In this document: positions 1 through 64,000 of the stretch, in pieces | Layout: each line of letters begins with the position of its first letter | How positions within the stretch are numbered: position 1 is the stretch's first letter | IMG/VR virus record: IMGVR_UViG_3300047548_001261 | Location: 1-64,000 of that record | From: a virus | Direction: 5' to 3' (one strand) | DNA length: 64,000 nt | The notes under the pieces: model-generated | Seen by the model: only the letters and a program-made list of their open reading frames with translations | The model's database searches: none | Told to the model about the DNA's origin: nothing | Position numbers and translations under genes: made by a program

Positions 1-126
1 AACGTCAGTGCTGGTATCAACGTCAGTGCTGGTATCAACGTCAGTGCTGGTATCAACGTCAGTGCTGGTATCAACGTCAGTGCTGGTATCAACGTCAGTG
101 CTGGTATCAACGTCAGTGCTGGTATC
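1..126. repeat. 18-bp tandem repeat, 7 copies
   Basis: Seven perfect head-to-tail copies of an 18-bp unit beginning AACGTCAGTGCTGG. The unit is six codons long and in frame with the minus-strand gene that contains it, where it encodes DTSTDV. More copies may lie beyond the window edge. The lack of spacers between copies rules out a CRISPR array. Confidence 0.97.
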
Positions 127-804
127 AGGTAACACACAATTAATCAACCCATTGCCATCAATCCCTAAGGATTCCAGCATAGATTGATACACGGTTGTTA
201 TACCCTTAACTTTTGTCTCTAACGCTGTTTTGCCGCTATCAATCCACGCCAAGTTAAATGGTTCAGCTGACTTAATCAAAGCACTGTAAGTACGGGTAGT
301 TTTTAAAGCACTAGCCATTCCTGCGCTTGGTGCGGGTTTTTTGGCTATTCTTTCGCCCTTGTCGTTAAGGACAAACAAGCCTTGTTTCGTGTATTCGACA
401 CCGTGTTTAGCGCCTTTCAAAGCAATGGTGTCCTTATCATTGCAAAGCAACCCTCTCTCTTCAAGCGATTCAAGGTGCTGGATAGCATCTTGTTTCGTGC
501 TATCTATCAATGCAAGACGTTGATCTAGTGATAATTCACCAAACTTTGAGGCTTGTTTGAAGTTAAGGGTAATAGCCAGCTTAAAAGCCAGCCATTGATT
601 AGAATCGCCAATGAATGATCCGGCATATGTACTTAATAGGTCGTCATAACCTAATTTATTTAATTCATCAATACGCTTTTCTGTTTCGGCTTTTATTCTC
701 GCATTCAGCCTGCCCTGTTCAGCTGCGTGCAAGTCCATTTGATAGGCTTTCACGTCCACTAGGGGACGGTTTTTAGAGTTGGTTTTTTTAGTTGCAGTTT
801 TCAT
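1..804 (-). CDS. Unknown protein with C-terminal DTSTDV repeats, 3' end outside window
   Basis: The frame is open from an ATG at 804-802 to the window edge (268 codons, no stop). The start is supported by an AGGA-type ribosome site 8-9 bases upstream and by a promoter at 857-886. The N-terminus is basic (MKTATKKTNSKNR), followed by an apparently alpha-helical, Lys/Glu-rich body. The visible C-terminal part is seven perfect copies of the hexapeptide DTSTDV, encoded by an 18-bp tandem repeat, so the repeat probably forms a flexible Thr/Asp linker or tail. I do not recognise the family. Missing the true C-terminus limits any call; reading frame and start are well supported. Confidence 0.7.
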   Translation of the reverse strand, partial: MKTATKKTNSKNRPLVDVKAYQMDLHAAEQGRLNARIKAETEKRIDELNKLGYDDLLSTYAGSFIGDSNQWLAFKLAITLNFKQASKFGELSLDQRLALIDSTKQDAIQHLESLEERGLLCNDKDTIALKGAKHGVEYTKQGLFVLNDKGERIAKKPAPSAGMASALKTTRTYSALIKSAEPFNLAWIDSGKTALETKVKGITTVYQSMLESLGIDGNGLINCVLPDTSTDVDTSTDVDTSTDVDTSTDVDTSTDVDTSTDVDTSTDV

Positions 805-856
805 TGTCGTATTCCTATATAGGGTTAGTGAGTAGCGATATTGCTACCACGTTTTA

Positions 857-886
857 AGTATAGCAGGTAGTATGCCAATAATGCAA
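857..886 (-). promoter_or_regulatory. Sigma70-like promoter for the 1-804 gene
   Basis: Read on the minus strand, a -35 element TTGCAT (886-881) is followed 18 bases later by a -10 element TATACT (862-857). This places the transcript start about 45 bases before the ATG at 804. Confidence 0.55.
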
Positions 887-939
887 GTGGTTGTTCTATC
901 TAAGGTTTATTAGCATACAGTCTTAAAAGATAGTAAGTT

Positions 940-1079
940 GTAAAGAAAGTTGACAGGTGATTGACTTAAGTCATTGATTTATAACAGAGTGATAACTGTA
1001 AAGAAAACTGTAAAGAAAGCTGATAGTTTAGATAAGTGGTTGATTTATAAAGGTTTTAGGTGTAAAGAATCTTGACAGG
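940..1079 (+). repeat. GTAAAGAA direct repeats in a gene-free stretch
   Basis: Four copies of GTAAAGAA start at 940, 998, 1010 and 1062. The first and last extend into a near-identical 18-bp block, GTAAAGAA-NN-TTGACAGG (940-957 and 1062-1079). The rest of 805-1086 is AT-rich with no convincing gene. TTGACA could be a -35 element, or the block could be a protein-binding iteron; the sequence alone does not decide. Confidence 0.5.
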
Positions 1080-1086
1080 AAGCAAG

Positions 1087-1224
1087 ATGCGTGCCAAGAC
1101 CCGGGGGGCATTTTTGGCGGGCATGTCTTCGGCTGGGGGAGTGGAGTCTGCAAAGAGATTTTTGGCATGTTCCAAAAACCGTCCCACACCCAGCAACAAA
1201 ACCGTGATAAAATCCTCCCCGTAA
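1087..1224 (+). CDS. Possible small basic protein (45 aa)
   Basis: An ATG at 1087 is preceded by AGGAAGCAAG, a reasonable ribosome site, and opens 45 codons that end at TAA 1222-1224. The product is Ser/Lys/Arg-rich with no recognisable domain. Its last codons lie inside the first copy of a 31-bp tandem duplication. It could be a real small phage gene or a chance frame in a regulatory stretch; support is weak. Confidence 0.25.
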   Translation: MRAKTRGAFLAGMSSAGGVESAKRFLACSKNRPTPSNKTVIKSSP

Positions 1225-1255
1225 CAACAAAACCGTGATAAAATCCTCCCCGTAA
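1194..1255 (+). promoter_or_regulatory. 31-bp tandem duplication carrying two extended -10 boxes
   Basis: A 31-bp unit is repeated perfectly at 1194-1224 and 1225-1255. Each copy contains TGATAAAAT, an extended -10 motif (TG-N-TAAAAT) with the -10 hexamers at 1208-1213 and 1239-1244. No good -35 lies 17 bases upstream, as is common for extended -10 promoters. These would be tandem promoters for the gene at 1316. Confidence 0.5.
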
Positions 1256-1315
1256 AAAGCGGTAAAAATCATGTTCTTCACCCTACCCTACACCAAGCTA
1301 TTAAAGGTCATCCTA

Positions 1316-1543
1316 ATGAATCAAGCACAACTAGCCGAAACCCTAAACAACATCGCTGCCCAAAACAAAAAGGCCCACGATGAAATCAAAGCCGCCACAA
1401 CCTCCCTTATCGCCCAAGTCGCAGACCTGACCGATAAACTGGCCGGCGCTCCGATCTCAGACGAAGCCGTCGCAGCTTTGGCCCTCGTGCAAGAAACCTC
1501 ACAAGCAATCGACGACCTGAACCCGGACGCCGCTGCGGAATAA
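1316..1543 (+). CDS. Small acidic alpha-helical protein, unknown
   Basis: The product is 75 residues, Ala/Asp/Glu-rich and predicted to be almost wholly helical, with heptad-like spacing (AETLNNIAAQNKK...). The ATG at 1316 is preferred over an in-frame ATG at 1271 because AAAGG sits 8 bases upstream of it and the extra 15 residues look untranslated. It lies just downstream of the duplicated extended -10 boxes. Small coiled-coil proteins of this kind occur next to structural genes in many phages, but no function can be assigned. Confidence 0.65.
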   Translation: MNQAQLAETLNNIAAQNKKAHDEIKAATTSLIAQVADLTDKLAGAPISDEAVAALALVQETSQAIDDLNPDAAAE

Positions 1544-1575
1544 ACCCCAATCCCCGGAGCAAGGACGCTCAAAAC

Positions 1576-3354
1576 CTATCTACGAACAAACCCCATACCT
1601 GCTGCCGCAAGGTTGCCCGCCTCTTGTCCGGCCCCGATAACTTGCCCGCCGACCGCAACCTTCCCCACCCCAACTCCAGGGAAGACCTTAGCCAAACCCC
1701 ACCTAGCCTCTACCGAGGAGAAGCCAGCAAAACAGTAACCGAGAGCGTGCCCAAAGTGATCCTCGCTGCTTGTCGAGGTCCACCTTTCCTCGATTCCTTT
1801 TGACGTTTGCACTTTAGCCTTTTTCAGCACACTTAAATGCGCTGACATCAAGTCCTCGCCCACCGGAAATCCAACCCTCCCGCCGTTCACCCACTGAGCC
1901 AGATCATCGAAATGGCCATCCCGCTCAATCTTGACCACGCCTTTATTATCATCCCATTGGTAAATATCCAATCCGGAAGCCCTTGCGTATTCGGCACCGT
2001 AACCTACACCCATTTGATGCGCGTGAAGCGACACAGAGTAGTCAGGCATAGCATCGATAACCATTCGAACAGATCGTGTCACACGAGCTAACCTGACGAG
2101 GTAGGCACCCAGGTTGCAGTCGGGAAGGTCGGCAACTTTTACTCTTTCGGCACAAATGATGTCAAGGCCCCTAGGAGAAGGCAGCCCGACGGTGACATGA
2201 GCAATCTTGCCCAAATCCACCCCGATGTAGACGCCGTAAATGCCGCCACGGAGGAGGTCGGCAAGGGTGACGCGCCTGACTACGGTGTTTCGGAGGATGA
2301 CGGACAAGAGGAAACTGTTTTCGGCGGATTCGTAGGCGAGACCGAGACGGAAATTGTTGTAATCGCTGTAAGAATAGTCTTTAACAGACCTGAGAATCTC
2401 TTGCAAGGGGTTGTACTTGGGCACGTCCCACGGTGATACTCTGAACCCTCGGCGCCAATGTCCAGGGAATTTATCTACCCATTGGCGCCTTTCTGGGTTA
2501 TTAAGTACCTCGCCGGTAATTTCCTCGCCGCAATGAGGGCATTTGTACCAACAACCCTCGATCCCAGGGTGCATAGCCATTTCCTTCCTCCACTCGGACA
2601 TTGGTTTGTCGGAAGCTGTACCGTAATTGAAGCCTGGGATCATTACGTCCGTCCAGAAGTTAAGCTCGACCCACTCGGAGCAGTGCTCGCACTTAACTAG
2701 GCGCACAGCTTGGGAACTATCTGCATACTTCTCTGAAATACCGTATCCTGGGAGCGTTGGGGTCGAGAAGTCCCTACGCAGTTTCAAATCACTGTGCTGC
2801 AGGCGAGAGTTATAAGAACCTAAAACTGTTTGCGAACAAAAATCATTTTCATCCACAATGATCATGTCCAAATCGAACGAGATAGCACTACTGGTCCCAC
2901 TAGTTCCGCGCATCAAGAGAAAACAAGAGCCGATCTTTTTCAGTGAAGTGTTGTCTGTGTCGGTACTGACAAGGCGGGAGATGACTGGGGAGTCGTCAAT
3001 GGTAGGGTTAACGCGGCTCTGCGTAAATTCCGAAGCAAATTTCGATGTCGGAAGTACGTATGCTGCCTTTAAATTATTGTGTTGAATAAGGAATGCTAGA
3101 ATAATCCTGATCTGTAAGGTACTTAACCCAGTCTGTGCGGGTTTGATTACACAAACTTCACGCACATCATCACCTTGGTTGGCAATATCTATTTGAAATT
3201 CGTGGTCGGCAAAAGACCAGTTCTTTCTACTGTCCTTTGGGTTTGTAAAGTTCTTTTCGATCCACTGACTTGTTACCAAGCTTGAACGGTCAATTTGAGC
3301 TTCAACCGATTGCCTAAATGTCTGTGCTACTGACGAAACTTTAAACGTACTCAC
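1576..3354 (-). CDS. terL: Terminase large subunit (GpA-like ATPase/nuclease)
   Basis: This 592-residue protein is the DNA-packaging motor that cuts concatemers and pumps DNA into the prohead. A Walker A-like KPAQTGLST lies at residues 71-79 and a Walker B MIIVDEND at about 164-171. A zinc-ribbon pair (CEHC 222-225, CPHC 272-275) is typical of the lambda gpA family. The C-terminal RNase H-like nuclease begins near IGVDLGK (Asp380), with further acidic residues in VIDAMPD and SEDHFGHALGY. It follows two small genes with a 4-base ATGA overlap at its start, so it is probably translationally coupled. The packaging genes diverge from the head genes, which is less common than a single operon. Confidence 0.93.
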   Translation of the reverse strand: MSTFKVSSVAQTFRQSVEAQIDRSSLVTSQWIEKNFTNPKDSRKNWSFADHEFQIDIANQGDDVREVCVIKPAQTGLSTLQIRIILAFLIQHNNLKAAYVLPTSKFASEFTQSRVNPTIDDSPVISRLVSTDTDNTSLKKIGSCFLLMRGTSGTSSAISFDLDMIIVDENDFCSQTVLGSYNSRLQHSDLKLRRDFSTPTLPGYGISEKYADSSQAVRLVKCEHCSEWVELNFWTDVMIPGFNYGTASDKPMSEWRKEMAMHPGIEGCWYKCPHCGEEITGEVLNNPERRQWVDKFPGHWRRGFRVSPWDVPKYNPLQEILRSVKDYSYSDYNNFRLGLAYESAENSFLLSVILRNTVVRRVTLADLLRGGIYGVYIGVDLGKIAHVTVGLPSPRGLDIICAERVKVADLPDCNLGAYLVRLARVTRSVRMVIDAMPDYSVSLHAHQMGVGYGAEYARASGLDIYQWDDNKGVVKIERDGHFDDLAQWVNGGRVGFPVGEDLMSAHLSVLKKAKVQTSKGIEERWTSTSSEDHFGHALGYCFAGFSSVEARWGLAKVFPGVGVGKVAVGGQVIGAGQEAGNLAAAGMGFVRR

Positions 3355-3545
3355 CGCTTACGCTCCACTTTAACAAATTCCGTACAGCTCACGACCCCAT
3401 CCACCCCACGGACGGGGTGGAAAAATTTCACCCGTCCCCCATCACCAACCTTTCTTTTATCGTCCCTGGCGCAAACAGGCTTCAAGGAGCAGCGCGTATT
3501 ACAACAGAAACACCAAGTAAGCCCTTTCACGCCCAGGTCTCCCAT
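3351..3545 (-). CDS. Small cysteine-rich protein upstream of terminase
   Basis: This 64-residue product starts at ATG 3545, chosen over an upstream in-frame GTG because GAGGGG lies 8 bases before it. It contains a cluster of five cysteines (WCFCC, RC, VC within residues 10-24) and a sixth further on, suggesting a small metal-binding fold. Its stop overlaps the terminase start (ATGA), and its own start lies inside the preceding small gene in another frame. Such tightly nested genes between the terminase subunits suggest a packaging accessory role, but that is inference from context. Confidence 0.6.
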   Translation of the reverse strand: MGDLGVKGLTWCFCCNTRCSLKPVCARDDKRKVGDGGRVKFFHPVRGVDGVVSCTEFVKVERKR

Positions 3546-3697
3546 TGTAATTTCACCCCTCGATCCCCTAAGCCCCAATTCCTTCCCTCGATCTGACCCT
3601 TGAAGGCAATGCCAGCGAAGTCACCGTCTTTACGACCAGTCTCGAAAACGTTAACTACTTGTTCTATAAAGAGCTTTTGTTCAGGTGAAAGGTTCAT
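3527..3697 (-). CDS. Small hypothetical protein (56 aa) in the packaging operon
   Basis: The frame MNLSPEQKLFIEQVVNVF... runs 56 codons from ATG 3697 to TGA 3529-3527 and looks protein-like: an amphipathic helix, then a Gly-rich segment, ending in LQWETWA. It overlaps the next gene by 19 bases. There is no strong ribosome site before the ATG. It sits between the putative small and large terminase subunits. I do not recognise the family. Confidence 0.55.
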   Translation of the reverse strand: MNLSPEQKLFIEQVVNVFETGRKDGDFAGIAFKGQIEGRNWGLGDRGVKLQWETWA

Positions 3698-3727
3698 AGT
3701 AGTAAATAAAATTTAGTTGAATGAAAA

Positions 3728-3789
3728 TTATGTTTATCTTAATAGAAAAACGCATAAAAAAGGGCAAAATTCTATTAAGATAAACATAA
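3728..3789. repeat. Perfect 20-bp inverted repeat with 22-bp spacer
   Basis: Arms 3728-3747 and 3770-3789 (TTATGTTTATCTTAATAGAA and its complement) are perfectly complementary and very AT-rich. The element sits in the 128-bp gap 3698-3825 between two minus-strand packaging genes. There is no T-run after either arm to suggest an ordinary terminator. An operator, a protein-binding site or an mRNA-stability hairpin fits as well; the gap around it holds no gene. Confidence 0.85.
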
Positions 3790-3825
3790 ATATTTATTAT
3801 TAAATATTTTATTTATATAAGAGGG

Positions 3826-4278
3826 TTACCCCCTTTCCTCCGACAACTCGTCAAACCTCTGGAAAAACCTTACCTGAGCAGGCTTATCCAAAGTTTCAAC
3901 TGCCTGAATTACCGCTGCCCGAAGGTGTTCGACCTCCCGGATATGGTCCAACTTCTCCCTGTTTCTTAAGAACAACTGAATCAAGGAATTAACCGAGGCG
4001 GAAAAGGACGCTAAAGCCCGTGTCTCAATGCCGGCCAACAGACCCTCATCGTCATCAAGAAGGCGGTCGCGTATTTTCAACACGAGCTCATACTGCTTCT
4101 GGACCTGATCCACGGATATGTTGTTAGAGGACGGGTCGTACCCAGATAACCTTAAAAGGGTAGCCTTCTGCTTGCCAGTTAATAAGCTCATGTGCTCTTC
4201 CAAGTCCACAAGAATTAAATCAAGTTCTGCTACTGCCTGATGGTAACTGGCTGCGCTATCTGTTGTTGGTTTGTTCAT
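3826..4278 (-). CDS. terS: Putative terminase small subunit
   Basis: This 150-residue, mostly helical protein is the first gene of the minus-strand packaging block, two small genes upstream of the large terminase. The length, acidic character and position match phage small terminase subunits, which bind the packaging site as a ring. Residues 10-50 (AVAELDLILVDLEEHMSLLTGKQKATLLRLSG) could hold a helix-turn-helix-like segment, followed by long amphipathic helices suited to oligomerisation. No diagnostic motif is visible, so the call rests on context. Confidence 0.5.
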   Translation of the reverse strand: MNKPTTDSAASYHQAVAELDLILVDLEEHMSLLTGKQKATLLRLSGYDPSSNNISVDQVQKQYELVLKIRDRLLDDDEGLLAGIETRALASFSASVNSLIQLFLRNREKLDHIREVEHLRAAVIQAVETLDKPAQVRFFQRFDELSEERG

Positions 4279-4320
4279 AAGTGTGTGTAATAATGAATAA
4301 TATTTAACTCGGACACTGCC
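4279..4320. promoter_or_regulatory. Divergent gap between packaging and head operons
   Basis: This 42-bp AT-rich gap separates the minus-strand start at 4278 from the plus-strand start at 4321. It contains AATAATATTTAA, and TATTAT-like hexamers on the minus strand, but no complete promoter pair. The promoters probably extend into the flanking genes. Confidence 0.3.
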
Positions 4321-5814
4321 ATGGCTGCTACCCCTCCTCCAATCAAACTTCCCACAAGGGTTGTTGCTACAAAAGTGCAGGTCTCGGATGTCGGGTACAG
4401 GAAGGATAAAGATACTGTCATTCCTGACCAGGAGCAGAAGTTCTTTAATACTGGGGTCAAGGACCTTCGCCAGTTAGATCACACCAGGGCGATCCGAATA
4501 CTGACGCGAGTCAACGGGACATTCAGCGCGGCACTTAATAGCTACTTGCAGCTGGCTATGTCTTCGGGATACAGAATCACAGGGTACTCTGCGGGCAGCC
4601 ACCAATTTGACCCTGGGGCGACATTAACCGCGATGACAATTGCGGCGTCGATGGATACATTGTACGACTACACCGAAGGGTTCTCAAGCAAACAATCTTT
4701 ATCTGGCACCCTGGAAACACTTTTAAAAGAGGTCTTACAAACCGGGGCATGTATGACGGAGCTTGTTTTGAACAAGTTTAAGCTGCCCGAGAACATAGTG
4801 TGTATACCGACGAACTCTATTGAATGGGTGTCCAAGCCGGACGGCGGGCGCTACCCACGACAGATTCCAACTGGAACCGGTGGCGACCCGATCAACTTAA
4901 ATTTGGCCACGGTGGATTACGCTGCCACGGCACAGCAAAGTAACAGCATATTTCCTCGAAGCCCGTTTGAGTCTGCGTTGAACACCGTCTACATGTTCAC
5001 CGAGTTGCTTGAGGATGTTTTCAAAGTTATCAGGAGATCGGGCCATTCCAGATTGGTAGCCAAGCTTCTACAGGAGGCTGTGCAGCAGATGGCTGACCCG
5101 GAAACACAGAACGATCCAGAGAAGATGGCACAGTTTTTTGAAACTGTCCGTAAACAGGTGCAGGATACCCTTAGCCAATTGGGTCCGGATGACGCCCTAG
5201 TCACTTACGATACCGTGGAAATCGACTCTATTTCTGCAAAAGGAGAGAAAGCGGACTATACTGCTATTCTGGAAACGATGGCAGGCATGTTGGCGTCATC
5301 TTTGAAGAGTATGCCGTCAGTGCTGGGGATGCGCGGTGCTGGCTCGCAATCTTTGTCGAACACTGAGAGTTTAATTTTTGTTAAAATGGCCGAGGGGGTT
5401 CGGGCGCCGGTTGAGACCGTTATGTCACGTGCGTTGACGTTGGCGACGCGGTTGGCAGGTGGGATGGATGCTTATGTTGAATTTAAATTCAAGCCAATTG
5501 AATTACGGACAGAGTCGGAATTGAGTGCACATAGGGCGGTACTGTTCCAAGATGTGATGAGGAAGCTGTCTATGGGTTACTATACGTCGCAAGAGGCAGC
5601 CCATGCTCTCGATATGTTCCCTATGTCTCCAGGAGCCCCTGACCTCTCAGGAAAACTCTTCATGGGAGAACTAACCGGGAGCGCGGGCGACCCGGGTATT
5701 CAGCCTAAAGACATGGCTACGCAAAATGATGGCGCCCAACAGAAATCTGGTAACGCTGGCACTAAAACTAGCGGAATTCCGCCGGCTAACGGGGGAGGCA
5801 ACCCAAAAGGGTAA
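4321..5814 (+). CDS. Portal protein
   Basis: This 497-residue protein should form the dodecameric portal ring at the capsid vertex, through which DNA enters and leaves and on which the terminase docks. It has the usual layout: an N-terminal wing, a long central helical region, and a conserved stem/crown segment with SMPSVLGMRGAG followed by LSNTESLIFVKMAEGVR, typical of portal C-terminal halves. The last 50 residues are Gly/Ser/Pro-rich and disordered-looking. It is the first plus-strand head gene, followed at once by an HNH endonuclease and the capsid protease. A portal at this place, next to a protease-scaffold gene, is the standard order. Confidence 0.88.
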   Translation: MAATPPPIKLPTRVVATKVQVSDVGYRKDKDTVIPDQEQKFFNTGVKDLRQLDHTRAIRILTRVNGTFSAALNSYLQLAMSSGYRITGYSAGSHQFDPGATLTAMTIAASMDTLYDYTEGFSSKQSLSGTLETLLKEVLQTGACMTELVLNKFKLPENIVCIPTNSIEWVSKPDGGRYPRQIPTGTGGDPINLNLATVDYAATAQQSNSIFPRSPFESALNTVYMFTELLEDVFKVIRRSGHSRLVAKLLQEAVQQMADPETQNDPEKMAQFFETVRKQVQDTLSQLGPDDALVTYDTVEIDSISAKGEKADYTAILETMAGMLASSLKSMPSVLGMRGAGSQSLSNTESLIFVKMAEGVRAPVETVMSRALTLATRLAGGMDAYVEFKFKPIELRTESELSAHRAVLFQDVMRKLSMGYYTSQEAAHALDMFPMSPGAPDLSGKLFMGELTGSAGDPGIQPKDMATQNDGAQQKSGNAGTKTSGIPPANGGGNPKG

Positions 5815-5816
5815 AT

Positions 5817-6542
5817 ATGATGATTAACACAGAAATGTTAGACGATGTACTGTTCGACAGCTTGAGAAAAGACCCGTCGAAAGAAAGCGGTTATGCAGGG
5901 TGTCATAAGACTGCGAACGGCAGTTGGAGGGCTGTACTTGGGGATAGAAAGAAGACGTTTAAATCTTTGTCGGATGCCGTGGCACACCTTAAATGGTTGG
6001 TTTTAAATAACCTACCGACTAGGCCGCCTAAAGAATTGACTCAGGACTACCTGAAAGAAATTCTGTCATATAACCCGGAGACGGGCAACTTTACTTGGAT
6101 ACAACCAAGAAGAGGGCATTTGGGACACCAAGAAGCTGGCAACCTTACAAAAACAGGATACATAAGAATCACTGTTGGTCGGCAAGAATTCTTCGCACAT
6201 AGGCTAGCTGTGTTGTACATGACTGGCGCATGGCCTACCCAGCATGTAGATCATGTAAACCAAGTGCGTAGAGATAACCGGTGGGTAAATATACGACAAG
6301 CCACAAGAAGCCAAAACGGGGTTAACGCCGGAAAGATGCGAAATAACACTTCTGGATTCAAGGGTGTACGGGCGTCTAAGAACAATAAGACAAACCCCTG
6401 GCAGGCACAAGCAGCACTTAACGGCAAGCAAGTACACATCGGATCCTACCCCACCCCCGAACTTGCCTACGAAGCTTATAAAACTTTTTGCCAAGAGCAC
6501 CATGGCGAATTCCTCCACCACACATTGAAGGCACAACCATGA
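5817..6542 (+). CDS. HNH homing endonuclease with AP2-like DNA-binding domain
   Basis: This 241-residue, free-standing homing endonuclease sits between the portal and protease genes. Residues about 80-115 hold the conserved ETGNFTW start of the HNH_3 family, and 128-170 hold the nuclease (AHRLAVLYMTG, VDHVNQVRRDNR, with Asp145/His146 and following Asn). Residues 180-225 form an AP2-like domain (GFKGVR...WQAQ...HIGSY...AYEAY). A second AP2-like stretch may lie at 25-60. It starts two bases after the portal stop with AAAGGG upstream, and its stop overlaps the protease start. The enzyme presumably spreads its own gene; it is not needed for head assembly. Confidence 0.9.
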   Translation: MMINTEMLDDVLFDSLRKDPSKESGYAGCHKTANGSWRAVLGDRKKTFKSLSDAVAHLKWLVLNNLPTRPPKELTQDYLKEILSYNPETGNFTWIQPRRGHLGHQEAGNLTKTGYIRITVGRQEFFAHRLAVLYMTGAWPTQHVDHVNQVRRDNRWVNIRQATRSQNGVNAGKMRNNTSGFKGVRASKNNKTNPWQAQAALNGKQVHIGSYPTPELAYEAYKTFCQEHHGEFLHHTLKAQP

Positions 6543-7987
6543 CTGACCTATGGCTCGGCAGCATAGAATCGTTTGAGCGGGTACAGGAGATCGAAAGAAT
6601 GATCGCCAAAGCCCCCAAGTCCTTACGAAAGCAAGCCGAGGCTTACAACCTCAAGCGCCTCTCGATGTGGGGCGAACCCGGTGACGAGGGTTCCGTCGAA
6701 GATGAAGTGGAGCACTGGATGCTGGAAATGAACAACACCCTTGCGGTTATCTCTGTTGAAGGCCCTATGGTTGATGGCTCTGCAGGTTGGTTTGGCAGAT
6801 ACTTCGGGTATACCGGTTACGACGATATTAAAGAGGCGGCTATTTGCGGAATCAATGCTGGAGCCACGGATTTCCTATTTAGTTGGAAAACTCCTGGGGG
6901 CAGTGCTGCCGGCATTGAAGATACGTCCTATTTCCTGGAGCAGTTAGCCAAGGAGTTTCCCACAACCTCACACACTTCCAGCCAATGTTGCTCGGCAGGG
7001 TTCTGGCTGGCGACAGCTCTTGATGACTTTTACGCCACGCCTATGGCAGAGGTCGGCTCCATTGGTGTTGTCGCGGTTCATACAGAAGTGACAAAGATGC
7101 TGGAAATGGAAGGTATTTCCAAAACTGTGTTCCGCTCGGCGAAATACAAGCACATCGGAGGCCCTTACGAAGCACTAACGGATTTCAGCACAGGGGTTAT
7201 CCAAAACGACCTCGACAAAGCTCACCAATTTTTCGTCGACGTAGTGGTTAAGCACTGTAACTTGGACCCCGAATTCGTGGCCAACAGCATTGCCACAGGC
7301 CAGACATGGTACGGCGAAGAGGCTTTATCACTAGGCATTATTTCCGGGATCAAAACGTTTGACCAACTTTTAATTGCATTTTCAAAGAAAAGCGTCGAGA
7401 ATACAAACTATTACGGTATGAACTATTCTAAAGAGGGCGGTATGAAAAAAAGATTAATCACACCGGGGGTTGCTGGCGCTATCGCTTCCGGCATACCTCC
7501 CGAAAAAGCGTTGGAAGGTGCGCCTTTGGTTGACGAACCCGAAAAGGAAGTCGATGAACCCGAAGCAAAACCAGAAGCCAAGGCTGAGGACATACCCGGC
7601 ACATTGGAAGTTAAATCCGACGAGAATCTTCAAAACCAGCTGATCGACGCAAAAGTCGAGTTGCGCACGCTCTCGGCCAAACTGATCTCCCTGGAAGCAT
7701 CTCAAGACGGGCTTAAAAAGATTGCCGCACTGTCTATCCAACGAGCTTTCGCTGGTATCGGAAGTCCGGTCCCGGAAATGGAAAGCTTACTAGCTATGGA
7801 CCCTAGTTTGTTGATTCAACAACATGCTATGGCGGACGCACAATTGCAGAAAAAATACGGCAACGGAGGCAGAGTTTCTGTCGAAGTCGAAGAGGGTGGA
7901 GAAGAGGATGTGGCTGCAGAGGCAGCCACAAACTTCATGGAAGAAACCCTCCAGAATCTGGCAACATTCCGCCCACGCAACCCTTAA
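6539..7987 (+). CDS. Capsid maturation protease (S49 family) with scaffold tail
   Basis: This 482-residue protein combines an SppA/lambda gpC-like serine protease with a C-terminal scaffold. The start ATG 6539 overlaps the HNH stop; an upstream in-frame ATG at 6488 is inside the HNH gene and less likely. Motifs: PGGSAAG at 119-125, nucleophile Ser152 in CCSAGFWLA, VGSIGVV at 172-178, and the catalytic lysine in SAKYKHIGGP (about 202-204). After about residue 300 the protein becomes acidic and helical, with a Glu/Pro/Lys-rich linker, as in scaffold domains. The protease cleaves the scaffold during prohead maturation. Confidence 0.92.
   Translation: MTDLWLGSIESFERVQEIERMIAKAPKSLRKQAEAYNLKRLSMWGEPGDEGSVEDEVEHWMLEMNNTLAVISVEGPMVDGSAGWFGRYFGYTGYDDIKEAAICGINAGATDFLFSWKTPGGSAAGIEDTSYFLEQLAKEFPTTSHTSSQCCSAGFWLATALDDFYATPMAEVGSIGVVAVHTEVTKMLEMEGISKTVFRSAKYKHIGGPYEALTDFSTGVIQNDLDKAHQFFVDVVVKHCNLDPEFVANSIATGQTWYGEEALSLGIISGIKTFDQLLIAFSKKSVENTNYYGMNYSKEGGMKKRLITPGVAGAIASGIPPEKALEGAPLVDEPEKEVDEPEAKPEAKAEDIPGTLEVKSDENLQNQLIDAKVELRTLSAKLISLEASQDGLKKIAALSIQRAFAGIGSPVPEMESLLAMDPSLLIQQHAMADAQLQKKYGNGGRVSVEVEEGGEEDVAAEAATNFMEETLQNLATFRPRNP
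7442..7987 (+). CDS. Nested in-frame scaffold protein
   Basis: An internal ATG at 7442 (codon 302 of the protease gene) is preceded by AAAGAGGGCGGT, a strong ribosome site with good spacing. Translation would give a separate 181-residue product starting MKKRLITPG. This is the arrangement of lambda Nu3 inside gpC, where the shorter product is the main scaffold. The product is acidic and helical with heptad-like spacing near VELRTLSAKLISLEAS. Protein-level evidence is lacking; the start signal is seen directly. Confidence 0.7.
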   Translation: MKKRLITPGVAGAIASGIPPEKALEGAPLVDEPEKEVDEPEAKPEAKAEDIPGTLEVKSDENLQNQLIDAKVELRTLSAKLISLEASQDGLKKIAALSIQRAFAGIGSPVPEMESLLAMDPSLLIQQHAMADAQLQKKYGNGGRVSVEVEEGGEEDVAAEAATNFMEETLQNLATFRPRNP

Positions 7988-8004
7988 TTAATAGAGGACC
8001 ACTA

Positions 8005-8454
8005 ATGTCTAATTTTCAATTCACAGAGTTAACCAGCTCCCCGTTGCCCGACATTGTCACGGCATGCCTCGGGACAGCCGCAAACGCTAAACTTGTGCAA
8101 GCCGATGTCGGCAAGCCCGTAAAACTGGGCGTCTTGAACAACTACGTTGTCTGTACAGCTGGCGACGAGATCGAAGGTTTCGTTGACACTGTCGATATTG
8201 GCACTTACAACGACGGCTTCTCTTGGGGCGGTGTAATCAAGAACAAGCGCAAGGTTGCAAAGGTTGATGCGGCCCAAGTGGGCGCAATCGGCATCCGCTC
8301 TTTGGTTGTTGCCGGCGCTTCTGCGGCTTTAGGCACAGCGGACGCTTACCCAAAAGTCAAATCCGGTTCGCCGACAGTTCACTTATGGCGCGTTATCAGT
8401 ATCGTTTCCGGTACGGGCGTCGCTGGCGACTTAGTCCTCATCGAAAGGATTTAA
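8005..8454 (+). CDS. Putative capsid decoration/head-stabilising protein
   Basis: This 149-residue, beta-rich, Gly/Val/Ala-rich protein lies between the protease-scaffold and major capsid genes, the position of gpD-type cement proteins. The ribosome site AGAGGACCACTA precedes the ATG. The sequence has alternating hydrophobic strands (KPVKLGVLNNYVVC, DEIEGFVDTVDI, GDLVLIERI) suited to a beta-tulip or barrel fold. It would bind the mature shell from outside. The call depends on position and size rather than a motif. Confidence 0.65.
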   Translation: MSNFQFTELTSSPLPDIVTACLGTAANAKLVQADVGKPVKLGVLNNYVVCTAGDEIEGFVDTVDIGTYNDGFSWGGVIKNKRKVAKVDAAQVGAIGIRSLVVAGASAALGTADAYPKVKSGSPTVHLWRVISIVSGTGVAGDLVLIERI

Positions 8455-8458
8455 TATC

Positions 8459-9637
8459 ATGGCAAACAAATCAAGTTTTAAAGGTGCGGATGGCAAGAAC
8501 CACGAGGTGGAGATTGACGTAACCGATTATTTAGCTGCCGCAGATCAGAAGATCAACCTGACACAGTACTATTCTCGCAAATTCCAAACAGCACCGGAGC
8601 AGCCCACTGCTTTCGAGCAAATGATTAGCCGCGCAGGTATCCGTTTACGTCCCGACGATGCACGCGGCATCCCTGCCTCCAGCCTTCACGAAATTTTCAA
8701 CGGTACTTTGGACAAGTCCATGGGTACGATCCTTCGTGGCGATGGTGCGGACCGTCAAACAACAACTGGCCGAATCTTGTTCCCGGAAATCATGCTTAAC
8801 TTGATTGCCGCGAACCTGATAGATAACAAAGACGACTATTTGTTGCCTTGGGAAGGTGCAATCGCATTGAAAACCACTGTAACCGGTGCCCGAGTTGACC
8901 AACCACGTATTGATGTGACCGCGCCCATGGCAAGTGCGTCAATGCCGGTCGCGCAATTGGCGGAACCTGCGACCATGGTGTCAATCACCTTGAGTGGAAA
9001 GTCTTACATCATCCCCTCTAAAGGGATTGGTCTGGCGGTTTCTGACCAAGCGTTGCAAGCTACTACCATTGATTTAGTCGGCATTACCATGGCTGCGCAA
9101 GCCAGAGGCGAACGTATTCGTCGACTGGAAGAGGACATGTCCAACATCATTAATGGTGATACGGATTTCGGCATTGCAGCAACACCTTTTGTGAATGCTT
9201 CAACCTTTGACTCCGCGATCCCTGGTACAGCCAAGATCACGAGACGTGGGTTCATTAAGTGGTTACGTCAGTATTACCAAAAAATGACGATTACTCACAT
9301 CATGGGCGACCTTGATGCTGCCTTGGATTTGGACCAGTATGCCCGCAACCCTAATGGTGTAACAGGCGACACTAAGTTCGAGCTCGACTGGTCAGTGATT
9401 AACGCTAACCTACCCAAACCACAGTTCCTGTCACTGCCGACATCCATCATTGGTGCAAACCGTTTGGTTGGTTTCGACAAAGCCAATGCGTTACACCAAA
9501 TCACCAACGTCTCTGCCAGTTACTCAGCGGTAGAGAATTTCGTGATGAGACGAGCCACTGAGTTCCGAGTGGATAGTGGTGTCCTGTTAGTGAAATTGTA
9601 TGACGAAGCGTTCCAAGGTTTGACGTTAGGCTCGTAA
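8459..9637 (+). CDS. Major capsid protein
   Basis: This 392-residue protein is the shell subunit, probably HK97-fold. It follows the decoration gene by four bases and is followed by a strong terminator, matching a highly expressed capsid gene. The N-terminal 60 residues are polar and helical, compatible with a delta-like scaffold arm. Later stretches such as SKGIGLAVSDQALQATTIDLVG and the C-terminal NFVMRRATEFRVDSGVLLVKLYDEAF resemble the P- and A-domain strands of phage capsid proteins. The gene order (portal, protease, decoration, capsid) makes the assignment firm. Confidence 0.88.
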   Translation: MANKSSFKGADGKNHEVEIDVTDYLAAADQKINLTQYYSRKFQTAPEQPTAFEQMISRAGIRLRPDDARGIPASSLHEIFNGTLDKSMGTILRGDGADRQTTTGRILFPEIMLNLIAANLIDNKDDYLLPWEGAIALKTTVTGARVDQPRIDVTAPMASASMPVAQLAEPATMVSITLSGKSYIIPSKGIGLAVSDQALQATTIDLVGITMAAQARGERIRRLEEDMSNIINGDTDFGIAATPFVNASTFDSAIPGTAKITRRGFIKWLRQYYQKMTITHIMGDLDAALDLDQYARNPNGVTGDTKFELDWSVINANLPKPQFLSLPTSIIGANRLVGFDKANALHQITNVSASYSAVENFVMRRATEFRVDSGVLLVKLYDEAFQGLTLGS

Positions 9638-9659
9638 GCTCTTAATTTTAGACGAAAAT

Positions 9660-9695
9660 AAAAAGGCCGAGAAGGTTAACCTTCTCGGCCTTTTT
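9660..9695 (+). terminator. Rho-independent terminator after the capsid gene
   Basis: A perfect 36-bp palindrome, A5-GGCCGAGAAGG-TT/AA-CCTTCTCGGCC-T5, begins 23 bases after the capsid stop. The A-run on one side and T-run on the other allow it to work in both directions. It separates the capsid transcript from the homing endonuclease gene. Confidence 0.95.
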
Positions 9696-9700
9696 AATGC

Positions 9701-9730
9701 TTGTTCGAGCTTGAGTTTGAGGGGTATAAT
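9701..9730 (+). promoter_or_regulatory. Sigma70-like promoter for the homing endonuclease gene
   Basis: A -35 element TTGTTC (9701-9706) and a perfect -10 element TATAAT (9725-9730) are 18 bases apart. They lie directly after the capsid terminator and about 37 bases before the ATG at 9767. Confidence 0.75.
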
Positions 9731-9766
9731 ACGGTTCCTCACACCCTCCTAACTCCGACGAATACC

Positions 9767-11470
9767 ATGAAACGTAAAACAGCCTTACAAACCCTAGCTG
9801 AGTTCAAAGCTATTCACGGCAACAAATACGACTACTCTCTTGTTGAGTACAAAGGTACAGACAAGAAAGTCACCATCATCTGTCCATCTCACGGCCAATT
9901 CCAGCAACGCCCAGGGAACCATATCCGAGGAGAAGGTTGTCCGAAGTGTAAAGTGAGCAAGGTTGCCGATAGCCACAGACACACGACGGACATTTTCATC
10001 GAGAAGTCAAAAGCTAAACACGGTGCAGATCGGTACTCTTACACCCAAACGGTTTACACAGCATCGAAAGCAAAGGTTAATCTCGGGTGTAATATCTGCG
10101 GGACGATCTTTTCTCAATTGGCGGGGGATCATTTAAAAGGTAGTGGGTGCCCTAAGTGTGCCACCGTATCCCGAGCCGCTAAGAATGCGCTTATTGATAA
10201 GGTTATGCCGATAAGGACAACGGAAGAGTCCTATGTTCAATCCCTAAACCTTCCCGACAACATCTCTTACGTACCAGGGAGTTTCAAGGGTGTATTCAAG
10301 CACGTAAAGTTCCTGTGCCAAAAGCACGGAGAGTTTACCAAGATAGGCAACTCTGCCAGGACGTCCCAATACTTGTGCCCTGACTGCGTTAGCGAACAAA
10401 GCTCTGCAAGGCAGTTCCACACCCTAGGCCAAGTCATAGATAAAGCTAACAAGGTGCATGGGCAATACACATATAGGAGAGGGCAGGAGTACAAAGGCAA
10501 CCGCACTCTGCTGGAGATCACATGTCCTACCCACGGAACGTTTACGCAAACAGCTATGGGGCATCTAGCTGGCGCGGGGTGTAAGGCTTGTGGGTATGAG
10601 AAGGTTGCAAGCTTATTACCAACCTATGTCTCTAAAGGGGAACAAGAAATCGCAGATCACTTCAAGGGTCTAGCAAAGGTTATTCAATCGGATAGGGGTA
10701 TTCTCTGGGGGCAAGAGCTCGATATTTACTTTCCGGAGCAGAATGTCGCCGTGGAATACAACGGGTTGTACTTTCACGGCGAAAACTTTAAAAAACCACG
10801 AGACCACTTGGATAAACTGAAAAAGTGCCAAGAAGCTGGGGTCGACCTAATCCAAATCTACGAGGATGAGTGGCAGAATAAACCCGATATTGTGAAATCC
10901 ATTATCTCCTCTCGGCTAGGCATTTACACACGGCGCGTTCCAGGAAGAAAGACCAAACTTGTTGCTGTCAATTCCACTGACGCGAAAAAATTTTATAATG
11001 AGAATCACATCCAAGGGTTCGTAGGTTGCCAACAACACTTCGGGCTGGTCATCGACGGTGAGATAGTTTCTATGGCGTCATTCTCCAAACCTAGGGAAAT
11101 CTTCAAGACAGTTCCCGCTGATCTGGAACTGGTGAGGTTCTGTCACAAACTAAACACAACCGTTATCGGCGGCTTTAAGAAACTTTTGAAAGCCGTACAA
11201 GGAAAAACCCTCATGACGTATTGCGACAAAAGGCTGTTCAACGGGGAGGGCTATTTATCCGCAGGGTTTTTGCTTTCCCATGAAAGCTCCCCTGGGTTCG
11301 ACTACGTTAAAGGTAAAGGCAGATACTCCAGGTTTCAATTCCAAAAGCACAAATTAGCTAAAACCCTAAAGAACTATGACCCTGACCTAACCGCTGAAGC
11401 AAACATGAAAGCGCACGGCTATAGCCGTATTTATGGTTGCGGTAACATGGTTCTCACACTCAAACCCTAA
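9767..11470 (+). CDS. Homing endonuclease: DUF723-like zinc repeats plus Vsr/EDxHD-type nuclease
   Basis: This 567-residue protein has three parts. Residues 1 to about 290 hold several repeats of the pattern H-x-YDYS...ICPSHG-x-F-x(8)H-x-x-G-x-GCPKC, zinc-binding DNA-recognition units (DUF723-like). Residues about 295-385 hold a Vsr-like nuclease: QELDIYFPEQNVAVEYNGLYFH with later DLIQIYEDEW, as in EDxHD homing enzymes. The C-terminal 180 residues (NENHIQGF, ELVRFCHKLNT, YCDKRLFNGEGY) are a domain often seen at the end of such phage enzymes. ATG 9767 is chosen over an upstream TTG because it follows the promoter. It has its own promoter between two terminator/promoter blocks, as expected for a selfish insert. 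Confidence 0.87.
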   Translation: MKRKTALQTLAEFKAIHGNKYDYSLVEYKGTDKKVTIICPSHGQFQQRPGNHIRGEGCPKCKVSKVADSHRHTTDIFIEKSKAKHGADRYSYTQTVYTASKAKVNLGCNICGTIFSQLAGDHLKGSGCPKCATVSRAAKNALIDKVMPIRTTEESYVQSLNLPDNISYVPGSFKGVFKHVKFLCQKHGEFTKIGNSARTSQYLCPDCVSEQSSARQFHTLGQVIDKANKVHGQYTYRRGQEYKGNRTLLEITCPTHGTFTQTAMGHLAGAGCKACGYEKVASLLPTYVSKGEQEIADHFKGLAKVIQSDRGILWGQELDIYFPEQNVAVEYNGLYFHGENFKKPRDHLDKLKKCQEAGVDLIQIYEDEWQNKPDIVKSIISSRLGIYTRRVPGRKTKLVAVNSTDAKKFYNENHIQGFVGCQQHFGLVIDGEIVSMASFSKPREIFKTVPADLELVRFCHKLNTTVIGGFKKLLKAVQGKTLMTYCDKRLFNGEGYLSAGFLLSHESSPGFDYVKGKGRYSRFQFQKHKLAKTLKNYDPDLTAEANMKAHGYSRIYGCGNMVLTLKP

Positions 11471-11471
11471 T

Positions 11472-11500
11472 TTGCCAACCCCTCCCAAATTCTGTATAGT
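11472..11500 (+). promoter_or_regulatory. Sigma70-like promoter for the DETVAN repeat gene and neck operon
   Basis: TTGCCA (11472-11477) and TATAGT (11495-11500) are separated by exactly 17 bases. The pair overlaps the end of the homing endonuclease gene and lies 25 bases before the ATG at 11525. It would restart transcription of the neck genes downstream of the insert. Confidence 0.75.
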
Positions 11501-11524
11501 CTTACCATTCCAAAGGAGAGCGAA

Positions 11525-11857
11525 ATGGCTACCAAAAACCCCGCACCAGTAAAAATCGATGAAACCGTCGCCAACGATGAAACCGTCGCCAACGATGAAA
11601 CCGTCGCCAACGATGAAACCGTCGCCAACGATGAAACCGTCGCCAACGATGAAACCGTCGCCAACGATGAAACCGTCGTCAACCCATGGGAAACCGAAGG
11701 CCCGGTCAAAGTTATTGCCCTGTACCACAAACTCCGACACCCAGTAACAGACGTCATGTTCCAGGTCCACGCTGCACAAGAGATCAATGACCTCCAGGCA
11801 CCCGAACATAAGTTTGTAAGGGATCAGCTTGAGGCGAAGATATTTAAACTGGTGTAA
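11525..11857 (+). CDS. Unknown protein with seven DETVAN repeats
   Basis: This 110-residue protein starts with AAAGGAGAGCGAA upstream, a strong ribosome site. Residues 12-53 are six copies of DETVAN and one DETVVN, encoded by an 18-bp tandem repeat. The remaining C-terminal 55 residues (PWETEGPVKVIALYHKLRHPVTDVMFQVH...) form a small globular-looking domain. It lies between the capsid gene and the head-tail connector genes. An acidic repeat arm plus a small domain could be a minor head component; this is inference. Confidence 0.75.
   Translation: MATKNPAPVKIDETVANDETVANDETVANDETVANDETVANDETVANDETVVNPWETEGPVKVIALYHKLRHPVTDVMFQVHAAQEINDLQAPEHKFVRDQLEAKIFKLV
11558..11683 (+). repeat. 18-bp tandem repeat, 7 copies, in frame
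   Basis: Seven head-to-tail copies of GATGAAACCGTCGCCAAC; the last differs by one base (GTC for GCC). The unit is six codons, so copy-number change would keep the frame. Same unit length and copy number as the repeat at 1-126, with unrelated sequence. Confidence 0.97.
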
Positions 11858-11859
11858 CG

Positions 11860-12264
11860 ATGAGCGACAATTCGAGCGTTACACAGAGAAACCTCTCTGA
11901 ATTGTCGGACATGATCCGCTTGGAAAACGACCAGGATAAACGCAGTATCCTCTTGGTTTGCCAAGGGTTGATGTCAGAGTTAGCTCAGTTGACTCATATC
12001 CTAGACGGGATGAGAAGAGAGCACTCCTCAAGAATAAACGACCACGAGGTGAGGCTAGAAACCCATTGCACTAAAATAGAAGCCCACACCACCATTGCAG
12101 ATAAGGCACAAACTATGCTAAGAGTTTGTATATTTATGGTGACACTATCTTCTGGAGGCATACTTGCGGCGGGTAAGTACGCCTACACCAGCATTGCAGA
12201 TTTACGTGATCGGGTAACCCAGCACGAAATTCAGTTAAACATTATGGACAAAGCACCCCGATGA
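11860..12264 (+). CDS. Membrane-anchored coiled-coil protein, unknown
   Basis: This 134-residue protein starts two bases after the preceding stop. Residues 1-85 are helical and charged (SELAQLTHILDGMRREHSSRINDHEVRLETH). A single hydrophobic segment follows at about 88-108 (MLRVCIFMVTLSSGGILAAG), then a second short coiled coil. This resembles small phage proteins such as XhlA-like anchors or holin-like factors. Its place among neck genes is unusual for a lysis gene. Its stop overlaps the next start (ATGA). Confidence 0.65.
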   Translation: MSDNSSVTQRNLSELSDMIRLENDQDKRSILLVCQGLMSELAQLTHILDGMRREHSSRINDHEVRLETHCTKIEAHTTIADKAQTMLRVCIFMVTLSSGGILAAGKYAYTSIADLRDRVTQHEIQLNIMDKAPR

Positions 12265-12692
12265 TCTCCGTCCTATACACCAACTCAGACGCCATCAGGT
12301 CATCCATCGGAGTTGACGAGAACGACGTTAGCGACGCCATGATCGCTGCACAGAACCTTGACATGCAAATGATCGAGAGGTTGTCAGAGATAGCGCCCAC
12401 ATACGAGACCATTTTTGATAGCTCTGATGACGGGGAGCGCAGGATGACACTGTGGTGTCAGTACTTCGGAGCATTGACTCTGTTGGAGAACGCAGCTCTC
12501 GCTATCCCTCAAAAAATCCAAGCCAATAACGACCAGCTTTCCAGATTCTCAGTAGACTTTGAAGCGATAAAGGAATCCTTGCGGGGCAAACTTAAAACTT
12601 TAGAAAATAAAGTTAACCCGCCTGTGTCAGCCATTGCCCACAGCGTCATGGGAATCTCTCCTGCTGGATATAACCCTGTAACCGGTGCATGA
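12261..12692 (+). CDS. Putative head-tail connector (adaptor) protein
   Basis: This 143-residue, largely helical protein begins with LYTNSDAIRSSIGVDENDVSD, similar in style to gp6/gp15-like adaptors that dock under the portal. It overlaps the preceding and following genes by 4 bases each (ATGA), forming a translationally coupled neck series. The call is based on size, helical content and position, not on a unique motif. Confidence 0.55.
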   Translation: MISVLYTNSDAIRSSIGVDENDVSDAMIAAQNLDMQMIERLSEIAPTYETIFDSSDDGERRMTLWCQYFGALTLLENAALAIPQKIQANNDQLSRFSVDFEAIKESLRGKLKTLENKVNPPVSAIAHSVMGISPAGYNPVTGA

Positions 12693-13273
12693 GACTTTCG
12701 CAAGCAACATTAAAAGTTTGCCGTACGGAACTCTGGGGTTTTACGGGAGTAACCTGGGAGAAACTCCCGTTCGCGTGTAGTTACCCGCCAGACGGCAGGT
12801 TCATAGGGCGGAATGTGAGTTTCTACGACCGACGCACACTAATAACACCCCAAGACATTCCAGAGAAATACTCTATTTTGCGTATTGGCTCGGATACTTC
12901 CGAGGAAGTTATTCTCTACGCCAGCCAACAGAATATCAACAACGGCGACACATACCTCTTCTCTCACACGGTTTTTAACGTAATGGCTTACGCTACTGTG
13001 CGTAGGCTAGTAAAAACGCTGTCAGCGTCAGGTATGGCAGGGAAAGCGACCAATTCCATGGTAGGGTTATTCCCAATAATTTTCGAGAAAGGGTTTTCTG
13101 GACCAGAAAACCGAGATGCTGCCGGTGTTTACGTAACTAGGGTGTCATGTTACATTCACCCATCATCCGGACTTAAGAAGTCTGACACCTTGGAGATAGC
13201 TGGGGGTACTTACACGGTCGACGAACTCGTCCCTGAGTTGAAACTGCTTTTTGCCCAGTTAACCAAATTATGA
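12689..13273 (+). CDS. Putative head closure/neck protein
   Basis: This 194-residue protein has a beta-rich C-terminal half (GVYVTRVSCYIHPSSG, DTLEIAGGTYTVDELVPE) resembling head-tail stopper proteins that close the neck. The centre contains VRRLVKTLSASGMAGKATNSMVGLFPIIFEKGF. It lies between the adaptor candidate and the tail-completion candidate, with 4-base overlaps on both sides. Assignment is by order of genes. Confidence 0.5.
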   Translation: MRLSQATLKVCRTELWGFTGVTWEKLPFACSYPPDGRFIGRNVSFYDRRTLITPQDIPEKYSILRIGSDTSEEVILYASQQNINNGDTYLFSHTVFNVMAYATVRRLVKTLSASGMAGKATNSMVGLFPIIFEKGFSGPENRDAAGVYVTRVSCYIHPSSGLKKSDTLEIAGGTYTVDELVPELKLLFAQLTKL

Positions 13274-13725
13274 GCATCGACACTTTCCTCCTCGCGGTTA
13301 AATCCACTATCGATAAGGTTGGTGTGGACATGGCTGCCGCACAGCCTGGGGCACCCAAATTCGTTGATTTAGACGACGCCACGGCAACGGAAGAAGCGAT
13401 GTCTAAACCGGACCCTGTATTCATCTGGGAGATGAGCAATTTTCAAGAAGCCCCTAAAGACCCTCTATATCGCGCGACATTCAGCGCGGGGGTGAGAGCA
13501 ATGAACGATCCGGCGAACTACGGATTATTGAAGATGACTGGTATCATAAGTGGTGTTTTTCGGCCTGGGACTTTTATCGAAGTCAAAGATTGGTCGGATA
13601 CGTTTGTTTCCGCTTCGCAAGGGCGGATTCTAATTTCCAAGGCTTACGTCAATGCGCAGGGTTTCGACCGGGCGGCGGGTGTAAGAATGATTTCTATAGA
13701 TGCCATGGTGCAAAGATGGCTTTAG
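13270..13725 (+). CDS. Putative tail terminator/completion protein
   Basis: This 151-residue protein has a mixed alpha/beta pattern (PDPVFIWEMSNFQEAP, YRATFSAGVRAMND, GVFRPGTFIEVKDW) similar to tail-terminator proteins that cap the tail tube. It is the fourth of five coupled neck genes. Its stop lies inside the start of the next gene. No catalytic motif is expected or seen. Confidence 0.5.
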   Translation: MSIDTFLLAVKSTIDKVGVDMAAAQPGAPKFVDLDDATATEEAMSKPDPVFIWEMSNFQEAPKDPLYRATFSAGVRAMNDPANYGLLKMTGIISGVFRPGTFIEVKDWSDTFVSASQGRILISKAYVNAQGFDRAAGVRMISIDAMVQRWL

Positions 13726-14459
13726 TATCCAAAGTAACCTTCAACAAGGACGTTATCTCCCAAAAGATCAAGGCCGAAATCACCCGAGCAGACGGTAACC
13801 CCGTCAACGTTCAAGTCTCTGAGTTGATACGCAAAATCTCTAATCGTATGGTCGGTGTAGGTGCCGGCCAAAGCTCCTCTTCCGTGGCACAAGCTGTTAA
13901 GCACCTTGCTGCAGAAGAAATGGCAGCCGGGCTTTTATCTGTTAACTCCTTGTTAAAAACCGGCATCACAGGTGGCACATCTGGTAACACAGGTTTCGGT
14001 TTCCAACCCCTTTCAAAAAGCTGGCTGCGGAGAAAGAAAGAAGCCAACCGGGATAAGTTCTGGAAGAACAAGGGAAACCTTGCTTTCGGGTTTGCCCCTT
14101 TCGCGCACGGGTACATATCTCAATTACGTAGTGCGAAAACCGTAGTCAAAGCCAGGGCACGTAAACGCACCTTTGGCAAAAAGATGTTCAGCTATGAGAT
14201 TTCAGTACAGTTGCCCTCACACCGAGAGCCATTTATCACCGAGATTACCCGGAATTCATTTATAAGGGCAACCCCTTATATTGGTGTCGGCTCTTCATCA
14301 GAAGATTTATCTAAATCTCGTCCCCGAACTTTTGGTAAGATAGGTTTACTAGAAGGCACTGGAAAATACCACAGACCATTCATTGCCAAGATCATGGCTA
14401 ACCGAGGTAAAAATTACCAATGGATGGTTAGCCAAGTTATCCGCAAGATTGTGGTTTAA
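13716..14459 (+). CDS. Neck/tail protein, HK97 gp10-like candidate
   Basis: This 247-residue basic protein starts at ATG 13716, overlapping the previous stop; an upstream in-frame start would lie wholly inside the previous gene. The N-terminal third is helical with a Ser/Gly-rich stretch. The middle is rich in Arg/Lys (KSWLRRKKEANRDKFWKNKGN, ARARKRTFGKK). The end is beta-like. Length and place fit gp10-type neck proteins that contact the tail, but similarity is only by pattern. Confidence 0.5.
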   Translation: MALVSKVTFNKDVISQKIKAEITRADGNPVNVQVSELIRKISNRMVGVGAGQSSSSVAQAVKHLAAEEMAAGLLSVNSLLKTGITGGTSGNTGFGFQPLSKSWLRRKKEANRDKFWKNKGNLAFGFAPFAHGYISQLRSAKTVVKARARKRTFGKKMFSYEISVQLPSHREPFITEITRNSFIRATPYIGVGSSSEDLSKSRPRTFGKIGLLEGTGKYHRPFIAKIMANRGKNYQWMVSQVIRKIVV

Positions 14460-14483
14460 ATTAATATTACTGAGAATTTAAAA

Positions 14484-14579
14484 ATGGCAACAAGATTAGG
14501 CACGAATTTACAGTGGAAAGAAAATAACCCATTACTTGCGGATGGCGCGACGATAACCCTTGTTTATTTGCTCGTCTAG
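14484..14579 (+). pseudogene. Short fragment resembling an Mtd N-terminal domain
   Basis: A 31-codon frame starting MATRLGTNLQWKENNPLLADG matches the common start of tail-fibre proteins (an RRGT-x-x-QW...NPLLA-x-GE pattern, as in the major tropism determinant N-terminal domain), then stops after unrelated residues. It is probably the relict start of a lost fibre gene, placed directly ahead of the collagen/fibre module. It could also be an intact tiny gene. Confidence 0.4.
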
Positions 14580-14587
14580 GTTTTAAT

Positions 14588-14904
14588 ATGTTTACAATTC
14601 CGTTAAAACAGGGTGACAAATTCGAGAAATTGTTTGAGCTTTTTACAGACCTGGGTGAGCCAGACAACTATCTCGGCGGATTGCAAATATCATCGCAAGT
14701 GCGCGGCATTAGGGGTAATTTAATTTTTGATTTTCAAGTGATTCGCGCGGGGTTGTTGTCGCATCAGTTTATTTTATATGCGCCCTCCTCCGCCACAAAA
14801 ATGTGGCCTATTGCTCAATTAAGGTTTGATGTTAAATTTTTTGACGGAGCTGACTCTATCCGCGTTGAGACTGTGGCGATTGTTGTGAGTGAGGCCGAAA
14901 CTTT

Positions 14905-14908
<4 letters not shown>
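14588..14908 (+). CDS. Small beta-sandwich protein of the fibre module
   Basis: This 106-residue protein begins [17 protein letters not shown] and reads as alternating beta strands, ending [15 protein letters not shown]. Small proteins of this type commonly precede fibre genes in siphoviruses, and the start resembles the N-terminal fold of baseplate upper proteins. Its stop overlaps the start of the collagen-like gene, so the two are coupled. It may be a fibre-base subunit or chaperone; the sequence does not decide. Confidence 0.6.
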
Positions 14909-17822
<2,914 letters not shown>

Positions 17823-17846
17823 GCTTTCGCTTAAGTATCGAGAATT

Positions 17847-17885
17847 ATGAACGCTTTTAAATCTTTTTTAGGAAAAATAAAATGA
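17847..17885 (+). CDS. 12-codon leader-like frame
   Basis: ATG 17847 opens MNAFKSFLGKIK and ends at a TGA that overlaps the next gene's ATG (AAATGA). It may be a coupling leader or chance. Confidence 0.2.
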   Translation: MNAFKSFLGKIK

Positions 17886-18079
17886 CTATTGTAAAAACTG
17901 GTGAAGTGAACCGCTGGCCCGATGAGGGTGGCGAAACAATTAACTCTCAGACATGGAATCCTGAGACTGAATCATTCGATTCTCAAAGCATATTTGTCGC
18001 TGATGGGGATATTATTGTGTGCGAGTCGTGGTTGAATATTGAAACGGGAGAGACTTTCTCTACTGTCCGCTTGCCGTAG
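17882..18079 (+). CDS. Small hypothetical protein of the fibre module
   Basis: This 65-residue acidic protein reads MTIVKTGEVNRWPDEGGETINSQTW... and ends in beta-like strands (IIVCESWLNIETGETFSTVRL). It starts after TTTTAGGAAAAATAAA, a usable ribosome site. It probably belongs to the fibre block by position. Family not recognised. Confidence 0.6.
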   Translation: MTIVKTGEVNRWPDEGGETINSQTWNPETESFDSQSIFVADGDIIVCESWLNIETGETFSTVRLP

Positions 18080-18162
18080 GCTTTTTTTGTCGCAACTTAA
18101 GTTGTTTTTATCGCAATTTAAGTGTGCGCGTACAAACTAACCAATTATTTAGTGGTGATTTT

Positions 18163-18590
18163 ATGGTAGTGAAGTCGCCACTCAGGTGGATGGGCGGGAA
18201 ATCAAAGCTTGCTGATTCTATCATTTCTAAGATGCCCCCTCACCGTTGTTATGTTGAGCCGTTTTGCGGCGGCGGTGCTGTTTTTTTAAAAAAAATCGTT
18301 CTAAATCAGAGGTCGTAATATATAACCCTGATGAGTATAACCCTGATGAGTATAACCCTGATGAGTATAACATCCTTGTCAATGGCCCGTTACTTGTAAA
18401 GAACGTCAACGTGGCGGCCTTGACTATAACTAACGGGGTGTGGAGAAGATTAGACGGTATTTCTTTGGTTGCACCAACGTCCAACACCATTCATTGGCTA
18501 CCTGACGGTAGGGTTTATACTGCATCGGATATTAAAGGTGACATTACTAAAATAAAAAGTAATACGGACATAATCCCAACCCTTTTATAA
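18163..18590 (+). pseudogene. Dam-like adenine methylase N-terminus joined across a frameshift to an unknown tail
   Basis: The first frame (ATG 18163) reads MVVKSPLRWMGGKSKLADSI... YVEPFCGGGAVFLKK, which is the N-terminal SAM-binding part of D12-class (Dam) methylases: PLRWMGGKS and EPFCGGG. It then stops at 18318. At 18281-18295 there is T7A8. A -1 shift at T-TTA-AAA leads into NRSKSEVVIYN, which continues the methylase pattern for a few residues, then a three-fold YNPDE repeat and about 75 unrelated residues to 18590. The DPPY catalytic region is missing, so no active methylase can be made even with frameshifting. It looks like a remnant or recombination chimera. Confidence 0.7.
18321..18365 (+). 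repeat. 15-bp tandem repeat, 3 copies
   Basis: Three perfect copies of TATAACCCTGATGAG, followed by a partial fourth (TATAAC). In the second frame of the broken methylase it encodes the repeated unit YNPDE. Five-codon units keep the frame. Confidence 0.95.
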
Positions 18591-18852
18591 AATGCGCCTC
18601 ATGTGCATTCCGACAACCCTCTTGTGCACTCTGTTTGGGTGGATTAAGTCTGTCTGAGACGCCAAATCTTCTATAATTTCAATTTTTTTTTTTTTTTTGC
18701 AGTTTGCTTGCGGTTTATTTTCAGTTGAAGCGCACGGCAACATGTAATACCGTCAAACCCTAATAGCGCGGGCCAAGAAATTGCGCGCGGGGTTGGCACT
18801 AACGTATTGAGGCATTAAACCAAAAATAACCCATTTTTAACCCATCAAAATA
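18591..18852. other. Gene-free stretch with a 16-T run
   Basis: No frame here looks coding. It contains an uninterrupted run of 16 T at 18683-18698, GC-rich patches (GCGCGGG...TTGCGCGCGGGG) and two copies of AACCCAT near 18825-18845. It lies between the broken methylase and a reversed gene and looks like a recombination junction. Confidence 0.6.
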
Positions 18853-18884
18853 ATCGTAAGCCAGAAAAGTTCCTGGCTTACGAT
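18853..18884 (-). terminator. Rho-independent terminator for the reversed gene
   Basis: Arms ATCGTAAGCCAG (18853-18864) and its complement (18873-18884) flank an 8-base loop. On the minus strand the hairpin follows the stop of the 18891-19466 gene and is followed by TTATTTT. Confidence 0.85.
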
Positions 18885-18890
18885 CAGCAC

Positions 18891-19466
18891 TCAAAAGCCT
18901 AGGCGTCTAAGGGCAGCAACTCCTTCCGGTGTCCGAAGGTCGTGCGCGTTGGCACTATCGAAAGCTTTGCCCCTACCTTTGTCTTCAGAATAAGAATTAC
19001 CGAACCCGTACATCGTAGACTCCAGCAGCATCAACCCCTCTTGCATCAGGCCAGAAGTGTAGTCGCGAACCAGCTTCATTGTGTCAGACCGGTCCAGGTC
19101 GCAGTATAACTTTTTGGCTGCGTCGAAATCATACCCGACCATACGGAGGATCACACTGTCCAGGGACATTTTTTGCAGGAATTCCACATAGCTTGACCCC
19201 CACCCTTTTTTGGCGCCTTTCCTCGCACTGTCCGGCCCCGACGTTATCTCTTCCTGAATTTCCTGTAGTCGCCCCACGAAGTAATGAATATCCTCTGTAG
19301 TCGGGTTGGTTACCCCACAAATTTCGGTGACGATGCTAACGAATAGGTCGAACAGCTCGTCGTCGGTCACAGCACCCCCGACATGGATAGCATAGGTTTC
19401 TACGGCTAACAAAGAGATAGGAAAGCGTCTACCTGACCCCATTAAGTAAAAAATTGAGTGAGACAT
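18891..19466 (-). CDS. Unknown helical protein, reversed within the tail operon
   Basis: This 191-residue protein starts at ATG 19466 with GAGAGG six bases upstream. It is predicted mostly helical (DDELFDLFVSIVTEICGV, EDIHYFVGRLQEIQEEI) and ends in a Gly/Arg-rich tail (DLRTPEGVAALRRLGF). It is the only convincing minus-strand gene between 4321 and 37163 and has its own terminator. Its position beside the tail-tube gene would suit a tail chaperone, but the opposite orientation argues for separate, perhaps earlier, expression. Family not recognised. Confidence 0.72.
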   Translation of the reverse strand: MSHSIFYLMGSGRRFPISLLAVETYAIHVGGAVTDDELFDLFVSIVTEICGVTNPTTEDIHYFVGRLQEIQEEITSGPDSARKGAKKGWGSSYVEFLQKMSLDSVILRMVGYDFDAAKKLYCDLDRSDTMKLVRDYTSGLMQEGLMLLESTMYGFGNSYSEDKGRGKAFDSANAHDLRTPEGVAALRRLGF

Positions 19467-19485
19467 TAGGGCCTCTCGGAATCTA

Positions 19486-19514
19486 TTGTAATTTATATGA
19501 ATTGTTATTATACT
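19486..19514 (+). promoter_or_regulatory. Sigma70-like promoter for the tail tube gene
   Basis: TTGTAA (19486-19491) and TATACT (19509-19514) are 17 bases apart, in the divergent gap upstream of the tail tube gene. The transcript would start about 40 bases before ATG 19562. Confidence 0.65.
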
Positions 19515-19561
19515 CTCTCAAGATATATCAACTCATCAATCTTTGCAAAGAGGAAAGTACC

Positions 19562-20362
19562 ATGGCCCAATTAGGTGCACCAGTCACTTCAGCATTCCAG
19601 ATCGGAACAGCAGAACTTCGCATTGGGCCAATGTCCAGTGCTGGAAAATTATCTCAAGCCCACTCCATTGGTTTGGTGGACAGCGTAGGGGTTACGATCT
19701 CGCAAGAGACCAAAGAACTCGAAGGGGGGTTTCCAAAGAACCTCATAGCCTCCGCAGTTACCAAACAGTTGGGGTCTATCAGCGCAACTTTCAGGGAATA
19801 TTCCAGAAGAAACTTATCTGTGCTGCTCGGCGCGGGCATCGTTGCCGCAGCCACACCCGTCGCCACCACAATCGCCGCCGACTTGGCTTTGAACGCTGCC
19901 GGTGCGACGCTGGCATCCGGGGTAGGCTTCACTGCCGGCGATATTTGCGTCATTTACCAGACAGGTAAACCCGAGACTGTCTCTATTGTTAAGCTGCTAA
20001 CAGTCAGCAGCAACGCAGTTACCTGGACAGCAAACAGTTTGGCTAACGCTTTTACTGCCGCGCAGGGTGCCATTAATTTTTACAAAGCCAATGAAGTGCC
20101 ACTGGGCGCTGTAACATCGGTGAACTATTTCTCAGCGACTGCGGTCTGGACTTCGGCTTCAGGTAAACCAGATTTCTTCAACTTTTGGAAAGTTTCCGTC
20201 GGGGGAAACATGAATTTCAAAACTAGTGCAGACGACTTCGCGTCTTCTGACATGGAGTTGAAGGTCCTGTTACCGTCAGCCGCAGACATTGCCGGCGACT
20301 TGGCCCCTGTTGCGTCGATCATCGCTACCAACCCAATGGGGTTGTTGATCCAGTCATCATAA
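19562..20362 (+). CDS. Major tail (tube) protein
   Basis: This 266-residue protein starts at ATG 19562 with AAAGAGGAAAG upstream, a strong signal; a longer in-frame start would run through the promoter. It begins with a beta-rich half (SAFQIGTAELRIGPMSS, SIGLVDSVGVTISQETKELEGGFPK), matching phage tube proteins whose strands form the inner ring. A 60-residue Ala/Thr-rich loop follows, then GKPDFFNFWKVSVGGNMNFK and DMELKVLLPS. Its place ahead of the tape measure, under its own promoter, supports a high-copy tube subunit. Confidence 0.85.
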   Translation: MAQLGAPVTSAFQIGTAELRIGPMSSAGKLSQAHSIGLVDSVGVTISQETKELEGGFPKNLIASAVTKQLGSISATFREYSRRNLSVLLGAGIVAAATPVATTIAADLALNAAGATLASGVGFTAGDICVIYQTGKPETVSIVKLLTVSSNAVTWTANSLANAFTAAQGAINFYKANEVPLGAVTSVNYFSATAVWTSASGKPDFFNFWKVSVGGNMNFKTSADDFASSDMELKVLLPSAADIAGDLAPVASIIATNPMGLLIQSS

Positions 20363-20436
20363 ACGTTCAAATAATGGTGTATAACGCCAAAATTAAACAG
20401 CCCGCCAGAAACTGAACTTAAATTAGGTACAATGAG

Positions 20437-20589
20437 ATGAAAAAGCTACGAATTATCTGGTGGAACATCAAGTCAACCGCCGCATTAAAACTATACGACT
20501 TTCTGTCATTTATCGGCTTGTGTGAGGGCGACTTTGGCAAGTATGCGGTTGGTGTGTTGGCGAAGCTTGAGGTCGAAGACCCCAGATGA
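20437..20589 (+). CDS. Small protein between tube and tape measure
   Basis: A 50-codon frame starts MKKLRIIWWNIKSTAALKLYDFLSF. The N-terminus is basic and hydrophobic. It sits where tail assembly chaperones are normally encoded, but is much shorter than those. The ribosome site (AGG, about 10 bases upstream) is modest. It may be a real small gene; the true chaperone is not evident. Confidence 0.4.
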   Translation: MKKLRIIWWNIKSTAALKLYDFLSFIGLCEGDFGKYAVGVLAKLEVEDPR

Positions 20590-20645
20590 TAGCCACATGA
20601 TCCAAGCGACGTAAAAAATTTAAAACTCCTCCTGTTGGACCTCTT

Positions 20646-20678
20646 GGCCCGGTTGTTCCCCTCAACCGGGCCTTTTTT
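20646..20678 (+). terminator. Rho-independent terminator before the tape measure gene
   Basis: GGCCCGGTTG (20646-20655) pairs perfectly with CAACCGGGCC (20663-20672) across a 7-base loop, followed by six T. It would end or attenuate the highly expressed tail tube transcript. Confidence 0.93.
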
Positions 20679-20751
20679 ATGCCTGTTGAAAAATACGCTG
20701 AAAGGTTTAAACTGCATCAGACACCCCTCCCCAAATTAATTGAGCAAATCA

Positions 20752-23700
20752 ATGGCCAACGAAGCACAAATAGATTTAGCCGTCGACGTAAATGTCCAGA
20801 TAAAAGAACTGAAACTGGACACAGAGAAGCTAACCAGCAAAATCAAAGCCGCAGTCGGTAGTTTAAAAGATATCCCGATAAGCCCTAAGCTGGCTACAGA
20901 TTTCAAAGAGTTGGATAAAGACGCCGCGAACCTTAGTAAAAAAGTCCAGGATGCGTTTGCGAAAATATCTAAACAAACCCCAGTCGCCCTTAACCTTGCG
21001 GAAAAACTTCGGAAAGAATTTCTATCCGGCGCAAATGCGGTGGACAAAGACGGTAATATTATCGGTAAGCAGCTACGAAGATTCATGTTGCAACAGCTGG
21101 AGTCGGTGCACGCATACGCGAATCTAGATAAGAAAAAGACATTGTGGGGGCAATTTGTCGATATAGAGGGGCAAAACATAGCTACTGCTAAGAAGATGCT
21201 GACGGACATGTCTACCAAGATGTCTGCGGAGGCGTCTAAGGTTACTGTCGCCCAGACACAAATGGCGCGGAGCCTGAATCAAGCTAGCGAATCACTAAAG
21301 CTGGGTATCGGTGCCGCAACAAACGGCATTTCTTCACAAGTATCCAAAACCATTTCCGATGTTAACTCGTTGGCGGAGGCTTTCAAATTCCTTGGGTTAA
21401 AGAATAAAGACAGGCAACTCCTCCTCGACCCTACGCCAACAGCGGAAAACTATGGTCGGTTGGTAAAAGTCCTGGAAGCGGCCAGAGAAAGGTACTTCAT
21501 TCTTGCTGCACAAGTCCATAACAATAAGAAGGCAGAAGAAGAGTTGGGGGTGTCCTCCGAGCAGGTTGCTGTTCACTTGGCAAAGGTTCGGGACGAGATC
21601 GACCGACAGCTCCCCAAGTACCGTGCCTTGGCGGAGGAGCAGGCACGGAAGGTAAAGTTGGACAAGGAGTTAGCGAACCAACAAGCAAGGCTACAGAAAG
21701 CCTTGTCAACAGTTACCGACTCCGGCACCAAGCCTTTGCGAGACCAGATCGAAGCCTATAACGAACTTCTCAGGATTCAAAGGGCGATCCGGGCAAACTC
21801 CGGCACCGACCTGGGGGTTAAATCTACCAGGGACACTCTTGCCCAGCTGAAACTTCAACTCAAGGCTACCGAGCAGATCGCCACCGCACAATCCTTAGTG
21901 GATAGAAGTGCCGACCTTGGGACTAGGGAACAAGCCGCTGCCAGAAGTAAACTCAACAACTTGTTGATCCAGTACAAGGACTTGTTGGCTGGGGACACTT
22001 CTGCGGAAGTCTCCGCGAGTAAGCAGGCTTTAGCAAGACTTGAAGAAAGATTGGCCAAGGAAAAGCAAATCGCGGCTGCGGAAGAACGTTTGGTTCAACT
22101 CACCGCCGCTAGAGCGAAAAGCAGCCTGTCAGACACCCAAACCCTCTTGCGGCTGAAGAAGGAAGAGTTCGACGTCACCCTTGCCTTGGAGAAAGCAAAA
22201 GGGCTTGGTAGGGACGGCTCCGCACAGGTTCTTAGAGAAGTCGAAGCGCTCAAGCAAAGACTGGCTACTGAGGAAAAAGAACTATCCACCCTGACCAAGC
22301 TGAAAGAAGCCAACAAAGAGCTTTACTTTAGGAGGAGCGCTACCGCCCCTTCAGCCTTAAATACCCAAAGGCTTGGGTCGGGTGCTCCAGCGCAGGCAAT
22401 GGGCGCACAGGAGTTTGCCAAGCTGAAATCATCTGTAGAAGCGTATTCTAAGGCAATTCAGCAAGCCCAGGACGGCGTGGCTCAGATGTCAGCGCGCGGA
22501 CTTCATTACGCCCTCGCGCTGACGGCTGCGTGGGAAAAGGACCGGGAGACTTTACTCGGAGTTATTGCCGTTCAAGAGCAACTTCAAAAAGCACAGGCCG
22601 CCACTCAACGAGTAGGCACTGCAAAAGGCAACGATGCCGCTAAGCTTATCGCCATGCGGGAAGAGGTTACTGCCCACCAAAGAATCGTTGATATTTTAGG
22701 TGTACAAGGTAGGGCACAGTCTGCCGTTGACCAAGCGACACTTGCCCACTCTCGTGCTAGGGTGTCTGCCTTACAAGGCGACATCGCAATGATTCGGCAA
22801 CAAGTCAATGAGACAAACAGGCTGGGGGAGTCATACACCTCCCTGTCGTCTGCTTTCAGGTCGTTCTTGCGGTATGCCGTGGAGATGGCAGCCTTCTATC
22901 AAGGGTTGTCTGCCTTCCAGGCTGCGGCTAAATCAGTTGTGGACCTTGAAGACGCCCTAAAAGGTGTCCAAGCCGTCGCCCGCGCAACTGACACGGAAAT
23001 GGAGAAGGTTGCTGCATCGGTAAAACGTGTCGCCATTGATACCGAGTTCTCGACCAACGACATAGCCGGTGCGGCCCAAACCTTATCCCAGGCGGGTGTT
23101 GGTATCGGCGAGATCGGGGAAGCCTTAGATGCAACCAGCTTGGCTGCATCTGCTACTGCGACATCGCTAGCAGTCACAGCGGACGTCTTGACAACGATGC
23201 ACAACGTCTTTAAAGACATGAGCTTCACAGAGATCGCTGATCAGATGACGTCAACGATCAACTTGTCAAAACTGACGGGGGCAGAGCTAAGCACGATCCT
23301 GAGCAGGGCTGTGGAGGTCTCAGATTCATTCCACATCATTCCGGCACAGATGAACGCAGCCTTTGCTGTGCTGAGAAACGCAGGTATCAAGGCAAGTACG
23401 ATCTCCACAGGGTATAGGGAATCCTTGCTGGAACTGTTCGCGCCTGACGCCAAGACACTTAGCTTCCTTGAGAAGAGGTATGCAGAGCTTGGGCAAACCT
23501 TATCGCAAGGAGCAATCGCGGAGTTGTTCCAAGGGTTTGCAAACTCCGCTGACCCTATTAGCGCAGTTACAGCAGAGTTGGATAAGCTTGGGTTCGCCAC
23601 ATCCGCCTCATCAGACTTTGCTCGTGTCTACAGTGTTCGGGCAAAGAACGTCCTGGACGTTTTAGTTAAGCAACGTGGTGAGTACGTAAATTTAACTACT

Positions 23701-26700
23701 CAAGTCGGGGCGCACGGCGCGGCAGCCAAAGGCTCTGCCACACAAATGGAAGCGTTAGGGAAGACCTGGGACAACCTTGGGTCTGTCATAACCGCAGTCG
23801 CTGCTAATGCTTTTGGCCCCGCTTTAGACCACCTACAAAAGTTAACGAAAGGGTTGTCGGATTTCATTGAACGTGGCGGTGAAGCTGCGGACACAATGAA
23901 GAAGGTCTCAGGGTCGTCAGGCACAGCTGTTGCCGGTTTGTCTGGACTTGCCTCACTAATGGCTACCATTCGAGGGGGAGGGGGTGCTCTTCGTGGGACC
24001 ACAGTCGGGCTAGGTGTCGCAGCCCTTGCACAAGGTGTGCAGGTGTTCGCTTCCGAATATATGGAAAAAATTCACACAGGCCTAGGAGAAGTGACAGCGA
24101 AAGCTGCTGAAGCTGCTGGACTTTTCTTTGCAGTACGGTCGGTCATACTGCGAAGAGACTTGTTGACGAGCTTAACAGGTATCTACACACAGTTAAGCAC
24201 AAGAATTCTTGCCGCAGGAGCTGTGGCGCAGTCGGCAAGAATTCTAGCCGGCGTGGACCCTGCTGCATCCGCAAGAGCAGGGGTAGCGAAAGGATCCGCA
24301 GCTGCGGCTTCCGCACAGGTGTTTATACAGTCCACATTCCTGGGGAGATTGGTAACTTTTTTCGACAAGGTAAAGGTAGCAATATTAAGCAACGGAGTGG
24401 TTCGGGCTTTAACCTTTACACCTTATGGCCGAATCATATCCGCTTCTGTCGCGGCTGTAGGCGCTTCCCTACTGTTCTTTAGAAAGGACGTTAACGAGCA
24501 GCTTAACGCGATCAATAATCAAATCGCAACCGCCGAAAACGCCCTCAAAAAGGCGACGACCATCCAGACAGACTTGGCTGCGGAAAAGGCTCAGAACCAA
24601 GACTTAAAGGCGGGTCTGGATGCTGTCCAAAAATCTGCTAAGGAGTATTTTGACCGCACCATTGATAACGCCAAAGGCAGGGCTCTAAATATCTCCGGCA
24701 TGCTGTCCAAGCTGCAAGGCGTGTCTACCGACCTCCAAGGCAGCCAGTTAGCCGGAGCCATTGACGAACTCCAAACAGAGTTTGGCGTACTATTCAACAG
24801 CACCTACAACATTGACCAGTTAATCGGAGAGATGAATGGTGCCAACGCAATCATGGCGAAAGCCGAAGGCGGTCGGCAAGCTTATTACCAAAAACTGATC
24901 GAGGCTTTCGAGGCGTATAACCCAGCCGACAAAACCAAAATCAACGAGAATGCACTTGTCGACGCTTTCCAAAAGTTAAGCGAGGCTCAGAAGGCGGTAA
25001 TCCTGAACGAGGTTAACACCCTTGACGAGGCTATCTTATTTCAACAAGCGTCAGAAACATTTGGGGAGCGGTTAAAGAAGGAAGTATTCGATAAGATTGA
25101 AGATGCCAAGGCTGACCTTGCCGCGAGAGAGGGCGAGGCTGTTAAGGTTATTTTGGACAAAGCTATTCAGGATAAATCTTTTGCCGGCGTCTATGCCAAA
25201 CTTCTCCAGGCGGTAAAGGAAGGAAACCGAGACTTGATTGACGTTTATATCGAGCAATTGCAACGGGTTAATGAGGAAAGTAAGAATAAGCTTGGGGACA
25301 ATGCGGAAGGGTGGTTGGCCGAGGTTTCAAGTTTCGGTTCACTGATAAAAGAAGACTTGGGTCTTGGGCTGTCTGCAATTGCGGAAGGATTTAAAAACGC
25401 CTTCAACAACCCTTTGGACGAGTTTTTTGCGGAATTAAAAAAACTCACAACAAACGAGTTAGGGAATATTATTCAGAGACAAGCGGACAAGATTTTGAAC
25501 GACCCTGTTGCGTTTTTTGCTGACCCCGCCAAGGCTATTGCCAAAAGCACCCTCTACAAAAAACCTGACACCAAAGGAGAAGTCCCTCAAGAAGCTTTCG
25601 ACGCTGCAAATCTGTACAAAGAACAGGCACTTGCCAATGCCATAAGTAAAGCGAAATCCACGACTACTTCCCAGGCCGCAATTGCAGGGGATCAAGCCGG
25701 CAGGTTAGCGCGATCTCTAACCCCGGAAAGAAGAAAAGAGCTGGAGATTCTTGACGAAACCATTGCTGTACAAGCCAAATCAATCGAGGAACAGCTTAAG
25801 AACGTCGATAAGGAGTGGACGACATTCTATGAGGAAACTTTCAAGACCAATAAGTCTGCAAAGGATATCCAAGACATACTGAAAAGAACCGTTGCAGCTA
25901 AAAAAGATACCCCAGAACTATTCATCAAGGAACTGGCGTCTATCGAGGAGCGAGTCAAGATTGAGGCTGCAGCGCAAGTTGCGGCAAAGGAGTCCGCGCA
26001 ACTGGCCGATGACCACTTACAAGCGTCCAGAGCGCTGGTAGATTCCACGCAAAGGATGTACGAAGAAAAGAAAACCGCTGACCCTGCCAGAGCCGCAATC
26101 CTGCAGGAGAGGATAGACGCCCAGCTTGCTAAACAAGGTTTGGAGCAGGAAGAAGTAGCGAAGGCTATCGAGACCAACAAGGTTGACCTAACAAAGTTAA
26201 ACATCCATGTAGCCAGCACTGCGGTCTCAGCGGAGGAGATGGAGAAAGAGTACAAAGAGCTTAAACAAAAGAGTTCGGCGACAACCTCCGCTATGGACAA
26301 ACTGACCAGAGCTCGGGAAGCAGCCTTTGCGTCGGGCAATGCCCAGTATATTTTGGATAACGACGTTGACCAAAATATTTACAACTTAAAAGTTAAGTCT
26401 TTGGAGCCTTTACGGGCAGCTTCCAAGACTGCTCTGTTTCGTATGGAGCGTATCCCTGAATCCCTTCGTGCGGTTGAAGAGTCTTATGAAGGTATCTCCC
26501 AATTTTTTGAAACAGGAGAAGGGGCAAAGTTTCTACAAGACCATGCTGACGCCGGCAAACGCCTAGAGGTTTTAAACGAGGTTAACAAAACTTTAGCCGA
26601 CGCTGGGTTGGATTTGGCGGAGAAACAATCAACCCTGGCGAACGTTCTCGCTGAACAATCGCTTAAAAATTCTACGGAAAAGGCTTTAGCGAACAAGGCG

Positions 26701-28566
26701 GTTTTAGATCGGGAACAGGCACTGGCTAATATAAACGACCCTGTTAAGGCGGAGATCGCTAAAGACACGACTGAGATCGAGACTGCCAAAGAACTGGTGG
26801 CTTTGCAGGATATAGCCAACAAAGCTCGCGTTGCCGGGTATGAGGCTGCGATCGCTAAAGCTGAGAAGTTAAAAGGAGTGGAAGCATCCACAGTTAAACT
26901 CTCTGTAACCAAGCAGCAAATCACGGATTTAGAAACCCTACGGACTGCCCACCGGCAGACGTACGAGCAAATGCGCGACGTTGAGCTGAAGCATGCCCAG
27001 GCTGCGGAAGCGATCGAGACACAACTTTTCTCTCAGAAGCGTGGGCAGTTGGAGTTCTTGAGGGGGATTGAGTCCCAAGGTCTCAGCGAGTATCAGCAGC
27101 TACAGAAGGCAAAATCCAATGCAGCTAAAGACGCTTCAGAGGCAAGAACTCTACTTGCAAAAGGAGAGTATGTTCAAGGTAAACAGCTTCTCGAATCGGC
27201 GATCAAGGAACAAGAAACTATTGTACAAACTACTGCCCAAGCCAAGGGCGAGGGTTTATCTGGGCAAAAGTCCCGGCTTAAAGGTTTGTACCAGGAGAAC
27301 AACAAACTTCTCGAAGGCGAGATCGCTCTCCACAAACAGGCCGAAGCCGCTGCCAAGCAAGCAGCTGATCAACAGTTGTCGGCCATTCAAGGGTTAACGA
27401 CAGCTATCGAAACGCTCAACACAACTCTTGCCGGGATTAAGGTTGGCGCCCAAAATGCCGCCAAAGAGGTTACTGGGCTGGATCAGGCAGCCCAAGGTTT
27501 GGCTGAGAACGCAGACATCAAGCTAAACTTCAATGTCGAGTCTGCCAGACAAGGTTTAGCTGCGATTCTGGAAGGTGTCCGCCAAGTTGCCAAAGAATCC
27601 CAGACCCCTGAAGAATTACAGTTGTCTGTAGGGAGAGCCAGAGAAAGCATTGCGGCTTTGCGCGAGCAGTTCCTGGCTTATGCAAGAGACGCCAATACAC
27701 CTATTGCCGCACAGGAAACTGTCGGGAAGGCCCTGGGCCAGCTTACTGACCTTGATACATCGGTGGCGGCTGCCGGGGAAGGGCAACCTTCTAAACAAGC
27801 CCTTGCTGGTTTTGGCTCTCAACTGGCGGCGATCAAAGGGTACATCGAAGAAATCGAGACCTCCCTTCAAAGCTTGCCACAAGACGTGGCCCCGGCTGTT
27901 CAGGTAGACCCAACCCAGGCGGTCCAAGCCACCGACGAAATTCAGGCAGCCATCGACGGCATAACCGGTAAAGAAGTTGAAGTTATTGTCAACAAAGTTG
28001 TTAAAGGGGGTAACGCTTACAGCAACGTGCCCGAAGAGCCTTTGCCAGAATTTGCCCAAGGCGGCCTAGTCTCCGCAAAGGTCTCCAACAACGAGTACCA
28101 AATGCCTCCTGAGACCGTCAAAGCGGTCGGCACCGGCTACTTATCCAGCTTAGGGGAAATCTCGCAGCCAGGGTTGATTAAGGGGCCAGGATCGGGCACT
28201 TCCGACTCAATCCACAGGAGCATCCCAGAGAACTCTTTCATCATCCCTGCGAAGGTTGTAGATAAGTTGGGGGTGCCTTTCCTGGACAAAATAAGGCAAG
28301 GGCATAGACCAATCTTGCGGGCAGCAGGGGGGCTGATTTCTGACATGCGCGGAATAAATTTTGACCCGTCTATCGTAGCGCAAGTGCCCCCCATAGACCT
28401 GAAGATGCCACCCTTGCCGCAAGCAAAGTCAACGGCTCCGCTACAACATGTGACGTTTAATGTGGGGGGCGCAACCATCGCCGCCCAAGCCCCTGCAGAT
28501 GCGGTTGCAGATTTCCAATCGGCACTCAGATTACAAGCTTTGAAGGCTGGGCGTAAAGTAGTATGA
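20752..28566 (+). CDS. Tape measure protein
   Basis: This 2604-residue protein sets tail length and is ejected with the DNA. It is Ala/Lys/Glu/Gln-rich and overwhelmingly helical. Residues about 725-1000 form the TP901-type tail core (DLEDALKGVQAVARATDTEMEKVA, FSTNDIAGAAQTLSQAGVGIGEIGEAL). Hydrophobic stretches near residues 1075-1110 and 1222-1245 could cross the host membrane. The C-terminus (GGLISDMRGINF) is Gly-rich and less helical. By the usual 0.15 nm per residue, the tail would be about 390 nm. ATG 20752 is preferred over TTG 20740; neither has a strong ribosome site. Confidence 0.93.
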   Translation: MANEAQIDLAVDVNVQIKELKLDTEKLTSKIKAAVGSLKDIPISPKLATDFKELDKDAANLSKKVQDAFAKISKQTPVALNLAEKLRKEFLSGANAVDKDGNIIGKQLRRFMLQQLESVHAYANLDKKKTLWGQFVDIEGQNIATAKKMLTDMSTKMSAEASKVTVAQTQMARSLNQASESLKLGIGAATNGISSQVSKTISDVNSLAEAFKFLGLKNKDRQLLLDPTPTAENYGRLVKVLEAARERYFILAAQVHNNKKAEEELGVSSEQVAVHLAKVRDEIDRQLPKYRALAEEQARKVKLDKELANQQARLQKALSTVTDSGTKPLRDQIEAYNELLRIQRAIRANSGTDLGVKSTRDTLAQLKLQLKATEQIATAQSLVDRSADLGTREQAAARSKLNNLLIQYKDLLAGDTSAEVSASKQALARLEERLAKEKQIAAAEERLVQLTAARAKSSLSDTQTLLRLKKEEFDVTLALEKAKGLGRDGSAQVLREVEALKQRLATEEKELSTLTKLKEANKELYFRRSATAPSALNTQRLGSGAPAQAMGAQEFAKLKSSVEAYSKAIQQAQDGVAQMSARGLHYALALTAAWEKDRETLLGVIAVQEQLQKAQAATQRVGTAKGNDAAKLIAMREEVTAHQRIVDILGVQGRAQSAVDQATLAHSRARVSALQGDIAMIRQQVNETNRLGESYTSLSSAFRSFLRYAVEMAAFYQGLSAFQAAAKSVVDLEDALKGVQAVARATDTEMEKVAASVKRVAIDTEFSTNDIAGAAQTLSQAGVGIGEIGEALDATSLAASATATSLAVTADVLTTMHNVFKDMSFTEIADQMTSTINLSKLTGAELSTILSRAVEVSDSFHIIPAQMNAAFAVLRNAGIKASTISTGYRESLLELFAPDAKTLSFLEKRYAELGQTLSQGAIAELFQGFANSADPISAVTAELDKLGFATSASSDFARVYSVRAKNVLDVLVKQRGEYVNLTTQVGAHGAAAKGSATQMEALGKTWDNLGSVITAVAANAFGPALDHLQKLTKGLSDFIERGGEAADTMKKVSGSSGTAVAGLSGLASLMATIRGGGGALRGTTVGLGVAALAQGVQVFASEYMEKIHTGLGEVTAKAAEAAGLFFAVRSVILRRDLLTSLTGIYTQLSTRILAAGAVAQSARILAGVDPAASARAGVAKGSAAAASAQVFIQSTFLGRLVTFFDKVKVAILSNGVVRALTFTPYGRIISASVAAVGASLLFFRKDVNEQLNAINNQIATAENALKKATTIQTDLAAEKAQNQDLKAGLDAVQKSAKEYFDRTIDNAKGRALNISGMLSKLQGVSTDLQGSQLAGAIDELQTEFGVLFNSTYNIDQLIGEMNGANAIMAKAEGGRQAYYQKLIEAFEAYNPADKTKINENALVDAFQKLSEAQKAVILNEVNTLDEAILFQQASETFGERLKKEVFDKIEDAKADLAAREGEAVKVILDKAIQDKSFAGVYAKLLQAVKEGNRDLIDVYIEQLQRVNEESKNKLGDNAEGWLAEVSSFGSLIKEDLGLGLSAIAEGFKNAFNNPLDEFFAELKKLTTNELGNIIQRQADKILNDPVAFFADPAKAIAKSTLYKKPDTKGEVPQEAFDAANLYKEQALANAISKAKSTTTSQAAIAGDQAGRLARSLTPERRKELEILDETIAVQAKSIEEQLKNVDKEWTTFYEETFKTNKSAKDIQDILKRTVAAKKDTPELFIKELASIEERVKIEAAAQVAAKESAQLADDHLQASRALVDSTQRMYEEKKTADPARAAILQERIDAQLAKQGLEQEEVAKAIETNKVDLTKLNIHVASTAVSAEEMEKEYKELKQKSSATTSAMDKLTRAREAAFASGNAQYILDNDVDQNIYNLKVKSLEPLRAASKTALFRMERIPESLRAVEESYEGISQFFETGEGAKFLQDHADAGKRLEVLNEVNKTLADAGLDLAEKQSTLANVLAEQSLKNSTEKALANKAVLDREQALANINDPVKAEIAKDTTEIETAKELVALQDIANKARVAGYEAAIAKAEKLKGVEASTVKLSVTKQQITDLETLRTAHRQTYEQMRDVELKHAQAAEAIETQLFSQKRGQLEFLRGIESQGLSEYQQLQKAKSNAAKDASEARTLLAKGEYVQGKQLLESAIKEQETIVQTTAQAKGEGLSGQKSRLKGLYQENNKLLEGEIALHKQAEAAAKQAADQQLSAIQGLTTAIETLNTTLAGIKVGAQNAAKEVTGLDQAAQGLAENADIKLNFNVESARQGLAAILEGVRQVAKESQTPEELQLSVGRARESIAALREQFLAYARDANTPIAAQETVGKALGQLTDLDTSVAAAGEGQPSKQALAGFGSQLAAIKGYIEEIETSLQSLPQDVAPAVQVDPTQAVQATDEIQAAIDGITGKEVEVIVNKVVKGGNAYSNVPEEPLPEFAQGGLVSAKVSNNEYQMPPETVKAVGTGYLSSLGEISQPGLIKGPGSGTSDSIHRSIPENSFIIPAKVVDKLGVPFLDKIRQGHRPILRAAGGLISDMRGINFDPSIVAQVPPIDLKMPPLPQAKSTAPLQHVTFNVGGATIAAQAPADAVADFQSALRLQALKAGRKVV

Positions 28567-28591
28567 TGACAACAACTTATCTGAGAACCCT

Positions 28592-29134
28592 ATGAGCGAT
28601 ATTGAATACCTAACAAGGTGGATGGAACTATCGGACGGGACTTTGTCTTGTCGAACGACTCTTTACGAAGCCATGAGGTTTAACCAATCCTACGAACCCT
28701 TCGGCGGGTCATCTGTGCATCGGATGATGAATGGCGCGGCGGCAAAGCAAACAAACTGGCAACGGCTGCGTACCACAATGTCCGGCAGCGGAGGCATACC
28801 TTTGGGGCTTGTGGACTTGGACTATTCAAAACCCCTTCTGCTTAAGTGCGGAGTGCCCAGGATGATTACAAGGCCTGCGGCAGGGTTCAATATTAACGTA
28901 GGCATCCCGCTACCCGCCGCCCGCAGAACCGACGGGCTTTATGCTCCGGAGTATATGCAACTGATAGGTGGGTTGTGGAGCAAAATCGTGGGCGGGGTTG
29001 TGAGCGGAAGTGCGACAAGAATCGGGGCGGTGTATTACCCTCAGTTCAATTGTTTTGCGGAGGCCCCAAAAGAAACTTATTCGTGGGATGAGGGGTTGCC
29101 TTCGTCCTGGACACTTGAAGCAGAGGAAATATAA
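28592..29134 (+). CDS. Minor tail protein, unknown
   Basis: This 180-residue protein directly follows the tape measure. It has a Gly-rich centre (MSGSGGIPLGLVDLDYSKPLLLKCG) and a C-terminal acidic tail. In siphoviruses this place is taken by distal tail or hub-associated proteins. No known motif is visible. Its stop is immediately followed by the next ATG, with GAGGAAATATAA as shared ribosome site. Confidence 0.6.
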   Translation: MSDIEYLTRWMELSDGTLSCRTTLYEAMRFNQSYEPFGGSSVHRMMNGAAAKQTNWQRLRTTMSGSGGIPLGLVDLDYSKPLLLKCGVPRMITRPAAGFNINVGIPLPAARRTDGLYAPEYMQLIGGLWSKIVGGVVSGSATRIGAVYYPQFNCFAEAPKETYSWDEGLPSSWTLEAEEI

Positions 29135-29536
29135 ATGGCTGGAATATTGCCGAACGAGGGCGAAGCCCTTATCGCACAATGGTTGTGCGGGAATGTTGTA
29201 ACTGATAAAGGTACAGATTTAGAGTTGGGGTTATTTACTAATTCCTCGATCTCGGAAACGACCACTCACGCTACGCTGACGGAGCCTACAGGAGGTGGGT
29301 ATGCACGAATCAATCTAACCGACGCTTCCTGGACGGGCGCTGCAGATACCCGAAGTTACGCAGAACAAACTTTCACAGCTACCGGGTCGGCTATGACTGG
29401 GGCTGTGTACGGCGCATTTGTCTGTACTAAGGGTGCAACTAAGCGCATCATTTCCATCGAACTCAACCCTGCAGGGTCGGTAACCCTTGCAATGGGCGAC
29501 TCATATAAAGTAACGCCCACTATCGTCGTCGCGTAA
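29135..29536 (+). CDS. Small tail-tip protein
   Basis: This 133-residue protein begins MAGILPNEGEALIAQWL, an opening seen in small phage tail-associated proteins, and continues with beta strands (DLELGLFTNSSISE, YAEQTFTATGSAMTGAVYGAFV). It probably forms part of the tail tip or a fibre attachment. It lies between a minor tail protein and the large hub. Confidence 0.6.
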   Translation: MAGILPNEGEALIAQWLCGNVVTDKGTDLELGLFTNSSISETTTHATLTEPTGGGYARINLTDASWTGAADTRSYAEQTFTATGSAMTGAVYGAFVCTKGATKRIISIELNPAGSVTLAMGDSYKVTPTIVVA

Positions 29537-29545
29537 GAGGTTTCG

Positions 29546-32500
29546 GTGGCAAACCAATTCCTCAACCCTGGGTTTGAGACAACAGGCTTAACGAACTGGA
29601 CGTTAGCTGGGACGAATAGCGCGACGAAGATAACCAACGTCACTACGGCTACTTTCTCCCCGGTTACCTACACTGCAAAAGTCGGATCAAGGTTTTGCAG
29701 GATGTCTGACGACGTTCAATCTAACTTGACGGGTCAGACACTGAGCCAAAGCAGGGCGCTCCTTGCAGGGGAGATTGTTACTGCTTGGTACGCTTTCATC
29801 TGGCTTTCAGCGAAGTCTAACAGCGTCTTCAGGCATGAGTACGTCACCATAACGATAAAACAAGGCAGCACAGTAATTGCAACGCCTGTTGACATCGATA
29901 GCTACCGGGACAATATTCCTGATAACGACCGAGGGCCTTGGAAAAGGTTCATGTGGGTTGTCCCTTCTTCCGGCACTTACACAGTTGAGTTCAAGATTTG
30001 GCACACTTCGTCTAACGCGGGTGGCGGACACCTACTTGTCGATGACCTCACAGTGCTCGATGCCGGCCAATGGTTTTTGGACTCGTCTACAAGCATACCT
30101 GTATCTAGTAACCTTTACCCTACAAGAGAGCAGTTTTACAACAAAAGTTTTGAACTCGGTTCCGGGAGTGGGTGGGTTTTAGAATCTCCACCGTGGGCTT
30201 CAGAATCTCCATTTCGCTCGGGGGGGCCTTCCTATGGGACCCCACAGACTTCGGCAAGCATCACTGTCTACCGGTATAACACAAGCACCCCTATTGCGAC
30301 CTACACACCTAAATCCGGGGCGTATTTGGGATACTTCAGCAGCGGGTGGGGCATAGACGTAGCGACGAGACGGCTTTGGCATACAGGTTATTTAAGCGCT
30401 GGACAGGTAATCTCTTGGTGGCAGGCCTTTGTCTGGCAAGGTGCCGGGGCCGCCTACGTCGAATACCTTTCAGTTAAGATTAAGCAATTAGGTGTCGTGG
30501 TCGACACAGTTCTCACTTGGGACACCCTAACTGCAGGAGTCGCGGATTATTACGCAAGCCCTTGGGAATTGTTGAGTTGGTCCGCGCCCTCCAGCGGGAT
30601 GTATACAATAGAGTTTGAACTCTCCCACCCGTCGGCAGACGCAACAGGAAGTACACTCCTTGTAGACGGGTTATACATCACGGACGCTAACACGTTCCCA
30701 TTACAGCCGTTTGAAGGTACAACGCTCAATGTGACGTCTTCTTTGCCTGTCGTTTACTCAAATTTTTATAACCCAGGCTTCGAGAATTCGACACCGTTCG
30801 GGTGGGAAAAGGTTTTCAGCAATACGAGCTGGTTGGGTGCATTTTCCAATGTCCAGGGGTTGCTACCAAAGTCTGGAGATTGGTTTCTCCAGCTAGGTGA
30901 CCCAAATGGATCGGTGCCCGACGGTACTGTTTTTGTTAGGCAGACTGTCACAGTTCCAGTAGGGAAAGCTATCTCAGGGTGGTTTACTTGTGGAGGGTGG
31001 GTATACGCTGCTGGTACGGCGGAGATTGTGATAAAGCAAGGCTCCACAGTTGTTGCCACACTCTTCTCTTACCATTGCACCACTATTTATACAGGTGACT
31101 TCCAGTGGTTTATCGGGCAGGTCTGGTTGCCCTTCTATTGGGTATCCCCTGCCACTGATACTTACACCCTTGAATTCAGAATAATTCGGGATGTACCTGA
31201 TAACTCTACCGGCACATATATCAGTCTTTTCGCTGACGACGTTAAGATTTCTGACCCGTTTTTTCCGGAATCCATTACAGTTGTAAAGGTCAATAGTGCG
31301 CACTCGTTTGCTGTTGTCCGGACCATACAGTTTTTAAATGGGGGTTTTGAGACCGGAACCAGCTCTGGGTGGGCTAAGTCCGGTAGCGGAACTGCAACCT
31401 ATAATAATACGTCCTACGTTGGGTCACAACAAACATACTTTCCGGTTGCAGGGACATATTTTGCAAGGATAGCAGACGCTAACAACACAGGTACGACAGG
31501 CACAACTTTAGTAACGCAAAGCAAAAGTTTGCTTGCCGGGCAGATCGTTACAGGTTGGTACGCCTTTAGGTGGGAGAATGCCTCCGTAAAAGGCGCTGTC
31601 TTAATCACGATAAAGCAAGGTTCGACGGTAATCGCAACGGTCGTCTCAGTCAACACGTCCGCAGAATTAACCTTCCCCGTAGAGTACCCTTGGACACAAT
31701 TCTCTTGGACGGTGCCCGCCGACGGAACATACACGGTTAATTATAAACTCTCTCAGTTTTCCCCAACCACTGCAACAGGCGGCCAACTCCTAGTTGATGA
31801 GCTTGTGGTATCCCCTCCTGTGGGAACCGTTAATCTAGTAGGGACTACAATAACAGTAGGGTCAGAACTAACCCAACTCCATGTGCCTTATGTACCTACC
31901 CTCGATATGAGTACAGTGGTGACTATCCTATCGAGTCTCACGCCGAGAGTTACAAGTCGCACAGTTTCGACGCAGATTACGGTAGTACCATCGAACACCT
32001 TTGCTGTGGTTCCGCATCTTGCTTACACGCCAGCTATCCCCGTACAGGTTTCTGTCTTGCCGATTAACCTTCGGCCAAGCATAGACATCGTCTTTCGAGT
32101 ATTTGAAACTTACTCGCTCGAAATAGGCGTGGTTTTTGACGTCACCGTCACAACTTATTCGCCAACCATCCCGGTTTCGTTCGTTGTTTATGAAACGTAC
32201 CAACCCACCATAACGACGCGTATAACAGTTTTCCCAACATTCACGGATGGCATTGGCGCACAAGGTGTCGGTGGACAAGTTGCCCTGACCACAGCCTCGG
32301 GGGGTACGGACGTTGTTCCTTACGCCCCACCGTCAGCACCGCCGATGGCCGAGCCGGAAGTCCCTTTAAGTATCGAAGGGTTGGCAATTTCCTGGAGACT
32401 TTCAGTATCCCTAAACGGCATAGACATTTCCGCAAGGTTAACCGGTGGCGTATCCATTGACCAGGAAGAGAGTGCGGCAGCTGTGGCTGTGTTCTCGATT

Positions 32501-34345
32501 CGCCCAGCTGCCGGTAGCGTTGACCCCTACACATGGATCAAGGCACCTGTTACGATCGATTACGTTGAAACGGATTCGACAGGCACACCGATCTACACGA
32601 TCCGAATGTTCTCTGGCATCGTGGACACTCCAGCATATAACGTCATGACTCGTGTTTGCCAATTCACCTGCACAGACAACCTGCAGAACGTAATCAGCAA
32701 CATGAGTAGGGATACACTTGCAGCATTGACACCTTTAGCGCAGTGGTCCAAATACGTTTACACCGAGGAGTCGTCCGGGTGGGATTACTTACAGCAAAGG
32801 CTGGAAACTTACCCTTACACGGTTCATCTTGACACGAACTCCCAGGTTACGGTTAAAGATTGGCGGGCAGGGGTTATTTCACTGGAGTTCACAGAAGGTG
32901 CAATAGTCGACCAAAGCCTCTCAGTGTCCCTTGCTAATGCAAGAGATTTGACCAACCAAGTCACTGCCAGTTTAGGTTTTCAACAGGATATTTACCGTGA
33001 GAACGTACTACGCCTTTCTTGGTTTGAAGAGATGTGGCTGAGCGCGGGTGACGGGTTTAATGAGTCGCCTAAAGCCACCCCACAAATGATCTCAGACGCA
33101 GTGTCTGCTGCGGGCGCGGTTTTTGTAGAGGACCCTTGGTGGCAGATTCAACCAGAGAGCGGGTGGCTAACCCAAGGAAGTAAATATGTTGGGTTCCTGA
33201 ATTGGGGGGATGAACTTTTAGCGCAAGGGTTCAAAGCACTGGTTGCGAAGCGACATAAACAAAGTGTCAAGAACGTGGCCCGCGTCACCGTACAATCCTC
33301 TGCGAGCATAGAGGCGATCGGGTTCGCCAGAGACGAGAAGTCTGGAACGATTGCTGTAGAGTATACCGGATCACTTGATGAGGCTTTTTTCGCTTCAAAC
33401 GAGGTGACTAGATTTGTCTGTACAGCTGGCCCTAGCATGACCCAGGGTAAAGTCACAGACATTACTTACGGCAATACCCGGAACGGGTCTTTTGGAAATG
33501 CGTACCCTAACTTGCCAGTAAAATTTCAGAAAGCTGGGGATGGGCAACAATACTTCGGAAGTCCTTTTGACCTTGCAGACTTCGGCCACCTGTTAGATAG
33601 CAACAACTCATACAACACCTTGACCGGACTTGCTTCAGGGCATTTACAACCTGGGCAGCACGTCTACGATTTTGACAGCTTCGTTGTTCGTGGCAGTAAG
33701 GTCGAACGGGCCGCTGCTTTAGCAGTTGTGATGGCCCAATCATCCAGAACGATTCTTGCGTCCCACAGGCAGAACAGGGTTGGGTTTACGACCCTTCTAA
33801 GGCCTACGTTAAACCGAGGGGACACCGTTCGTGTGGACACAGACCCAATTAAAGCCACCGGTGTGGTCTACCAAATCGTCCACAACTTCAACATAGACAA
33901 CGGGTCCGCACTAACGTCGGTGACACTTGCTTTGAGTTCCGCGAAATCGGTCGGAATTCGCCCAGTGGCGTCGGTAACTTTCCGTCCGGAGATTCGGGTA
34001 ACGATAAACGTTCTACCGGTTACTGCGAAGATCACAGAGGTAATTGGCCAGGTTAAGTTAGTTGGCCCGCACGGGGCGTTGGTAAACGGCGTAGTCAAGA
34101 CTCCTGCAACGGAGTTCTTATCGAGCATTAACCTGGACTCTCATATTCACACTGGAACCGTCGACCCGTCGTGGACAGGTCACATAACCCCTTCCGCTTC
34201 GGGTACGTTTGAAAACAAAGAACACACCTTTGTGATAGACTTCCCAAACATCCCGATAGCGACGACGGAGAACGCAGATATCGTCGTTTACGGGGATACA
34301 ATAGAGGTCAACGTACCTCAAGACGAACTATTTCTTTTGGCATAG
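29546..34345 (+). CDS. Tail hub with four N-terminal lectin-like modules
   Basis: This 1599-residue protein uses a GTG start with AAGAGG five bases upstream. Residues 1 to about 780 hold four repeats of about 190 residues, each with N(P/K/G)-x-FE...GW near its start and TY-x(2)EF or TVNYKL...LLVD(D/G/E)L near its end. These are jelly-roll carbohydrate-binding modules. A Thr/Val/Pro-rich beta spacer follows to about 930. Residues about 945-1470 are hub-like: ISARLTGGVSIDQEESAA, FSGIVDTPAYNV, CTDNLQNVISNM, similar to baseplate hub proteins. The last 120 residues are beta-rich. The protein would seat the tail tip while displaying glycan-binding arms; enzymatic motifs are not seen. Confidence 0.8.
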   Translation: MANQFLNPGFETTGLTNWTLAGTNSATKITNVTTATFSPVTYTAKVGSRFCRMSDDVQSNLTGQTLSQSRALLAGEIVTAWYAFIWLSAKSNSVFRHEYVTITIKQGSTVIATPVDIDSYRDNIPDNDRGPWKRFMWVVPSSGTYTVEFKIWHTSSNAGGGHLLVDDLTVLDAGQWFLDSSTSIPVSSNLYPTREQFYNKSFELGSGSGWVLESPPWASESPFRSGGPSYGTPQTSASITVYRYNTSTPIATYTPKSGAYLGYFSSGWGIDVATRRLWHTGYLSAGQVISWWQAFVWQGAGAAYVEYLSVKIKQLGVVVDTVLTWDTLTAGVADYYASPWELLSWSAPSSGMYTIEFELSHPSADATGSTLLVDGLYITDANTFPLQPFEGTTLNVTSSLPVVYSNFYNPGFENSTPFGWEKVFSNTSWLGAFSNVQGLLPKSGDWFLQLGDPNGSVPDGTVFVRQTVTVPVGKAISGWFTCGGWVYAAGTAEIVIKQGSTVVATLFSYHCTTIYTGDFQWFIGQVWLPFYWVSPATDTYTLEFRIIRDVPDNSTGTYISLFADDVKISDPFFPESITVVKVNSAHSFAVVRTIQFLNGGFETGTSSGWAKSGSGTATYNNTSYVGSQQTYFPVAGTYFARIADANNTGTTGTTLVTQSKSLLAGQIVTGWYAFRWENASVKGAVLITIKQGSTVIATVVSVNTSAELTFPVEYPWTQFSWTVPADGTYTVNYKLSQFSPTTATGGQLLVDELVVSPPVGTVNLVGTTITVGSELTQLHVPYVPTLDMSTVVTILSSLTPRVTSRTVSTQITVVPSNTFAVVPHLAYTPAIPVQVSVLPINLRPSIDIVFRVFETYSLEIGVVFDVTVTTYSPTIPVSFVVYETYQPTITTRITVFPTFTDGIGAQGVGGQVALTTASGGTDVVPYAPPSAPPMAEPEVPLSIEGLAISWRLSVSLNGIDISARLTGGVSIDQEESAAAVAVFSIRPAAGSVDPYTWIKAPVTIDYVETDSTGTPIYTIRMFSGIVDTPAYNVMTRVCQFTCTDNLQNVISNMSRDTLAALTPLAQWSKYVYTEESSGWDYLQQRLETYPYTVHLDTNSQVTVKDWRAGVISLEFTEGAIVDQSLSVSLANARDLTNQVTASLGFQQDIYRENVLRLSWFEEMWLSAGDGFNESPKATPQMISDAVSAAGAVFVEDPWWQIQPESGWLTQGSKYVGFLNWGDELLAQGFKALVAKRHKQSVKNVARVTVQSSASIEAIGFARDEKSGTIAVEYTGSLDEAFFASNEVTRFVCTAGPSMTQGKVTDITYGNTRNGSFGNAYPNLPVKFQKAGDGQQYFGSPFDLADFGHLLDSNNSYNTLTGLASGHLQPGQHVYDFDSFVVRGSKVERAAALAVVMAQSSRTILASHRQNRVGFTTLLRPTLNRGDTVRVDTDPIKATGVVYQIVHNFNIDNGSALTSVTLALSSAKSVGIRPVASVTFRPEIRVTINVLPVTAKITEVIGQVKLVGPHGALVNGVVKTPATEFLSSINLDSHIHTGTVDPSWTGHITPSASGTFENKEHTFVIDFPNIPIATTENADIVVYGDTIEVNVPQDELFLLA

Positions 34346-34353
34346 GATCAAAC

Positions 34354-34773
34354 ATGGCCGCAACCTTTAACTTTTACTTGGACGCAGGTTTGACAGTACC
34401 TTTAACCAGCGACCTCTTAACAACTCAAAATGCTGACGGGTCTACCGGCCCCCAGGATTTTCAAATTTGGTTTGGGTCGAACGCCGTTGGAAGAACCCTA
34501 CGAGCAGACTCTAGCCCCGGAGTAGACCAACTCACACTATCCATTGTGGACTCGGCTTCAGGGACGGGACAGCCAGCAGCAGCCGTAAAATTGGCAAGTA
34601 CACAAGGCGGGCTAGCCTCTGCCACAGGTGGTGCACCACTGAACTTAGGGACCACGATCTTATCAACAGTCGGTCTGGCTGTCTCTTTCTGGGTGAGGGT
34701 TACTGATGCCACATTTACCGTAGGAACCTACACCGATTTATCCCTGACAATGAATTTGGCCCGCGAGGATTAA
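34354..34773 (+). CDS. Small tail-associated beta protein
   Basis: This 139-residue protein has AGGATCAAAC before its ATG. It reads as short strands and loops (FNFYLDAGLTVPLTSDLL, VGLAVSFWVRVTD), matching small tail-tip accessory proteins. It lies directly after the hub gene. No catalytic or metal motif. Confidence 0.6.
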   Translation: MAATFNFYLDAGLTVPLTSDLLTTQNADGSTGPQDFQIWFGSNAVGRTLRADSSPGVDQLTLSIVDSASGTGQPAAAVKLASTQGGLASATGGAPLNLGTTILSTVGLAVSFWVRVTDATFTVGTYTDLSLTMNLARED

Positions 34774-34776
34774 TAA

Positions 34777-35289
34777 GTGGCCGACCAATCCATAAAGAAG
34801 GACCTGCACAGGCTAACTTTAAGCCCAGCCTTGGCAACGCCAGGGCTGCCAGAAAGGGTTGCAGCCCTGGAGATCGGTTTAAAGCGGGGCATCGGTTTAC
34901 CAAATTACGTGTCTCGGGCGCCAAGCTCCTCGACTCATGTTGAGGTTATTTCCGTTTACTCACATATTCTGGTGACAGAAGCAGGGGCGTGGGAGGTGCC
35001 GCAAGGGTTCCCTGACTCTGGGGATTACATCAACGGATCGACATTCGATTTGCTAGAGCCACATTATATGCAAAGGCGGGTGCACGCTGTTTGGTACGAC
35101 ACTGGCGGTGCAAACTTGTTGGAGACTCGGTTTATGGTTAGGTTGGAACAGCCTTACAGCGCACTGATAAACACGTTGGAAGAGGGGGGTATTCTCGGGG
35201 AAGTTCTGTACGGTATTGATTTCATTGATTCAGGGAAACCGCTGATCTTGAATAAAGTTGAGCAGCTGAGGAGTTTGTTGGGGATATGA
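34777..35289 (+). CDS. Tail-associated protein, unknown
   Basis: This 170-residue protein uses a GTG start (GAGGATTAATAAGTG). It has a helical N-terminus (LPERVAALEIGLKRG), then a mixed region with VEVISVYSHILVTEAGAWEVP, and a helical end. Its stop overlaps the next gene's ATG. It is probably a fibre or tip connector; the family is not recognised. Confidence 0.55.
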   Translation: MADQSIKKDLHRLTLSPALATPGLPERVAALEIGLKRGIGLPNYVSRAPSSSTHVEVISVYSHILVTEAGAWEVPQGFPDSGDYINGSTFDLLEPHYMQRRVHAVWYDTGGANLLETRFMVRLEQPYSALINTLEEGGILGEVLYGIDFIDSGKPLILNKVEQLRSLLGI

Positions 35290-37163
35290 ATCGGTCTTGG
35301 ACGCATAAGAATATTGCGAGGAGTATTCAGTTTAGTTCGAAAGGGGTCCTTCTTTGGCCCACAAGTGACGACGCACCGAACGGGTGGGGAGAACCTTTTG
35401 ATACGATTACTGGTACGATAGGGGGGCCGAACCCAAACGTCTTACTGACATACACAGGGCCTACGGTAGGTATTAAACGAGGAGTCAAAAGGTCGCAGGC
35501 TGGTAACTGTTACTGGCGCGGCCCGCAAGGCAGAGTTATCTCTTGGCAAGGCCCTTGGGGCTTTCAAGTCGAATCCCCTGCACACTACTTCGGTACACCG
35601 TCGTACTCGTCCTCGTACGAAATAGCTCTGGCTGCAAGGGCTGGCGCTGCTCTATCCTCCATCGGGTACACTCAGACTACATCTTATATCCCGATAAACC
35701 CTTCTAACCCAACAGGCCCAGGTACATGGCTTATCCACGGGTCTCGGTTTTCCACAAAAATTTTCAAAACTGGTAAATTATTTGCCACCGCGCCAAATAA
35801 AATTCTAGGGGCTGCGGAATTAAATGGGGGGATTATAGCCATCTTAGTCGACCAGACGATCCGGTATAAAAAAGGTCCGGCGGATTGGGTAACTATAGGG
35901 ACTTTAACAGACCCAACTGTCACCGATCCGGCTAAAACACTTTTGCCCTACTTAGGTATATTCTCCTTTGATGCCGACGGGTTGCACGCTATCGCTATCC
36001 GATCTGTCCTTTGCCGGGACAACCTTAACCCGAATTACGCAACGAACCACATAGAGAAAGTCCTGACTAGGGTGTCGGTGTCCCTTGATGCAAATGGAAA
36101 CCTAAGCACTTCCGTTTCACACACTGCCACAGGGGCTTTAGCGCTTATATCGACATTTCACTCGGTCAGTACTTATACCCCACCACCGCCCCCGTATACA
36201 GACGGTGGATCAGGGAGTTATTCAGACACAACAACGTACTCGTCAGAGGGCGAAACTGTTGTTGCAGCAGGATTTTACGGCAATACAGAGGTCGTCTTGT
36301 CGGCTAAGGCTCACGAAACTTCCCAAATATGGTCCACCTCATCTTCTGGGTACCGTTATGGGGATGGAGGGGAGAACGGGGAAGGGTTATTATCGCACTC
36401 ATACACTGAATCGGGGAGTAATAAAGTCGGATTGTATAACGGCGAGGACTTATTGGTTGATTTGTTTGTCAGCACTAAAACTACGTCTTCTTCTAGCAGT
36501 GAGCAATCACATTGGGGTGAGCGTAGGGGCAGCGATTCTGCGTCTGGTGGTTCAACGTCTTCAACTACTTCTTCTACAGAGTCATCTTCTTTACTATTCG
36601 CAGATGTTTCTGTAAGTCTTCCGGAACTCTGTCTTGTTAAGGAAGTTTCGTACTCCTCGTCAGAAAATTCAGGCTCCTTCGAGGTCTCCGTCGTGGTTAA
36701 TACCACCGAAAGTACCTCTTCCTCCACAGCGTCTCATACAAATTCCGTCATTAACCCTAATGTATCCTTCCCTGTAGATCAGAGAGGGCCTATCACAACA
36801 ACAAGTACTGGGCATCTCGAAACCCTTGCAAACATCGGGTTCAATTCAGCAGGTAACTATGAAACCACTAACACGAATAGAGAATACAATGTCGTAGGGG
36901 CCAATCACTTTAGGAGTTACCACCCAACGGCGGGGTATGTAGATATATTTCCCGTCTGTTACGGGGTTGTTGACCCCGTTTCCGGGTTTTGGGCTACTGT
37001 TCACTACCTGTATACAGTGAATTCCGGAACTGCAGACCTTAGTGTTGTAGAGACGACGACTGCGCAACTACCGAATGGGTTAACCCCAGAAAGTTTTCTG
37101 GGGTTAACTGGAGACAACCAAGCACTTGGCAATCTTCCTAGCAAGGGGGTTTACTTACTTTAA
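35286..37163 (+). CDS. Large Ser/Thr-rich virion protein, probable tail fibre
   Basis: This 625-residue protein ends the virion operon. Residues 1 to about 290 are beta-rich (RSIQFSSKGVLLWPTSDD, AELNGGIIAILVDQTIRYKKG). A proline run follows (TPPPPPYTDGG), then a region of about 380-480 that is more than half Ser, Thr, Glu and Gly. The C-terminal 130 residues form a second beta-rich section. Low-complexity Ser/Thr linkers between beta domains are common in receptor-binding fibres. Nothing indicates an enzyme. Downstream, at once, is the half-site at the left edge of the cassette array. Confidence 0.65.
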   Translation: MNRSWTHKNIARSIQFSSKGVLLWPTSDDAPNGWGEPFDTITGTIGGPNPNVLLTYTGPTVGIKRGVKRSQAGNCYWRGPQGRVISWQGPWGFQVESPAHYFGTPSYSSSYEIALAARAGAALSSIGYTQTTSYIPINPSNPTGPGTWLIHGSRFSTKIFKTGKLFATAPNKILGAAELNGGIIAILVDQTIRYKKGPADWVTIGTLTDPTVTDPAKTLLPYLGIFSFDADGLHAIAIRSVLCRDNLNPNYATNHIEKVLTRVSVSLDANGNLSTSVSHTATGALALISTFHSVSTYTPPPPPYTDGGSGSYSDTTTYSSEGETVVAAGFYGNTEVVLSAKAHETSQIWSTSSSGYRYGDGGENGEGLLSHSYTESGSNKVGLYNGEDLLVDLFVSTKTTSSSSSEQSHWGERRGSDSASGGSTSSTTSSTESSSLLFADVSVSLPELCLVKEVSYSSSENSGSFEVSVVVNTTESTSSSTASHTNSVINPNVSFPVDQRGPITTTSTGHLETLANIGFNSAGNYETTNTNREYNVVGANHFRSYHPTAGYVDIFPVCYGVVDPVSGFWATVHYLYTVNSGTADLSVVETTTAQLPNGLTPESFLGLTGDNQALGNLPSKGVYLL

Positions 37164-37167
37164 GTTC

Positions 37168-37248
37168 CAGCGGAGCCGCGTCCGCTGGGTTGGTCGTGTT
37201 TCTGGAAGTCCAGTTCAGAGCGCACCGACCCTTAACGTGGCGTTATAC
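37168..37248 (-). other. attC-like half-site at left array edge
   Basis: The right core GTTATAC (37242-37248) and inner arm (GCACCGACCCTTAAC on the plus strand) are normal. The left half does not match them, ending instead in a separate 8-bp hairpin CCAGCGGA/TCCGCTGG (37168-37189). The site seems truncated at the phage junction. The hairpin may stop the virion transcript, although no T-run follows it. Confidence 0.5.
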
Positions 37249-37468
37249 AGCAATTTCCAGCGTCGCATTCCAAAAGTCCCGCCCCAAAGGCGCAATCATG
37301 GCAATGCGGCTCTCCATCGTCATTAAAAATTCCGTCTTCCTCGCAATTTCCAGTTGGCTCGTCACACTTACAACAAAGTTGCCGCGTTCCAGGATAATGC
37401 GTGGCATTCCATCGCTCATGGCTGCCCTGATCCATAGCGTGTCTTTTTCCACCAGGCCATTCGTTCAT
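37232..37468 (-). CDS. Cassette 8: zinc-binding CxxC protein
   Basis: This 78-residue protein reads MNEWPGGKRHAMDQGSHERW, then CCKCDEPTGNCEEDG and PHCHDCAFG, a likely four-cysteine zinc site (CxxC...CxxC). Similar small proteins with CxxC pairs are frequent integron cassette products of unknown role. A second minus-strand frame across the same DNA (37243-37452) lacks such a motif and is not preferred. The stop lies just inside the following attC-like core region, so the last residues are encoded by the site. Confidence 0.7.
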   Translation of the reverse strand: MNEWPGGKRHAMDQGSHERWNATHYPGTRQLCCKCDEPTGNCEEDGIFNDDGEPHCHDCAFGAGLLECDAGNCCITPR

Positions 37469-37481
37469 TTTTTGTTCCAGT

Positions 37482-37578
37482 GCATAACTCTTAGTTCAAG
37501 CGGACAATCCGCCATTTAACGCATTTGCGTGGTTAAATTTCAGTGTGTGGCGGCTTGCCACTTAACACGGCGTTATGC
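37482..37578 (-). other. attC-like site between cassettes 7 and 8
   Basis: This 97-bp site is bounded by GCATAAC and GTTATGC on the plus strand. Inner arms GTTCAAGCGGACAATCCGCC and GGCGGCTTGCCACTTAAC pair with an extrahelical base, the attC hallmark. It is about 95% identical to the site at 40120-40216. Confidence 0.85.
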
Positions 37579-37755
37579 ACCATATCCGCGTTCAAATACT
37601 TCATATCCAAAATTCTTGCCAAATGGATTATCTTCAGCGCATTCTTTAGCCAATTCAGCCGTCTCGAATTTAGCTATTTCATCGCCGTCTTTATCCATTA
37701 GCGGTGTGTACCCGCCACTTTGTGTTGTTAGCATTACGAAAAAATCGCCTTCCAT
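37573..37755 (-). CDS. Cassette 7: small hypothetical protein
   Basis: This 60-residue protein reads MEGDFFVMLTTQSGGYTPLMD and ends NPFGKNFGYEVFERGYGA. Its TAA stop is formed by the core of the following attC-like site, as is common in cassettes. It resembles short alpha/beta cassette proteins; function unknown. Confidence 0.65.
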   Translation of the reverse strand: MEGDFFVMLTTQSGGYTPLMDKDGDEIAKFETAELAKECAEDNPFGKNFGYEVFERGYGA

Positions 37756-37773
37756 TTTTTATCTCCAGTTGAC

Positions 37774-37857
37774 GTATATCCCATCATTCAAGCCGACGCT
37801 CTAAGCATCAGCTCATTGTTTAGAATCTATCCCGCGAGGCTTAATCTTGCGTTATAC
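37774..37857 (-). other. attC-like site between cassettes 6 and 7
   Basis: The right core is GTTATAC (37851-37857); the left is GTATATC, with the conserved AAC lost to ATC. Inner arms ATTCAAGCCGACGC and GCGAGGCTTAATC pair. The site is recognisable but has a degenerate crossover core. Confidence 0.65.
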
Positions 37858-38136
37858 GCACTGGGTTTCGTCGATAGCGTAAACACTCACAGGTTTTTCT
37901 CCAAAATGCGGATGTGTGATCCGCTTTTGTGGCGGATACCCTGCCCACTTTCTGCGTATCGTTTTTGACTCATCACCACGCTTCGGGTACCCTAATTTTA
38001 TGTGGATTTCGTCGTATTCAGGCCCACGCAAGCGGCGTTCCCAATAGTCGTTTGTCGCGCGATATTCCTCTGTCTTTTCGCCTTTGGCTATCGCGTGCCA
38101 ATATTCAGCCTTTAGATGCAACGTTAAAATACGCAT
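37852..38136 (-). CDS. Cassette 6: ASCH-domain protein
   Basis: This 94-residue protein begins MRILTLHLKAEYWHAIAKGEKTEEYR and contains KRGDESKTIRRKWAGYPP. That is the PUA-like ASCH pattern: an N-terminal strand, then K-x-G-x-K-x-x-E-x-R. ASCH proteins bind or act on RNA or modified nucleosides and are known integron cassette cargo. The ATG overlaps the attC-like core of the next site (GCATAAC), and the stop TAA lies in the following core. Confidence 0.8.
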   Translation of the reverse strand: MRILTLHLKAEYWHAIAKGEKTEEYRATNDYWERRLRGPEYDEIHIKLGYPKRGDESKTIRRKWAGYPPQKRITHPHFGEKPVSVYAIDETQCV

Positions 38137-38232
38137 AACTCATAGCTCCAAGCGACGCAGTGCCGCGCCACGGTATTTTATTAAATTTAAGATAAGTGGC
38201 GCGGCACTGCGCTCCTGAGCATGGTGTTACGC
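38133..38232 (-). other. attC-like site between cassettes 5 and 6
   Basis: This 100-bp site is bounded by GCATAAC (38133-38139) and GTTACGC (38226-38232). Its inner arms share the long match CGCAGTGCCGCGCCAC and its complement, the strongest hairpin of the array, with extra unpaired bases between the outer arm segments. Confidence 0.88.
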
Positions 38233-38522
38233 CCTTTTAAAATATGACTCAAATTCCGCTCGCCATGTATCCATGTATCCCTGTATTGCTCATATAGCCC
38301 TAGCATCCAGTAAATTACATAAGCTTGCTCTTCTTCCGCTTTCTTTGGTATGTCGTGACCTAATTCACGCAAATTGCGCGATAGCTGTCCGCACCAAAAA
38401 TTAGGGCGGCCTAGGATAAATCTTGTTTCGTTATTTAGTTCAATTGTTACTTTTTGGCACAACAATCCGGTCAACTCATGCCCACCGACCTGTGGCGGTT
38501 GTGTAGTTTTGGTTTGGTTCAT
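38187..38522 (-). CDS. Cassette 5: hypothetical protein
   Basis: This 111-residue protein has a recognisable folded part (IELNNETRFILGRPNFWCGQLSRNLRELGHDIPKKAEEEQAYVIYWMLGLYEQY). Its last 17 or so residues are encoded by the attC-like site, since the frame runs through the core to a TAA in the site's loop. It carries no known motif. Confidence 0.65.
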   Translation of the reverse strand: MNQTKTTQPPQVGGHELTGLLCQKVTIELNNETRFILGRPNFWCGQLSRNLRELGHDIPKKAEEEQAYVIYWMLGLYEQYRDTWIHGERNLSHILKGRNTMLRSAVPRHLS

Positions 38523-38579
38523 AGTTCATCGCTCCGTTAAGGTTTCGTGTCCGGCTGGCTGGTTAGCTTTGCGTTAGGT
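38519..38579 (-). other. Short attC-like site between cassettes 4 and 5
   Basis: The right core is GTTAGGT (38573-38579), a good consensus match. The left core is degenerate (TCATAGT) and overlaps the cassette 5 start codon. At about 60 bp it is the shortest site; it contains CCGGCTGGCTGG. Confidence 0.55.
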
Positions 38580-39481
38580 ATACTCCGCAAAATATGCGCT
38601 ATTACATCCACAGTCCAGCCATTTCCTAGCATTCGTTTAGCCTGATTATCAGAGACAGAATCAGTGTACCCCTCTGGCACGGTTTGGAGTCTTTCGCACT
38701 CTCTGCGGGTATAGTGCCTGTACGGCAACCTTCTACCAAATGCGTCAGGATGTCTGCCTATCGGCATTGAAGTAAGTACATTATCTTTTGCCACTGTCGT
38801 TAAACAATTCGATTTATTCCTGTTACTTTCGCGCACCTCTAGGCATTGTGTTATCGGGATAGATTTATTGCAATCATCCCTAACTCCTCTTTCGTTTAAT
38901 CGTCGCCCCAGAATAGTCGCTTTGTTTAGATACCTTCCCCGTATCGCGGCCGGTGAAATAACCTCAATATCATCCAAAATATCAACTAGGTTTATGTTTT
39001 TATTCTCCGGCCGCTCGATATTTGGTATGTTTGTCCAATATAGCCTTACTCTGTTCTGTGCGGAAAGCAGCGAAGAATTTATCTCAATGGGCAAAACCCC
39101 AAGTTTGTCACTTATTACATCTTGCCACTCCTTTTTCATTCCGACGTTTTCAAGTAGGAAATATTTTGGCTTGCATTCTTTCATCAGCCTAACAAATTCA
39201 AAGAATAACTTACTACGCGGGTCTTCAAAATTAAGTTGCAGCCCGCTAGATGAGAACCCTTGGCACGGTGACCCTCCTATCAGCAAATCAATCTGTGGTA
39301 AGTCTGCCGCTACGACATTGACCACATTTCCAATCCTGATAATTTCTGGATAATTTGACTCTGATACCTTGATAGCGTGTTTATCTATTTCGCTGGAATA
39401 ATAGGCTTTAACTGGTATTCCTGCGCGCTCCAAAGCTATACGGCCACAGGACATTCCGTCAAAAAGCGATAGTACGTTCAT
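38537..39481 (-). CDS. Cassette 4: C5 cytosine DNA methyltransferase
   Basis: This 314-residue enzyme has the full motif set: I (LSLFDGMSCGRIAL), IV (GGSPCQGFS with nucleophile Cys73), VI (ENV about 111-113), VIII (QNRVRLYW), and IX/X (TRRECERLQTVPEG, GNGWTVDVIAHIL). The variable target region lies between VIII and IX. It most resembles phage-type solitary methylases. Its last dozen residues read into the attC-like site. Carried as a cassette, it could protect phage DNA against host restriction or mark DNA in an earlier host. No restriction partner is present. Confidence 0.92.
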   Translation of the reverse strand: MNVLSLFDGMSCGRIALERAGIPVKAYYSSEIDKHAIKVSESNYPEIIRIGNVVNVVAADLPQIDLLIGGSPCQGFSSSGLQLNFEDPRSKLFFEFVRLMKECKPKYFLLENVGMKKEWQDVISDKLGVLPIEINSSLLSAQNRVRLYWTNIPNIERPENKNINLVDILDDIEVISPAAIRGRYLNKATILGRRLNERGVRDDCNKSIPITQCLEVRESNRNKSNCLTTVAKDNVLTSMPIGRHPDAFGRRLPYRHYTRRECERLQTVPEGYTDSVSDNQAKRMLGNGWTVDVIAHILRSIPNAKLTSQPDTKP

Positions 39482-39577
39482 CCAATTTACCTATTCGTTG
39501 TAAGTAAAAACCAGCCAGACCCTGCGCTCCAGAGCGACGGCGGAAAAGCACCGCCGCGCCTGAACTATGCGTTGGGC
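39480..39577 (-). other. attC-like site between cassettes 3 and 4
   Basis: The right core GTTGGGC (39571-39577) matches the consensus. Arms around GAGCGACGGCGG and CCGCCGCGC pair with an extrahelical base. The left core is degenerate; read on the minus strand it is ATTGGAT, running into the methylase ATG. Confidence 0.6.
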
Positions 39578-39578
39578 T

Positions 39579-39803
39579 TCAGCCTATATCGTCTAAGTAA
39601 TCCTTGAGTGCAACATAAGCTCGCGCAAATGCCTCTTTTCTTGATGGTGAATTGTTAATTTTTATCTCTGCATCGCCCCATTTGCCAGGTTCTTTGCCTC
39701 TTCGGTCATAGACAAAAATATTCCAGTCTGTAATCCCGTTGTGACCAATTTCCAGTGCCAGCATTGATTGCTGGGCATATAAATCTAAAAAATCTTCTTC
39801 CAT
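39579..39803 (-). CDS. Cassette 3: hypothetical protein
   Basis: This 74-residue protein reads MEEDFLDLYAQQSMLALEIGHNGITDWNIFVYDRRG..., acidic with a beta-hairpin-like middle and a helical end. Stop TGA sits two bases from the GTTGGGC core. No family recognised; size and layout are typical of cassettes. Confidence 0.65.
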   Translation of the reverse strand: MEEDFLDLYAQQSMLALEIGHNGITDWNIFVYDRRGKEPGKWGDAEIKINNSPSRKEAFARAYVALKDYLDDIG

Positions 39804-39825
39804 ACAAGCCTCTTAATTATCTATA

Positions 39826-39947
39826 GCCCAACAAGTCAGTCAAGCTGGACGGTGCGCCTGTGGCGCGGGTTAAAGTCAGTGTTTCGGTAAGGGCCAGTGC
39901 GCTAATCAGGTTATTCCAGCGCACCGCCCCTTACCTCTGCGTTATGC
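39826..39947 (-). other. attC-like site between cassettes 2 and 3
   Basis: This 122-bp site is bounded by consensus cores GCCCAAC (39826-39832) and GTTATGC (39941-39947). Inner arms GGACGGTGCGC and GCGCACCGCC pair with one unpaired A, and the long loop is AT-rich. Confidence 0.85.
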
Positions 39948-39949
39948 AC

Positions 39950-40117
39950 TTACATGTCCAGCAAGCTGCGCACAACATCAAGCAACGTATCAGCAATCTT
40001 ACCGTCTTTGCCGTAGTCGGCGGCAAGGCGGCGAAGGCGCTTATAGCAAGCTTCGTCAACTGCGTTGTTATCGTCTCTATCTTTCAGCAATTCTTCAATC
40101 AATTCTTCGTCTGTCAT
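39950..40117 (-). CDS. Cassette 2: small acidic helical protein
   Basis: This 55-residue protein (MTDEELIEELLKDRDD...RRLAADYGKDGKIADTLLDVVRSLLDM) is highly charged and helical. A second ATG lies two codons upstream within the site core. It could be a small regulator or antitoxin-like protein, but no partner is seen. Position and size fit a cassette. Confidence 0.65.
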   Translation of the reverse strand: MTDEELIEELLKDRDDNNAVDEACYKRLRRLAADYGKDGKIADTLLDVVRSLLDM

Positions 40118-40119
40118 GT

Positions 40120-40216
40120 GCATAACTCTTAGTTCAATCGGACAAGCCGCCATTTAACGCATTTGCGTGGTTAAATTTCAGTGTGTGGCGGCTTGCCGCT
40201 TAACACGGCGTTGGGC
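40120..40216 (-). other. attC-like site between cassettes 1 and 2
   Basis: This 97-bp site is bounded by GCATAAC (40120-40126) and GTTGGGC (40210-40216). It matches the 37482-37578 site at about 92 of 97 positions, so both derive from one recent ancestor. Confidence 0.88.
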
Positions 40217-40217
40217 C

Positions 40218-40517
40218 CTACCAGCGGCGGATATTCGCAAAATCCCAAAATTGTCGGCGACCCTCAGCATCGGTTGCGTCGCTCCATAGCAAAGCTATCC
40301 GCTGGCCCGTCATTGCCTCGACAACACCGTTAATTAGCCCGAGAGCTCCAACGGCGTATCCGCCGGTTACGCCTAGCTCATCAACCTGCACCGTCGGGTG
40401 ATCTGCCAGCGCATGATTACACGGCACGCGGTTGCACATCAGCGCATGAATTGCGTTTCTGTCGTCGTTGTACGCGCCATTTAGTGTGTCGATGGCTTTT
40501 TGTATTTGCGTTGCCAT
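40218..40517 (-). CDS. Cassette 1: hypothetical protein
   Basis: This 99-residue protein (MATQIQKAIDTLNGAYNDD...VDELGVTGGYAVGALGLINGVVEAM...) is a helical protein with a glycine-rich central hydrophobic stretch. It is the first cassette in the direction of transcription. The stop TAG lies two bases after the GTTGGGC core. Family not recognised. Confidence 0.65.
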   Translation of the reverse strand: MATQIQKAIDTLNGAYNDDRNAIHALMCNRVPCNHALADHPTVQVDELGVTGGYAVGALGLINGVVEAMTGQRIALLWSDATDAEGRRQFWDFANIRRW

Positions 40518-40532
40518 ATTGGCCTCAATTTT

Positions 40533-40582
40533 GCCTAACGTTACATTCGAGCGGACGCGTGGTAAGCGCCGCTCATTTACCC
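40533..40582 (-). other. Right-edge attC-like site at the junction with phage DNA
   Basis: The core GCCTAAC (40533-40539) is a perfect RYYYAAC match. Inner arms CGAGCGGACG and CGCCGCTC pair. The far core is missing or degenerate (ATTTACCC), where the sequence passes into the broken HNH gene. This is probably the insertion boundary. Confidence 0.6.
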
Positions 40583-40714
40583 AGCCCCGTTCGCCTGCAC
40601 CTGTGAATTCAGGTTAAGGGTGCCTGCTAATCTTCCAGTGAGCTTATTCGTGCCCTGGTTAGCCTTCCAAGTGAACTCGCCGGTTTCCTGCTCGTAATTT
40701 ACTAAATCTTTCAT
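40577..40714 (-). pseudogene. Truncated HNH homing endonuclease (N-terminal stump)
   Basis: A 45-codon frame starts at ATG 40714, overlapping the SbcC stop (ATGA), and reads LVNYEQETGEFTWKANQG...LAGTLN. That matches the N-terminal block of HNH endonucleases, including those at 5817-6542 and 46272-46790 (ETGNFTW, DGKFYW, then AGxxxxxGY). The match ends after AGTLN, and the frame stops 11 codons later at the edge of the cassette array. The catalytic part is gone. Confidence 0.7.
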
Positions 40715-42744
40715 AGTTGTATAACATTCTCAGCCACATCATCTTCCCGGTGAGTTACCGTAAGCGACTGGCCACAAAAAGAGTTTAACGCAAGCATACA
40801 TTGCAGACTCACATCCTTATCCATATCGGCGGAAACTTCGTCCAGGATCAGGCAGTCCAGGTTCGTCGTCGATAACCTAACAAGCCCAAGCTTCATTCCA
40901 AGACCCATCAAAGTTTTCTGCGCACCCGATGCCGACGACTTACTAAACACATGGTCATTCTCTTTATAAGAGATGGCGCCATTGTGGAGCAGCACACTTT
41001 GAATATCTCCCTGCGTCGCTGTCTTGGCAAACTCCGAAGCTACAGAGAAGATTACGTCGTTCGCCTCGGAGACAATACTTGCCCTGTGAGTAGAAAGAAC
41101 CTGTACAATTTCGGCATAAAGCTGAGCTTTGTCGGAGTTTTCCTTTTCCAGTTCTAGCGCTTTCACATGTTTGGCAAAGGCGTCTTGTGCAGTCCGTAAA
41201 GCTTCCTGGAAAGTTCTTAGCTCAGAGGATGCAGCCTCGAATGCCTTGCGGTTATCGGTAGAGTCCTGACAAACCTTATTGAGTTGCGCCGTTAACTCGC
41301 TGAGGTTTATCAACCCGCCGGCAGGTGGAGTCAATGCTGCAAACTCCGTCGTTAGCTGGGTAAAGTCGTCGTTCTCTCTCTGGGTCTGCTTATTTTGCTG
41401 GGTTTCCTCAGCGATTTTCTTTGATAATGCACGGGCTTTCGTCGTTAAATCATCAAGATTATGCCCAGGGTTTTTACCTAATGCGTCATTCGCTGATGCT
41501 AAATCTTTCTTCGCCCTTTCGACCTTTTCCACATAGGATTCGTAAGCGTTGACAAGTTTAGTGTTGGCACGAACCGCTTCGCTTGCTTCAGAAAGCCTTG
41601 CTTTCGCTTCCGCAACCTTGGACTCTAGCCCAGGAATGCTATTTGAAGCCTCTGCCAAAATCTTTTCAAGCGTAGGTAATTCGTGGTAGCCGTCATAAGG
41701 TCTCTTGCACTCAGGGCAAACAGCATCGTGTACCGCAGACCGAAGCCGCTTAACCTCGTCTTGCTTATCGCGCAAAACACCGTTTGCCGCAGTCAACAAA
41801 CCCCCAAGGTGTGCGGTTTCGTCCACGATTTCTTCAACCTTTTCGACAGGCTCTCTTTCCAACCTCGCGAGGATGTCCTTATAAGTTGAAACCTTTTCAA
41901 ACTCCTTATCGTACTTCCGTTGATCTTTCTCTTGTTGATACAGACTAGCAACCTCAGCCTCGTCCTCGACAGTATCGAACAAAGGCTGCAAAGCTAACCC
42001 GTCCAAAGCTTTACGTTTGGTATCGTAAGCGTCCACAGCTTTGTTATGGTTCACTGCTTCCGTCAGCTGTTTCGTCAAGGATGCTGTTTGTGTGTCACAT
42101 GCCTCGCTTGCAGCCTTAAGCCCGCTTAGCGCCTTTTCTGTGTCGGATATATCGCTGGCAAAGATGGTCCTGGCGGTAACATTTTCAGCCACATCGTCGT
42201 CGCTAAGAATGTCTGAAGCATAAGCCGTCGCCAAGGTTGTAAAGTTTGCCTCCCCCTTCCTGGCCGCCTTCACAACCTTGTCCAGCACATCCACACCAAT
42301 ACAAGACTCGATAAACCGCTGAAGTTCAGACCCCTCCATGTCCAGCAAATGCTGAGGGGACCCTTGCGGGCTCATATAAATTTGATTAAATTTCGCTTTG
42401 GTAATGCCCAACTCTTCAACTATTGCCGCATTGACTGCTGTGTGACCTCTGACGAACGGCTCTGCCGAACCCCTTGCGATGTTACTCTCCTTGGACGATC
42501 TCGTCACAGTGAGCCCTGAGCTCAGCGTAAGCACGATCTTGAAGTCCTTTGTGCCCCGACGAATTAAGTCTTTGGTGTCGCAAGGGGCGACGCTGTTACC
42601 GAACAGCGCAACATGAATCGCTTGTAACACCGTGGATTTGCCTTGGTAATTCTTGCCTTTGATGAGGTTTGACCCGTCGGCGAAGTCCAAGGACAACTCA
42701 CTGAAGCGTTTAAAATTGGTCAGGTGTAAAGATTTAAGCTTCAT
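40711..42744 (-). CDS. sbcC: SbcC/Rad50-like recombination ATPase (gp46 type)
   Basis: This 677-residue SMC-like ATPase works with SbcD to process double-strand ends for recombination-dependent replication. It has Walker A GKNYQGKST at 30-38, long coiled coils either side of a zinc hook (CPEC near 345), an ABC signature SKSSASGAQKTLMGLG, Walker B LDCLILDEVSADM near 630 and VTHRED. ATG 42744 overlaps the SbcD end by 11 bases; an upstream in-frame start would lie in SbcD and is less likely. The stop overlaps the HNH stump. Confidence 0.93.
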   Translation of the reverse strand: MKLKSLHLTNFKRFSELSLDFADGSNLIKGKNYQGKSTVLQAIHVALFGNSVAPCDTKDLIRRGTKDFKIVLTLSSGLTVTRSSKESNIARGSAEPFVRGHTAVNAAIVEELGITKAKFNQIYMSPQGSPQHLLDMEGSELQRFIESCIGVDVLDKVVKAARKGEANFTTLATAYASDILSDDDVAENVTARTIFASDISDTEKALSGLKAASEACDTQTASLTKQLTEAVNHNKAVDAYDTKRKALDGLALQPLFDTVEDEAEVASLYQQEKDQRKYDKEFEKVSTYKDILARLEREPVEKVEEIVDETAHLGGLLTAANGVLRDKQDEVKRLRSAVHDAVCPECKRPYDGYHELPTLEKILAEASNSIPGLESKVAEAKARLSEASEAVRANTKLVNAYESYVEKVERAKKDLASANDALGKNPGHNLDDLTTKARALSKKIAEETQQNKQTQRENDDFTQLTTEFAALTPPAGGLINLSELTAQLNKVCQDSTDNRKAFEAASSELRTFQEALRTAQDAFAKHVKALELEKENSDKAQLYAEIVQVLSTHRASIVSEANDVIFSVASEFAKTATQGDIQSVLLHNGAISYKENDHVFSKSSASGAQKTLMGLGMKLGLVRLSTTNLDCLILDEVSADMDKDVSLQCMLALNSFCGQSLTVTHREDDVAENVIQL

Positions 42745-43762
42745 TTGATTCTTCCAGTAATTGTTTGAATACCTCTTGGGCGTCGGCACTCAAGCTATCG
42801 GCAATCTTTTCGACCCAGTGAAGTTTGGGGCCATCTTCATCCATAATCACGTCTGTCTCAGCTTTCAGGGACCGAGTATTGGGCTTGATTGCGATCAAGG
42901 TTTCGGACGTTTTATACCACTCGGCAATCCTGGAGTTGATGGCAATGGTCTCACCGATGTCCACGGTGCCGGTTATTTCGATGAACTGTAAAGGGGCGTC
43001 CAGCGGATAGGCAAGGAAATCTTTGTAGTCGAGGGACCTGAACCGACCATCTACCGGCCACACACACTCCTTTGTCCCATCTACGGAAATAAACTTATCC
43101 GTCATCTCCCCAAACGACATCGGTAAGACGGACCCCAACATCGTTACACCTATCATTGGCTCCCGATAATTGTGCTCATGGCCGGAGATGATCGCGTCGA
43201 AATGCTTCATTGCGTGACCGCCGTGCTCGTCAGACATCAGGTGTGCTGCTACATTAGGCCTTAAATAATTTTCCGTCTCTGTCCCAGGTTGGTCGCCAAA
43301 GTTGCAGTGAAGTACCAGGATGTTGTACTTTTCAGTGTTCGGAAAGTTTTTGGCGCTTGCCAGCATCGTATCAAACTTTTCTTGGGTCAACTGGTGAGGT
43401 AGCAGGGTGTACTTTGTGGACTCAGTTTCAAAGAAGTAAGGTTGTTCCCAAGCAATTGTGCAACCGGTTTTGCGAAGTAGATTTACTGCCGATTCTTTTT
43501 CCGTGTTGTTGGATACATCGTGATTCCCTGAAAGGACGACTTCGCATGACGCGGCAAACATGTAACCTTCGACAAAGGTCTCTGAGTTGCAAGAGAAGCT
43601 GTCGAATAAATCCCCAGCCTGGATAATGCTTCCCTTGTACTCTTCGGTAAACCATATTAAAAGGTCTTTCTTGTACTGCGCCCACCGTGCCGCAGTTTTG
43701 GTTGATGTGAAAGGGAAAGGTTTTCCCAAGTGGATGTCGCCGACTATTGTTATGTTATTCAT
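42734..43762 (-). CDS. sbcD: SbcD/Mre11-like nuclease (gp47 type)
   Basis: This 342-residue metallophosphoesterase carries GDIHLG (near residue 8), AGDLFDS, SGNHDVSNN, LHCNFGD and SGHEHNY, the ordered metal-binding motifs of Mre11/SbcD. With SbcC it opens DNA ends. AGGGGACAAATATC precedes the ATG. A promoter/operator palindrome lies about 30 bases upstream, so the sbcDC pair can be transcribed separately from the genes before it. Confidence 0.93.
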   Translation of the reverse strand: MNNITIVGDIHLGKPFPFTSTKTAARWAQYKKDLLIWFTEEYKGSIIQAGDLFDSFSCNSETFVEGYMFAASCEVVLSGNHDVSNNTEKESAVNLLRKTGCTIAWEQPYFFETESTKYTLLPHQLTQEKFDTMLASAKNFPNTEKYNILVLHCNFGDQPGTETENYLRPNVAAHLMSDEHGGHAMKHFDAIISGHEHNYREPMIGVTMLGSVLPMSFGEMTDKFISVDGTKECVWPVDGRFRSLDYKDFLAYPLDAPLQFIEITGTVDIGETIAINSRIAEWYKTSETLIAIKPNTRSLKAETDVIMDEDGPKLHWVEKIADSLSADAQEVFKQLLEESNEA

Positions 43763-43790
43763 GATATTTGTCCCCTGTTTTATTTGTAAT

Positions 43791-43809
43791 GTGATGTATT
43801 ATACATCAC
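43791..43809 (-). promoter_or_regulatory. Palindromic operator overlapping the sbcD promoter
   Basis: GTGATGTATTATACATCAC is a 19-bp perfect palindrome. On the minus strand it contains TATAAT. A TTGACA lies 13 bases upstream, too close for the normal spacing; a weaker TTACTT lies at 17. It overlaps the 3' end of the upstream nuclease gene. The same core occurs at 55293-55307 and 63886-63900. Confidence 0.75.
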
Positions 43810-44294
43810 TTTAAAATGTCAAGTAAAGCCGAGATCACCGACGATTCTGCGTTGCCGCTACCGAACGAATCAGCAGCAAGTTTCCGGCACCTGGGGGGCG
43901 CAAGGTACGCCGCAACAATATCCCGCATGTCCCACCACTCGAAGGCCTTAGACTTGTGACTGTAAAATGCCGCTGTTGCAAGGTTGCCTGCACGCATCCA
44001 GAGCCTTGCCCCTTTTATCTGATCTTCAGAAAATACATTCCTAAGTACAGTTTCCCTCAAGCTTTTGTGAATAATGCTTGATTTAACCTCCAACAAAGAC
44101 ACTTTGCCCTGATAAGTGACAATGAAATCGGCGGGCTGGGAAGGTAGAAAATTACCTCCCGTAGCTACCCCTGCCGAAGTAGAATCATAGAGCCGCACAA
44201 ATGTGGCTCTATGCGTTCTCTCGAAGAGAATTAACGCGTCTTGGATTAATCCCTCCGCGCCCTTACCGTCGTTGCGCTTACCTTTTACTTCCAC
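43806..44294 (-). CDS. RecU-like Holliday junction resolvase/PD-(D/E)XK nuclease
   Basis: This 162-residue protein has the nuclease core QPADFIVTYQGKVSLLEVKSS (Asp...Glu-x-Lys), followed by FSEDQIKGARLWMRAGNLATAAFY and a C-terminal helix, a layout close to RecU/penicillin-binding-protein-related factor A. It should cut branched DNA from recombination. The start is GTG with AGGGGG four bases upstream. It overlaps its upstream neighbour by 17 bases. Confidence 0.7.
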   Translation of the reverse strand: MEVKGKRNDGKGAEGLIQDALILFERTHRATFVRLYDSTSAGVATGGNFLPSQPADFIVTYQGKVSLLEVKSSIIHKSLRETVLRNVFSEDQIKGARLWMRAGNLATAAFYSHKSKAFEWWDMRDIVAAYLAPPRCRKLAADSFGSGNAESSVISALLDILK

Positions 44295-45042
44295 AGCTCC
44301 CCCTAAAAATCTTCTCCAGTGAAGGTAGATGTTCTAATAAACCCGCACGGGAGCAACGAGATGTAAACTCATCAATAGAGTCCTCCAAGACGTGTCCACT
44401 TTGGGTCATCGTCTGGAAAACCGATAAGAGTTTATCTTTCGTACCCCCGCCGAAGCCCTCCCCCTCGTCTAAAATGTCAAGGAATCGCTGGATAAAACGC
44501 TGGTTGTATGTGTGCGAGCTCCTCCCCAGCAGAATATGCTCGACCTTTGCCAGGACTCTCCGGAGAACAACTTCGTTTTCATACTGATCCTTACCTAACG
44601 ACATGATGTGCTTAATGAACTCTACTGCATACCCGCTATCGTCAAAGTCAATTAGGGTAGAGTTCGCAAGTCGGCCAGCCTTCTCTCCAGAAACCCTGTA
44701 CTGCGCCCCGTGGCAACCCCTCGCCACCGCACAAGGAAACGTGGACCCGTCCTGCAGCGCAACGTAGGGGGAAAGGTCATGCGCCTCGCACATCGTCCGG
44801 TAAGCTTCCGTAAGGACCTCTGTATAGTGGGCATTGGCCATGAAAGCCTCAACCTCGTCCCCCTCTTTGGCAAGGTTATTGGGGATGTATACATACTCAT
44901 CGGATTCGCCAGAAACAGACCACGCTTTAATATCTGTCACGGCAGGTGGCTTCTTGAACACAGAGTCCCAGATAAGCTTACCGATGGGTGCCATTGCATC
45001 AAAGTCTTCTCCGTCTGTTTTCAGTGTCACTTGCAAACTCAT
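44278..45042 (-). CDS. Unknown protein in the recombination block
   Basis: This 254-residue protein has no motif I recognise. It begins with beta-like segments (LQVTLKTDGEDFDAMAPIG), has a cysteine pair (TFPCAVARGCHG) and a largely helical C-terminal half (YENEVVLRRVLAKVEHILLG). It overlaps both neighbours (4 and 17 bases) in the operon with RecU-like and SbcD genes. A role in recombination or replication is inferred from place only. Confidence 0.6.
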   Translation of the reverse strand: MSLQVTLKTDGEDFDAMAPIGKLIWDSVFKKPPAVTDIKAWSVSGESDEYVYIPNNLAKEGDEVEAFMANAHYTEVLTEAYRTMCEAHDLSPYVALQDGSTFPCAVARGCHGAQYRVSGEKAGRLANSTLIDFDDSGYAVEFIKHIMSLGKDQYENEVVLRRVLAKVEHILLGRSSHTYNQRFIQRFLDILDEGEGFGGGTKDKLLSVFQTMTQSGHVLEDSIDEFTSRCSRAGLLEHLPSLEKIFRGSCGSKR

Positions 45043-45266
45043 GGGGTGCTAGCCTCGTGTTGGTTGGTGTCTAAGCTGTTGTAAAGCCGTCGATCAACCG
45101 AGTAAGAAGCTGGCTTTAACCTACCCTCTTTTTCCTTGGAGTCTCGGACAGTCTCGGCACCGGCGTTACGGGCCTCGGTGTAACAGGCTTGCTCTATGGA
45201 CAGGCCTTTGAGTTTTGTACCATAACGGTTGTAGAAAGTTACTTGGTAGTTGCCCGTGGTAATCAT
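45039..45266 (-). CDS. Small hypothetical protein
   Basis: This 75-residue protein (NYQVTFYNRYGTKLKGLSIEQACYTEARNAGA...) looks like a strand-helix fold with a charged C-terminus. It shares 4-base overlaps with both neighbours, so it is expressed with the dUTPase fusion. Function unknown. Confidence 0.6.
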   Translation of the reverse strand: MITTGNYQVTFYNRYGTKLKGLSIEQACYTEARNAGAETVRDSKEKEGRLKPASYSVDRRLYNSLDTNQHEASTP

Positions 45267-46288
45267 TGTACAAAGTCCCCTGTAGAACCGAACCCATTAT
45301 CACCCCTTTCGGAGTCCTCCAGACTCGCCACCCGTTCATAAAAATCTAAATTAACAGGGATAGTTAGAAGTTGTGCTATTTTTTGACCGATATTTACCTC
45401 GTAAGCCTTATCTCCTAAGTTATATAGATGAACAAGAACCTCTCCCGTATATCCGCTATCAATACACCCGGCTCCGACCTCTATTTTATGCTTTACAGAT
45501 AACCCGCTTCTTGACCAAATTAGGCCGACGAAGCCATCTGGTACATTGATTTTTATCCCTGTCGAGATTATTTGACTACCTCCAGCCAGTATTGTTGTCT
45601 TGACGCAGGATAATATATCGAGACCCGCATCTAATCTGACATTTTTTGTTAACTGGGAACCAGTAGATTGCCCAGAATCCGCTAGCTTACCTTTTGCTGA
45701 CCTAGCAGCATTATGTAAAGCTGTGTGTTCTCCCCTCGTCATAACTTCCAAATTACTTAAGGAATTGTTTAACCTGTTTTCATCGACATGGTGGACGTCA
45801 AACTCTGGATTTAAATACCAACCCCCTTCTATTTCTTGCAGAAACCTGTATTGGTGTGTAGCCCTTAAGTAATGCTCCATAATCAACCTGTGTAGGCGTA
45901 TATCATCGTCGCAAGTCCTATAGGGGTGTGTGTAGTTTTTCACTAAAACGTACCCGTTAGGCCCTACACGAATACCAGACACCCAAGAAGAGTTTTCAGG
46001 GCCTTTTACTCCGAACTGGTGGTTAAGCTCTCCCACCATTCTTTTGCTACGAGCGACCTTACCACAATCATACGAGCAAGTTATGTCACCCGGATTTACA
46101 CGCTTAGCTAAGTGGCTTGGCTTTAAGTGGAAAGGTTTTGCACAAACCGAGCACTGTACGTTGTTAGTCGCCCTGAATCTCACGCCCATACACTCCTTAG
46201 AGCAGCAATGGTGTTTATTATTCTCCATACGCTGTCTGGACAACTCAAAAGGTTTTCCGCAGACTTCGCAGTCAACTATTACTTGCAT
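45263..46288 (-). CDS. HNH endonuclease-dUTPase fusion
   Basis: This 341-residue protein joins two enzymes in one frame. Residues 1-85 have two zinc-finger-like units (CEVCGKPF...CCSKEC, CSVCAKPF...CSYDC). Residues about 125-192 are an HNH nuclease (RLHRLIMEHYL, DVHHVDENRLNNSLSNLEV, GEHTALHN). Residues about 215-337 are a trimeric-type dUTPase with all five motifs: RLDAGLDIL, SRSGLS, GAGCIDSGYTGE (Asp277), GQKIAQ and RGDNGFGSTG. GGAGAGGAAAG precedes the ATG. The dUTPase keeps its catalytic residues; the HNH also looks intact. It probably arose when a homing gene inserted at the start of dut. Confidence 0.88.
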   Translation of the reverse strand: MQVIVDCEVCGKPFELSRQRMENNKHHCCSKECMGVRFRATNNVQCSVCAKPFHLKPSHLAKRVNPGDITCSYDCGKVARSKRMVGELNHQFGVKGPENSSWVSGIRVGPNGYVLVKNYTHPYRTCDDDIRLHRLIMEHYLRATHQYRFLQEIEGGWYLNPEFDVHHVDENRLNNSLSNLEVMTRGEHTALHNAARSAKGKLADSGQSTGSQLTKNVRLDAGLDILSCVKTTILAGGSQIISTGIKINVPDGFVGLIWSRSGLSVKHKIEVGAGCIDSGYTGEVLVHLYNLGDKAYEVNIGQKIAQLLTIPVNLDFYERVASLEDSERGDNGFGSTGDFVQ

Positions 46289-46790
46289 CTTTCCTCTCCA
46301 AAATTGTGTGATATTTTCTTTCAGCTTCTGCCCGAGCAGCTATTGCCGAGGCAGCATCCAAATATGACCCCAGGTAGGTCGGTTCTCCGCACGAAACTAT
46401 TGTGGCGATATACCTGCCCCTAACCTTTTTTACCCCTTTAGGTAACCCTCCCTTGCCTCCTTTCCTGTTCTGCATAACTACAGAAGAAGTTGTGTCGACC
46501 AGATTGTCAGGCAGGTTATTGTCCATATCTTTGTCTCTGTGTGTCACAAGATTTTTCGGCCACTCTCCAGTGTCCCAAAGCACTGCCAATCGGTGTGCGG
46601 CGAAAGGTACGCATCTGATACCGATAATCCGATACCCCGTCTTAGCACATTTAAACCCTGCCGGTAGCCCCGTTTTGGCTCTTCCCTTGGGGTTTATCCA
46701 GTAAAACTTCCCGTCTTCCCTAAGTTCCAGCAACTCTTTAAGCGTGCGTTGAGTGACTAAACTCTGCTTCTTACACGAGGATGTAGACAT
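46272..46790 (-). CDS. HNH homing endonuclease with AP2-like domain
   Basis: This 172-residue protein has LLELREDGKFYW, then AHRLAVLWDTGEWP and VTHRDKDMDNNLPDNL. The usual DH of the first catalytic block reads THR here, so activity may be altered. Residues about 120-160 are AP2-like (GLPKGVKKVRGRYIATI...YLGSYLDAASA). It overlaps the helicase end by 20 bases and the dUTPase fusion start by 17. As a free-standing homing gene it is probably selfish. Confidence 0.8.
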   Translation of the reverse strand: MSTSSCKKQSLVTQRTLKELLELREDGKFYWINPKGRAKTGLPAGFKCAKTGYRIIGIRCVPFAAHRLAVLWDTGEWPKNLVTHRDKDMDNNLPDNLVDTTSSVVMQNRKGGKGGLPKGVKKVRGRYIATIVSCGEPTYLGSYLDAASAIAARAEAERKYHTILERKDASNS

Positions 46791-48033
46791 TGTATCTAGC
46801 CCTCGTCAATGCAACATAAAAAGCTCTGTCAGCTTCTGCCAGAATCCGGTTTTTGTAAATATCCTGGAAATCCAAGAAGATGTTATCGAAGGTGCTGCCC
46901 TGGGTCTTATGAGTTGTTAAAGCCCCTAGGGGACGAAGATCGCAAAAAGACTCTTTCAGCCGGTAATAAGGCCTCCAGTCATTACTCGTCTTGGCGTTTT
47001 CTGCCAATCTCAAAACCCGTTTCTTGTAGTCTTCCCCACAGGTTTGGTAATCAAGCACATCCACAGGGGTGGGTAACTCGACGCCGTCCAATGACAAGAT
47101 AACTTTCCACCCTGTTAATTCCGAATAGTTCGAGTGAACCATCGGCTCCATTTGTTTAACAGTGAACTCCTCACCGGCATTGAAAATCACTGTGTCGTCC
47201 AGGGTGTAAGCCTCATTGACGACAACAAACTCGCCCTCACTGAACGGGACAGATATGTCCTTGCCCTGTAAATTGCGGATAATCTGGTTGTATTCCCTGA
47301 CGGTTTCGTTTCTCCAGGCTGTGATCCGGAAAGAGTCCGGATCGTGCTTTTCAATGTATCTTCCAAGGCGATCCAAGGCTGGGGCCCGTCTCATCTTATA
47401 AACTCCCATTCCCTCGAACTCGCCCGTGACAATAGGCGGGGCTTCTCCGAGTTTGATGGCGCCCCGGATTGCGGTCGCAGCCTTAATTATTGGACTGTCG
47501 GCAGCTTGCCTGACGATTTGGTTCAGCTCAAACTGGTATCTGCCATAGTCAGCCGCAAACAGAGGCGGGTGAATTTCGCCGACAGGGTTTAACTGGTAAG
47601 GGTCTCCTGCGTAAATGTACTTTCTTCCCCAGTCTTCAATGTCCTTTAGGATGAAACTGCGGAGGATTGAATCTACCATACTAGCTTCGTCGAGTTCCAC
47701 GGTTCTTACGTCAATGAATGCCGAAGGGTCGTAATTGTTCTTCCGGACAAGCATTTGTTTATCCTTGGACATCTTTGGCCTAAGCCCAAGGAAACTATGG
47801 ATGGTTGAGCACTCTGTTCGTGTCAGCCTTGTTTTCAAGACATCCACACTTTTGTGAGTAGGGCCAGTACCGATCAGGGAACCATCAGGAACAAGGTTTT
47901 GCGTACTGTCCAGCAAGAACGTCTTCCCGGTCCCGGCGCTGCCTTTTATAAGCAGCTCATGCGCCCGGTCATCATCAAGGAATCGCTCTACCAGGTCGAG
48001 TGCGCCTTGCTGGTCTTTGGTTAGTTCAATCAT
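46771..48033 (-). CDS. Dda/RecD2-like SF1 DNA helicase
   Basis: This 420-residue helicase has motif I IKGSAGTGKTFLLD near residue 30, II VELDEASMVD, III YAGDPYQLNPV, V LTTHKTQGSTFDNIF and VI YVALTRARYNVYIL. These match 5'-3' Dda/RecD-type enzymes used in replication start and fork progress. It overlaps the ligase gene by 4 bases at its start. Confidence 0.9.
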   Translation of the reverse strand: MIELTKDQQGALDLVERFLDDDRAHELLIKGSAGTGKTFLLDSTQNLVPDGSLIGTGPTHKSVDVLKTRLTRTECSTIHSFLGLRPKMSKDKQMLVRKNNYDPSAFIDVRTVELDEASMVDSILRSFILKDIEDWGRKYIYAGDPYQLNPVGEIHPPLFAADYGRYQFELNQIVRQAADSPIIKAATAIRGAIKLGEAPPIVTGEFEGMGVYKMRRAPALDRLGRYIEKHDPDSFRITAWRNETVREYNQIIRNLQGKDISVPFSEGEFVVVNEAYTLDDTVIFNAGEEFTVKQMEPMVHSNYSELTGWKVILSLDGVELPTPVDVLDYQTCGEDYKKRVLRLAENAKTSNDWRPYYRLKESFCDLRPLGALTTHKTQGSTFDNIFLDFQDIYKNRILAEADRAFYVALTRARYNVYILV

Positions 48034-49091
48034 TTCGGGTCTCCTATCGCCACAGCCACAGGAAATTGTGGCACGGAATTTGCAGTCTGTGTCATTGCAA
48101 AATACCGGATAGTTGCTTGATTACCCACGCAAGCCCCGTCCATCAACGACTGCCGGTAATCCAAGGTGCCGCGTGGTCGGGCCCGGAATTCATTGCCTTG
48201 GTCTGTCAGAAGCACCAAGACCGCCCCACCTTCTTTATCTTCTTCAACCCCCACAATAATAAATTCAGCCTCTTTGAAGTTTTTGTATTTAAAAATGCCT
48301 GTAGTCCGCTCACCGAAGGCGTACTGACTATCTAAATTGCGGATAATCAAGCCCTCGAATCCTGCCTGAACGTATTTGTTGTGCAGATCGACCATCGAGT
48401 CTTTGGTTATTGGCTCATAATTAACGATCTGTAAGTGAGGTTGTTCGACCAGCCCGCCATCATAGAACATATTGGACATGACCCCATGTCTTGTTAGAAA
48501 GCTGCCGGAGTCGTCGGCTATATCGAAAGCATGAAATTCCAATTGATCCGTCAGAGGCCTCCACTTCCTTGCTGCACCCAGGATGTCATTTAAAGGGGCC
48601 CCCCTTAAATAGAGTTCCCCGTCTAAAGGCCGGTTAACACCTTTCATTTGCTCAAGGATGTGTTCAGGGGCGTCATAAAACGTCCCCTCACGGGACTGGA
48701 GCTTGTGAATTTCTGGGCGATACAAGCAACGGAGGCCGTCAAGCTTCGGCTCCCCTACTACTTGCCCCCAAGGGATTCTGTGTCCGACCTTGGTTGCGTC
48801 CAACGCCAGTTCAGGTTGCAAATAAAGCGGGGGCTTGTCCAAATCCCCGGATATCGTGTAAAGCTCCCGCTCGACTTGTTTAACCCAACGGGCTTTTGCT
48901 TCAGCTACAGCTTGCTCGTGGGCGTTTGTTTCATTAGCCTTGCCAATGTTCTTGCCTTTGACTTTCGTGGTTTTGGAAATAGATTTGCCGCCCTCCTCGC
49001 CGTAAGTTACAGTGAAGGTATCGCCCTGGACAGAGACGGACCATGTGCGGAGTTTGCCGGTTGATGTCTTTTTATATAGTGTTTCAAGCAT
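48030..49091 (-). CDS. ATP-dependent DNA ligase
   Basis: This 353-residue ligase has nucleophile Lys116 in EPKLDGLR, motif III-like LEFHAFDI, IV FEGLIIRN and V GIFKYKNFKEAEFIIVG. The first 75 residues resemble a WGR-like DNA-binding unit (RTWSVSVQGDTFTVTYGEEGGK). GAGAGGGTAACAA precedes the ATG. It seals nicks in lagging-strand and repair products and lies beside the helicase and polymerase genes. Confidence 0.92.
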   Translation of the reverse strand: MLETLYKKTSTGKLRTWSVSVQGDTFTVTYGEEGGKSISKTTKVKGKNIGKANETNAHEQAVAEAKARWVKQVERELYTISGDLDKPPLYLQPELALDATKVGHRIPWGQVVGEPKLDGLRCLYRPEIHKLQSREGTFYDAPEHILEQMKGVNRPLDGELYLRGAPLNDILGAARKWRPLTDQLEFHAFDIADDSGSFLTRHGVMSNMFYDGGLVEQPHLQIVNYEPITKDSMVDLHNKYVQAGFEGLIIRNLDSQYAFGERTTGIFKYKNFKEAEFIIVGVEEDKEGGAVLVLLTDQGNEFRARPRGTLDYRQSLMDGACVGNQATIRYFAMTQTANSVPQFPVAVAIGDPK

Positions 49092-49119
49092 TTGTTACCC
49101 TCTCGTTAGTTGCGAATTT

Positions 49120-49139
49120 ATCTATCTATCTATCTATCT
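49120..49139. repeat. (ATCT)5 microsatellite
   Basis: Five copies of ATCT lie in the 60-bp gap between the polymerase and ligase genes. It may vary by slippage and change ligase transcript spacing; nothing else is evident in the gap. Confidence 0.95.
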
Positions 49140-49151
49140 CTTCGATGTTCA

Positions 49152-52100
49152 TCAAAACTTCTCCAGGGCTGCATTAACGGTTTCCAAAGACGGGCGATTA
49201 CCTACTTCGTACTGTTTTCCCCACGACGGCCCAAATGAACAGTCGGCCACCATCGGTATCGCCGCCCCAGGAATATCTTGCTCCATGTCGTCACAAATAT
49301 CCTGCAGGAAAGCGTGCAAAGATTTCTTTGGCACATGGAACAACAACTCGTCATAGATCGCTGCGATTAACCGGGCACCATGTTTCTTCAAAGTACCCCT
49401 CTTGTGCATGGTTGCGAACACAACCTTTAAAAGGTCGGCGGCAGTGCCTTGCATCATGAAGTTTGAGAGCTGGCGCTCCATCCGGCTAATCTCGCTACGA
49501 GAACCTTGTGACAACTTACGACCACAATGTCTGCGGCTTCCAAAGGCTGTCTTGACGTAGCCATCGATCCGAGCTTGCTTGTAAAGAGCGTTCTTCCATT
49601 TTTGAATGCCTGGATAGGTTTCATCCATTGCCTTCAAAATCAGTTCAGCGTCTTCCAAATTAATCATCAATTGCATGGAAGTTTTCTGCGCACCGATGGT
49701 GTTAGCCACACCGAAGTTCGCAGTCTTGCCATAAGCCCTACAAGTCTTGATGAACTTTCCTAAAGGTGTGTCATCATCTTGATGCGCCTTGAACCAGTTG
49801 TACTCAGCACGTTTCGGCCCATCCAAAGTAAGCTCTGCAATTTCCATACCCAATCGTTGACAGAATAAAACAGTCAAGCCAGTACCAGTAAGGGCGTGCA
49901 AGTCCAGCGGATCGCCGTCCGCAGGGTATGCAGACATCAGCACGGGGTCTTTACACTCATTGGCCAAGATTCGTAACTCTTGTGAGGCAAAGTCCACTGA
50001 ACAGATGACATGGTCCTCATCATCAGGGATGTATACCTTTCGGACATCTCCCTTGCTTACCTGCAGCGTGTTAGGGTTAGACCCCGTCGGTCTCCTTGTG
50101 ATAGTCCCACAAGAGTTAAACCCTGGATGGATTTTGTCGTTATCATCCATCCACAAGGGATACGGTTTCCAATAGTTAGACAACCTTGTATTCGCGTCCC
50201 GGTAATCAAGCAAGTCCTTCAATACTTGCGCTTTCCAAGGGTGTTCTTCACAATCGTTGGCGATGGCAAACTGCATTGCCGACTCGTCAGTAGACGGGGA
50301 GCCCTCGAAACCGTTCTTATACCGTAAAGATTTTTTATCGGGTTCGGTGCGCACACGGATCGGCAACTCCAGCAATAAATAAAGAAGCGCTTGCATCTGT
50401 TGTGGTGACCCGAAGTTTAACTCTGTGCCTTCCATAACCGAGGGGGTATTGGCTTCGATTACCCCGTTACAAAAGTCTTCCAGAGCTTGGTAAGTGTCAC
50501 CGGCCCTTGCTTTCATTTCTGCAGCTGGCACAGGTGCCAAAATCTTTGCCAACTCAGACGGGTTGTCCTCCACCCAATTGGAGATATTTACCTTTGACAG
50601 AGTCGCTATCGGTCCCAAACCCAAAAGCGCTGCCACATCGTTAAACATTTTCGGTGTAGGTATGAACGGCTTGAAGTGTTTTACATCCTTTGGCTCCTGG
50701 TAAAAACTGAGCTGCAAGAAGTTAGACTTGAACTTGCTTAAGGCAGACTTCACGGCAGATTGGACAGCTTCGCTACTCGTGTCCGACATCTTTTTAACGT
50801 GCTCATTCTTGGCCTTAAACGCAATGTAATCCCGTTGATCGTCCAAGAGAGCTTCTACGGCGTCAAGCCTGGGCTCGGTGCAGTGTTCGTTAAGCGTGGC
50901 ACGGACAGCTGCCATCTTTGCCTTGGTTGTCTCTTCGTCCTTTGCCTTTTGCTTTTCCATTTCGACACGGTCGATTTTGACTCCGTCGATGTGGGCATAC
51001 ATTAGCGGTGCGGTAGCCGCACACTCGTATTGGCTGACAAAATCGTAAGTCTCTTCAAGTTGGGAGAGAATCGCAAAGTACTGGAACAAATGCCCGGTTA
51101 CAAGAGAGTCGTCACAACCGTAGTTGAGGACCTGCTCGCCGGTTATGTCAGCCATTACTGACACGGATGCGTCGGCAATGGCGGCTTCCTGGCTAGGGTT
51201 AAGTCGAGCGTAAAGGGTTTTCAGTACCGAGTTAACCGCAGAGTAGCTTTCCTGTTTAGACAGGGTTTTTAAGGGCTTGCTAACATCGCCGCCTGCAAAT
51301 AGGGGTGGGAGAATGCTTTCTAACTGTCTTGGCAAAGTTCCTTTTAGTTTTAGTGGTCGGAGAAAATCGTTAACCCACAGTTGTATAGGGGTAAACTCTC
51401 CCATAGGGAAAGACAACTTGGTTCCGAACTTTCCATACTCTTCATTAATGAACGCAATCCAATCTTCACCGCCTATGATACCGTCATAGTAATTATGAAA
51501 CTTCTCCTCTAAGTCTTCCCTAAACTCCTCAACCCAGGCGAGCTTCTTTTCATCCTCAGAAACAAGGATAGTGAACTCTATGCTTTTACCCGCCCTTAAC
51601 AACCCCAGCAAATTTTCCTGCTCTGCGCCGGCCAAAGTATCCGTATAAGAGGCCTGAGAGTAATTCAAATAGCTTTTTGACAAAGCCTTCAGGCCATTTT
51701 CGGTGTTCTCGTCGATGTGGTGGGCAAACAACTTAGTGTCGAACCAGGATTTCAACTCGTGCCCGAAAACATTTCTTGTAATGGTAGCCTCAAAATTTAC
51801 GTTTTGAGCGCACATGGGTTTATCCCTACGCTCAATATCCAAAATCATGGATAACACTTCGTCCTGAGAAACGTTATCAGTACCCTTGTGGTCAACAGAG
51901 AAATAGAACACATGGTTCAAGTTGGCCCCGAAAGCAAAAGAGCACCCCGTAACCGAGGAGTCCAACATCGACACAAAATCCCTGCCATTGCACGCGGCAA
52001 CGTAATTAGGGTTCTTGACCTTATCCGTCGACTCATAATCCCAGGGAACAATCGGTGTCTCAGGCAATAACTTGGCGATCTCAGCTAAACTCGTTTCCAG

Positions 52101-53057
52101 ATTCCCTTGTGTAACCAAAGTCGCCCGGTAGCAAAAACCCTCGTACTTGCCAACTAAATCCAGGCATCCCGCCTCAGACAAAACCGATGTAAGCCTCTCT
52201 ATTGTCGGCGCCCGCTTTACCCACTCCAAGGGGTTTTTCGGTGTCACACAGATTTCCGGCGCCAGTTTGGCGACCTTGTACATCAGGTTCCAGGTTGAGT
52301 ACTCGTCGACACATTTGATGAATGGCTTGATTGCGTTATGTTTTACGGCTTCTTTCAGCGCTTTCAGATCGCTGTTGGCGATCATGCCGTCGATCTGTTC
52401 CATTCCGTCAAGGCCAAACGCATCGACCATCTTGGTCCAAGCAGATTCTCCGAGGCCTTTAACACCAATATAACCATCAGACGTGTCGCCGACAATGGAC
52501 TTGAACAGCGTAATCAGATTTGGCGGCACACCCTTCATGCTTGTCGTCAGGGCATTTTGATACATAACAAACGTATCAGGTAGCCCAGCCAACGCGAGGA
52601 TGTCCTGGTCTTTCGTGTAAATAACTTTGTTGCCCTTAAGCCCTTTGGCAAGATAAGCGATGATGTCGTCGGCTTCCTGGTTTGGTAACCGAACCAGAAA
52701 CGCACCTTGTGCAACCAAGAATTTTTTAACAAGCTCAAGACACTTGGCAAGTTGTTCACGCTCAATAGGGTCCTCGGTAGCTTTCTTTTTCTCACGCCCG
52801 GACTTGTACTCGGGCAATAACGATTTGCGGTACACATTGCCGTCGTCTAGGCAGGCAATGATGTTCATTGGGGCATCAACCACCTTCAAGACTTCGTCGT
52901 AGTACATCTTCAAGAAAGTAGTGAAGCCGAAAGTGGCGGTATTAATTTTGGGTTTAACATCGCCCTGGATGGGTTCTGGGGTCATGCTTGCATGAAATGT
53001 GTGGGAGACCACGCCTTTCAGGTCGAGGATCGCCCATTTAAAATCTGGGTCTTTCAT
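49152..53057 (-). CDS. DNA polymerase I-like: 5' nuclease, 3'-5' exonuclease and polymerase in one chain
   Basis: This 1301-residue enzyme is probably the phage replicase. Residues 1-290 are FEN-like (YRKSLLPEYKSGR, QEADDIIAYL, YTKDQDILAL, VGDTSDGYIGVKGLG). Residues about 335-520 are a DEDDy exonuclease (WDYESTD, CAQNVNFEATITR, SWFDTKLFAHHIDE). Residues about 680-1300 are PolA: motif A SVDFASQELRIL near 1020, motif B TCRAYGKTANFG near 1110, and motif C AAIYDELLFHV near 1236, with Tyr where most have His. Phages usually split off the 5' nuclease, so the three-in-one form is notable. The start at ATG 53057 follows AAGGAAAATT. Confidence 0.92.
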   Translation of the reverse strand: MKDPDFKWAILDLKGVVSHTFHASMTPEPIQGDVKPKINTATFGFTTFLKMYYDEVLKVVDAPMNIIACLDDGNVYRKSLLPEYKSGREKKKATEDPIEREQLAKCLELVKKFLVAQGAFLVRLPNQEADDIIAYLAKGLKGNKVIYTKDQDILALAGLPDTFVMYQNALTTSMKGVPPNLITLFKSIVGDTSDGYIGVKGLGESAWTKMVDAFGLDGMEQIDGMIANSDLKALKEAVKHNAIKPFIKCVDEYSTWNLMYKVAKLAPEICVTPKNPLEWVKRAPTIERLTSVLSEAGCLDLVGKYEGFCYRATLVTQGNLETSLAEIAKLLPETPIVPWDYESTDKVKNPNYVAACNGRDFVSMLDSSVTGCSFAFGANLNHVFYFSVDHKGTDNVSQDEVLSMILDIERRDKPMCAQNVNFEATITRNVFGHELKSWFDTKLFAHHIDENTENGLKALSKSYLNYSQASYTDTLAGAEQENLLGLLRAGKSIEFTILVSEDEKKLAWVEEFREDLEEKFHNYYDGIIGGEDWIAFINEEYGKFGTKLSFPMGEFTPIQLWVNDFLRPLKLKGTLPRQLESILPPLFAGGDVSKPLKTLSKQESYSAVNSVLKTLYARLNPSQEAAIADASVSVMADITGEQVLNYGCDDSLVTGHLFQYFAILSQLEETYDFVSQYECAATAPLMYAHIDGVKIDRVEMEKQKAKDEETTKAKMAAVRATLNEHCTEPRLDAVEALLDDQRDYIAFKAKNEHVKKMSDTSSEAVQSAVKSALSKFKSNFLQLSFYQEPKDVKHFKPFIPTPKMFNDVAALLGLGPIATLSKVNISNWVEDNPSELAKILAPVPAAEMKARAGDTYQALEDFCNGVIEANTPSVMEGTELNFGSPQQMQALLYLLLELPIRVRTEPDKKSLRYKNGFEGSPSTDESAMQFAIANDCEEHPWKAQVLKDLLDYRDANTRLSNYWKPYPLWMDDNDKIHPGFNSCGTITRRPTGSNPNTLQVSKGDVRKVYIPDDEDHVICSVDFASQELRILANECKDPVLMSAYPADGDPLDLHALTGTGLTVLFCQRLGMEIAELTLDGPKRAEYNWFKAHQDDDTPLGKFIKTCRAYGKTANFGVANTIGAQKTSMQLMINLEDAELILKAMDETYPGIQKWKNALYKQARIDGYVKTAFGSRRHCGRKLSQGSRSEISRMERQLSNFMMQGTAADLLKVVFATMHKRGTLKKHGARLIAAIYDELLFHVPKKSLHAFLQDICDDMEQDIPGAAIPMVADCSFGPSWGKQYEVGNRPSLETVNAALEKF

Positions 53058-53090
53058 AATTTTCCTTTTATACCTACTTAGTTAGATTAA

Positions 53091-53121
53091 AAATTTGGGG
53101 CGAGAGTGTCGCCCCAAATTT
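53091..53121 (-). terminator. Rho-independent terminator after thyX
   Basis: AAATTTGGGGCGA (53091-53103) pairs perfectly with 53109-53121 across loop GAGTG. On the minus strand it follows the thyX stop (53124) by three bases and runs into T-rich sequence. It separates thyX from the polymerase transcript. Confidence 0.9.
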
Positions 53122-53123
53122 AT

Positions 53124-53981
53124 TTATGGGAGGAGGAAAAGCTTTTTGAAAAAGTCGGTGAATTTGTCGACAATATTTTCCAAGTGACAAAGAGGTTCTT
53201 TGTAAACCGCAGTACCTGTTGTCAACGCGGCAAAGGAGTATGGGAATAATCCCTCAACAATGTCTGCTAACTCACTGGCAAAGTATTGAGCCTCTTTTTG
53301 TGCATGACCATTAGACCGAAGGCTCAGAACCCTTGTCCAAGCAGACAACGAACCCGTCCAAACCCAAGAAACCATCATACCTTGTGAAAGCCCGAATCTG
53401 GCCAACTCCGGAGCGGTACCTGCTGATATCAGGGCTTTGTACCGGCTTGAGCTAATTTCGTAAGTCTCCTCCAAATACCGGAGCAACGCTTGGTTCTGGT
53501 CGAAAGACTCGTCAGATGACCCTTGTTTAGCGTGGGCCGGTCGACCTCTTAAGCTATCTGGCAGGAAGCAGATAGGGTCGTCGTCAACGTACCGACGACT
53601 TTCTTCAGACCAACCAGGATACCCGCAATCCCCGCCGCTTAGCCCAACGTGAGACCGCCAAAGCTGTCTGGCAATGCTCAAGGGGGCTTCTACCCGTATA
53701 GACAACTGTGGATGAGTGAAAGGGGCAAAGTGAGTTGGTGTGGTTTTGATTTTCCACAAGAGTTCTTGCACTTCTTCAATGGATTCGGCCCACCAAACCT
53801 CGATTGCTAACTCGTACCACTCTTTCTGGGTAAAGCCCCTGGCCAGAAAATTTAACAAGCTGACGTCAGCTTCTGTAATCGGGCCTTTACTTTCTTTGCC
53901 AAATGACGCTCTGGCTGCGTTTACTACTTGCAGGTCTGACCCCATGTGATCGAGGTAGGTGACTTTTATTTGGTTGTTCAT
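53124..53981 (-). CDS. thyX: Flavin-dependent thymidylate synthase ThyX
   Basis: This 285-residue enzyme converts dUMP to dTMP with FAD and methylene-tetrahydrofolate. It has PFTHPQLSIRVEAPLSIARQLWRSH followed by GWSEESRRYVDD, equal to the ThyX signature RHR-x(7)S-x-R-Y in a variant form, and SWVWTGSLSAWTRVLSLRS towards the C-terminus. With the dUTPase, which makes dUMP, it supplies dTTP for phage replication. Confidence 0.92.
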   Translation of the reverse strand: MNNQIKVTYLDHMGSDLQVVNAARASFGKESKGPITEADVSLLNFLARGFTQKEWYELAIEVWWAESIEEVQELLWKIKTTPTHFAPFTHPQLSIRVEAPLSIARQLWRSHVGLSGGDCGYPGWSEESRRYVDDDPICFLPDSLRGRPAHAKQGSSDESFDQNQALLRYLEETYEISSSRYKALISAGTAPELARFGLSQGMMVSWVWTGSLSAWTRVLSLRSNGHAQKEAQYFASELADIVEGLFPYSFAALTTGTAVYKEPLCHLENIVDKFTDFFKKLFLLP

Positions 53982-54029
53982 TTGATCCCCTAGTGGACAT
54001 TGGCCTGGGTTTCCCCAGGCCGGTTGAAC

Positions 54030-54716
54030 TTACTTAACGGATGCCATATCCAGCGCGAACTCGAATGGGCAGAAAGCTTTTCTGCCTGCTCCGCGCTCAG
54101 CGCCGACAGAGACATCGGTGACAACTGTACGGGGGTCGATCCGCTTCATTGCCAGCTTGATTAAGTAACCAGAGAAAGCCCCACGAGAAGATGGGGAAAC
54201 CTGGATTTGGCAGACGTCACCTTTGTGTGGTCCGTCCAATACTTCAGCGACAACGATATAATACTCACTGCGATCCCAGGGAATGTCGCGGGCCTTCCAG
54301 TCTTCGATATACTCGGAAATAAGCTTGCCCTCTTCGTCGTGAAGGGCGTCGCGGGAATAAACCAGTTCTGGCTCTTTATCCCGCCCCAGGTCGCCTTTAA
54401 ACAGCCATTGAGAGTAGTGGGACAGGTAAACCATTTTAAACTTGTCACCGAAGCCTTTATTGGCCGCCGTAGAGAAGATTTCGTTGTTGAGCGTGATCAT
54501 CGGGAAGCTAGTCCAATCGATCTGGACATCATTGATGCCTAGCTCTTTCAGGAAGGCCGTAGGGTCGCCGGGTTTGACGGTTGCTTGTGCAGACATAGCG
54601 ACTTCGGTTTTGTCTTGTGCAGACATAGCGACTTCGGTTTTGGCTTGCGTCTCTTCCTCTGCCACCAAATCCATAACGCCAGTTTCTACTTGTGAACCAT
54701 TTGTATTTAAAGCCAT
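54030..54716 (-). CDS. Unknown replication-block protein, possible ssDNA-binding protein
   Basis: This 228-residue protein has an acidic N-terminal 50 residues with a 10-residue duplication (MSAQDKTEVA/MSAQATVKPG). A predicted beta-rich core then carries aromatic strands (IDWTSFPMITLNNEIFS, YYIVVAEVLDGPHKGDVCQIQVSPS). Size, position between thyX and HU, and an OB-like strand pattern would suit a phage single-strand binding protein, but no signature confirms it. GAGGTAAATATC precedes the ATG. Confidence 0.55.
   Translation of the reverse strand: MALNTNGSQVETGVMDLVAEEETQAKTEVAMSAQDKTEVAMSAQATVKPGDPTAFLKELGINDVQIDWTSFPMITLNNEIFSTAANKGFGDKFKMVYLSHYSQWLFKGDLGRDKEPELVYSRDALHDEEGKLISEYIEDWKARDIPWDRSEYYIVVAEVLDGPHKGDVCQIQVSPSSRGAFSGYLIKLAMKRIDPRTVVTDVSVGAERGAGRKAFCPFEFALDMASVK
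54584..54643 (-). repeat. 30-bp tandem duplication, 2 copies
   Basis: Two nearly perfect 30-bp copies lie head to tail near the 5' end of the 54030-54716 gene and duplicate ten codons (MSAQ-x-KTEVA-type). The unit is a whole number of codons. Confidence 0.92.
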
Positions 54717-54728
54717 GATATTTACCTC

Positions 54729-54746
54729 GATTGTGATTGTGATTGT
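54729..54746. repeat. (GATTGT)3 short tandem repeat
   Basis: Three copies of GATTGT plus a partial fourth lie just upstream of the 54716 start codon, beside its ribosome site. Slippage here could change 5' leader length. Confidence 0.9.
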
Positions 54747-54764
54747 GATTTTTGGAACTTACGT

Positions 54765-54804
54765 TTCAATCCGCTCCCGGCGGTTGGGACGGGAGCGGAT
54801 TGAA
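54765..54804 (-). terminator. Strong hairpin after the HU gene
   Basis: TTCAATCCGCTCCCG (54765-54779) pairs perfectly with 54790-54804 across a 10-base loop, directly after the HU stop codon. On the minus strand no T-run follows, so it may pause transcription or protect the 3' end rather than be a canonical terminator. Confidence 0.7.
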
Positions 54805-55077
54805 CTACAGCAAGGCACCCTTAAACGCCTTGCCCGCTGTAATCTTTGGCACCCGTTTGGCCGGGCTGTGGTAGGGCTTCCCGTTTAGCGGGTTGTTCCC
54901 ACTTCTTTCTGGTTTTGTTACCGAGTCGAACTTGGCGAAACCTGGGATGAGGACTTCGCCGCCATTTTTAACTTCCTCCTGGATTGCATCGATAAACAAC
55001 CCCAGCGCGTTACCAAGGGCCCTACTTGTCAGTGGCGATTTCTCAGCCACCTTTGCTATCAACTCTGTTCTATTCAT
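54805..55077 (-). CDS. HU-family DNA-bending protein
   Basis: This 90-residue protein starts MNRTELIAKVAEKSPLTSRALGNAL and has GEVLIPGFAKFDSVTKPERSGNNPLNGKPYHSPAKRVPKITAGKAFK, the classic HU/IHF fold with the flexible arm around RSGNNPLNGK. It bends DNA non-specifically and may help replication or packaging. ATG 55077 is preferred over an upstream in-frame GTG because of AGGTGAA spacing. It overlaps the end of the ribbon-helix-helix gene by 8 bases. Confidence 0.93.
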   Translation of the reverse strand: MNRTELIAKVAEKSPLTSRALGNALGLFIDAIQEEVKNGGEVLIPGFAKFDSVTKPERSGNNPLNGKPYHSPAKRVPKITAGKAFKGALL

Positions 55078-55264
55078 TTTCACCTACCTTAGTTACGGCG
55101 GACCACCCGCCTTGTTTATACCGTTGCACTTGTGTAACGACCATTGCTGCAAAGATTTCGCTGATCGAGCGTTGTTCTGCCCCAGCGATCTCTTTAACTT
55201 CTTCATATACAAGCGGGTCACATCGAAACCCCGCCTGAATCTTGCTTACTTTATCCTCGGCCAT
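55070..55264 (-). CDS. Ribbon-helix-helix regulator
   Basis: This 64-residue protein reads KIQAGFRCDPLVYEEVKEIAGAEQRSISEIFAAMVV, the strand-helix-helix pattern of CopG/Arc repressors. AAGAGGGCGTC precedes the ATG. A sigma70 promoter with a palindromic operator over its -10 lies 30-60 bases upstream, consistent with autoregulation. It is the best candidate to bind the three GATGTA-N3-TACATC sites in this window; that link is inferred. Confidence 0.85.
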   Translation of the reverse strand: MAEDKVSKIQAGFRCDPLVYEEVKEIAGAEQRSISEIFAAMVVTQVQRYKQGGWSAVTKVGENE

Positions 55265-55292
55265 GACGCCCTCTTAATTGTTAATTTATTAT

Positions 55293-55327
55293 GATGTATT
55301 ATACATCGCTTTATGGTGCTGGGTCAA
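55293..55327 (-). promoter_or_regulatory. Promoter with palindromic operator for the ribbon-helix-helix/HU genes
   Basis: On the minus strand, -35 TTGACC (55327-55322) and a perfect -10 TATAAT (55303-55298) are 18 bases apart. The perfect 15-bp palindrome GATGTATTATACATC (55293-55307) covers the -10 entirely, so a bound repressor would block polymerase. The -35 lies in the end of the upstream gene. Confidence 0.85.
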
Positions 55328-55545
55328 CTCGTTGGCACAAACTCCTTAGTAGTTAAAGTTTTCAAATACGCCACATCTTTTCGAGGCAAAGTTGACGAGG
55401 AAAGATCAAGCATTTCCTGCGGGGACAGGCACTGCCCACTGTAGTAAGGGATTTTGGTTTCCAGTTTGGCGCACCAACATTTACGGTCAACGGTGCATCG
55501 TACCGTAGGCTTCAGTTTGTTTAAAAGGATTTGCCGGTCTTCCAT
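55324..55545 (-). CDS. Small cysteine-rich (CWC-like) protein
   Basis: This 73-residue protein starts at ATG 55545 (GGGAGGTTTG upstream; a longer TTG start is less likely). It contains VRCTVDRKCWCAKL and QCLSPQEM, a CWC pattern like the cysteine-rich CWC family, probably metal-binding. It overlaps the previous stop (TGATG). The function of the family is not known. Confidence 0.6.
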   Translation of the reverse strand: MEDRQILLNKLKPTVRCTVDRKCWCAKLETKIPYYSGQCLSPQEMLDLSSSTLPRKDVAYLKTLTTKEFVPTS

Positions 55546-55778
55546 CAAACCTCCCAAGGCAAACCTTTATTTGCCCGGACAGCTTGCACAGTATCTTGCA
55601 AAATGGTTTCAATACTCAAAGGCCATTTACCTGCCATTTTCTGCGCAGCCTTTATCACGTCGTCAGGCTTCAAGTCGTCTCTGGCTTCGCAAACCTGCAC
55701 AGCCAGTTCTTGAAATCTCTTTGCCAAATCATTAACCCTATGGTCAATCGTCTTGCGTTGAAACAATTTCAGGTACAT
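55545..55778 (-). CDS. Small helical protein, unknown
   Basis: This 77-residue protein (RVNDLAKRFQELAVQVCEARDDLKPDDVIKAAQKMAG...) is helical and charged. It overlaps the end of the SNF2 helicase by 35 bases and shares TGATG with the next start. No family recognised. Confidence 0.6.
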   Translation of the reverse strand: MYLKLFQRKTIDHRVNDLAKRFQELAVQVCEARDDLKPDDVIKAAQKMAGKWPLSIETILQDTVQAVRANKGLPWEV

Positions 55779-57186
55779 TGGAAAATATCTCCGTAGTTAA
55801 GTTATCCACAAAGGACGAGTTGTCCTTCATTATTTGTTTCAATTCTTTTGCTCTTGCCATAGCTTTCCCAAATAGGCGGGTACTTGATGTAAACGCAAAG
55901 CGGAATACCCATGCCACTACAGGGTGCTTCTGCCCTTGCCTTTGTACACGCCCTAAAGCTTGCTCAAAATCCCCTGGTGAGCCTGTGGGCTCGTAGAAAA
56001 TCATGTGGTGACAATTTTCCTGTAGATTAAAGCCCGCCCCGCCCGACCTGTAGTTCATGATCGCCATTGTGCAAGTATCGTCGTTCAAGAACTTGTCTAC
56101 GTTAGCCGGCACGTTGCTGCCTCCGTAAACTAAGGCAGGATTTCTGCCTTTGAATATTTGTGCAAGACTCTCTACGGTCTTCCGGTAATGGCAGAAAATA
56201 ACCACCTTACCTTCAATAGACCCGACGATCTGCTTCAGGTTATCTAAGGGTTCATTATCGATTTTTTCAAGAGTAAATGCCCCGATGTTGGTCACCAATT
56301 GCAGAGCCATCTGTCGCAAGGATTGCTGATTCCTTGCGACAATCAATTCCTCCCCGTATTCCAACATCCTTTCTAACAAAAGTTGCTGATACAGGTTCTG
56401 GTGGGCGTCATCCAGCAAGACATGGTGATCGATTATCGTGGGCGCTTCCAAGGATAATACATCTTCTTGCCGTCGGCGTACCGCTCTGTAATTCAGATTC
56501 TCACTTAGCAAATCAAGTTGTTTATACCCGGCAATCTGATCCTTCATGAACGGAATGTAGTCAACATGAATCCGGTCGAATTGCGCAAGGTCAACGTAGG
56601 CTTCTCGCTTTTTCAATCGGATGTGCCCATAAGCCGACCTCAGCTCTGTGGGGCAAGGCGTGGCTGTCATAGATAGTAAGTCCATGTCCTGCATGTAGAC
56701 CGCCCTATACATCTCTTGGAAAGCTTGGGAGCTAGCATTTGCCATCATGTGGGACTCGTCGGCGACGATCGATTTGTAGCGCCCGTGTTTCCTTATTTCC
56801 GCGCCGTGCTTCACAAATAGTTGGTAGGACATCATTAACACGTCTGCCCAAACTCCCCCTAACATCAACGCCTTACGCTTGGCAGGGTCTTTATCAAGTC
56901 TTGCACAAGTAAACTCGTGCCCAACAATTTGCTGCTCAAAATTCATCATATACTGAGTCAGCAAAGGAGGGGGCATGACGACTATAACCTTCTTGCCGGA
57001 GTAGAGTTTATCCATGATCCAAAGATAAGAGATTAGGGATTTACCTGTTCCAACATCCGAGAAATTATTCGACCGGCGCCAGTCCAGGTGCTTCTGTAAA
57101 TCCTCCCGTTGATAGGGTTTGGGTGTTAGGGTAACTTCCACCTCGTCGGGAATTTTAGGGTTAGATAGGATTTGATTAAGTCTCAT
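55744..57186 (-). CDS. SNF2-family helicase
   Basis: This 480-residue helicase has motif I SDVGTGKSL near 43-51, Ia VVMPPPLL, II VADESHMM near 143, III SMTATP, IV KVVIFCHYRKTV, V NYRSGGAGFNLQ and VI QALGRVQRQGQ. It is a short SNF2-type ATPase of the sort common in phage replication modules, probably remodelling DNA-protein complexes or forks. Its ATG overlaps the methyltransferase stop (ATGA). Confidence 0.92.
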   Translation of the reverse strand: MRLNQILSNPKIPDEVEVTLTPKPYQREDLQKHLDWRRSNNFSDVGTGKSLISYLWIMDKLYSGKKVIVVMPPPLLTQYMMNFEQQIVGHEFTCARLDKDPAKRKALMLGGVWADVLMMSYQLFVKHGAEIRKHGRYKSIVADESHMMANASSQAFQEMYRAVYMQDMDLLSMTATPCPTELRSAYGHIRLKKREAYVDLAQFDRIHVDYIPFMKDQIAGYKQLDLLSENLNYRAVRRRQEDVLSLEAPTIIDHHVLLDDAHQNLYQQLLLERMLEYGEELIVARNQQSLRQMALQLVTNIGAFTLEKIDNEPLDNLKQIVGSIEGKVVIFCHYRKTVESLAQIFKGRNPALVYGGSNVPANVDKFLNDDTCTMAIMNYRSGGAGFNLQENCHHMIFYEPTGSPGDFEQALGRVQRQGQKHPVVAWVFRFAFTSSTRLFGKAMARAKELKQIMKDNSSFVDNLTTEIFSNVPEIVSTQDD

Positions 57187-58379
57187 ACATTCATAAATGC
57201 TTTAATAAATTGCGCGGCCACTTGTGGGACTATGGCGTTGCCGTAACCCTTCAATCTCATAACCCGCGCTTCTTGCGTGTTTTCACAGTCAATTTCAAGT
57301 GCTTCTGTGTTTCTATCGTTGCTTGGCACCACTCGACGGGGAACCCCATCAACCAGCGGCTTAACGCCGGGTTTAATTGGCCTCCATTTGTCATCCCTGC
57401 AATAGAGCCATTCTGGATTAGTCCATTCTGTATTAATCCATTCGGATACAAGTGCGGGTGTACCTGCTCCCTTAAGTTCGCTGGAGATGTTCGCCCTGGC
57501 CTCTCTGCTGTAAATTGCCGACGCATCGCTTCCTGACCCCTCGCTGGGAGGTCGTCCATTGTGTTCGGTGTTGCCCATCCTGCTAATGTCGCCTGTTGGC
57601 TCAATGGAATCCCGGTATCCTGTGACCTCGGTAAACTCCCGCCCCTGCTGTGATCCTGCGCCATTGGGGTACACCGCCCCACTACATGAGCCACCCCCTC
57701 TAAATTGATCCCGTGATTCCCTGCCATTACTTGTGGCGAGTTGTGATTCGCCCCTCCCGTACCCGTTTTCGGTGTTGGATACCCTGCCAACTGTGCCGCT
57801 ACATCCAACGTATCCCTTGACAGCTTCCCGTTCCGTATCCTGCCACCCTGATAGCCGCCCCTGTGATCCCTTGTTGTTGCTGTCGGCCACCCAGTAAAGC
57901 CTTTGTCTGATATGGGGTGCGCCCGCGCCTGCTGCTGTAAGTACAATCGACCCGACGGCGTAGTTTTCCCGCTCCATTTCAAAGCATAAATCATCGAGCC
58001 AGCCGTGTTTGATGGCGGCAGGAACTTGTTCTCCAAAAATTGTTCTGAAATTGCATTGCTTAACAAGTTCGATAAAGTGCGGCAAGAGGTGTCGTTCATC
58101 GTCTTTTCCTTTCCCTGCTCCGGCAACACTAAAAGGTTGGCAGGGGAGGCTTGCGGTGCAGACTGGCTTATCGTCTGCCCAGCCCGCAAGTCTAAGGGCA
58201 TAAGACCATCCGCCAATGCCGGCAAAGAAGTGGTGCTGGGTGTACCTTCTGATGTCACTTGCCTCAACTTCTGTAATACTTCGCTCATCTACATCCCCGT
58301 CGGCAATCAAGCCGTTTTTAATTAATTGCCTAAGCCACGCTGCGGCTTTAGGGTCGTATTCATTGTAATAAGCGCTCAT
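57183..58379 (-). CDS. C5 cytosine DNA methyltransferase (overprinted gene)
   Basis: This 398-residue enzyme has motif I HHFFAGIGGWSYALRL (near 50), IV SLPCQPFSVAG (Cys about 80), VI-like GEQVPAAIKHG, VIII IRQRLYWVAD and X GYGNAIVPQVAAQFI. Between VIII and IX lies about 150 residues of poorly conserved, Gly/Ser/Asn-rich sequence with recurring segments (VADSNN, VSNTENG, LATSNG, MGNTEHNG). A second long gene (57257-58288) is encoded in another frame over this region. ATG 58379 overlaps the upstream stop. It is probably a self-protecting methylase; no endonuclease partner is seen. Confidence 0.88.
   Translation of the reverse strand: MSAYYNEYDPKAAAWLRQLIKNGLIADGDVDERSITEVEASDIRRYTQHHFFAGIGGWSYALRLAGWADDKPVCTASLPCQPFSVAGAGKGKDDERHLLPHFIELVKQCNFRTIFGEQVPAAIKHGWLDDLCFEMERENYAVGSIVLTAAGAGAPHIRQRLYWVADSNNKGSQGRLSGWQDTEREAVKGYVGCSGTVGRVSNTENGYGRGESQLATSNGRESRDQFRGGGSCSGAVYPNGAGSQQGREFTEVTGYRDSIEPTGDISRMGNTEHNGRPPSEGSGSDASAIYSREARANISSELKGAGTPALVSEWINTEWTNPEWLYCRDDKWRPIKPGVKPLVDGVPRRVVPSNDRNTEALEIDCENTQEARVMRLKGYGNAIVPQVAAQFIKAFMNV
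57257..58288 (-). CDS. Overlapping-frame protein with GWPT/GWAT repeats
   Basis: This 343-residue frame lies wholly inside the methyltransferase gene. Its ATG (58288) has GGGGATGTAG upstream. It reads as a coherent protein: an N-terminal Pro/Leu-rich region, GSMIYALKWSGKTTPSGRLYLQQQARA, then spaced repeats containing GWPTATTRD, GYPTPKTGTG and GWATPNTMD, ending LSRWLMGFPVEWCQ. Proteins of this pattern are found overlapping phage cytosine methylases elsewhere, which argues that both frames are translated. The function is unknown. Confidence 0.75.
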   Translation of the reverse strand: MSEVLQKLRQVTSEGTPSTTSLPALADGLMPLDLRAGQTISQSAPQASPANLLVLPEQGKEKTMNDTSCRTLSNLLSNAISEQFLENKFLPPSNTAGSMIYALKWSGKTTPSGRLYLQQQARAHPISDKGFTGWPTATTRDHRGGYQGGRIRNGKLSRDTLDVAAQLAGYPTPKTGTGGANHNSPQVMAGNHGINLEGVAHVVGRCTPMAQDHSRGGSLPRSQDTGIPLSQQATLAGWATPNTMDDLPARGQEAMRRQFTAERPGRTSPANLREQVHPHLYPNGLIQNGLIQNGSIAGMTNGGQLNPALSRWLMGFPVEWCQATIETQKHLKLTVKTRKKRGL

Positions 58380-58702
58380 CAATGCAAAACCCCTTTCTCC
58401 GGCCCTTCCATAACTGCCAACCTCGTCTGCACATACTTTAAAAATGCCTTCAATATAGGCTCACTCGGCTGGTCGTCAGCTTGTAAGGTTACCGCAGAAC
58501 ATTTCGGGCACGGGCAAGTTGGTACTAATCTGAACAATTGTGGCTTACCTTCTTCTAGCATACTGAAGGAAAACGCCGGCTGACCGCCAGCTAAACTATC
58601 GGCGATCTGTAACAGAAGGGTGATGTCGGCGACGTCTACCGGCTCTTGAAGCACGCTGGAGAAATGACCTGCTAAAAATTGTTTTTCTATTTTTGGGTTC
58701 AT
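58379..58702 (-). CDS. Hypothetical protein with CPCPKC motif
   Basis: This 107-residue protein has a helical N-terminus (VADITLLLQIADSLAGGQ) and TCPCPKCSAVTL, a possible metal site, near the middle. It shares ATGA with the methyltransferase start and overlaps its upstream neighbour by 4 bases, within one operon. Family not recognised. Confidence 0.65.
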   Translation of the reverse strand: MNPKIEKQFLAGHFSSVLQEPVDVADITLLLQIADSLAGGQPAFSFSMLEEGKPQLFRLVPTCPCPKCSAVTLQADDQPSEPILKAFLKYVQTRLAVMEGPEKGVLH

Positions 58703-58932
58703 AGTGTGGCCTTTAGGTATTTTTCAAGTTCTTCCAGAGCTTGCTCCGGGGATTCGAACCCGTTTTTATGTTTGGTAAACGTGGCAACATGGAAGTTAAA
58801 AATTCCCTTCTCCCCGGGCACGGCTATGTACCACACCCAACACTCTTTGTTATTCATCGCACGCTCGATGTAAAAATAAGCGCCAGGTTTTATGTCTTGA
58901 TCAACTCTGTATTTTATAGGTATTAATTTCAT
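58699..58932 (-). CDS. Small hypothetical protein
   Basis: This 77-residue protein (YRVDQDIKPGAYFYIERAM...WVWYIAVPGEKGIFNFHVATF...) looks like a compact beta-rich fold with a helical end. It overlaps the primase-helicase stop and the next gene by 4 bases each. Function unknown. Confidence 0.62.
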   Translation of the reverse strand: MKLIPIKYRVDQDIKPGAYFYIERAMNNKECWVWYIAVPGEKGIFNFHVATFTKHKNGFESPEQALEELEKYLKATL

Positions 58933-61763
58933 AAAAACGCCTGCACAGGAATACTCTTCTCCTGCAAAATGTTGATATCTAGTGCCAGTATAGTCCGCCC
59001 AGCTGTTGGGAGCAGCCTTGACAAAGCCGTGTCGGATATGAAGTAACTCATCCCCTTAACTGCGTTTAGGAATGCCTGCTCTGTCTTTATCTTCAACGGA
59101 TCGGAGCTTCCGGATTTATATCTGCTTAACATGGGCCACGTCATCATTGTGTCGATGTACAACACACCATCCTCGGCCACGAAGTGAATACCCTTATCAA
59201 TCCCCCACTGGACGTTGTCCTTGCCAGAGTAAAGCGCCATGACCGCAAAATCTCTAACGACCTTATCGACTTCTGTGACGCTAGAGGATTTAGCAATCTG
59301 TGCCGAGGAGCTCTCCATATAGTCATAAAACTTCTCGCGCATCTGGCACAAAGCGTTGTAATTCTCTGCGGAGAACCCGGACTCCTGCGAGCCTAAAACA
59401 CTGATCGCCCAATCGTAAGCAACAAGAATGCACTTGTATCCAAACCTAAGCCGCTCATTAATGTCCCGTACATCCATAGATACCGGCATCTTCGCCCGCT
59501 GAAGCATTTCCCCGATAGCCTTGACGGGTGTTTGAAGAGCGCCGTGAACTAGCTTTGGTGCGAACTCCGCGAGTGCATCGGCTTTGGGTTCCAGTTCTGT
59601 GAAAACGTCAAACCCGTAATCGTGCCCGGCTGCTGTCATGTTTACCATGATTGCCCTGTGGTGAATCGCTGGAACATCAACCATTTCTTCAGAGAGTGTA
59701 CAAATGGGGGCAGAAATTCTCCAGGATACAGTTGAGACATTTGCCCCGTTACGGTCGCCGCCACCCAACCGACCCTTAGATATAACTTGGGAATCAAATG
59801 CACCTTTCAAGATTTCTATAATATCCGTATAGTGCTTTTGGGTTGTACACGACTTCGGATTAAGCTCGTTTATAATTCGGGGGATCGTCGTAGACTCAGA
59901 GACCCCTTGTTGAAATGGCAGCTTTGTAGAGTTAGGTGCCTCCAGTGTCGATAATGCCGCCTCCCCCTCTAACCCGGATAGGCGCATTAAAACCCCTGTC
60001 AAAGCATTTTTGCCCGTGCCGGCAACCCCAGATATACAAAGCAAGGGAAACCGCTTGGATACTTGGTAGATATGGGTCTTCAAATGCGCAGCTAAAAACC
60101 AGCCTAGCACAGGTGATATTGCCTCAACAGTGTTGCACTTGAGTAACAAGCTAAACGCATGGTTAGCCTCCGCCGAGATTGGGTTATACCAGTCTTTTTG
60201 GCTAAGCCTTGGCGCAACTACAGATTCATTGCCCTTGAATAAAAGGGTGTCGTAAACGCCAACATTGTTGACGCTAAATCCTGGCTCGATATAGGTGAGC
60301 CTGCCTGAGTGCCCTGGAGACATGACGTCTTCAGGTCCAGTTCTTTTCCTGTAGTGTATTCCTACTGATGATGCCGCTATCACGATGTTTATCTCCGATG
60401 ATGCTTGTAGTTCCCCTAAAGAAATTGTGTGCCTAATCCTGGTGACATCGTCATCGGTGCCCACAAAGGCTGCCCCGTCAATTCCAGATATTTCCTTCTT
60501 GAATTGACTCTTAGACGTCCAGGCACTTTCATCAAAATCTTTTATGGTGTGTGTGCTTGCTCTGCTTGGTATCGCCAAGCTGACGGTCGATGCCAAGCAT
60601 TTCCCGTCTAATTCGTCCATGATTATAGACTCTCTCTCCATGGTAAAAGTGGACACGACATGGGTGTGATCCTGGTCTGTATACCATTGCCCGCTATGCT
60701 CAAAAAGCAACAGAGTTTCTAAGGACTGGGTCGTAGCTACCATAGCTTTTACTGGGCATCCCTCACACGGCTTAACCGAAATTGTGTTAAGAATTGACCC
60801 ACAGATAAACTTATTTTTATCTAAGTTTCCTGCCGCATACCCGTGGAAGGCAAGTAATAGCGTCTTTCTTTTTTGGCTCGATACGCCCTTCCTGGAAGGG
60901 CAGGCATCTACAATGCGGGCATGTACCGACTCCAATTGGTCTTTAGGGACGTCAGCCCTGGCCGACCAACAGCCGACATTGTACGCAATCTGATTAAAAG
61001 ACGCTGCCGAACCTCTCTTACCCTCCATTAGCGCAGTCACACATGCCGGCACAATCCCGCCAAAGATGCCTGTGTCAGTGACTGCTTTGGCTGTCTTGAA
61101 TTTACTTTCAAGCTTGGCATGTTCCTTGTACTCTTTCTTGACTTGGTCAAAAAGGTTCGCAAGGACTTGGCTTTTGGTGTTAGGTCCAGAGAAAGTTTCC
61201 TGTCCCCTAGGGGATTTAACCATTTCCCGGTAACCGTCAACAGTCAATGCCTGGAGCTCCTCGAAGGTAACGATAACTTTGTACTTTTTGTCCGGACGTA
61301 AGCTATCAGGTGGCCTGACCATCCGCCCCCTGCCGTTCGAGTAAACCTGCTGGTCGAGACCCGTAACATACAGCTTCAAAGCCAGCATACGGTACAGGTC
61401 GGGCAGGTTCTTTTCAGGCTTCCCTGTTGAGAAAATATTCATGTTGATGAAAACGTGAATACCTTTTGCCCCGGATAAATGGATTTCTAAATCGTCTTCC
61501 TCAACACCAATACTTGTCAATTTCTTACAGAGCTGCACGCCGGACTCCAGTGCTACTGATAAGTCCGTGTGGTCGATATCGAAGAACAGTGGACCTTGAT
61601 ACGTCATCGACTCGGGCCCAGCAATCTCTGGATCGGAGTTCAGAGCCAGGATTGTTATCCTTGAAGCTTCGTGCTGTCTTGCAAAATTCCATAGGTTGTG
61701 AGGGTCTTTATCGGTAGATGTTACCCATTCCCCGAAATCGCCTCTTTGATAGCAGCGAAACAT
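58929..61763 (-). CDS. Primase-helicase (AEP-like primase with AAA+ C-terminus)
   Basis: This 944-residue protein has an AEP-type primase in residues 50 to about 200: LFFDIDHTD, then LSGAKGIHVFINMN and RMVRPPDSLRPDKKYK. A cysteine-containing segment (CEGCPV) lies near 340, perhaps a metal site. The C-terminal half has Walker A ISGVAGTGKNALTG near 580 and a Walker B-like RIINELNPKS. It would start and unwind the phage replication fork. AAGGAAATCAGT precedes the ATG. Confidence 0.85.
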   Translation of the reverse strand: MFRCYQRGDFGEWVTSTDKDPHNLWNFARQHEASRITILALNSDPEIAGPESMTYQGPLFFDIDHTDLSVALESGVQLCKKLTSIGVEEDDLEIHLSGAKGIHVFINMNIFSTGKPEKNLPDLYRMLALKLYVTGLDQQVYSNGRGRMVRPPDSLRPDKKYKVIVTFEELQALTVDGYREMVKSPRGQETFSGPNTKSQVLANLFDQVKKEYKEHAKLESKFKTAKAVTDTGIFGGIVPACVTALMEGKRGSAASFNQIAYNVGCWSARADVPKDQLESVHARIVDACPSRKGVSSQKRKTLLLAFHGYAAGNLDKNKFICGSILNTISVKPCEGCPVKAMVATTQSLETLLLFEHSGQWYTDQDHTHVVSTFTMERESIIMDELDGKCLASTVSLAIPSRASTHTIKDFDESAWTSKSQFKKEISGIDGAAFVGTDDDVTRIRHTISLGELQASSEINIVIAASSVGIHYRKRTGPEDVMSPGHSGRLTYIEPGFSVNNVGVYDTLLFKGNESVVAPRLSQKDWYNPISAEANHAFSLLLKCNTVEAISPVLGWFLAAHLKTHIYQVSKRFPLLCISGVAGTGKNALTGVLMRLSGLEGEAALSTLEAPNSTKLPFQQGVSESTTIPRIINELNPKSCTTQKHYTDIIEILKGAFDSQVISKGRLGGGDRNGANVSTVSWRISAPICTLSEEMVDVPAIHHRAIMVNMTAAGHDYGFDVFTELEPKADALAEFAPKLVHGALQTPVKAIGEMLQRAKMPVSMDVRDINERLRFGYKCILVAYDWAISVLGSQESGFSAENYNALCQMREKFYDYMESSSAQIAKSSSVTEVDKVVRDFAVMALYSGKDNVQWGIDKGIHFVAEDGVLYIDTMMTWPMLSRYKSGSSDPLKIKTEQAFLNAVKGMSYFISDTALSRLLPTAGRTILALDINILQEKSIPVQAFL

Positions 61764-61778
61764 ACTGATTTCCTTATA

Positions 61779-61976
61779 TTATATTTTAATTGCAGTTGCT
61801 AGCTTTACCGTAGCCTTGCCCTGTCTCGCTATTCGGATGGCGGCCTCTAAGTCTGAAATAACTTCAGGGTCAGTGGCAGACTTCAGCGCCTTTTTAGCCT
61901 CGGTAACCGTTAGGCTGGCGCGCAATTTGCCGTTAAGTCTTGCTCCGCCCAGAGGGAAGGCTATAATTTCTGGCAT
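61779..61976 (-). CDS. Small hypothetical protein
   Basis: This 65-residue, basic helical protein (LTVTEAKKALKSATDPEVISDLEAAIRIARQG) lies 15 bases upstream of the primase-helicase. AGGCCACAAAC precedes the ATG. No family recognised. Confidence 0.6.
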   Translation of the reverse strand: MPEIIAFPLGGARLNGKLRASLTVTEAKKALKSATDPEVISDLEAAIRIARQGKATVKLATAIKI

Positions 61977-62004
61977 GTTTGTGGCCTGTGAGTGTACAAG
62001 TCCT

Positions 62005-62343
62005 TCATAAACCCGCCTTTAATTCCTCGATAGCCGCCTTGGCCGCTTCCGTCCGCCCCAAAATCACCTCTGCAATCGCCAATGCTTTAGTGTCAGAAAG
62101 TTTATTGGCTTCGACAAAATCTTCAATATCAATCGGCGGGTACTGAATCTCCAATAAATCCAACTCATGAAGGCACTTCTCCAAATCCTCCAATCCTTTG
62201 CCTGTCGGTTTATCGAACCGGCAAAGACGTTTAACTATGCACCCTTGCAAGAAACCTAACGCCCCGCCCTCGATAAACTCAACAGGTTGAATAGCAAACC
62301 CCTTGTAATGGCTGCCGCCAATTTGTACATTCAAAGCACTCAT
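62005..62343 (-). CDS. DUF3310-like protein
   Basis: This 112-residue protein starts MSALNVQIGGSHYKGFAIQPVEFIEGGALGFLQGCIVKRLCRF, the DUF3310 pattern (GGxHY...IQPxEF...G...K...R) found in many phages and sometimes labelled a nucleotide kinase on weak evidence. The C-terminus is helical and acidic. Its ATG overlaps the upstream stop. Its role is unknown. Confidence 0.82.
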   Translation of the reverse strand: MSALNVQIGGSHYKGFAIQPVEFIEGGALGFLQGCIVKRLCRFDKPTGKGLEDLEKCLHELDLLEIQYPPIDIEDFVEANKLSDTKALAIAEVILGRTEAAKAAIEELKAGL

Positions 62344-62522
62344 AAAACCACCCTCAGATTATTATCTTTCAACACATTACCGGAAATAATTCCGGACTTA
62401 ATTTTTTCTTCTAACTCAGATTGTTTAACCACAACCCCCAATCCATAAGGGTGAACCTCATAAATCAGCGTCGCTGCGTCTAAGATGTAGCCCTCCGCTA
62501 TAAATAAGCTTGCGTCGTTCAT
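62340..62522 (-). CDS. Small hypothetical protein
   Basis: This 60-residue protein (MNDASLFIAEGYILDAATLIYEV...) follows GAGAGAAGAAT, a good ribosome site. It overlaps the end of the upstream gene by 65 bases in another frame and shares ATGA with the DUF3310-like gene. The overlap is long, but both frames look coding. Confidence 0.55.
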   Translation of the reverse strand: MNDASLFIAEGYILDAATLIYEVHPYGLGVVVKQSELEEKIKSGIISGNVLKDNNLRVVL

Positions 62523-62763
62523 ATTCTTCTCTCACTTGTTTTGATGGGACCCACAGGGTGTGCCCACGCCGGTATTTCCGGGCATATGTCGGATTATGGG
62601 CAATAGCAAACCCTACCCCTGGAGGGGTGTCCACCTCGTTAATAAACACTTTGAAAACAAGCCAATCAATATTGGCGTTTTTCATAAAATCTTTGGAATT
62701 TATAAGAATTTCCCAAGCAATTTTGGCGCTCAGGACGACGTCGTTAGGGCTGTTCTCCACCAT
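62458..62763 (-). CDS. Hypothetical protein
   Basis: This 101-residue protein (KIAWEILINSKDFMKNANIDWLVFKVFINEVD...) has an alpha/beta pattern and a basic end (REEYERRKL). Its 3' end overlaps a downstream gene by 65 bases; its start overlaps the upstream gene by 20. No family recognised. Confidence 0.6.
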   Translation of the reverse strand: MVENSPNDVVLSAKIAWEILINSKDFMKNANIDWLVFKVFINEVDTPPGVGFAIAHNPTYARKYRRGHTLWVPSKQVREEYERRKLIYSGGLHLRRSDADL

Positions 62764-63268
62764 CGATTACTCCCACGACTTCGACATAATACCCTTGGAC
62801 AACTTCCCTTGTCGCCGTGTTGATAAGGGAAATTTGCTGGCGAGCGCACCGTAGATTATTCTTGGCAGTTATGTTACAAAGTACGCCTTTTATAACACTG
62901 TGTATTTCTCCGTCGTTGGCCCCGCAAGAAAATATCCAACCTTGGCCAACTCCAAGTTGCCTGAAAATATTTGCGGACCGGTGTTGCCAACCACTTGGGT
63001 TACGCCTTCCACCTTTTTGTATACCGCCTGGGGTAGAAGGCAAAAAGGGTGCTGGTAAGTCAGGGTTTCTTTTCTCCAATGTGACTTTACAAATGTCCCA
63101 ATTAACCCGCGAACCCTTGGGTTCACAAGAGACTGCGATAAAGTTTTGTACTGATAAGCGCTCGTAGGTGTTGACAAATTTCTGAGCCATGTCGCCAGGG
63201 CAGAAAAAGCTGTCCCCTTCTTTAAAAACCTCGCTGGGGTCGATCACCCCTAAATTTTTTAAATCCAC
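62744..63268 (-). CDS. Hypothetical protein
   Basis: This 174-residue protein has an acidic N-terminus (VIDPSEVFKEGDSFFCPGDM), a Gly/Arg-rich middle (GGIQKGGRRNPSGWQHRS) and a beta-rich end (REVVQGYYVEVVGVIDGG). It abuts the upstream gene with no gap. No family recognised. Confidence 0.6.
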   Translation of the reverse strand: MDLKNLGVIDPSEVFKEGDSFFCPGDMAQKFVNTYERLSVQNFIAVSCEPKGSRVNWDICKVTLEKRNPDLPAPFLPSTPGGIQKGGRRNPSGWQHRSANIFRQLGVGQGWIFSCGANDGEIHSVIKGVLCNITAKNNLRCARQQISLINTATREVVQGYYVEVVGVIDGGEQP

Positions 63269-63850
63269 TCACACCACCTTAAATACTTCAAAATTATAGA
63301 TTCGGTCGGGGACTCTTACGAGGTCCCCGACCGCTGGAAAAAGCTTTTTAAATAGCTCGTCTTCGTTATTAATGTCTTCGCAGGCAGTAATGTCAGCTTT
63401 GACTGCCGCAACCTTCATTGCCTCTATTGCAGATAAGAACGGGGGAGATTTAATCTCTACTGTACCAGACCCTTGGCTGCCTCCACCTACATCCCAAAAC
63501 CTAACGGTAGTAATTAACTTCCTTGTGGTTACCCGCTTCCGATAGTAAATATTCTTTGGGGGTCGCTCCTGAATCTTCAGGTCGAAAACCTTTACCAAGT
63601 TACCATCAAAGTTGGCGATGCCGACGTAATGGTCGAGGGTTATCAGCCCTGGGGTATCCTTTCCGTTCTCAACAGCCTTTTTACTGCTGAATTTAAGGTG
63701 AACCCTCTGGGACTGCTCTGCATCTGTAAATCCGTCGAACCACTGCAAAGCTTGCTTTGCCCCCTCCGGGTAGGGGTTGTCCCAAGAGTGTGCCCTGCCT
63801 TCCTTACATGCCAATTGGCCTTGTAGGTAGTATTGCCCACGGTTTCGCAT
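63269..63850 (-). CDS. Protein with N-terminal Rmf/CrpP-like motif
   Basis: This 193-residue protein starts at ATG 63850 (TAGGGGGTGTA upstream), not at an ATG seven codons earlier. Residues 3-42 read GQYYLQGQLACKEGRAHSWDNPYPEG...WFDGF, like the small Rmf/CrpP family (G-x-x-A...NPYP...W-x-x-G). The rest is alpha/beta with IQERPPKNIYYRKRVTTRKL and no known domain. The motif suggests RNA or ribosome contact; this is inference. Confidence 0.6.
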   Translation of the reverse strand: MRNRGQYYLQGQLACKEGRAHSWDNPYPEGAKQALQWFDGFTDAEQSQRVHLKFSSKKAVENGKDTPGLITLDHYVGIANFDGNLVKVFDLKIQERPPKNIYYRKRVTTRKLITTVRFWDVGGGSQGSGTVEIKSPPFLSAIEAMKVAAVKADITACEDINNEDELFKKLFPAVGDLVRVPDRIYNFEVFKVV

Positions 63851-63884
63851 TACACCCCCTAAAATGTGCATGTTACATATATTT

Positions 63885-63901
63885 TGATGTAATGTACATC
63901 A
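63885..63901 (-). promoter_or_regulatory. Third copy of the GATGTA-N3-TACATC palindrome
   Basis: TGATGTAATGTACATCA has perfect 7-bp arms around a 3-base centre. It lies about 35 bases before the start of the 63269-63850 gene. A TACATT hexamer here could act as a weak -10. It overlaps the stop of the upstream gene, like the other two sites. Confidence 0.65.
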
Positions 63902-64000
63902 TTTCTCACTGTCCGGCCAGCCCGCCTCAATCAAGTGCTGGATCACGTTGACAGCCGGAGGGTTTTCAGCAGCTTCCCAAGGGTCTTTGGGTAGGTATTT
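63899..64000 (-). CDS. C-terminal part of a hypothetical protein (5' end outside window)
   Basis: An open frame from the window edge ends at TGA 63901-63899 and reads KYLPKDPWEAAENPPAV, then HLIEAGWPDSEK. It looks like the helical end of a small phage protein. Too little is visible for a function. Confidence 0.6.
   Translation of the reverse strand, partial: KYLPKDPWEAAENPPAVNVIQHLIEAGWPDSEK

Follow-up and report, generated by a model that had tools for sequence, protein, structure and literature searches.

Does a palindrome that recurs in the replication module of a ~82-kb phage mark the operators of one phage regulator, and if it does, which protein would bind it? The window analyzed here is the first 64 kb of the phage record, which has a total length of 81,895 bp.

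Three copies of one palindrome and predicted promoters

Perfect copies of GATGTA-N3-TACATC were found three times in the window, at 43793–43807 (site 1), 55293–55307 (site 2) and 63886–63900 (site 3). The same three positions had been given by an earlier sequence-only reading of this DNA, and scans of both the window and the record bore them out exactly. That reading had also proposed a genome-wide search for the motif; across the 81,895 bp, this search returned exactly these three copies and no others, with none scattered in coding DNA, and allowing one mismatch added no further copy in the record. From base composition, the number of exact copies expected by chance was ~0.006. Palindrome families were defined by 6-bp arms that were not of low complexity (at least three base types in the arm), a spacer of 0–10 and at least three copies. 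One family, that of GATGTA, was observed under this definition vs. none in 150 dinucleotide-preserving shuffles. The rarity of the word together with the null shuffles indicates that the family is real and not a product of chance.

The operator-like palindrome reads GATGTATTATACATC at sites 1 and 2 and GATGTAATGTACATC at site 3, with GATGTAT-N-ATACATC common to the first two. Site 1 is the core of a longer perfect palindrome of 19 bp, GTGATGTAT-T-ATACATCAC (43791–43809). Each copy had been described as sitting at a gene boundary, and all three indeed fall in noncoding gaps, which by our gene calls make up only ~8% of the sequence between 38 and 64 kb; at sites 1 and 3 the final 2 bp of the palindrome fall in the stop codon of the gene before. 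All three lie between genes of the same (minus) strand, 29–36 bp upstream of a start codon: site 1 is 31 bp before the start of an sbcD-like gene at 43762, site 2 is 29 bp before that of a putative ribbon-helix-helix (RHH) gene at 55264, and site 3 is 36 bp before a start at 63850. The last is most likely the true start of its gene because a GGGGG ribosome site stands just upstream. The three sites lie within the replication module, at spacings of ~11.5 and 8.6 kb. TATAAT occurs in two of the three, as previously noticed, and it does so on the minus strand, which is the strand of the genes (sites 1 and 2); site 3 is without it.

Sigma-70-like promoters were predicted on the minus strand at two sites, with the −10 hexamer inside the palindrome in both cases. 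The site 1 promoter is TTTACT-18-TATAAT (10/12; 43798–43827) and the site 2 promoter is TTGACC-18-TATAAT (11/12; 55298–55327). The latter was the best minus-strand candidate between 44.5 and 64 kb, and the former was one of two top minus-strand candidates from 36 to 44.5 kb, the other (39816–39843; 10/12) lying outside any copy of the palindrome. The recurrent operator-like word overlaps the predicted promoters of both the putative RHH gene and sbcD, and the claim that it covers the −10 of the RHH gene's promoter held, in that the TATAAT of the predicted 11/12 promoter falls inside site 2. Since the palindrome at these two sites covers the −10 and reaches about to the transcription start, expected near 43791 at site 1 and 55291 at site 2, a protein bound there should exclude polymerase. 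No good sigma-70 promoter could be placed at site 3, where the top candidates scored 8/12, one of them with a −35-like TGTACA inside the palindrome.

Six perfect (12/12) promoters of the form TTGACA-17/18-TATAAT were located on the minus strand of the right arm, at record positions 66129–66158, 68985–69014, 71504–71533, 73746–73774, 74995–75023 and 79187–79215. They share an extended sequence, TTGACATAC...TATAATATA(A)CCTA, and form a family of near-identical promoters, presumed to be early. The GATGTA palindrome was present in none of the six. Its occurrence at two near-consensus promoters of the replication module and at none of the right arm indicates that it marks the former and not the strong, presumed-early promoters. 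As a separate observation, a 12-bp palindrome, TCCCCTAGGGGA, occurs three times in the record (positions 61203, 74703 and 78230), perhaps because its AGGGGA acts as a ribosome site.

Gene blocks behind the sites and a candidate repressor

Nearly all genes from 38.5 kb to the right end are on the minus strand, and close gene packing suggests that the blocks behind the three sites are operons. Site 3 heads a block running from 63.85 to 55.3 kb with unassigned genes, a primase, a methyltransferase and a helicase. Its first gene (63269–63850, minus) encodes a 193-aa protein without an assigned function, for which we obtained no Pfam match and no convincing PHROG or NCBIfam match; the primase-like protein is encoded at 58929–61763 (minus; PHROG 16345, E = 3.4e-57). 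The module contains two DNA methyltransferase genes, at 57183–58382 (minus) and at 38537–39481 (minus), the second a C5-cytosine methylase by Pfam.

Behind site 2, the block from 55.26 to 43.8 kb encodes the putative RHH protein, an HU-like protein, thymidylate synthase, DNA polymerase, ligase, helicase and dUTPase. The first gene (55070–55264, minus) encodes the candidate repressor. The second (54805–55077, minus) encodes an HU/IHF-like DNA-binding protein (PHROG 379, E = 3.2e-26; Pfam Bac_DNA_binding), which NCBIfam HU/IHF models match below their cut-off, and a DNA polymerase I-like protein is encoded further along (49152–53057, minus; Pfam DNA_pol_A, E = 4e-55). The stretch after the HU-like gene (54727–54803) holds a GC-rich hairpin, ATCCGCTCCCG...CGGGAGCGGAT, followed by minus-strand AATCACAATCACAATCACAATC direct repeats and weak promoter-like sites; this region might partly separate the RHH and HU-like genes from the downstream polymerase genes. 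Within the same block, a 341-aa frame (45263–46288, minus) joins an HNH_3 nuclease-like part (residues 162–189) to a dUTPase domain (residues 213–337), and a separate HNH_3 gene adjoins it at 46272–46790. The frame is possibly a homing-endonuclease fusion or insertion.

Site 1 heads the block from 43.76 kb leftwards, with SbcD- and SbcC-like genes. The first encodes an sbcD-like metallophosphoesterase (42734–43762, minus; Pfam Metallophos, E = 6.5e-8; NCBIfam sbcd, E = 3.1e-8, below the cut-off of that model) and the next an sbcC-like AAA ATPase (40711–42744, minus; Pfam AAA_15 and AAA_23).

The frame behind site 2 translates to 64 aa, the length given in the sequence-only reading. Three profile libraries each pointed weakly, and below threshold, to RHH families for this protein: Pfam RHH_1 (15.4 bits against a cut-off of 20.5, E = 0.018), an Arc-like PHROG (E = 0.098) and NCBIfam RelB/ParD (E = 0.061). 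When the whole record was searched, it was the only RHH_1 match (15.2 bits, under the cut-off, E = 0.0023). A single-sequence model of its domain (residues 6–53) gave an extended N-terminus, at low confidence, and two helices, with the predicted strand residues around Q10, G12 and R14. Nearly all of the top 30 Foldseek matches of this model were RHH domains (PutA, CdbA, CopA(SO), Arc, CopG and AmrZ), each with E of at least 0.6 (0.6–2 for the top RHH matches) and individually not significant, and VIA-align gave middling Z scores of 5–6 over 42–48 residues against the same group. The consistency of family among the fold matches, not the size of Z, is the point in favor of an RHH fold. In the AlphaFold model of the whole 64-aa protein the N-terminus was helical, and no informative match to a known fold was obtained. 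Two further comparisons were discarded: a pairwise alignment to CopG, whose top score was in the wrong register, and a hand-made RHH profile used with hhalign, which lacked discrimination in that a different small phage protein scored higher. Judged from the profiles and the model, the 64-aa protein is a probable, not a proven, member of the RHH family.

Many autogenous repressors are encoded by the gene that comes first behind one of their own sites. Pfam searches of 69 small and medium phage proteins recognized no HTH or other sequence-specific repressor family besides the RHH match, although an HU-like protein and AP2 and HNH domains were present. A lambda-type immunity region, in which divergent promoters go with a CI/Cro-like HTH pair, was considered and set aside, given the absence of HTH families from this Pfam survey and the position of the sites between same-strand genes. 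A type II toxin-antitoxin reading was likewise dropped because no toxin gene follows the RHH gene, the next gene being HU/IHF-like. Its upstream neighbors encode a 72–77-aa protein without a family match and a 77-aa protein.

We consider it reasonably probable that a single phage repressor uses all three palindromes as operators, in an autogenous feedback or shut-off circuit over three operons, and that this repressor is most likely the 64-aa RHH protein. The sequence-only reading had this protein repress itself, sbcDC and the gene at 63850 to time replication genes. What stands of that model are the identical operators before three replication-module blocks, the −10 overlap at two of them, the sole recognized regulator behind one, and the fold support for an RHH domain; repression at site 3, with a promoter of 8/12 at best, is less certain. 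A small regulon is the best-supported reading of the three sites; the identity of the binder, the direction of regulation, the extent of each operon and the timing are inferred.

Other readings of the sites

The main rival is another regulator acting at the same sites, either a host transcription factor or an unrecognized phage protein, with the RHH gene merely one of its targets. We hold this to be unlikely, with several points in its favor: the RHH assignment is sub-threshold by sequence, many phage proteins belong to no family, and a host regulator is conceivable. Against these stand the lack of any other specific regulator among the 69 proteins surveyed and the place of the RHH gene, first behind one of only three sites. 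The exact site also matches no described regulator site in open-access full text.

It is quite improbable that the sites serve an activator, or a promoter-choice switch, that turns the replication blocks on. Site 3, where no good promoter could be placed, might depend on an activator, and the −35 hexamer of the site 1 promoter, TTTACT, is weak while in register with its −10. A protein bound over the −10, as at sites 1 and 2, would normally block polymerase, however, and the 11/12 promoter at site 2 should need no help.

Folding was considered for a further reading, in which the palindromes are hairpins in leader RNAs, acting in processing, translation control or weak termination. The RNA of site 1 folds well (−9.0 kcal/mol, z −4.8) and transcripts reading through from upstream genes would carry the hairpins, but folding is weak at sites 2 and 3 (−4.7 and −5.6 kcal/mol) and the stems are not followed by a T run. 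A block transcript that depends on a −10 within the palindrome would start near the palindrome's end and lack the hairpin, and it is the sequence itself, not just a stem, that is kept in three copies. We find this reading very unlikely.

The likelihood that the palindromes serve in cis as sites of DNA replication, segregation or packaging, and not of transcription, appears slight indeed. Their location in the replication module and their spacing of ~11.5 and 8.6 kb would suit such sites, and related Vibrio phages carry a different, many-copy palindrome with some copies inside genes. Here there are just three copies, all 29–36 bp before a start codon and two centered on a −10, and no iteron cluster of the GATGTA word occurs anywhere. 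Chance, in the form of TATAAT with randomly mirroring flanks, is hardly credible: TATAAT does give a partly symmetric A/T center at two sites, but site 3 is without it, the GATG/CATC arms lie outside the −10, six consensus promoters elsewhere do not carry the word, and neither the expectation nor the shuffles allow three copies.

Relatives, known systems and a putative circuit

The nearest sequenced phages were of the Vibrio SHOU24/K120 type, together with Pseudomonas PMBT3, Lana and UAntarctica, at ~24–38% protein identity. In the collections searched, which may omit records near the window's own, the RHH protein had no convincing match among viral contigs, genome contigs, phages and plasmids, a polymerase query found only SHOU24 among viral contigs, and no phage or plasmid matched the region at the DNA level. 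The exact 19-bp palindrome was absent from viral contigs. Neither the RHH protein nor the palindrome was found in 15 IMG/VR records of related phages, of which some are fragments and nine have an SbcD-like match, and PMBT3, Lana and UAntarctica showed no recurrent palindrome of this kind. One relative, G013, contains a weak RHH-like frame with no GATGTA site nearby. The presence of gene and sites together here, and their joint absence from relatives, fits joint acquisition, as a single event and thus weak evidence.

A different 15-bp palindrome, TTGGTCT-N-AGACCAA, was observed in the Vibrio phages K120, SHOU24 and K449 at 7–12 copies per 44 kb, with ~25 further copies in the left 33 kb of K120. 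Most copies are at gene boundaries, and some lie inside sbcD and sbcC at matching positions in divergent phages. The word was absent from the Pseudomonas relatives and from the phage studied here, and was not found in the literature searched. It is apparently a genome-wide element, either protein-binding or RNA, not yet described.

Among known systems, Arc and Mnt of Salmonella phage P22 are phage RHH proteins of 50–80 aa with operators in phage promoters. Arc was among the top fold matches of the 64-aa protein's domain, and an Arc-like PHROG was a weak sequence match. P22 is temperate, and its two proteins act on ant within immI through a different operator; here the targets would be blocks of the replication module, and we recognized no immunity region. 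CopG of plasmid pMV158 is an RHH autorepressor of a replication operon, with an operator overlapping the promoter, and VIA-align related the domain to it (2cpg) with a Z of 5.2. CopG differs in serving plasmid copy control from one operator with another half-site, compared with three operators in a phage.

A close functional parallel is SvtR of the archaeal virus SIRV1, a 6.6-kDa RHH protein that is an autorepressor and has three additional binding sites in the viral genome (PMC5569661). The circuit predicted here would likewise pair a small, probable RHH protein with its own gene and a few other viral sites. SvtR, however, works on archaeal transcription, its binding site is an imperfect inverted repeat of another sequence, and it acts mainly on a structural gene whose promoter elements lie ~80 nt from the site (PMC5569661). 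The palindromes here are perfect and are placed on the −10 and before replication genes; the parallel is functional and homology is not claimed. RelB of E. coli, another RHH autorepressor, recognizes a hexad core [A/T]TGT[A/C]A and, at its promoter, protects the stretch from −10 to +17 (PMC2812701). This core resembles the ATGTA of the half-site described here, and RelB/ParD was a weak NCBIfam match. RelB works with a toxin gene and has four hexads in a bipartite site (PMC2812701), unlike the present arrangement, in which an HU-like gene and no toxin gene follows and each site has two half-sites.

RHH proteins read DNA as dimers, through a two-stranded sheet. In the proposed circuit, the protein would occupy the pair of GATGTA half-sites in this form and, at sites 1 and 2, lie over both the −10 hexamer and the region of the start, so blocking the host sigma-70 RNA polymerase and repressing its own block (RHH, HU-like, thymidylate synthase, polymerase and more) and the sbcDC block. 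The block starting at 63850 may be repressed by the same mechanism or by one involving a nearby promoter, and the right-arm consensus promoters, having no operator, would escape. Because no repressor would be present when the phage enters, the replication blocks should fire first in an initial burst, and feedback damping or shut-off would be expected as the protein accumulates.

Such a circuit would probably be an ordinary kind of phage switch, of the sort known from the viral RHH repressors Arc, Mnt and SvtR, newly seen in this phage group. More tentatively, one lineage of ~80-kb tailed phages may have gained an orphan RHH repressor with its operators. Once accumulated, this repressor would shut down the entire replication and recombination module, with its primase-helicase, polymerase and SbcDC, and so serve as a self-limiting timer; one 64-aa protein and three identical sites would then make up a compact early-to-late switch. 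For the little-studied ~80-kb tailed phages, the locus offers a candidate control circuit whose parts, one protein and three short DNA sites, are defined. If true, one lineage would have its replication module controlled by a small RHH repressor, with neither the protein nor the sites in its relatives, and this would bear on the gain and replacement of timing circuits in phages.

Follow-up and report, generated by a model that had tools for sequence, protein, structure and literature searches.

A probable homing endonuclease of a dut-associated HNH lineage fused in frame to the only dUTPase of a phage

We found that a single open reading frame (ORF) in a 64,000-nucleotide stretch of viral DNA (positions 1 to 64,000 of IMG/VR record IMGVR_UViG_3300047548_001261; hereafter, the window) encodes an HNH endonuclease followed in frame by a dUTPase, the enzyme that excludes uracil from DNA. 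HNH (His-Me finger) homing endonucleases are selfish DNA-cutting enzymes that invade genes, and one belonging to a dut-associated HNH lineage has probably been joined, with the frame kept, to the start of the only dUTPase gene (dut) of this phage. A sequence-only reading had placed both enzymes in one frame at 45263-46288 with their catalytic motifs kept, and this was borne out: there is one ORF of 341 residues, both Pfam domains score above their cut-offs, and neither the HNH core nor any of the five dUTPase motifs is disrupted. The features concerned are as follows.

45263..46288, minus strand: HNH–dUTPase fusion ORF, 341 aa, from ATG to TGA/TAA without an internal stop
45692..46288, minus strand: HNH half, residues 1-199, matched by Pfam HNH_3 and PHROGs HNH families; AF2 pLDDT mostly 81-98 up to residue 190
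46190..46270, minus strand: first CxxC...CxxxC module, residues 7-33, recognized by sequence pattern
46064..46153, minus strand: second CxxC...CxxxC module, residues 46-75, present in nine of nine fusions, its Cys invariant in the family alignment
45713..45796, minus strand: HNH catalytic core VHHVDENRLNNSLSNLEVMTRGEHTALH, residues 165-192 (HH, N, N, H, H), intact in nine of nine fusions
45653..45691, minus strand: linker, residues 200-212; pLDDT < 50 at 200-209; no in-frame ATG/GTG/TTG in a start-codon scan
45266..45652, minus strand: dUTPase half, residues 213-341; PF00692 E 9e-29; fold match Z 17-19
45611..45631, minus strand: dUTPase motif 1, DAGLDIL, residues 220-226
45503..45511, minus strand: dUTPase motif 2, RSG, residues 260-262
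45440..45463, minus strand: dUTPase motif 3, IDSGYTGE, residues 276-283, uninterrupted
45371..45388, minus strand: dUTPase motif 4, GQKIAQ, residues 301-306
45278..45307, minus strand: dUTPase motif 5, RGDNGFGSTG, residues 328-337
46272..46790, minus strand: free-standing second ORF for an HNH endonuclease of phrog_99 type (172 aa); it overlaps the end of a helicase gene and the start of the fusion

Pfam HNH_3 matches the window fusion at residues 162-189 with 30.1 bits (cut-off 24.8), and H166, H167, N175, N179, H188, and H192 are invariant columns in an alignment of 18 relatives. Both cysteine modules are probably zinc-binding, judging from their sequence pattern; the first is missing from the L020, L142, L143, and L146 fusions described below. 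PF00692 covers residues 213-337 with 100.3 bits (cut-off 22), in agreement with PHROGs, and this is the sole PF00692 match of the 81,895-base phage record. The AF2 model of the monomer (mean pLDDT 88, pTM 0.47) contains two confident domains, the mutual placement of which is not reliable, with a disordered linker between them. In structural alignment, solved dUTPases match model residues 207/208-326 (Z 17-19), starting at about residue 9-14 of their own sequence, and by this model the dUTPase half lacks only a short N-terminal strand, the first ~10 residues. The dUTPase had been called complete, which holds for its fold and its five motifs and not for this strand.

Pfam and PHROGs detected no Hint splicing domain in the window fusion, and the HNH lies at the very N-terminus, so that there is no N-extein and the arrangement is not that of an intein. 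The second HNH ORF overlaps the fusion start by 17 bases and, with the helicase gene flush upstream, leaves no room there for a dut exon or intron. The window phage is rich in homing-type endonucleases, with further examples at 5817-6542 (+), an HNH between ORFs 4321-5814 and 6488-7987, and at 9701-11470 (+), a 589-aa phrog_559 endonuclease directly after ORF 8459-9637 (a probable capsid gene). Elsewhere in the window, a C5-cytosine methyltransferase ORF (phrog_363) at 57183-58382 (-) encloses an ORF in another frame of the same strand, 57257-58288 (-), which encodes 343 aa and has its own match to phrog_1008 (E 4e-26); dual coding over ~1 kb is probable. The ORF at 14905-15483 (+), 192 aa, consists mostly of collagen-like G-A-T repeats.

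With only the window protein as the query, a scan recovered a single HNH-half relative and a single dUTPase-half relative. Profiles built from the HNH half, and from the window protein together with L101, then recruited the following orthologous fusions.

L141: 340 aa, 50% identity to the window fusion
L142 and L143: 306 aa, 55-56% identity
L101: 342 aa, 43% identity

Three more in-frame fusion groups were found (L020 with L146; L147; L149), so that searching for the domain pair, as had been suggested, gave the same join in eight further contigs from other, distant viruses, nine in total. The orthologous fusions place the join beyond chance; it is no artefact, and the sequencing error that the sequence-only reading had named as a possible refutation is excluded by these four contigs. 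The HNH core and the dUTPase motifs are kept in all nine fusions with minor deviations, which contradicts the other suspicion, that the HNH part is dead in all relatives. For example, motif 4 is without its Gly in the L020 fusion, and in the L101 fusion motif 1 reads AAQD at residues 224-229 instead of the usual AG.D, which is unusual near a dUTPase active site.

The window fusion, L141, L142, L143, and L101 are grouped on the HNH tree at 96/93, with the remaining fusions scattered, and the same five are grouped on the dUTPase tree at 98/98, with L003 and L106 as neighbors (91/89). Since both trees group the same five contigs, the HNH and dUTPase halves have travelled together. The AU test rejects (p 4e-57) a tree with all nine fusions in one clade, and the HNH tree needs at least four state changes. 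These phylogenies suggest that the HNH–dUTPase fusion arose separately about four times, an exact number being uncertain given the long branches and the modest support elsewhere in the tree. The dUTPases of L003 and L106 carry ~12 residues ahead of the motif-1 region (MKIVLEPWAIMPTRAHEFDAGLDL in L003) that are missing from the window clade, whose members have a common short dUTPase N-terminus (e.g., KLSKHNKLDAGLDI, SLTRNKRLDAGQDV, and QLTKNVRLDAGLDI). That these residues are kept in L003 and L106 and lost in the fusion suggests that the HNH replaced the first dozen codons and was not added to a whole gene. The dUTPase N-terminus is retained in the L020 and L146 fusions.

No HNH–dUTPase in-frame fusion was present among the top-ranked hits from 50,697 deposited phage records, and the long tblastn matches in deposited phages were crAss-like introns, a lone dut (MT836148), and Acinetobacter phage XC1. 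In XC1 (OQ547903; L218 594-1316 and 1317-1856), a different HNH-like ORF is followed by a dUTPase in the same frame with one stop codon between them, a possible precursor state of such fusions. Two structure-library matches with long alignments, A0A1W6JNG3 and A0A8S5S6I2 (“dUTP diphosphatase”, Myoviridae sp. ctqEN1), may be similar two-domain proteins. The identification of A0A1W6JNG3 as the dUTPase of Lactococcus phage AM4 was rejected; the AM4 protein has 248 aa and no HNH. A text search of non-subscription literature found no report of an HNH–dUTPase fusion.

The wider HNH family was evaluated at loci recruited with HNH-only profiles. Among close relatives (66 bits or more against the window HNH), 18 of 20 interrupt, are fused to, or adjoin (within 700 nt) a dUTPase, dUTPase_2, or MazG-type gene, as compared to 0 of 95 distant HNHs (below 60 bits; p 4e-19, ignoring kinship among family members). 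The two close relatives without such a partner are L098 and L108, the latter next to what is probably a capsid gene. A neighbor count over all scans gave 30/36 versus 1/132, with a p value that likewise ignores kinship; the HNH-only count is preferred because one all-scan ranking included the dUTPase half. Among annotated proteins, those nearest to the HNH half are the dut-intron HNHs of crAss-like phages and the HNHs of Vibrio phages 1.189.B and 1.239.O, which adjoin or are fused with a MazG-like pyrophosphohydrolase. The layouts found in the family are the following.

HNH between two dut parts at motif 3: L024, L041, L103, L104, L107, L145, L152, and crAss-like phages
HNH directly downstream of dut: L018, L102, L106, L166
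HNH upstream of dut: L022
HNH fused to dut: nine contigs
Full dut, then an HNH ORF ending in a second copy of the dUTPase tail: L019 (3391-4708), L150 (3429-4732)
HNH, then a dUTPase piece that lacks motif 1: L023
HNH beside a MazG-type gene: L017, L021, L026, L097
HNH beside a dUTPase_2 gene: L025, L156, L161 (PF08761 confirmed for L156)

The suggestion that a homing gene had inserted at the start of dut with the frame kept, tying itself to a needed gene, is well supported by this comparison: the same HNH family occurs in dut introns, beside dut, and fused to dut in four groups, and sister dUTPases keep the ~12 lost codons. Read by eye, ThyX or SSB-like genes are often in the HNH neighborhood. 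The prophage-like loci L025, L026, L156, L157, L158, and L161 have a recurring order of alpha-helical pyrophosphohydrolase (dUTPase_2 or MazG-type), HNH, and ThyX, and in L017, L020, L106, and L149 an SSB-like gene adjoins the HNH/dut or HNH/MazG-type pair, also by eye; the SSB-like neighbor may mark a conserved hot spot.

Signs of movement were found between the related contigs L142 and L143, which are identical along 564 bases (3892-4455) over the HNH half. Synonymous difference between them (pS) is lowest in the HNH half (0.011), intermediate in the dUTPase half (0.108), and highest in the ThyX gene downstream (0.324), the gradient expected after recent homing with co-conversion of part of dut. 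Ordinary phage mosaicism could also explain the identity tract, because the two contigs have another near-identical stretch, without an HNH, at about 724-1356 of L142. An HNH-free dut, i.e., an empty site, was not seen in a close relative of the window phage. Searching IMG/VR by helicase and DNA polymerase gave no relatives of the window phage. Only distant Vibrio phages (e.g., SHOU24 and K120) were identified, in which no dut is annotated between the DNA polymerase and tail genes, so that they offer no empty-site comparison.

Other explanations of the fused ORF were weighed. The nearest annotated relatives of its HNH half are intron-encoded HNHs inside dut, as would suit a dut with a group I intron whose HNH frame runs into the second exon, the situation in crAss-like phages. 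We consider this very improbable here, since no RF00028 match was found in the window at the gathering threshold, around the ORF at E up to 5, or, at E up to 0.1, in the loci of the other eight fusions, and the intron site at motif 3 is intact in the window fusion, with no space for exon 1 upstream. RF00028 passed the gathering score in the positive controls L024 and L107; Rfam missed several crAss-type introns, so that an absent match at the fusions is not proof. XC1, with two such ORFs separated by one stop codon, is a real case that would favor an error of sequencing or assembly, or an insertion in decay, in which two genes were joined through a lost stop with one half dead. Such an origin is scarcely credible for a junction that is open, with both catalytic sets kept, in nine contigs of four groups, and the fusion is moreover the sole dUTPase match in all nine records, although these may be incomplete. 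It is also quite unlikely that the fusion exists in sequence only, with the dUTPase freed by proteolysis or a non-canonical internal start and the two activities acting apart. The predicted disorder of the linker and the candidate in-frame starts near the junction in L101, L020, L147, and L149 would favor this, but the window, L141, L142, L143, and L146 have no ATG, GTG, or TTG close to the join, which makes a dUTPase made alone from an internal start unlikely in those five of the nine contigs. Such a start had been proposed as something to look for, and none is found at the junction in the window.

The remaining alternative, a combined role having also been raised by the sequence-only reading, is a functional partnership, in which the nuclease and the dUTP-removing enzyme would cooperate, e.g., by cutting the DNA of the host or a rival while control of dUTP keeps phage DNA uracil-free, and the fusion would have been selected for this. 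In a broader form, the HNH lineage would be the dedicated partner of dUTP-removing enzymes of any fold, both forming one functional unit, with fusion selected repeatedly since the activities must be together. The lineage does accompany three non-homologous enzymes that clear dUTP or related nucleotides, PF00692 dUTPase, PF08761 dUTPase_2 (L156), and MazG-type enzymes (L017, L021, L026, L097, and Vibrio phages 1.189.B and 1.239.O, the last with an in-frame HNH–MazG-like fusion); MazG-type and dUTPase_2 enzymes share no ancestry with PF00692 dUTPase. Parsimony on the HNH tree requires at least six dut/MazG-type partner changes, with dUTPase_2 neighbors counted together with MazG, and both active sites are intact in at least four fusion groups. 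A nuclease recognizing dut sequence is not expected beside MazG-type or dUTPase_2 genes, which counts against the homing reading. However, members of the same HNH family are also encoded within introns of dut or carry a duplicated dUTPase tail, both of which are usual for selfish elements. The order and side of the genes differ between loci, and no joint activity is known. Enzyme replacement at a syntenic spot (ThyX/SSB-like genes nearby) beside a resident HNH could give the same pattern. On balance, cooperation of the two halves seems unlikely, and a dedicated partnership across folds is likewise an improbable account. The partner switching may reflect enzyme replacement at a conserved spot, frequent change of the HNH site, or, with a rather small probability, joint usefulness of the two activities.

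In the preferred reading, that of a homing endonuclease welded to the front of dut, comparison suggests that an HNH gene became positioned at the 5' end of dut, where its own frame took the place of the first dozen or so dut codons. With a sole dut and no ATG, GTG, or TTG near the junction, dUTPase is by sequence now made solely as the C-terminal part of a protein with two domains. Its intact motifs and predicted fold suggest that the dUTPase half would form the usual trimer and hydrolyze dUTP, so each trimer would bear three HNH heads. The HNH half, judging from its family and from the L142/L143 identity island, would nick or cut dut alleles without the HNH, and repair from an HNH-bearing copy would spread the HNH together with adjoining dut sequence. 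A nuclease that provides a needed enzyme with its start codon would be hard to lose, a translational anchor in place of a self-splicing intron. Homing endonucleases usually stay harmless and hard to lose through self-splicing introns and inteins or by siting beside a gene. Use of the nuclease as the N-terminal domain of a nucleotide enzyme on which the phage relies would be a third, recurring solution. One HNH family showing adjacent, intron-borne, tail-carrying, and fused states opens the entry into a gene and the anchoring there to study. That the partner changes among dUTPase, dUTPase_2, and MazG-type enzymes was unexpected and raises the question of whether the partner is chosen by DNA site or by biochemistry.

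Several known systems resemble the window fusion in part. The dut-intron HNHs of crAss-like phages (Carjivirus communis KP06_gp34/gp35; cr1_1; cr50_1) have a homologous HNH half (32-35% identity), the same host gene, and a single dUTPase. They lie between two dut exons at motif 3, an annotated intron insertion, and end before the second exon, whereas the window fusion has its HNH at the N-terminus, an uninterrupted motif 3, and no detected intron. Phage homing endonucleases of the T4 type sit in or near critical genes (PMC2988022), and the free-standing T4 seg/mob enzymes (intronless, collaborative homing) resemble the window case in having a nuclease in or beside a critical nucleotide-metabolism gene (PMC2988022). 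They are separate proteins, whereas in the window the nuclease and the host-gene product are one polypeptide. In the ShiLan element, an HNH endonuclease lies within a phage DNA methylase gene without an intron or intein (PMC11855218); the host ORF is left open by the HNH and no splicing element was found, as in the window, but the ShiLan HNH is out of frame with its host gene while that of the window is in frame and supplies the N-terminus. Fungal mitochondrial mobile ORFs (mORFs) in atp6, atp9, cox2, and nad3 combine an endonuclease ORF with a replacement piece of the host gene, and an in-phase endonuclease hybrid is present in Glomus atp6 (PMC3630166). The phage loci L019 and L150 share this layout in their duplicated dUTPase tail. 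The mORFs replace the C-terminal end and carry LAGLIDADG or GIY-YIG enzymes, in contrast to the N-terminal HNH fusion of the window. The HNH–MazG-like fusion of Vibrio phage 1.239.O (MG592605) has the same HNH family, the HNH placed first, and a nucleotide pyrophosphohydrolase as the partner, which differs in being an all-alpha MazG-like domain (18.3 bits versus a Pfam cut-off of 22) with a fold unrelated to that of dUTPase.

Follow-up and report, generated by a model that had tools for sequence, protein, structure and literature searches.

In the methyltransferase M.EcoHK31I, the small polypeptide is encoded within the large gene in another frame, and both polypeptides are needed for activity. 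Multispecific phage C5 methyltransferases carry arrays of recognition units which, to our knowledge, lie on a single chain and in a single frame. According to the account given in PMC3404938, M.EcoHK31I (YGGCCR; Lee, Kam and Shaw, 1995) has a large subunit with motifs I-VIII and X, to which its predicted recognition domain has also been assigned, and a small polypeptide with motif IX. The same account describes the split C5 methyltransferase M.AquI (CYCGRG), the small subunit of which comprises motifs IX and X and half of the variable region (PMC3404938). Tandem target recognition domains have been described for multispecific phage C5 methyltransferases such as M.H2I (PMC8936443). The phage locus presented here shares features with each of these systems and is, judging from its sequence and that of its relatives, very probably a split C5 methyltransferase, in which a subunit alpha would provide the catalytic part and a disordered linker and a subunit beta, read from an overlapping frame, would provide target recognition.

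The locus lies in a window of 64,000 nucleotides, which constitutes positions 1 to 64,000 of the 81,895 bp virus record IMGVR_UViG_3300047548_001261. The alpha reading frame (57183-58382, minus strand; 399 residues, with a TTG start and an ATG at 58379) matches the C5-cytosine methyltransferase family PF00145 (E=4.7e-16, above the cutoff) and phrog_363 (E=2.8e-71). Encoded inside the alpha gene, in its +1 frame, is the beta reading frame (57257-58288, minus strand), which has 343 codons as an open frame, contains W-P-T-P units and a motif-IX-like segment, matches phrog_1008 (E=3.9e-26) and is conserved in relatives. Both frames are exactly as they had been reported in an earlier note on this DNA. 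The matched repeats that the note had described, of the GWPT/GWATP type in one frame and the VADSNN/VSNTEN/MGNTE type in the other, are real, but both come from a single DNA that is read twice, in different frames, and this coupling by itself is no proof. The genes near the methylase encode an SNF2-type helicase, a primase, a DNA polymerase, a ligase and a thymidylate synthase; none of the neighbours tested in the window was recognised as a restriction gene, and the methylase therefore looks like an orphan. Also within the window, a single open reading frame at 45263-46288 (minus strand) has an N-terminal match to HNH endonuclease families and a C-terminal match to dUTPase, and may be a fusion or an endonuclease insertion.

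Databases list close relatives of this enzyme as ordinary single-protein methylases. The families phrog_363 and phrog_1008 are kept separate, both being labelled 'DNA methyltransferase', and in phage K1ind1 both overlapping reading frames have been annotated. The name 'Mte8-like', used in records of K1 phages and in papers on them, is only a label. Within the open literature that was searched, no statement on a subunit relation between the two families was found, nor any published overlapping methylase pair or clade in phages; an earlier description may exist elsewhere.

Alpha carries motifs I-VIII and X, among them I, IV (the catalytic PCQ), VI (GEQV), VIII and X, a combination that places it among the C5-cytosine DNA methyltransferases of PF00145. 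The PCQ, the GEQV, an R..R and the G.A of motif X are invariant in alignment A4. Motif X itself, RLKGYGNAIVPQVAAQFI, is found at 57204-57257 (minus strand), again in the alpha frame and with alpha-type base changes. A motif-IX HMM gave no significant match in window alpha. The alpha profile matches M.HhaI up to motif VIII only, and the structure match spans ~170 columns. In the AlphaFold model, the catalytic part has pLDDT values mostly of 85-97, residues 171-317 are predicted to be disordered (pLDDT ~30), and the end of the chain bearing motif X is ordered again (83-95); a folded small (target recognition) domain is absent from the predicted structure of the alpha chain.

A counterpart of the missing motif is found in beta. 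The motif-IX HMM, which was trained on beta sequences alone, matches window beta with E=1.4e-16. It also matches, in frame, two single-chain methylases, namely gp4 of Gordonia phage Baddon (6.5e-10) and gp47 of Mycobacterium phage Graduation (6.3e-6), in which the matched segment lies shortly before motif X. The HMM does not match the motif IX of ordinary methylases (LTPREC..RLQGFP), and the identification thus rests on the bridge formed by these two enzymes and on position. By both, the beta segment LNPALSRWLMGFPVEW (57329-57376, minus strand; beta residues 305-320) is assigned to motif IX; its residues L305, P307, L313, M314 and G315 do not vary among 94 sequences. A comparison of the beta profile with solved structures returned no solved relative, and a fold search gave no significant match with a beta model that is itself poor (mean pLDDT 58.7).

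Upstream of this segment, beta carries an array of W-P-T-P units, of which one to eight occur in tandem across relatives, with a median of 42 residues. In the window, the first units of this type (WPTATTRDH.., YPTPKTG.., RCTPMAQDH..) occupy 57578-57889 (minus strand; beta residues ~134-237), where base changes show coding in the +1 frame. They are followed by a last unit, WATPNTMDDLP...NLREQVHPHLYPNGL, at 57434-57577 (minus strand; residues ~238-285), of a type common to distant methylases. A 15-bp tandem repeat of 2.7 copies at 57408-57447 reads as NGLIQNGLIQNGS in beta and as INTEWTNPEW in alpha. Between methylases that are less than 45% identical in their catalytic part, 787 pairs of units at least 60% identical were counted, 670 of them at different ordinal positions in the array, a distribution which indicates that units are shuffled between distant methylases. 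The recognition units of multispecific methylases undergo such exchange, and by analogy the W-P-T-P units would read DNA and form the target-recognition region of the enzyme.

The openness of the second frame exceeds what methylase coding would give. Two nulls with synonymously shuffled alpha codons were used, each in 20,000 trials, and neither ever gave a +1 run of 343 codons; the shuffle test flags 210 of 216 methylase loci. This test is fairly well calibrated, as 10% of 254 neighbour genes were flagged at a nominal 5% and their run was 0.30 against 0.29. Over the 216 relatives, the longest +1 run covers on average 0.85 of the gene compared with 0.37 in shuffles, and no excess over shuffles was found in the +2 frame. 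Within the variable region, as delimited by alpha landmarks, 2 stops were observed in the +1 frame versus 252 expected (151 loci), and alpha-frame stops given beta numbered 0 versus 544 expected (133 loci, selected for a long alpha), the loci within each set being mutually related and the counts therefore not independent events. Nearly all alpha frames in a survey based on the catalytic part only likewise extend to motif X. Alpha is thus kept readable through a region in which its amino acids are hardly selected. Long +1 runs are also present in ordinary phage C5 methylases with an in-frame motif IX, represented by L334 (1297-2160; 141 codons over the catalytic domain) and its relatives L339-L418, where the run exceeds that in shuffles (0.47 versus 0.19 of gene length in 73 sequences so closely related that it may be a single event). 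As such runs extend over the catalytic domain of ordinary Firmicute-type phage methylases, openness there is weak evidence when taken alone.

This tendency of the +1 frame to be poor in stops over the catalytic domain, ordinary phage methylases included, is one basis for explaining the second frame as no gene at all and as a side effect of base composition and of coding for the methylase; the other is that no beta-frame selection was found over the first ~65 of its 343 codons. Such an explanation is nevertheless extremely improbable, being contradicted by the base changes and by synonymous sites in the variable and motif-IX regions. In frame-neutral nucleotide alignments, changes in the catalytic region fall on alpha codon positions 1/2/3 in proportions of 27.7/21.5/50.8%, a pattern that identifies alpha as the coding frame there. 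In the variable region the corresponding values are 54.5/27.5/18.0%, alpha positions 1/2/3 being beta positions 3/1/2, so that changes peak on the third position of beta and the coding frame is beta. These alignments took the place of codon-position counts on unit pairs picked by beta similarity, which carried a selection bias. Comparisons restricted to the window give the same pattern. Along the window gene, changes are of alpha type over alpha residues 1-100, mixed at ~101-180, of beta type at ~181-320 and, after a mixed block, at motif IX (341-360), then of alpha type again from residue 361, at motif X. Identity at fourfold sites follows a similar course, from 0.546 in neighbour genes and 0.569 in alpha before beta to 0.742 in the catalytic overlap and 0.835 in the variable region, and at motif IX it reaches 0.949 among relatives and 0.885 in window pairs. 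The frame under selection thus switches along the gene, from alpha to both, then mainly to beta, and back to alpha at motif X. The earlier suggestion that the second frame is an overprinted gene under selection and linked to the methylase is borne out by these substitution patterns, by the over-conservation of fourfold sites in the overlap, the variable region and motif IX, and by conservation in relatives. The constraint exceeds that imposed by the methylase itself in the variable and motif-IX regions, where the beta frame has the coding signature.

Where beta would start is suggested by the same profile. The only ribosome site before the ATG at 58288 is GGGGAT, and a better one, AAGGA, lies 7 nt upstream of the ATG at 58099. 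The ribosome site that had been ascribed to the second frame is therefore weak at the start codon then chosen, which may be the wrong one, and stronger at the internal one. Selection on the +1 frame in the window appears only from ~58079, and its absence over the first ~65 codons suggests that beta may start near 58099, as a protein of ~280 residues (57257-58099, minus strand). This ATG roughly coincides with the end of disorder in the beta model, and an ATG at 58099 or one codon earlier is found with an AAGGA-like sequence in several, not all, close relatives. A general start at this conserved internal ATG (GAT|GA in DDERHL) was considered and rejected, as the feature is present in the window and several close relatives and is not enriched in the wider clade. 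With a ribosome site defined as five or more matching bases, ATG or GTG codons of the +1 frame preceded by such a site before motif VIII are more numerous than expected in two groups of relatives (63 versus 34.6 and 34 versus 18.7), +2-frame starts of this kind being rarer than expected. Group 2 shows a strong excess of starts located shortly upstream of PCQ (73 versus 28.6).

This excess of beta-frame start codons is consistent with translation of beta from its own start and argues against programmed +1 frameshifting near motif VIII, which would yield a single chain combining motifs I-VIII with target recognition and motif IX. Such a product would suit six loci (L079, L422, L423, L428, L430 and L432) in which the catalytic reading frame ends soon after motif VIII and the remainder, motif X included, is in the +1 frame. 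In the common arrangement, however, motif X returns to frame 0 and a second shift would be needed; the absence of alpha-frame stops implies that alpha is read through, and beta-frame selection begins upstream of motif VIII. Frameshifting is on balance unlikely, and two separately initiated subunits remain the preferred reading.

The arrangement is widespread. A tblastn search found beta in 179 phage records. In a survey of 160 viral loci gathered by catalytic N-terminal alignments only, 146 of the 150 untruncated loci have a motif-IX-like segment in a +1-frame reading frame; of the four exceptions, L110, L140 and L225 look frame-broken and L104 is a weakly scored +1 case. The first three, along with L222 and L456, were excluded as apparently frame-broken, perhaps through assembly error. 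Among 80 loci retrieved from bacterial genomes by means of beta, a simple pattern test assigns 65 to the +1 arrangement with alpha intact; these loci, mostly from Proteobacteria, are probably prophages. Of 77 untruncated ordinary phage methylases of Firmicute type, 70 have a motif IX of the conventional form, in frame 0. Altogether 424 distinct catalytic sequences were classed, in sets drawn mainly from around the clade of the window, and 286 of them appear to be of the two-subunit type.

In a related clade, one-frame enzymes occur alongside alpha/beta pairs and enzymes whose motifs IX and X both lie in the +1 frame; on its tree the arrangement label requires 6 changes, compared with 39 in shuffles. 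Among natural variants, motif IX, alone or together with X, is found in either frame. In two loci (L068, 1749-3020; L079, 1563-3236) the beta reading frame is intact and numerous stops interrupt the alpha frame past motif VIII, and in L079 the beta frame contains motif X as well. A single-chain enzyme (L437, 1801-2661) has motifs IX and X in frame 0 and an LFPTPRSAD-type unit in the +1 frame, and is a possible intermediate with the recognition unit alone overprinted. Two loci (L028, 1460-1985, and likewise L145) have an insertion of ~520 bp in the catalytic part after GEQVPGAIKSGW, open in both frames, which in the beta frame resembles a zinc-finger/HNH endonuclease.

These relatives bear on whether beta is instead an independent protein, for instance the anti-defence factor that the earlier note had considered possible, overlapping the methylase by chance and made together with it. 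Its own purifying selection and probable own start would fit such a protein. Yet its signature overlaps the methylase in the loci checked (L077 by reading), many of which were found through the methylase, so that free-standing copies could be missed; its motif-IX-like segment is absent from alpha and stands in frame in single-chain methylases, and in some relatives beta includes motif X. An independent beta is accordingly quite unlikely, and a separate anti-defence factor finds no support in the loci checked. With the motif missing from alpha and with shuffled recognition-like units, beta is better read as the second subunit, and probably is half of the methylase; any anti-restriction role would be exerted through methylation.

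In the split enzyme that we infer, alpha in frame 0 would supply the catalytic and cofactor-binding part with motifs I-VIII, followed by a stop-free disordered linker leading to motif X, and beta, starting inside the alpha gene, would add the W-P-T-P array and then motif IX, which alpha is without. Together the chains would form a single enzyme methylating the phage DNA, most likely allowing escape from host restriction. A broader proposition, which we hold at even odds, is that, throughout a large clade of C5 methyltransferases from phages and prophages, an exchangeable recognition array is kept in an overlapping +1 frame, where recombination of units would change specificity while alpha need merely stay free of stops. 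If so, one gene would have two frames selected in turn, for a catalytic enzyme and for an evolvable, possibly multispecific recognition subunit. Hundreds of the loci found, although annotated as one protein, appear to be two-subunit enzymes. If they are, the annotated protein expressed alone from recoded DNA would be inactive or aspecific, and predictions of specificity from the annotated 'variable region' would use the wrong frame. The modular array could allow a specificity code to be deciphered, and the study of overlapping genes in phages would gain a large comparative case of a selected coding frame switching within one gene.

Compared by motif content, the window pair is like M.EcoHK31I in separating motif IX, on one polypeptide, from motifs I-VIII and X on the other. 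It differs from that system in being phage-borne with no restriction gene recognised nearby, in the variable W-P-T-P array that beta carries besides motif IX, and in having its variable region coded in the beta frame, the predicted recognition domain of M.EcoHK31I being in the large subunit. Unlike in M.AquI, motif X remains on alpha, although the rare type represented by L079 and L422 is nearer to M.AquI in motif content. Tandem units in a phage methylase are shared with M.H2I-type enzymes, the recognition role of the beta units being the putative one argued above, but in this locus the array occupies a second frame overlapping the first. The actinophage-type single-chain methylases, including the Baddon and Graduation enzymes (L331 and L328) and the one-frame sequences among L419-L461, have a catalytic domain related to alpha and likewise a motif-IX-like xEWMMGxPxGW, which precedes motif X by a few tens of residues; unlike the window pair, they keep all conserved motifs in one frame.
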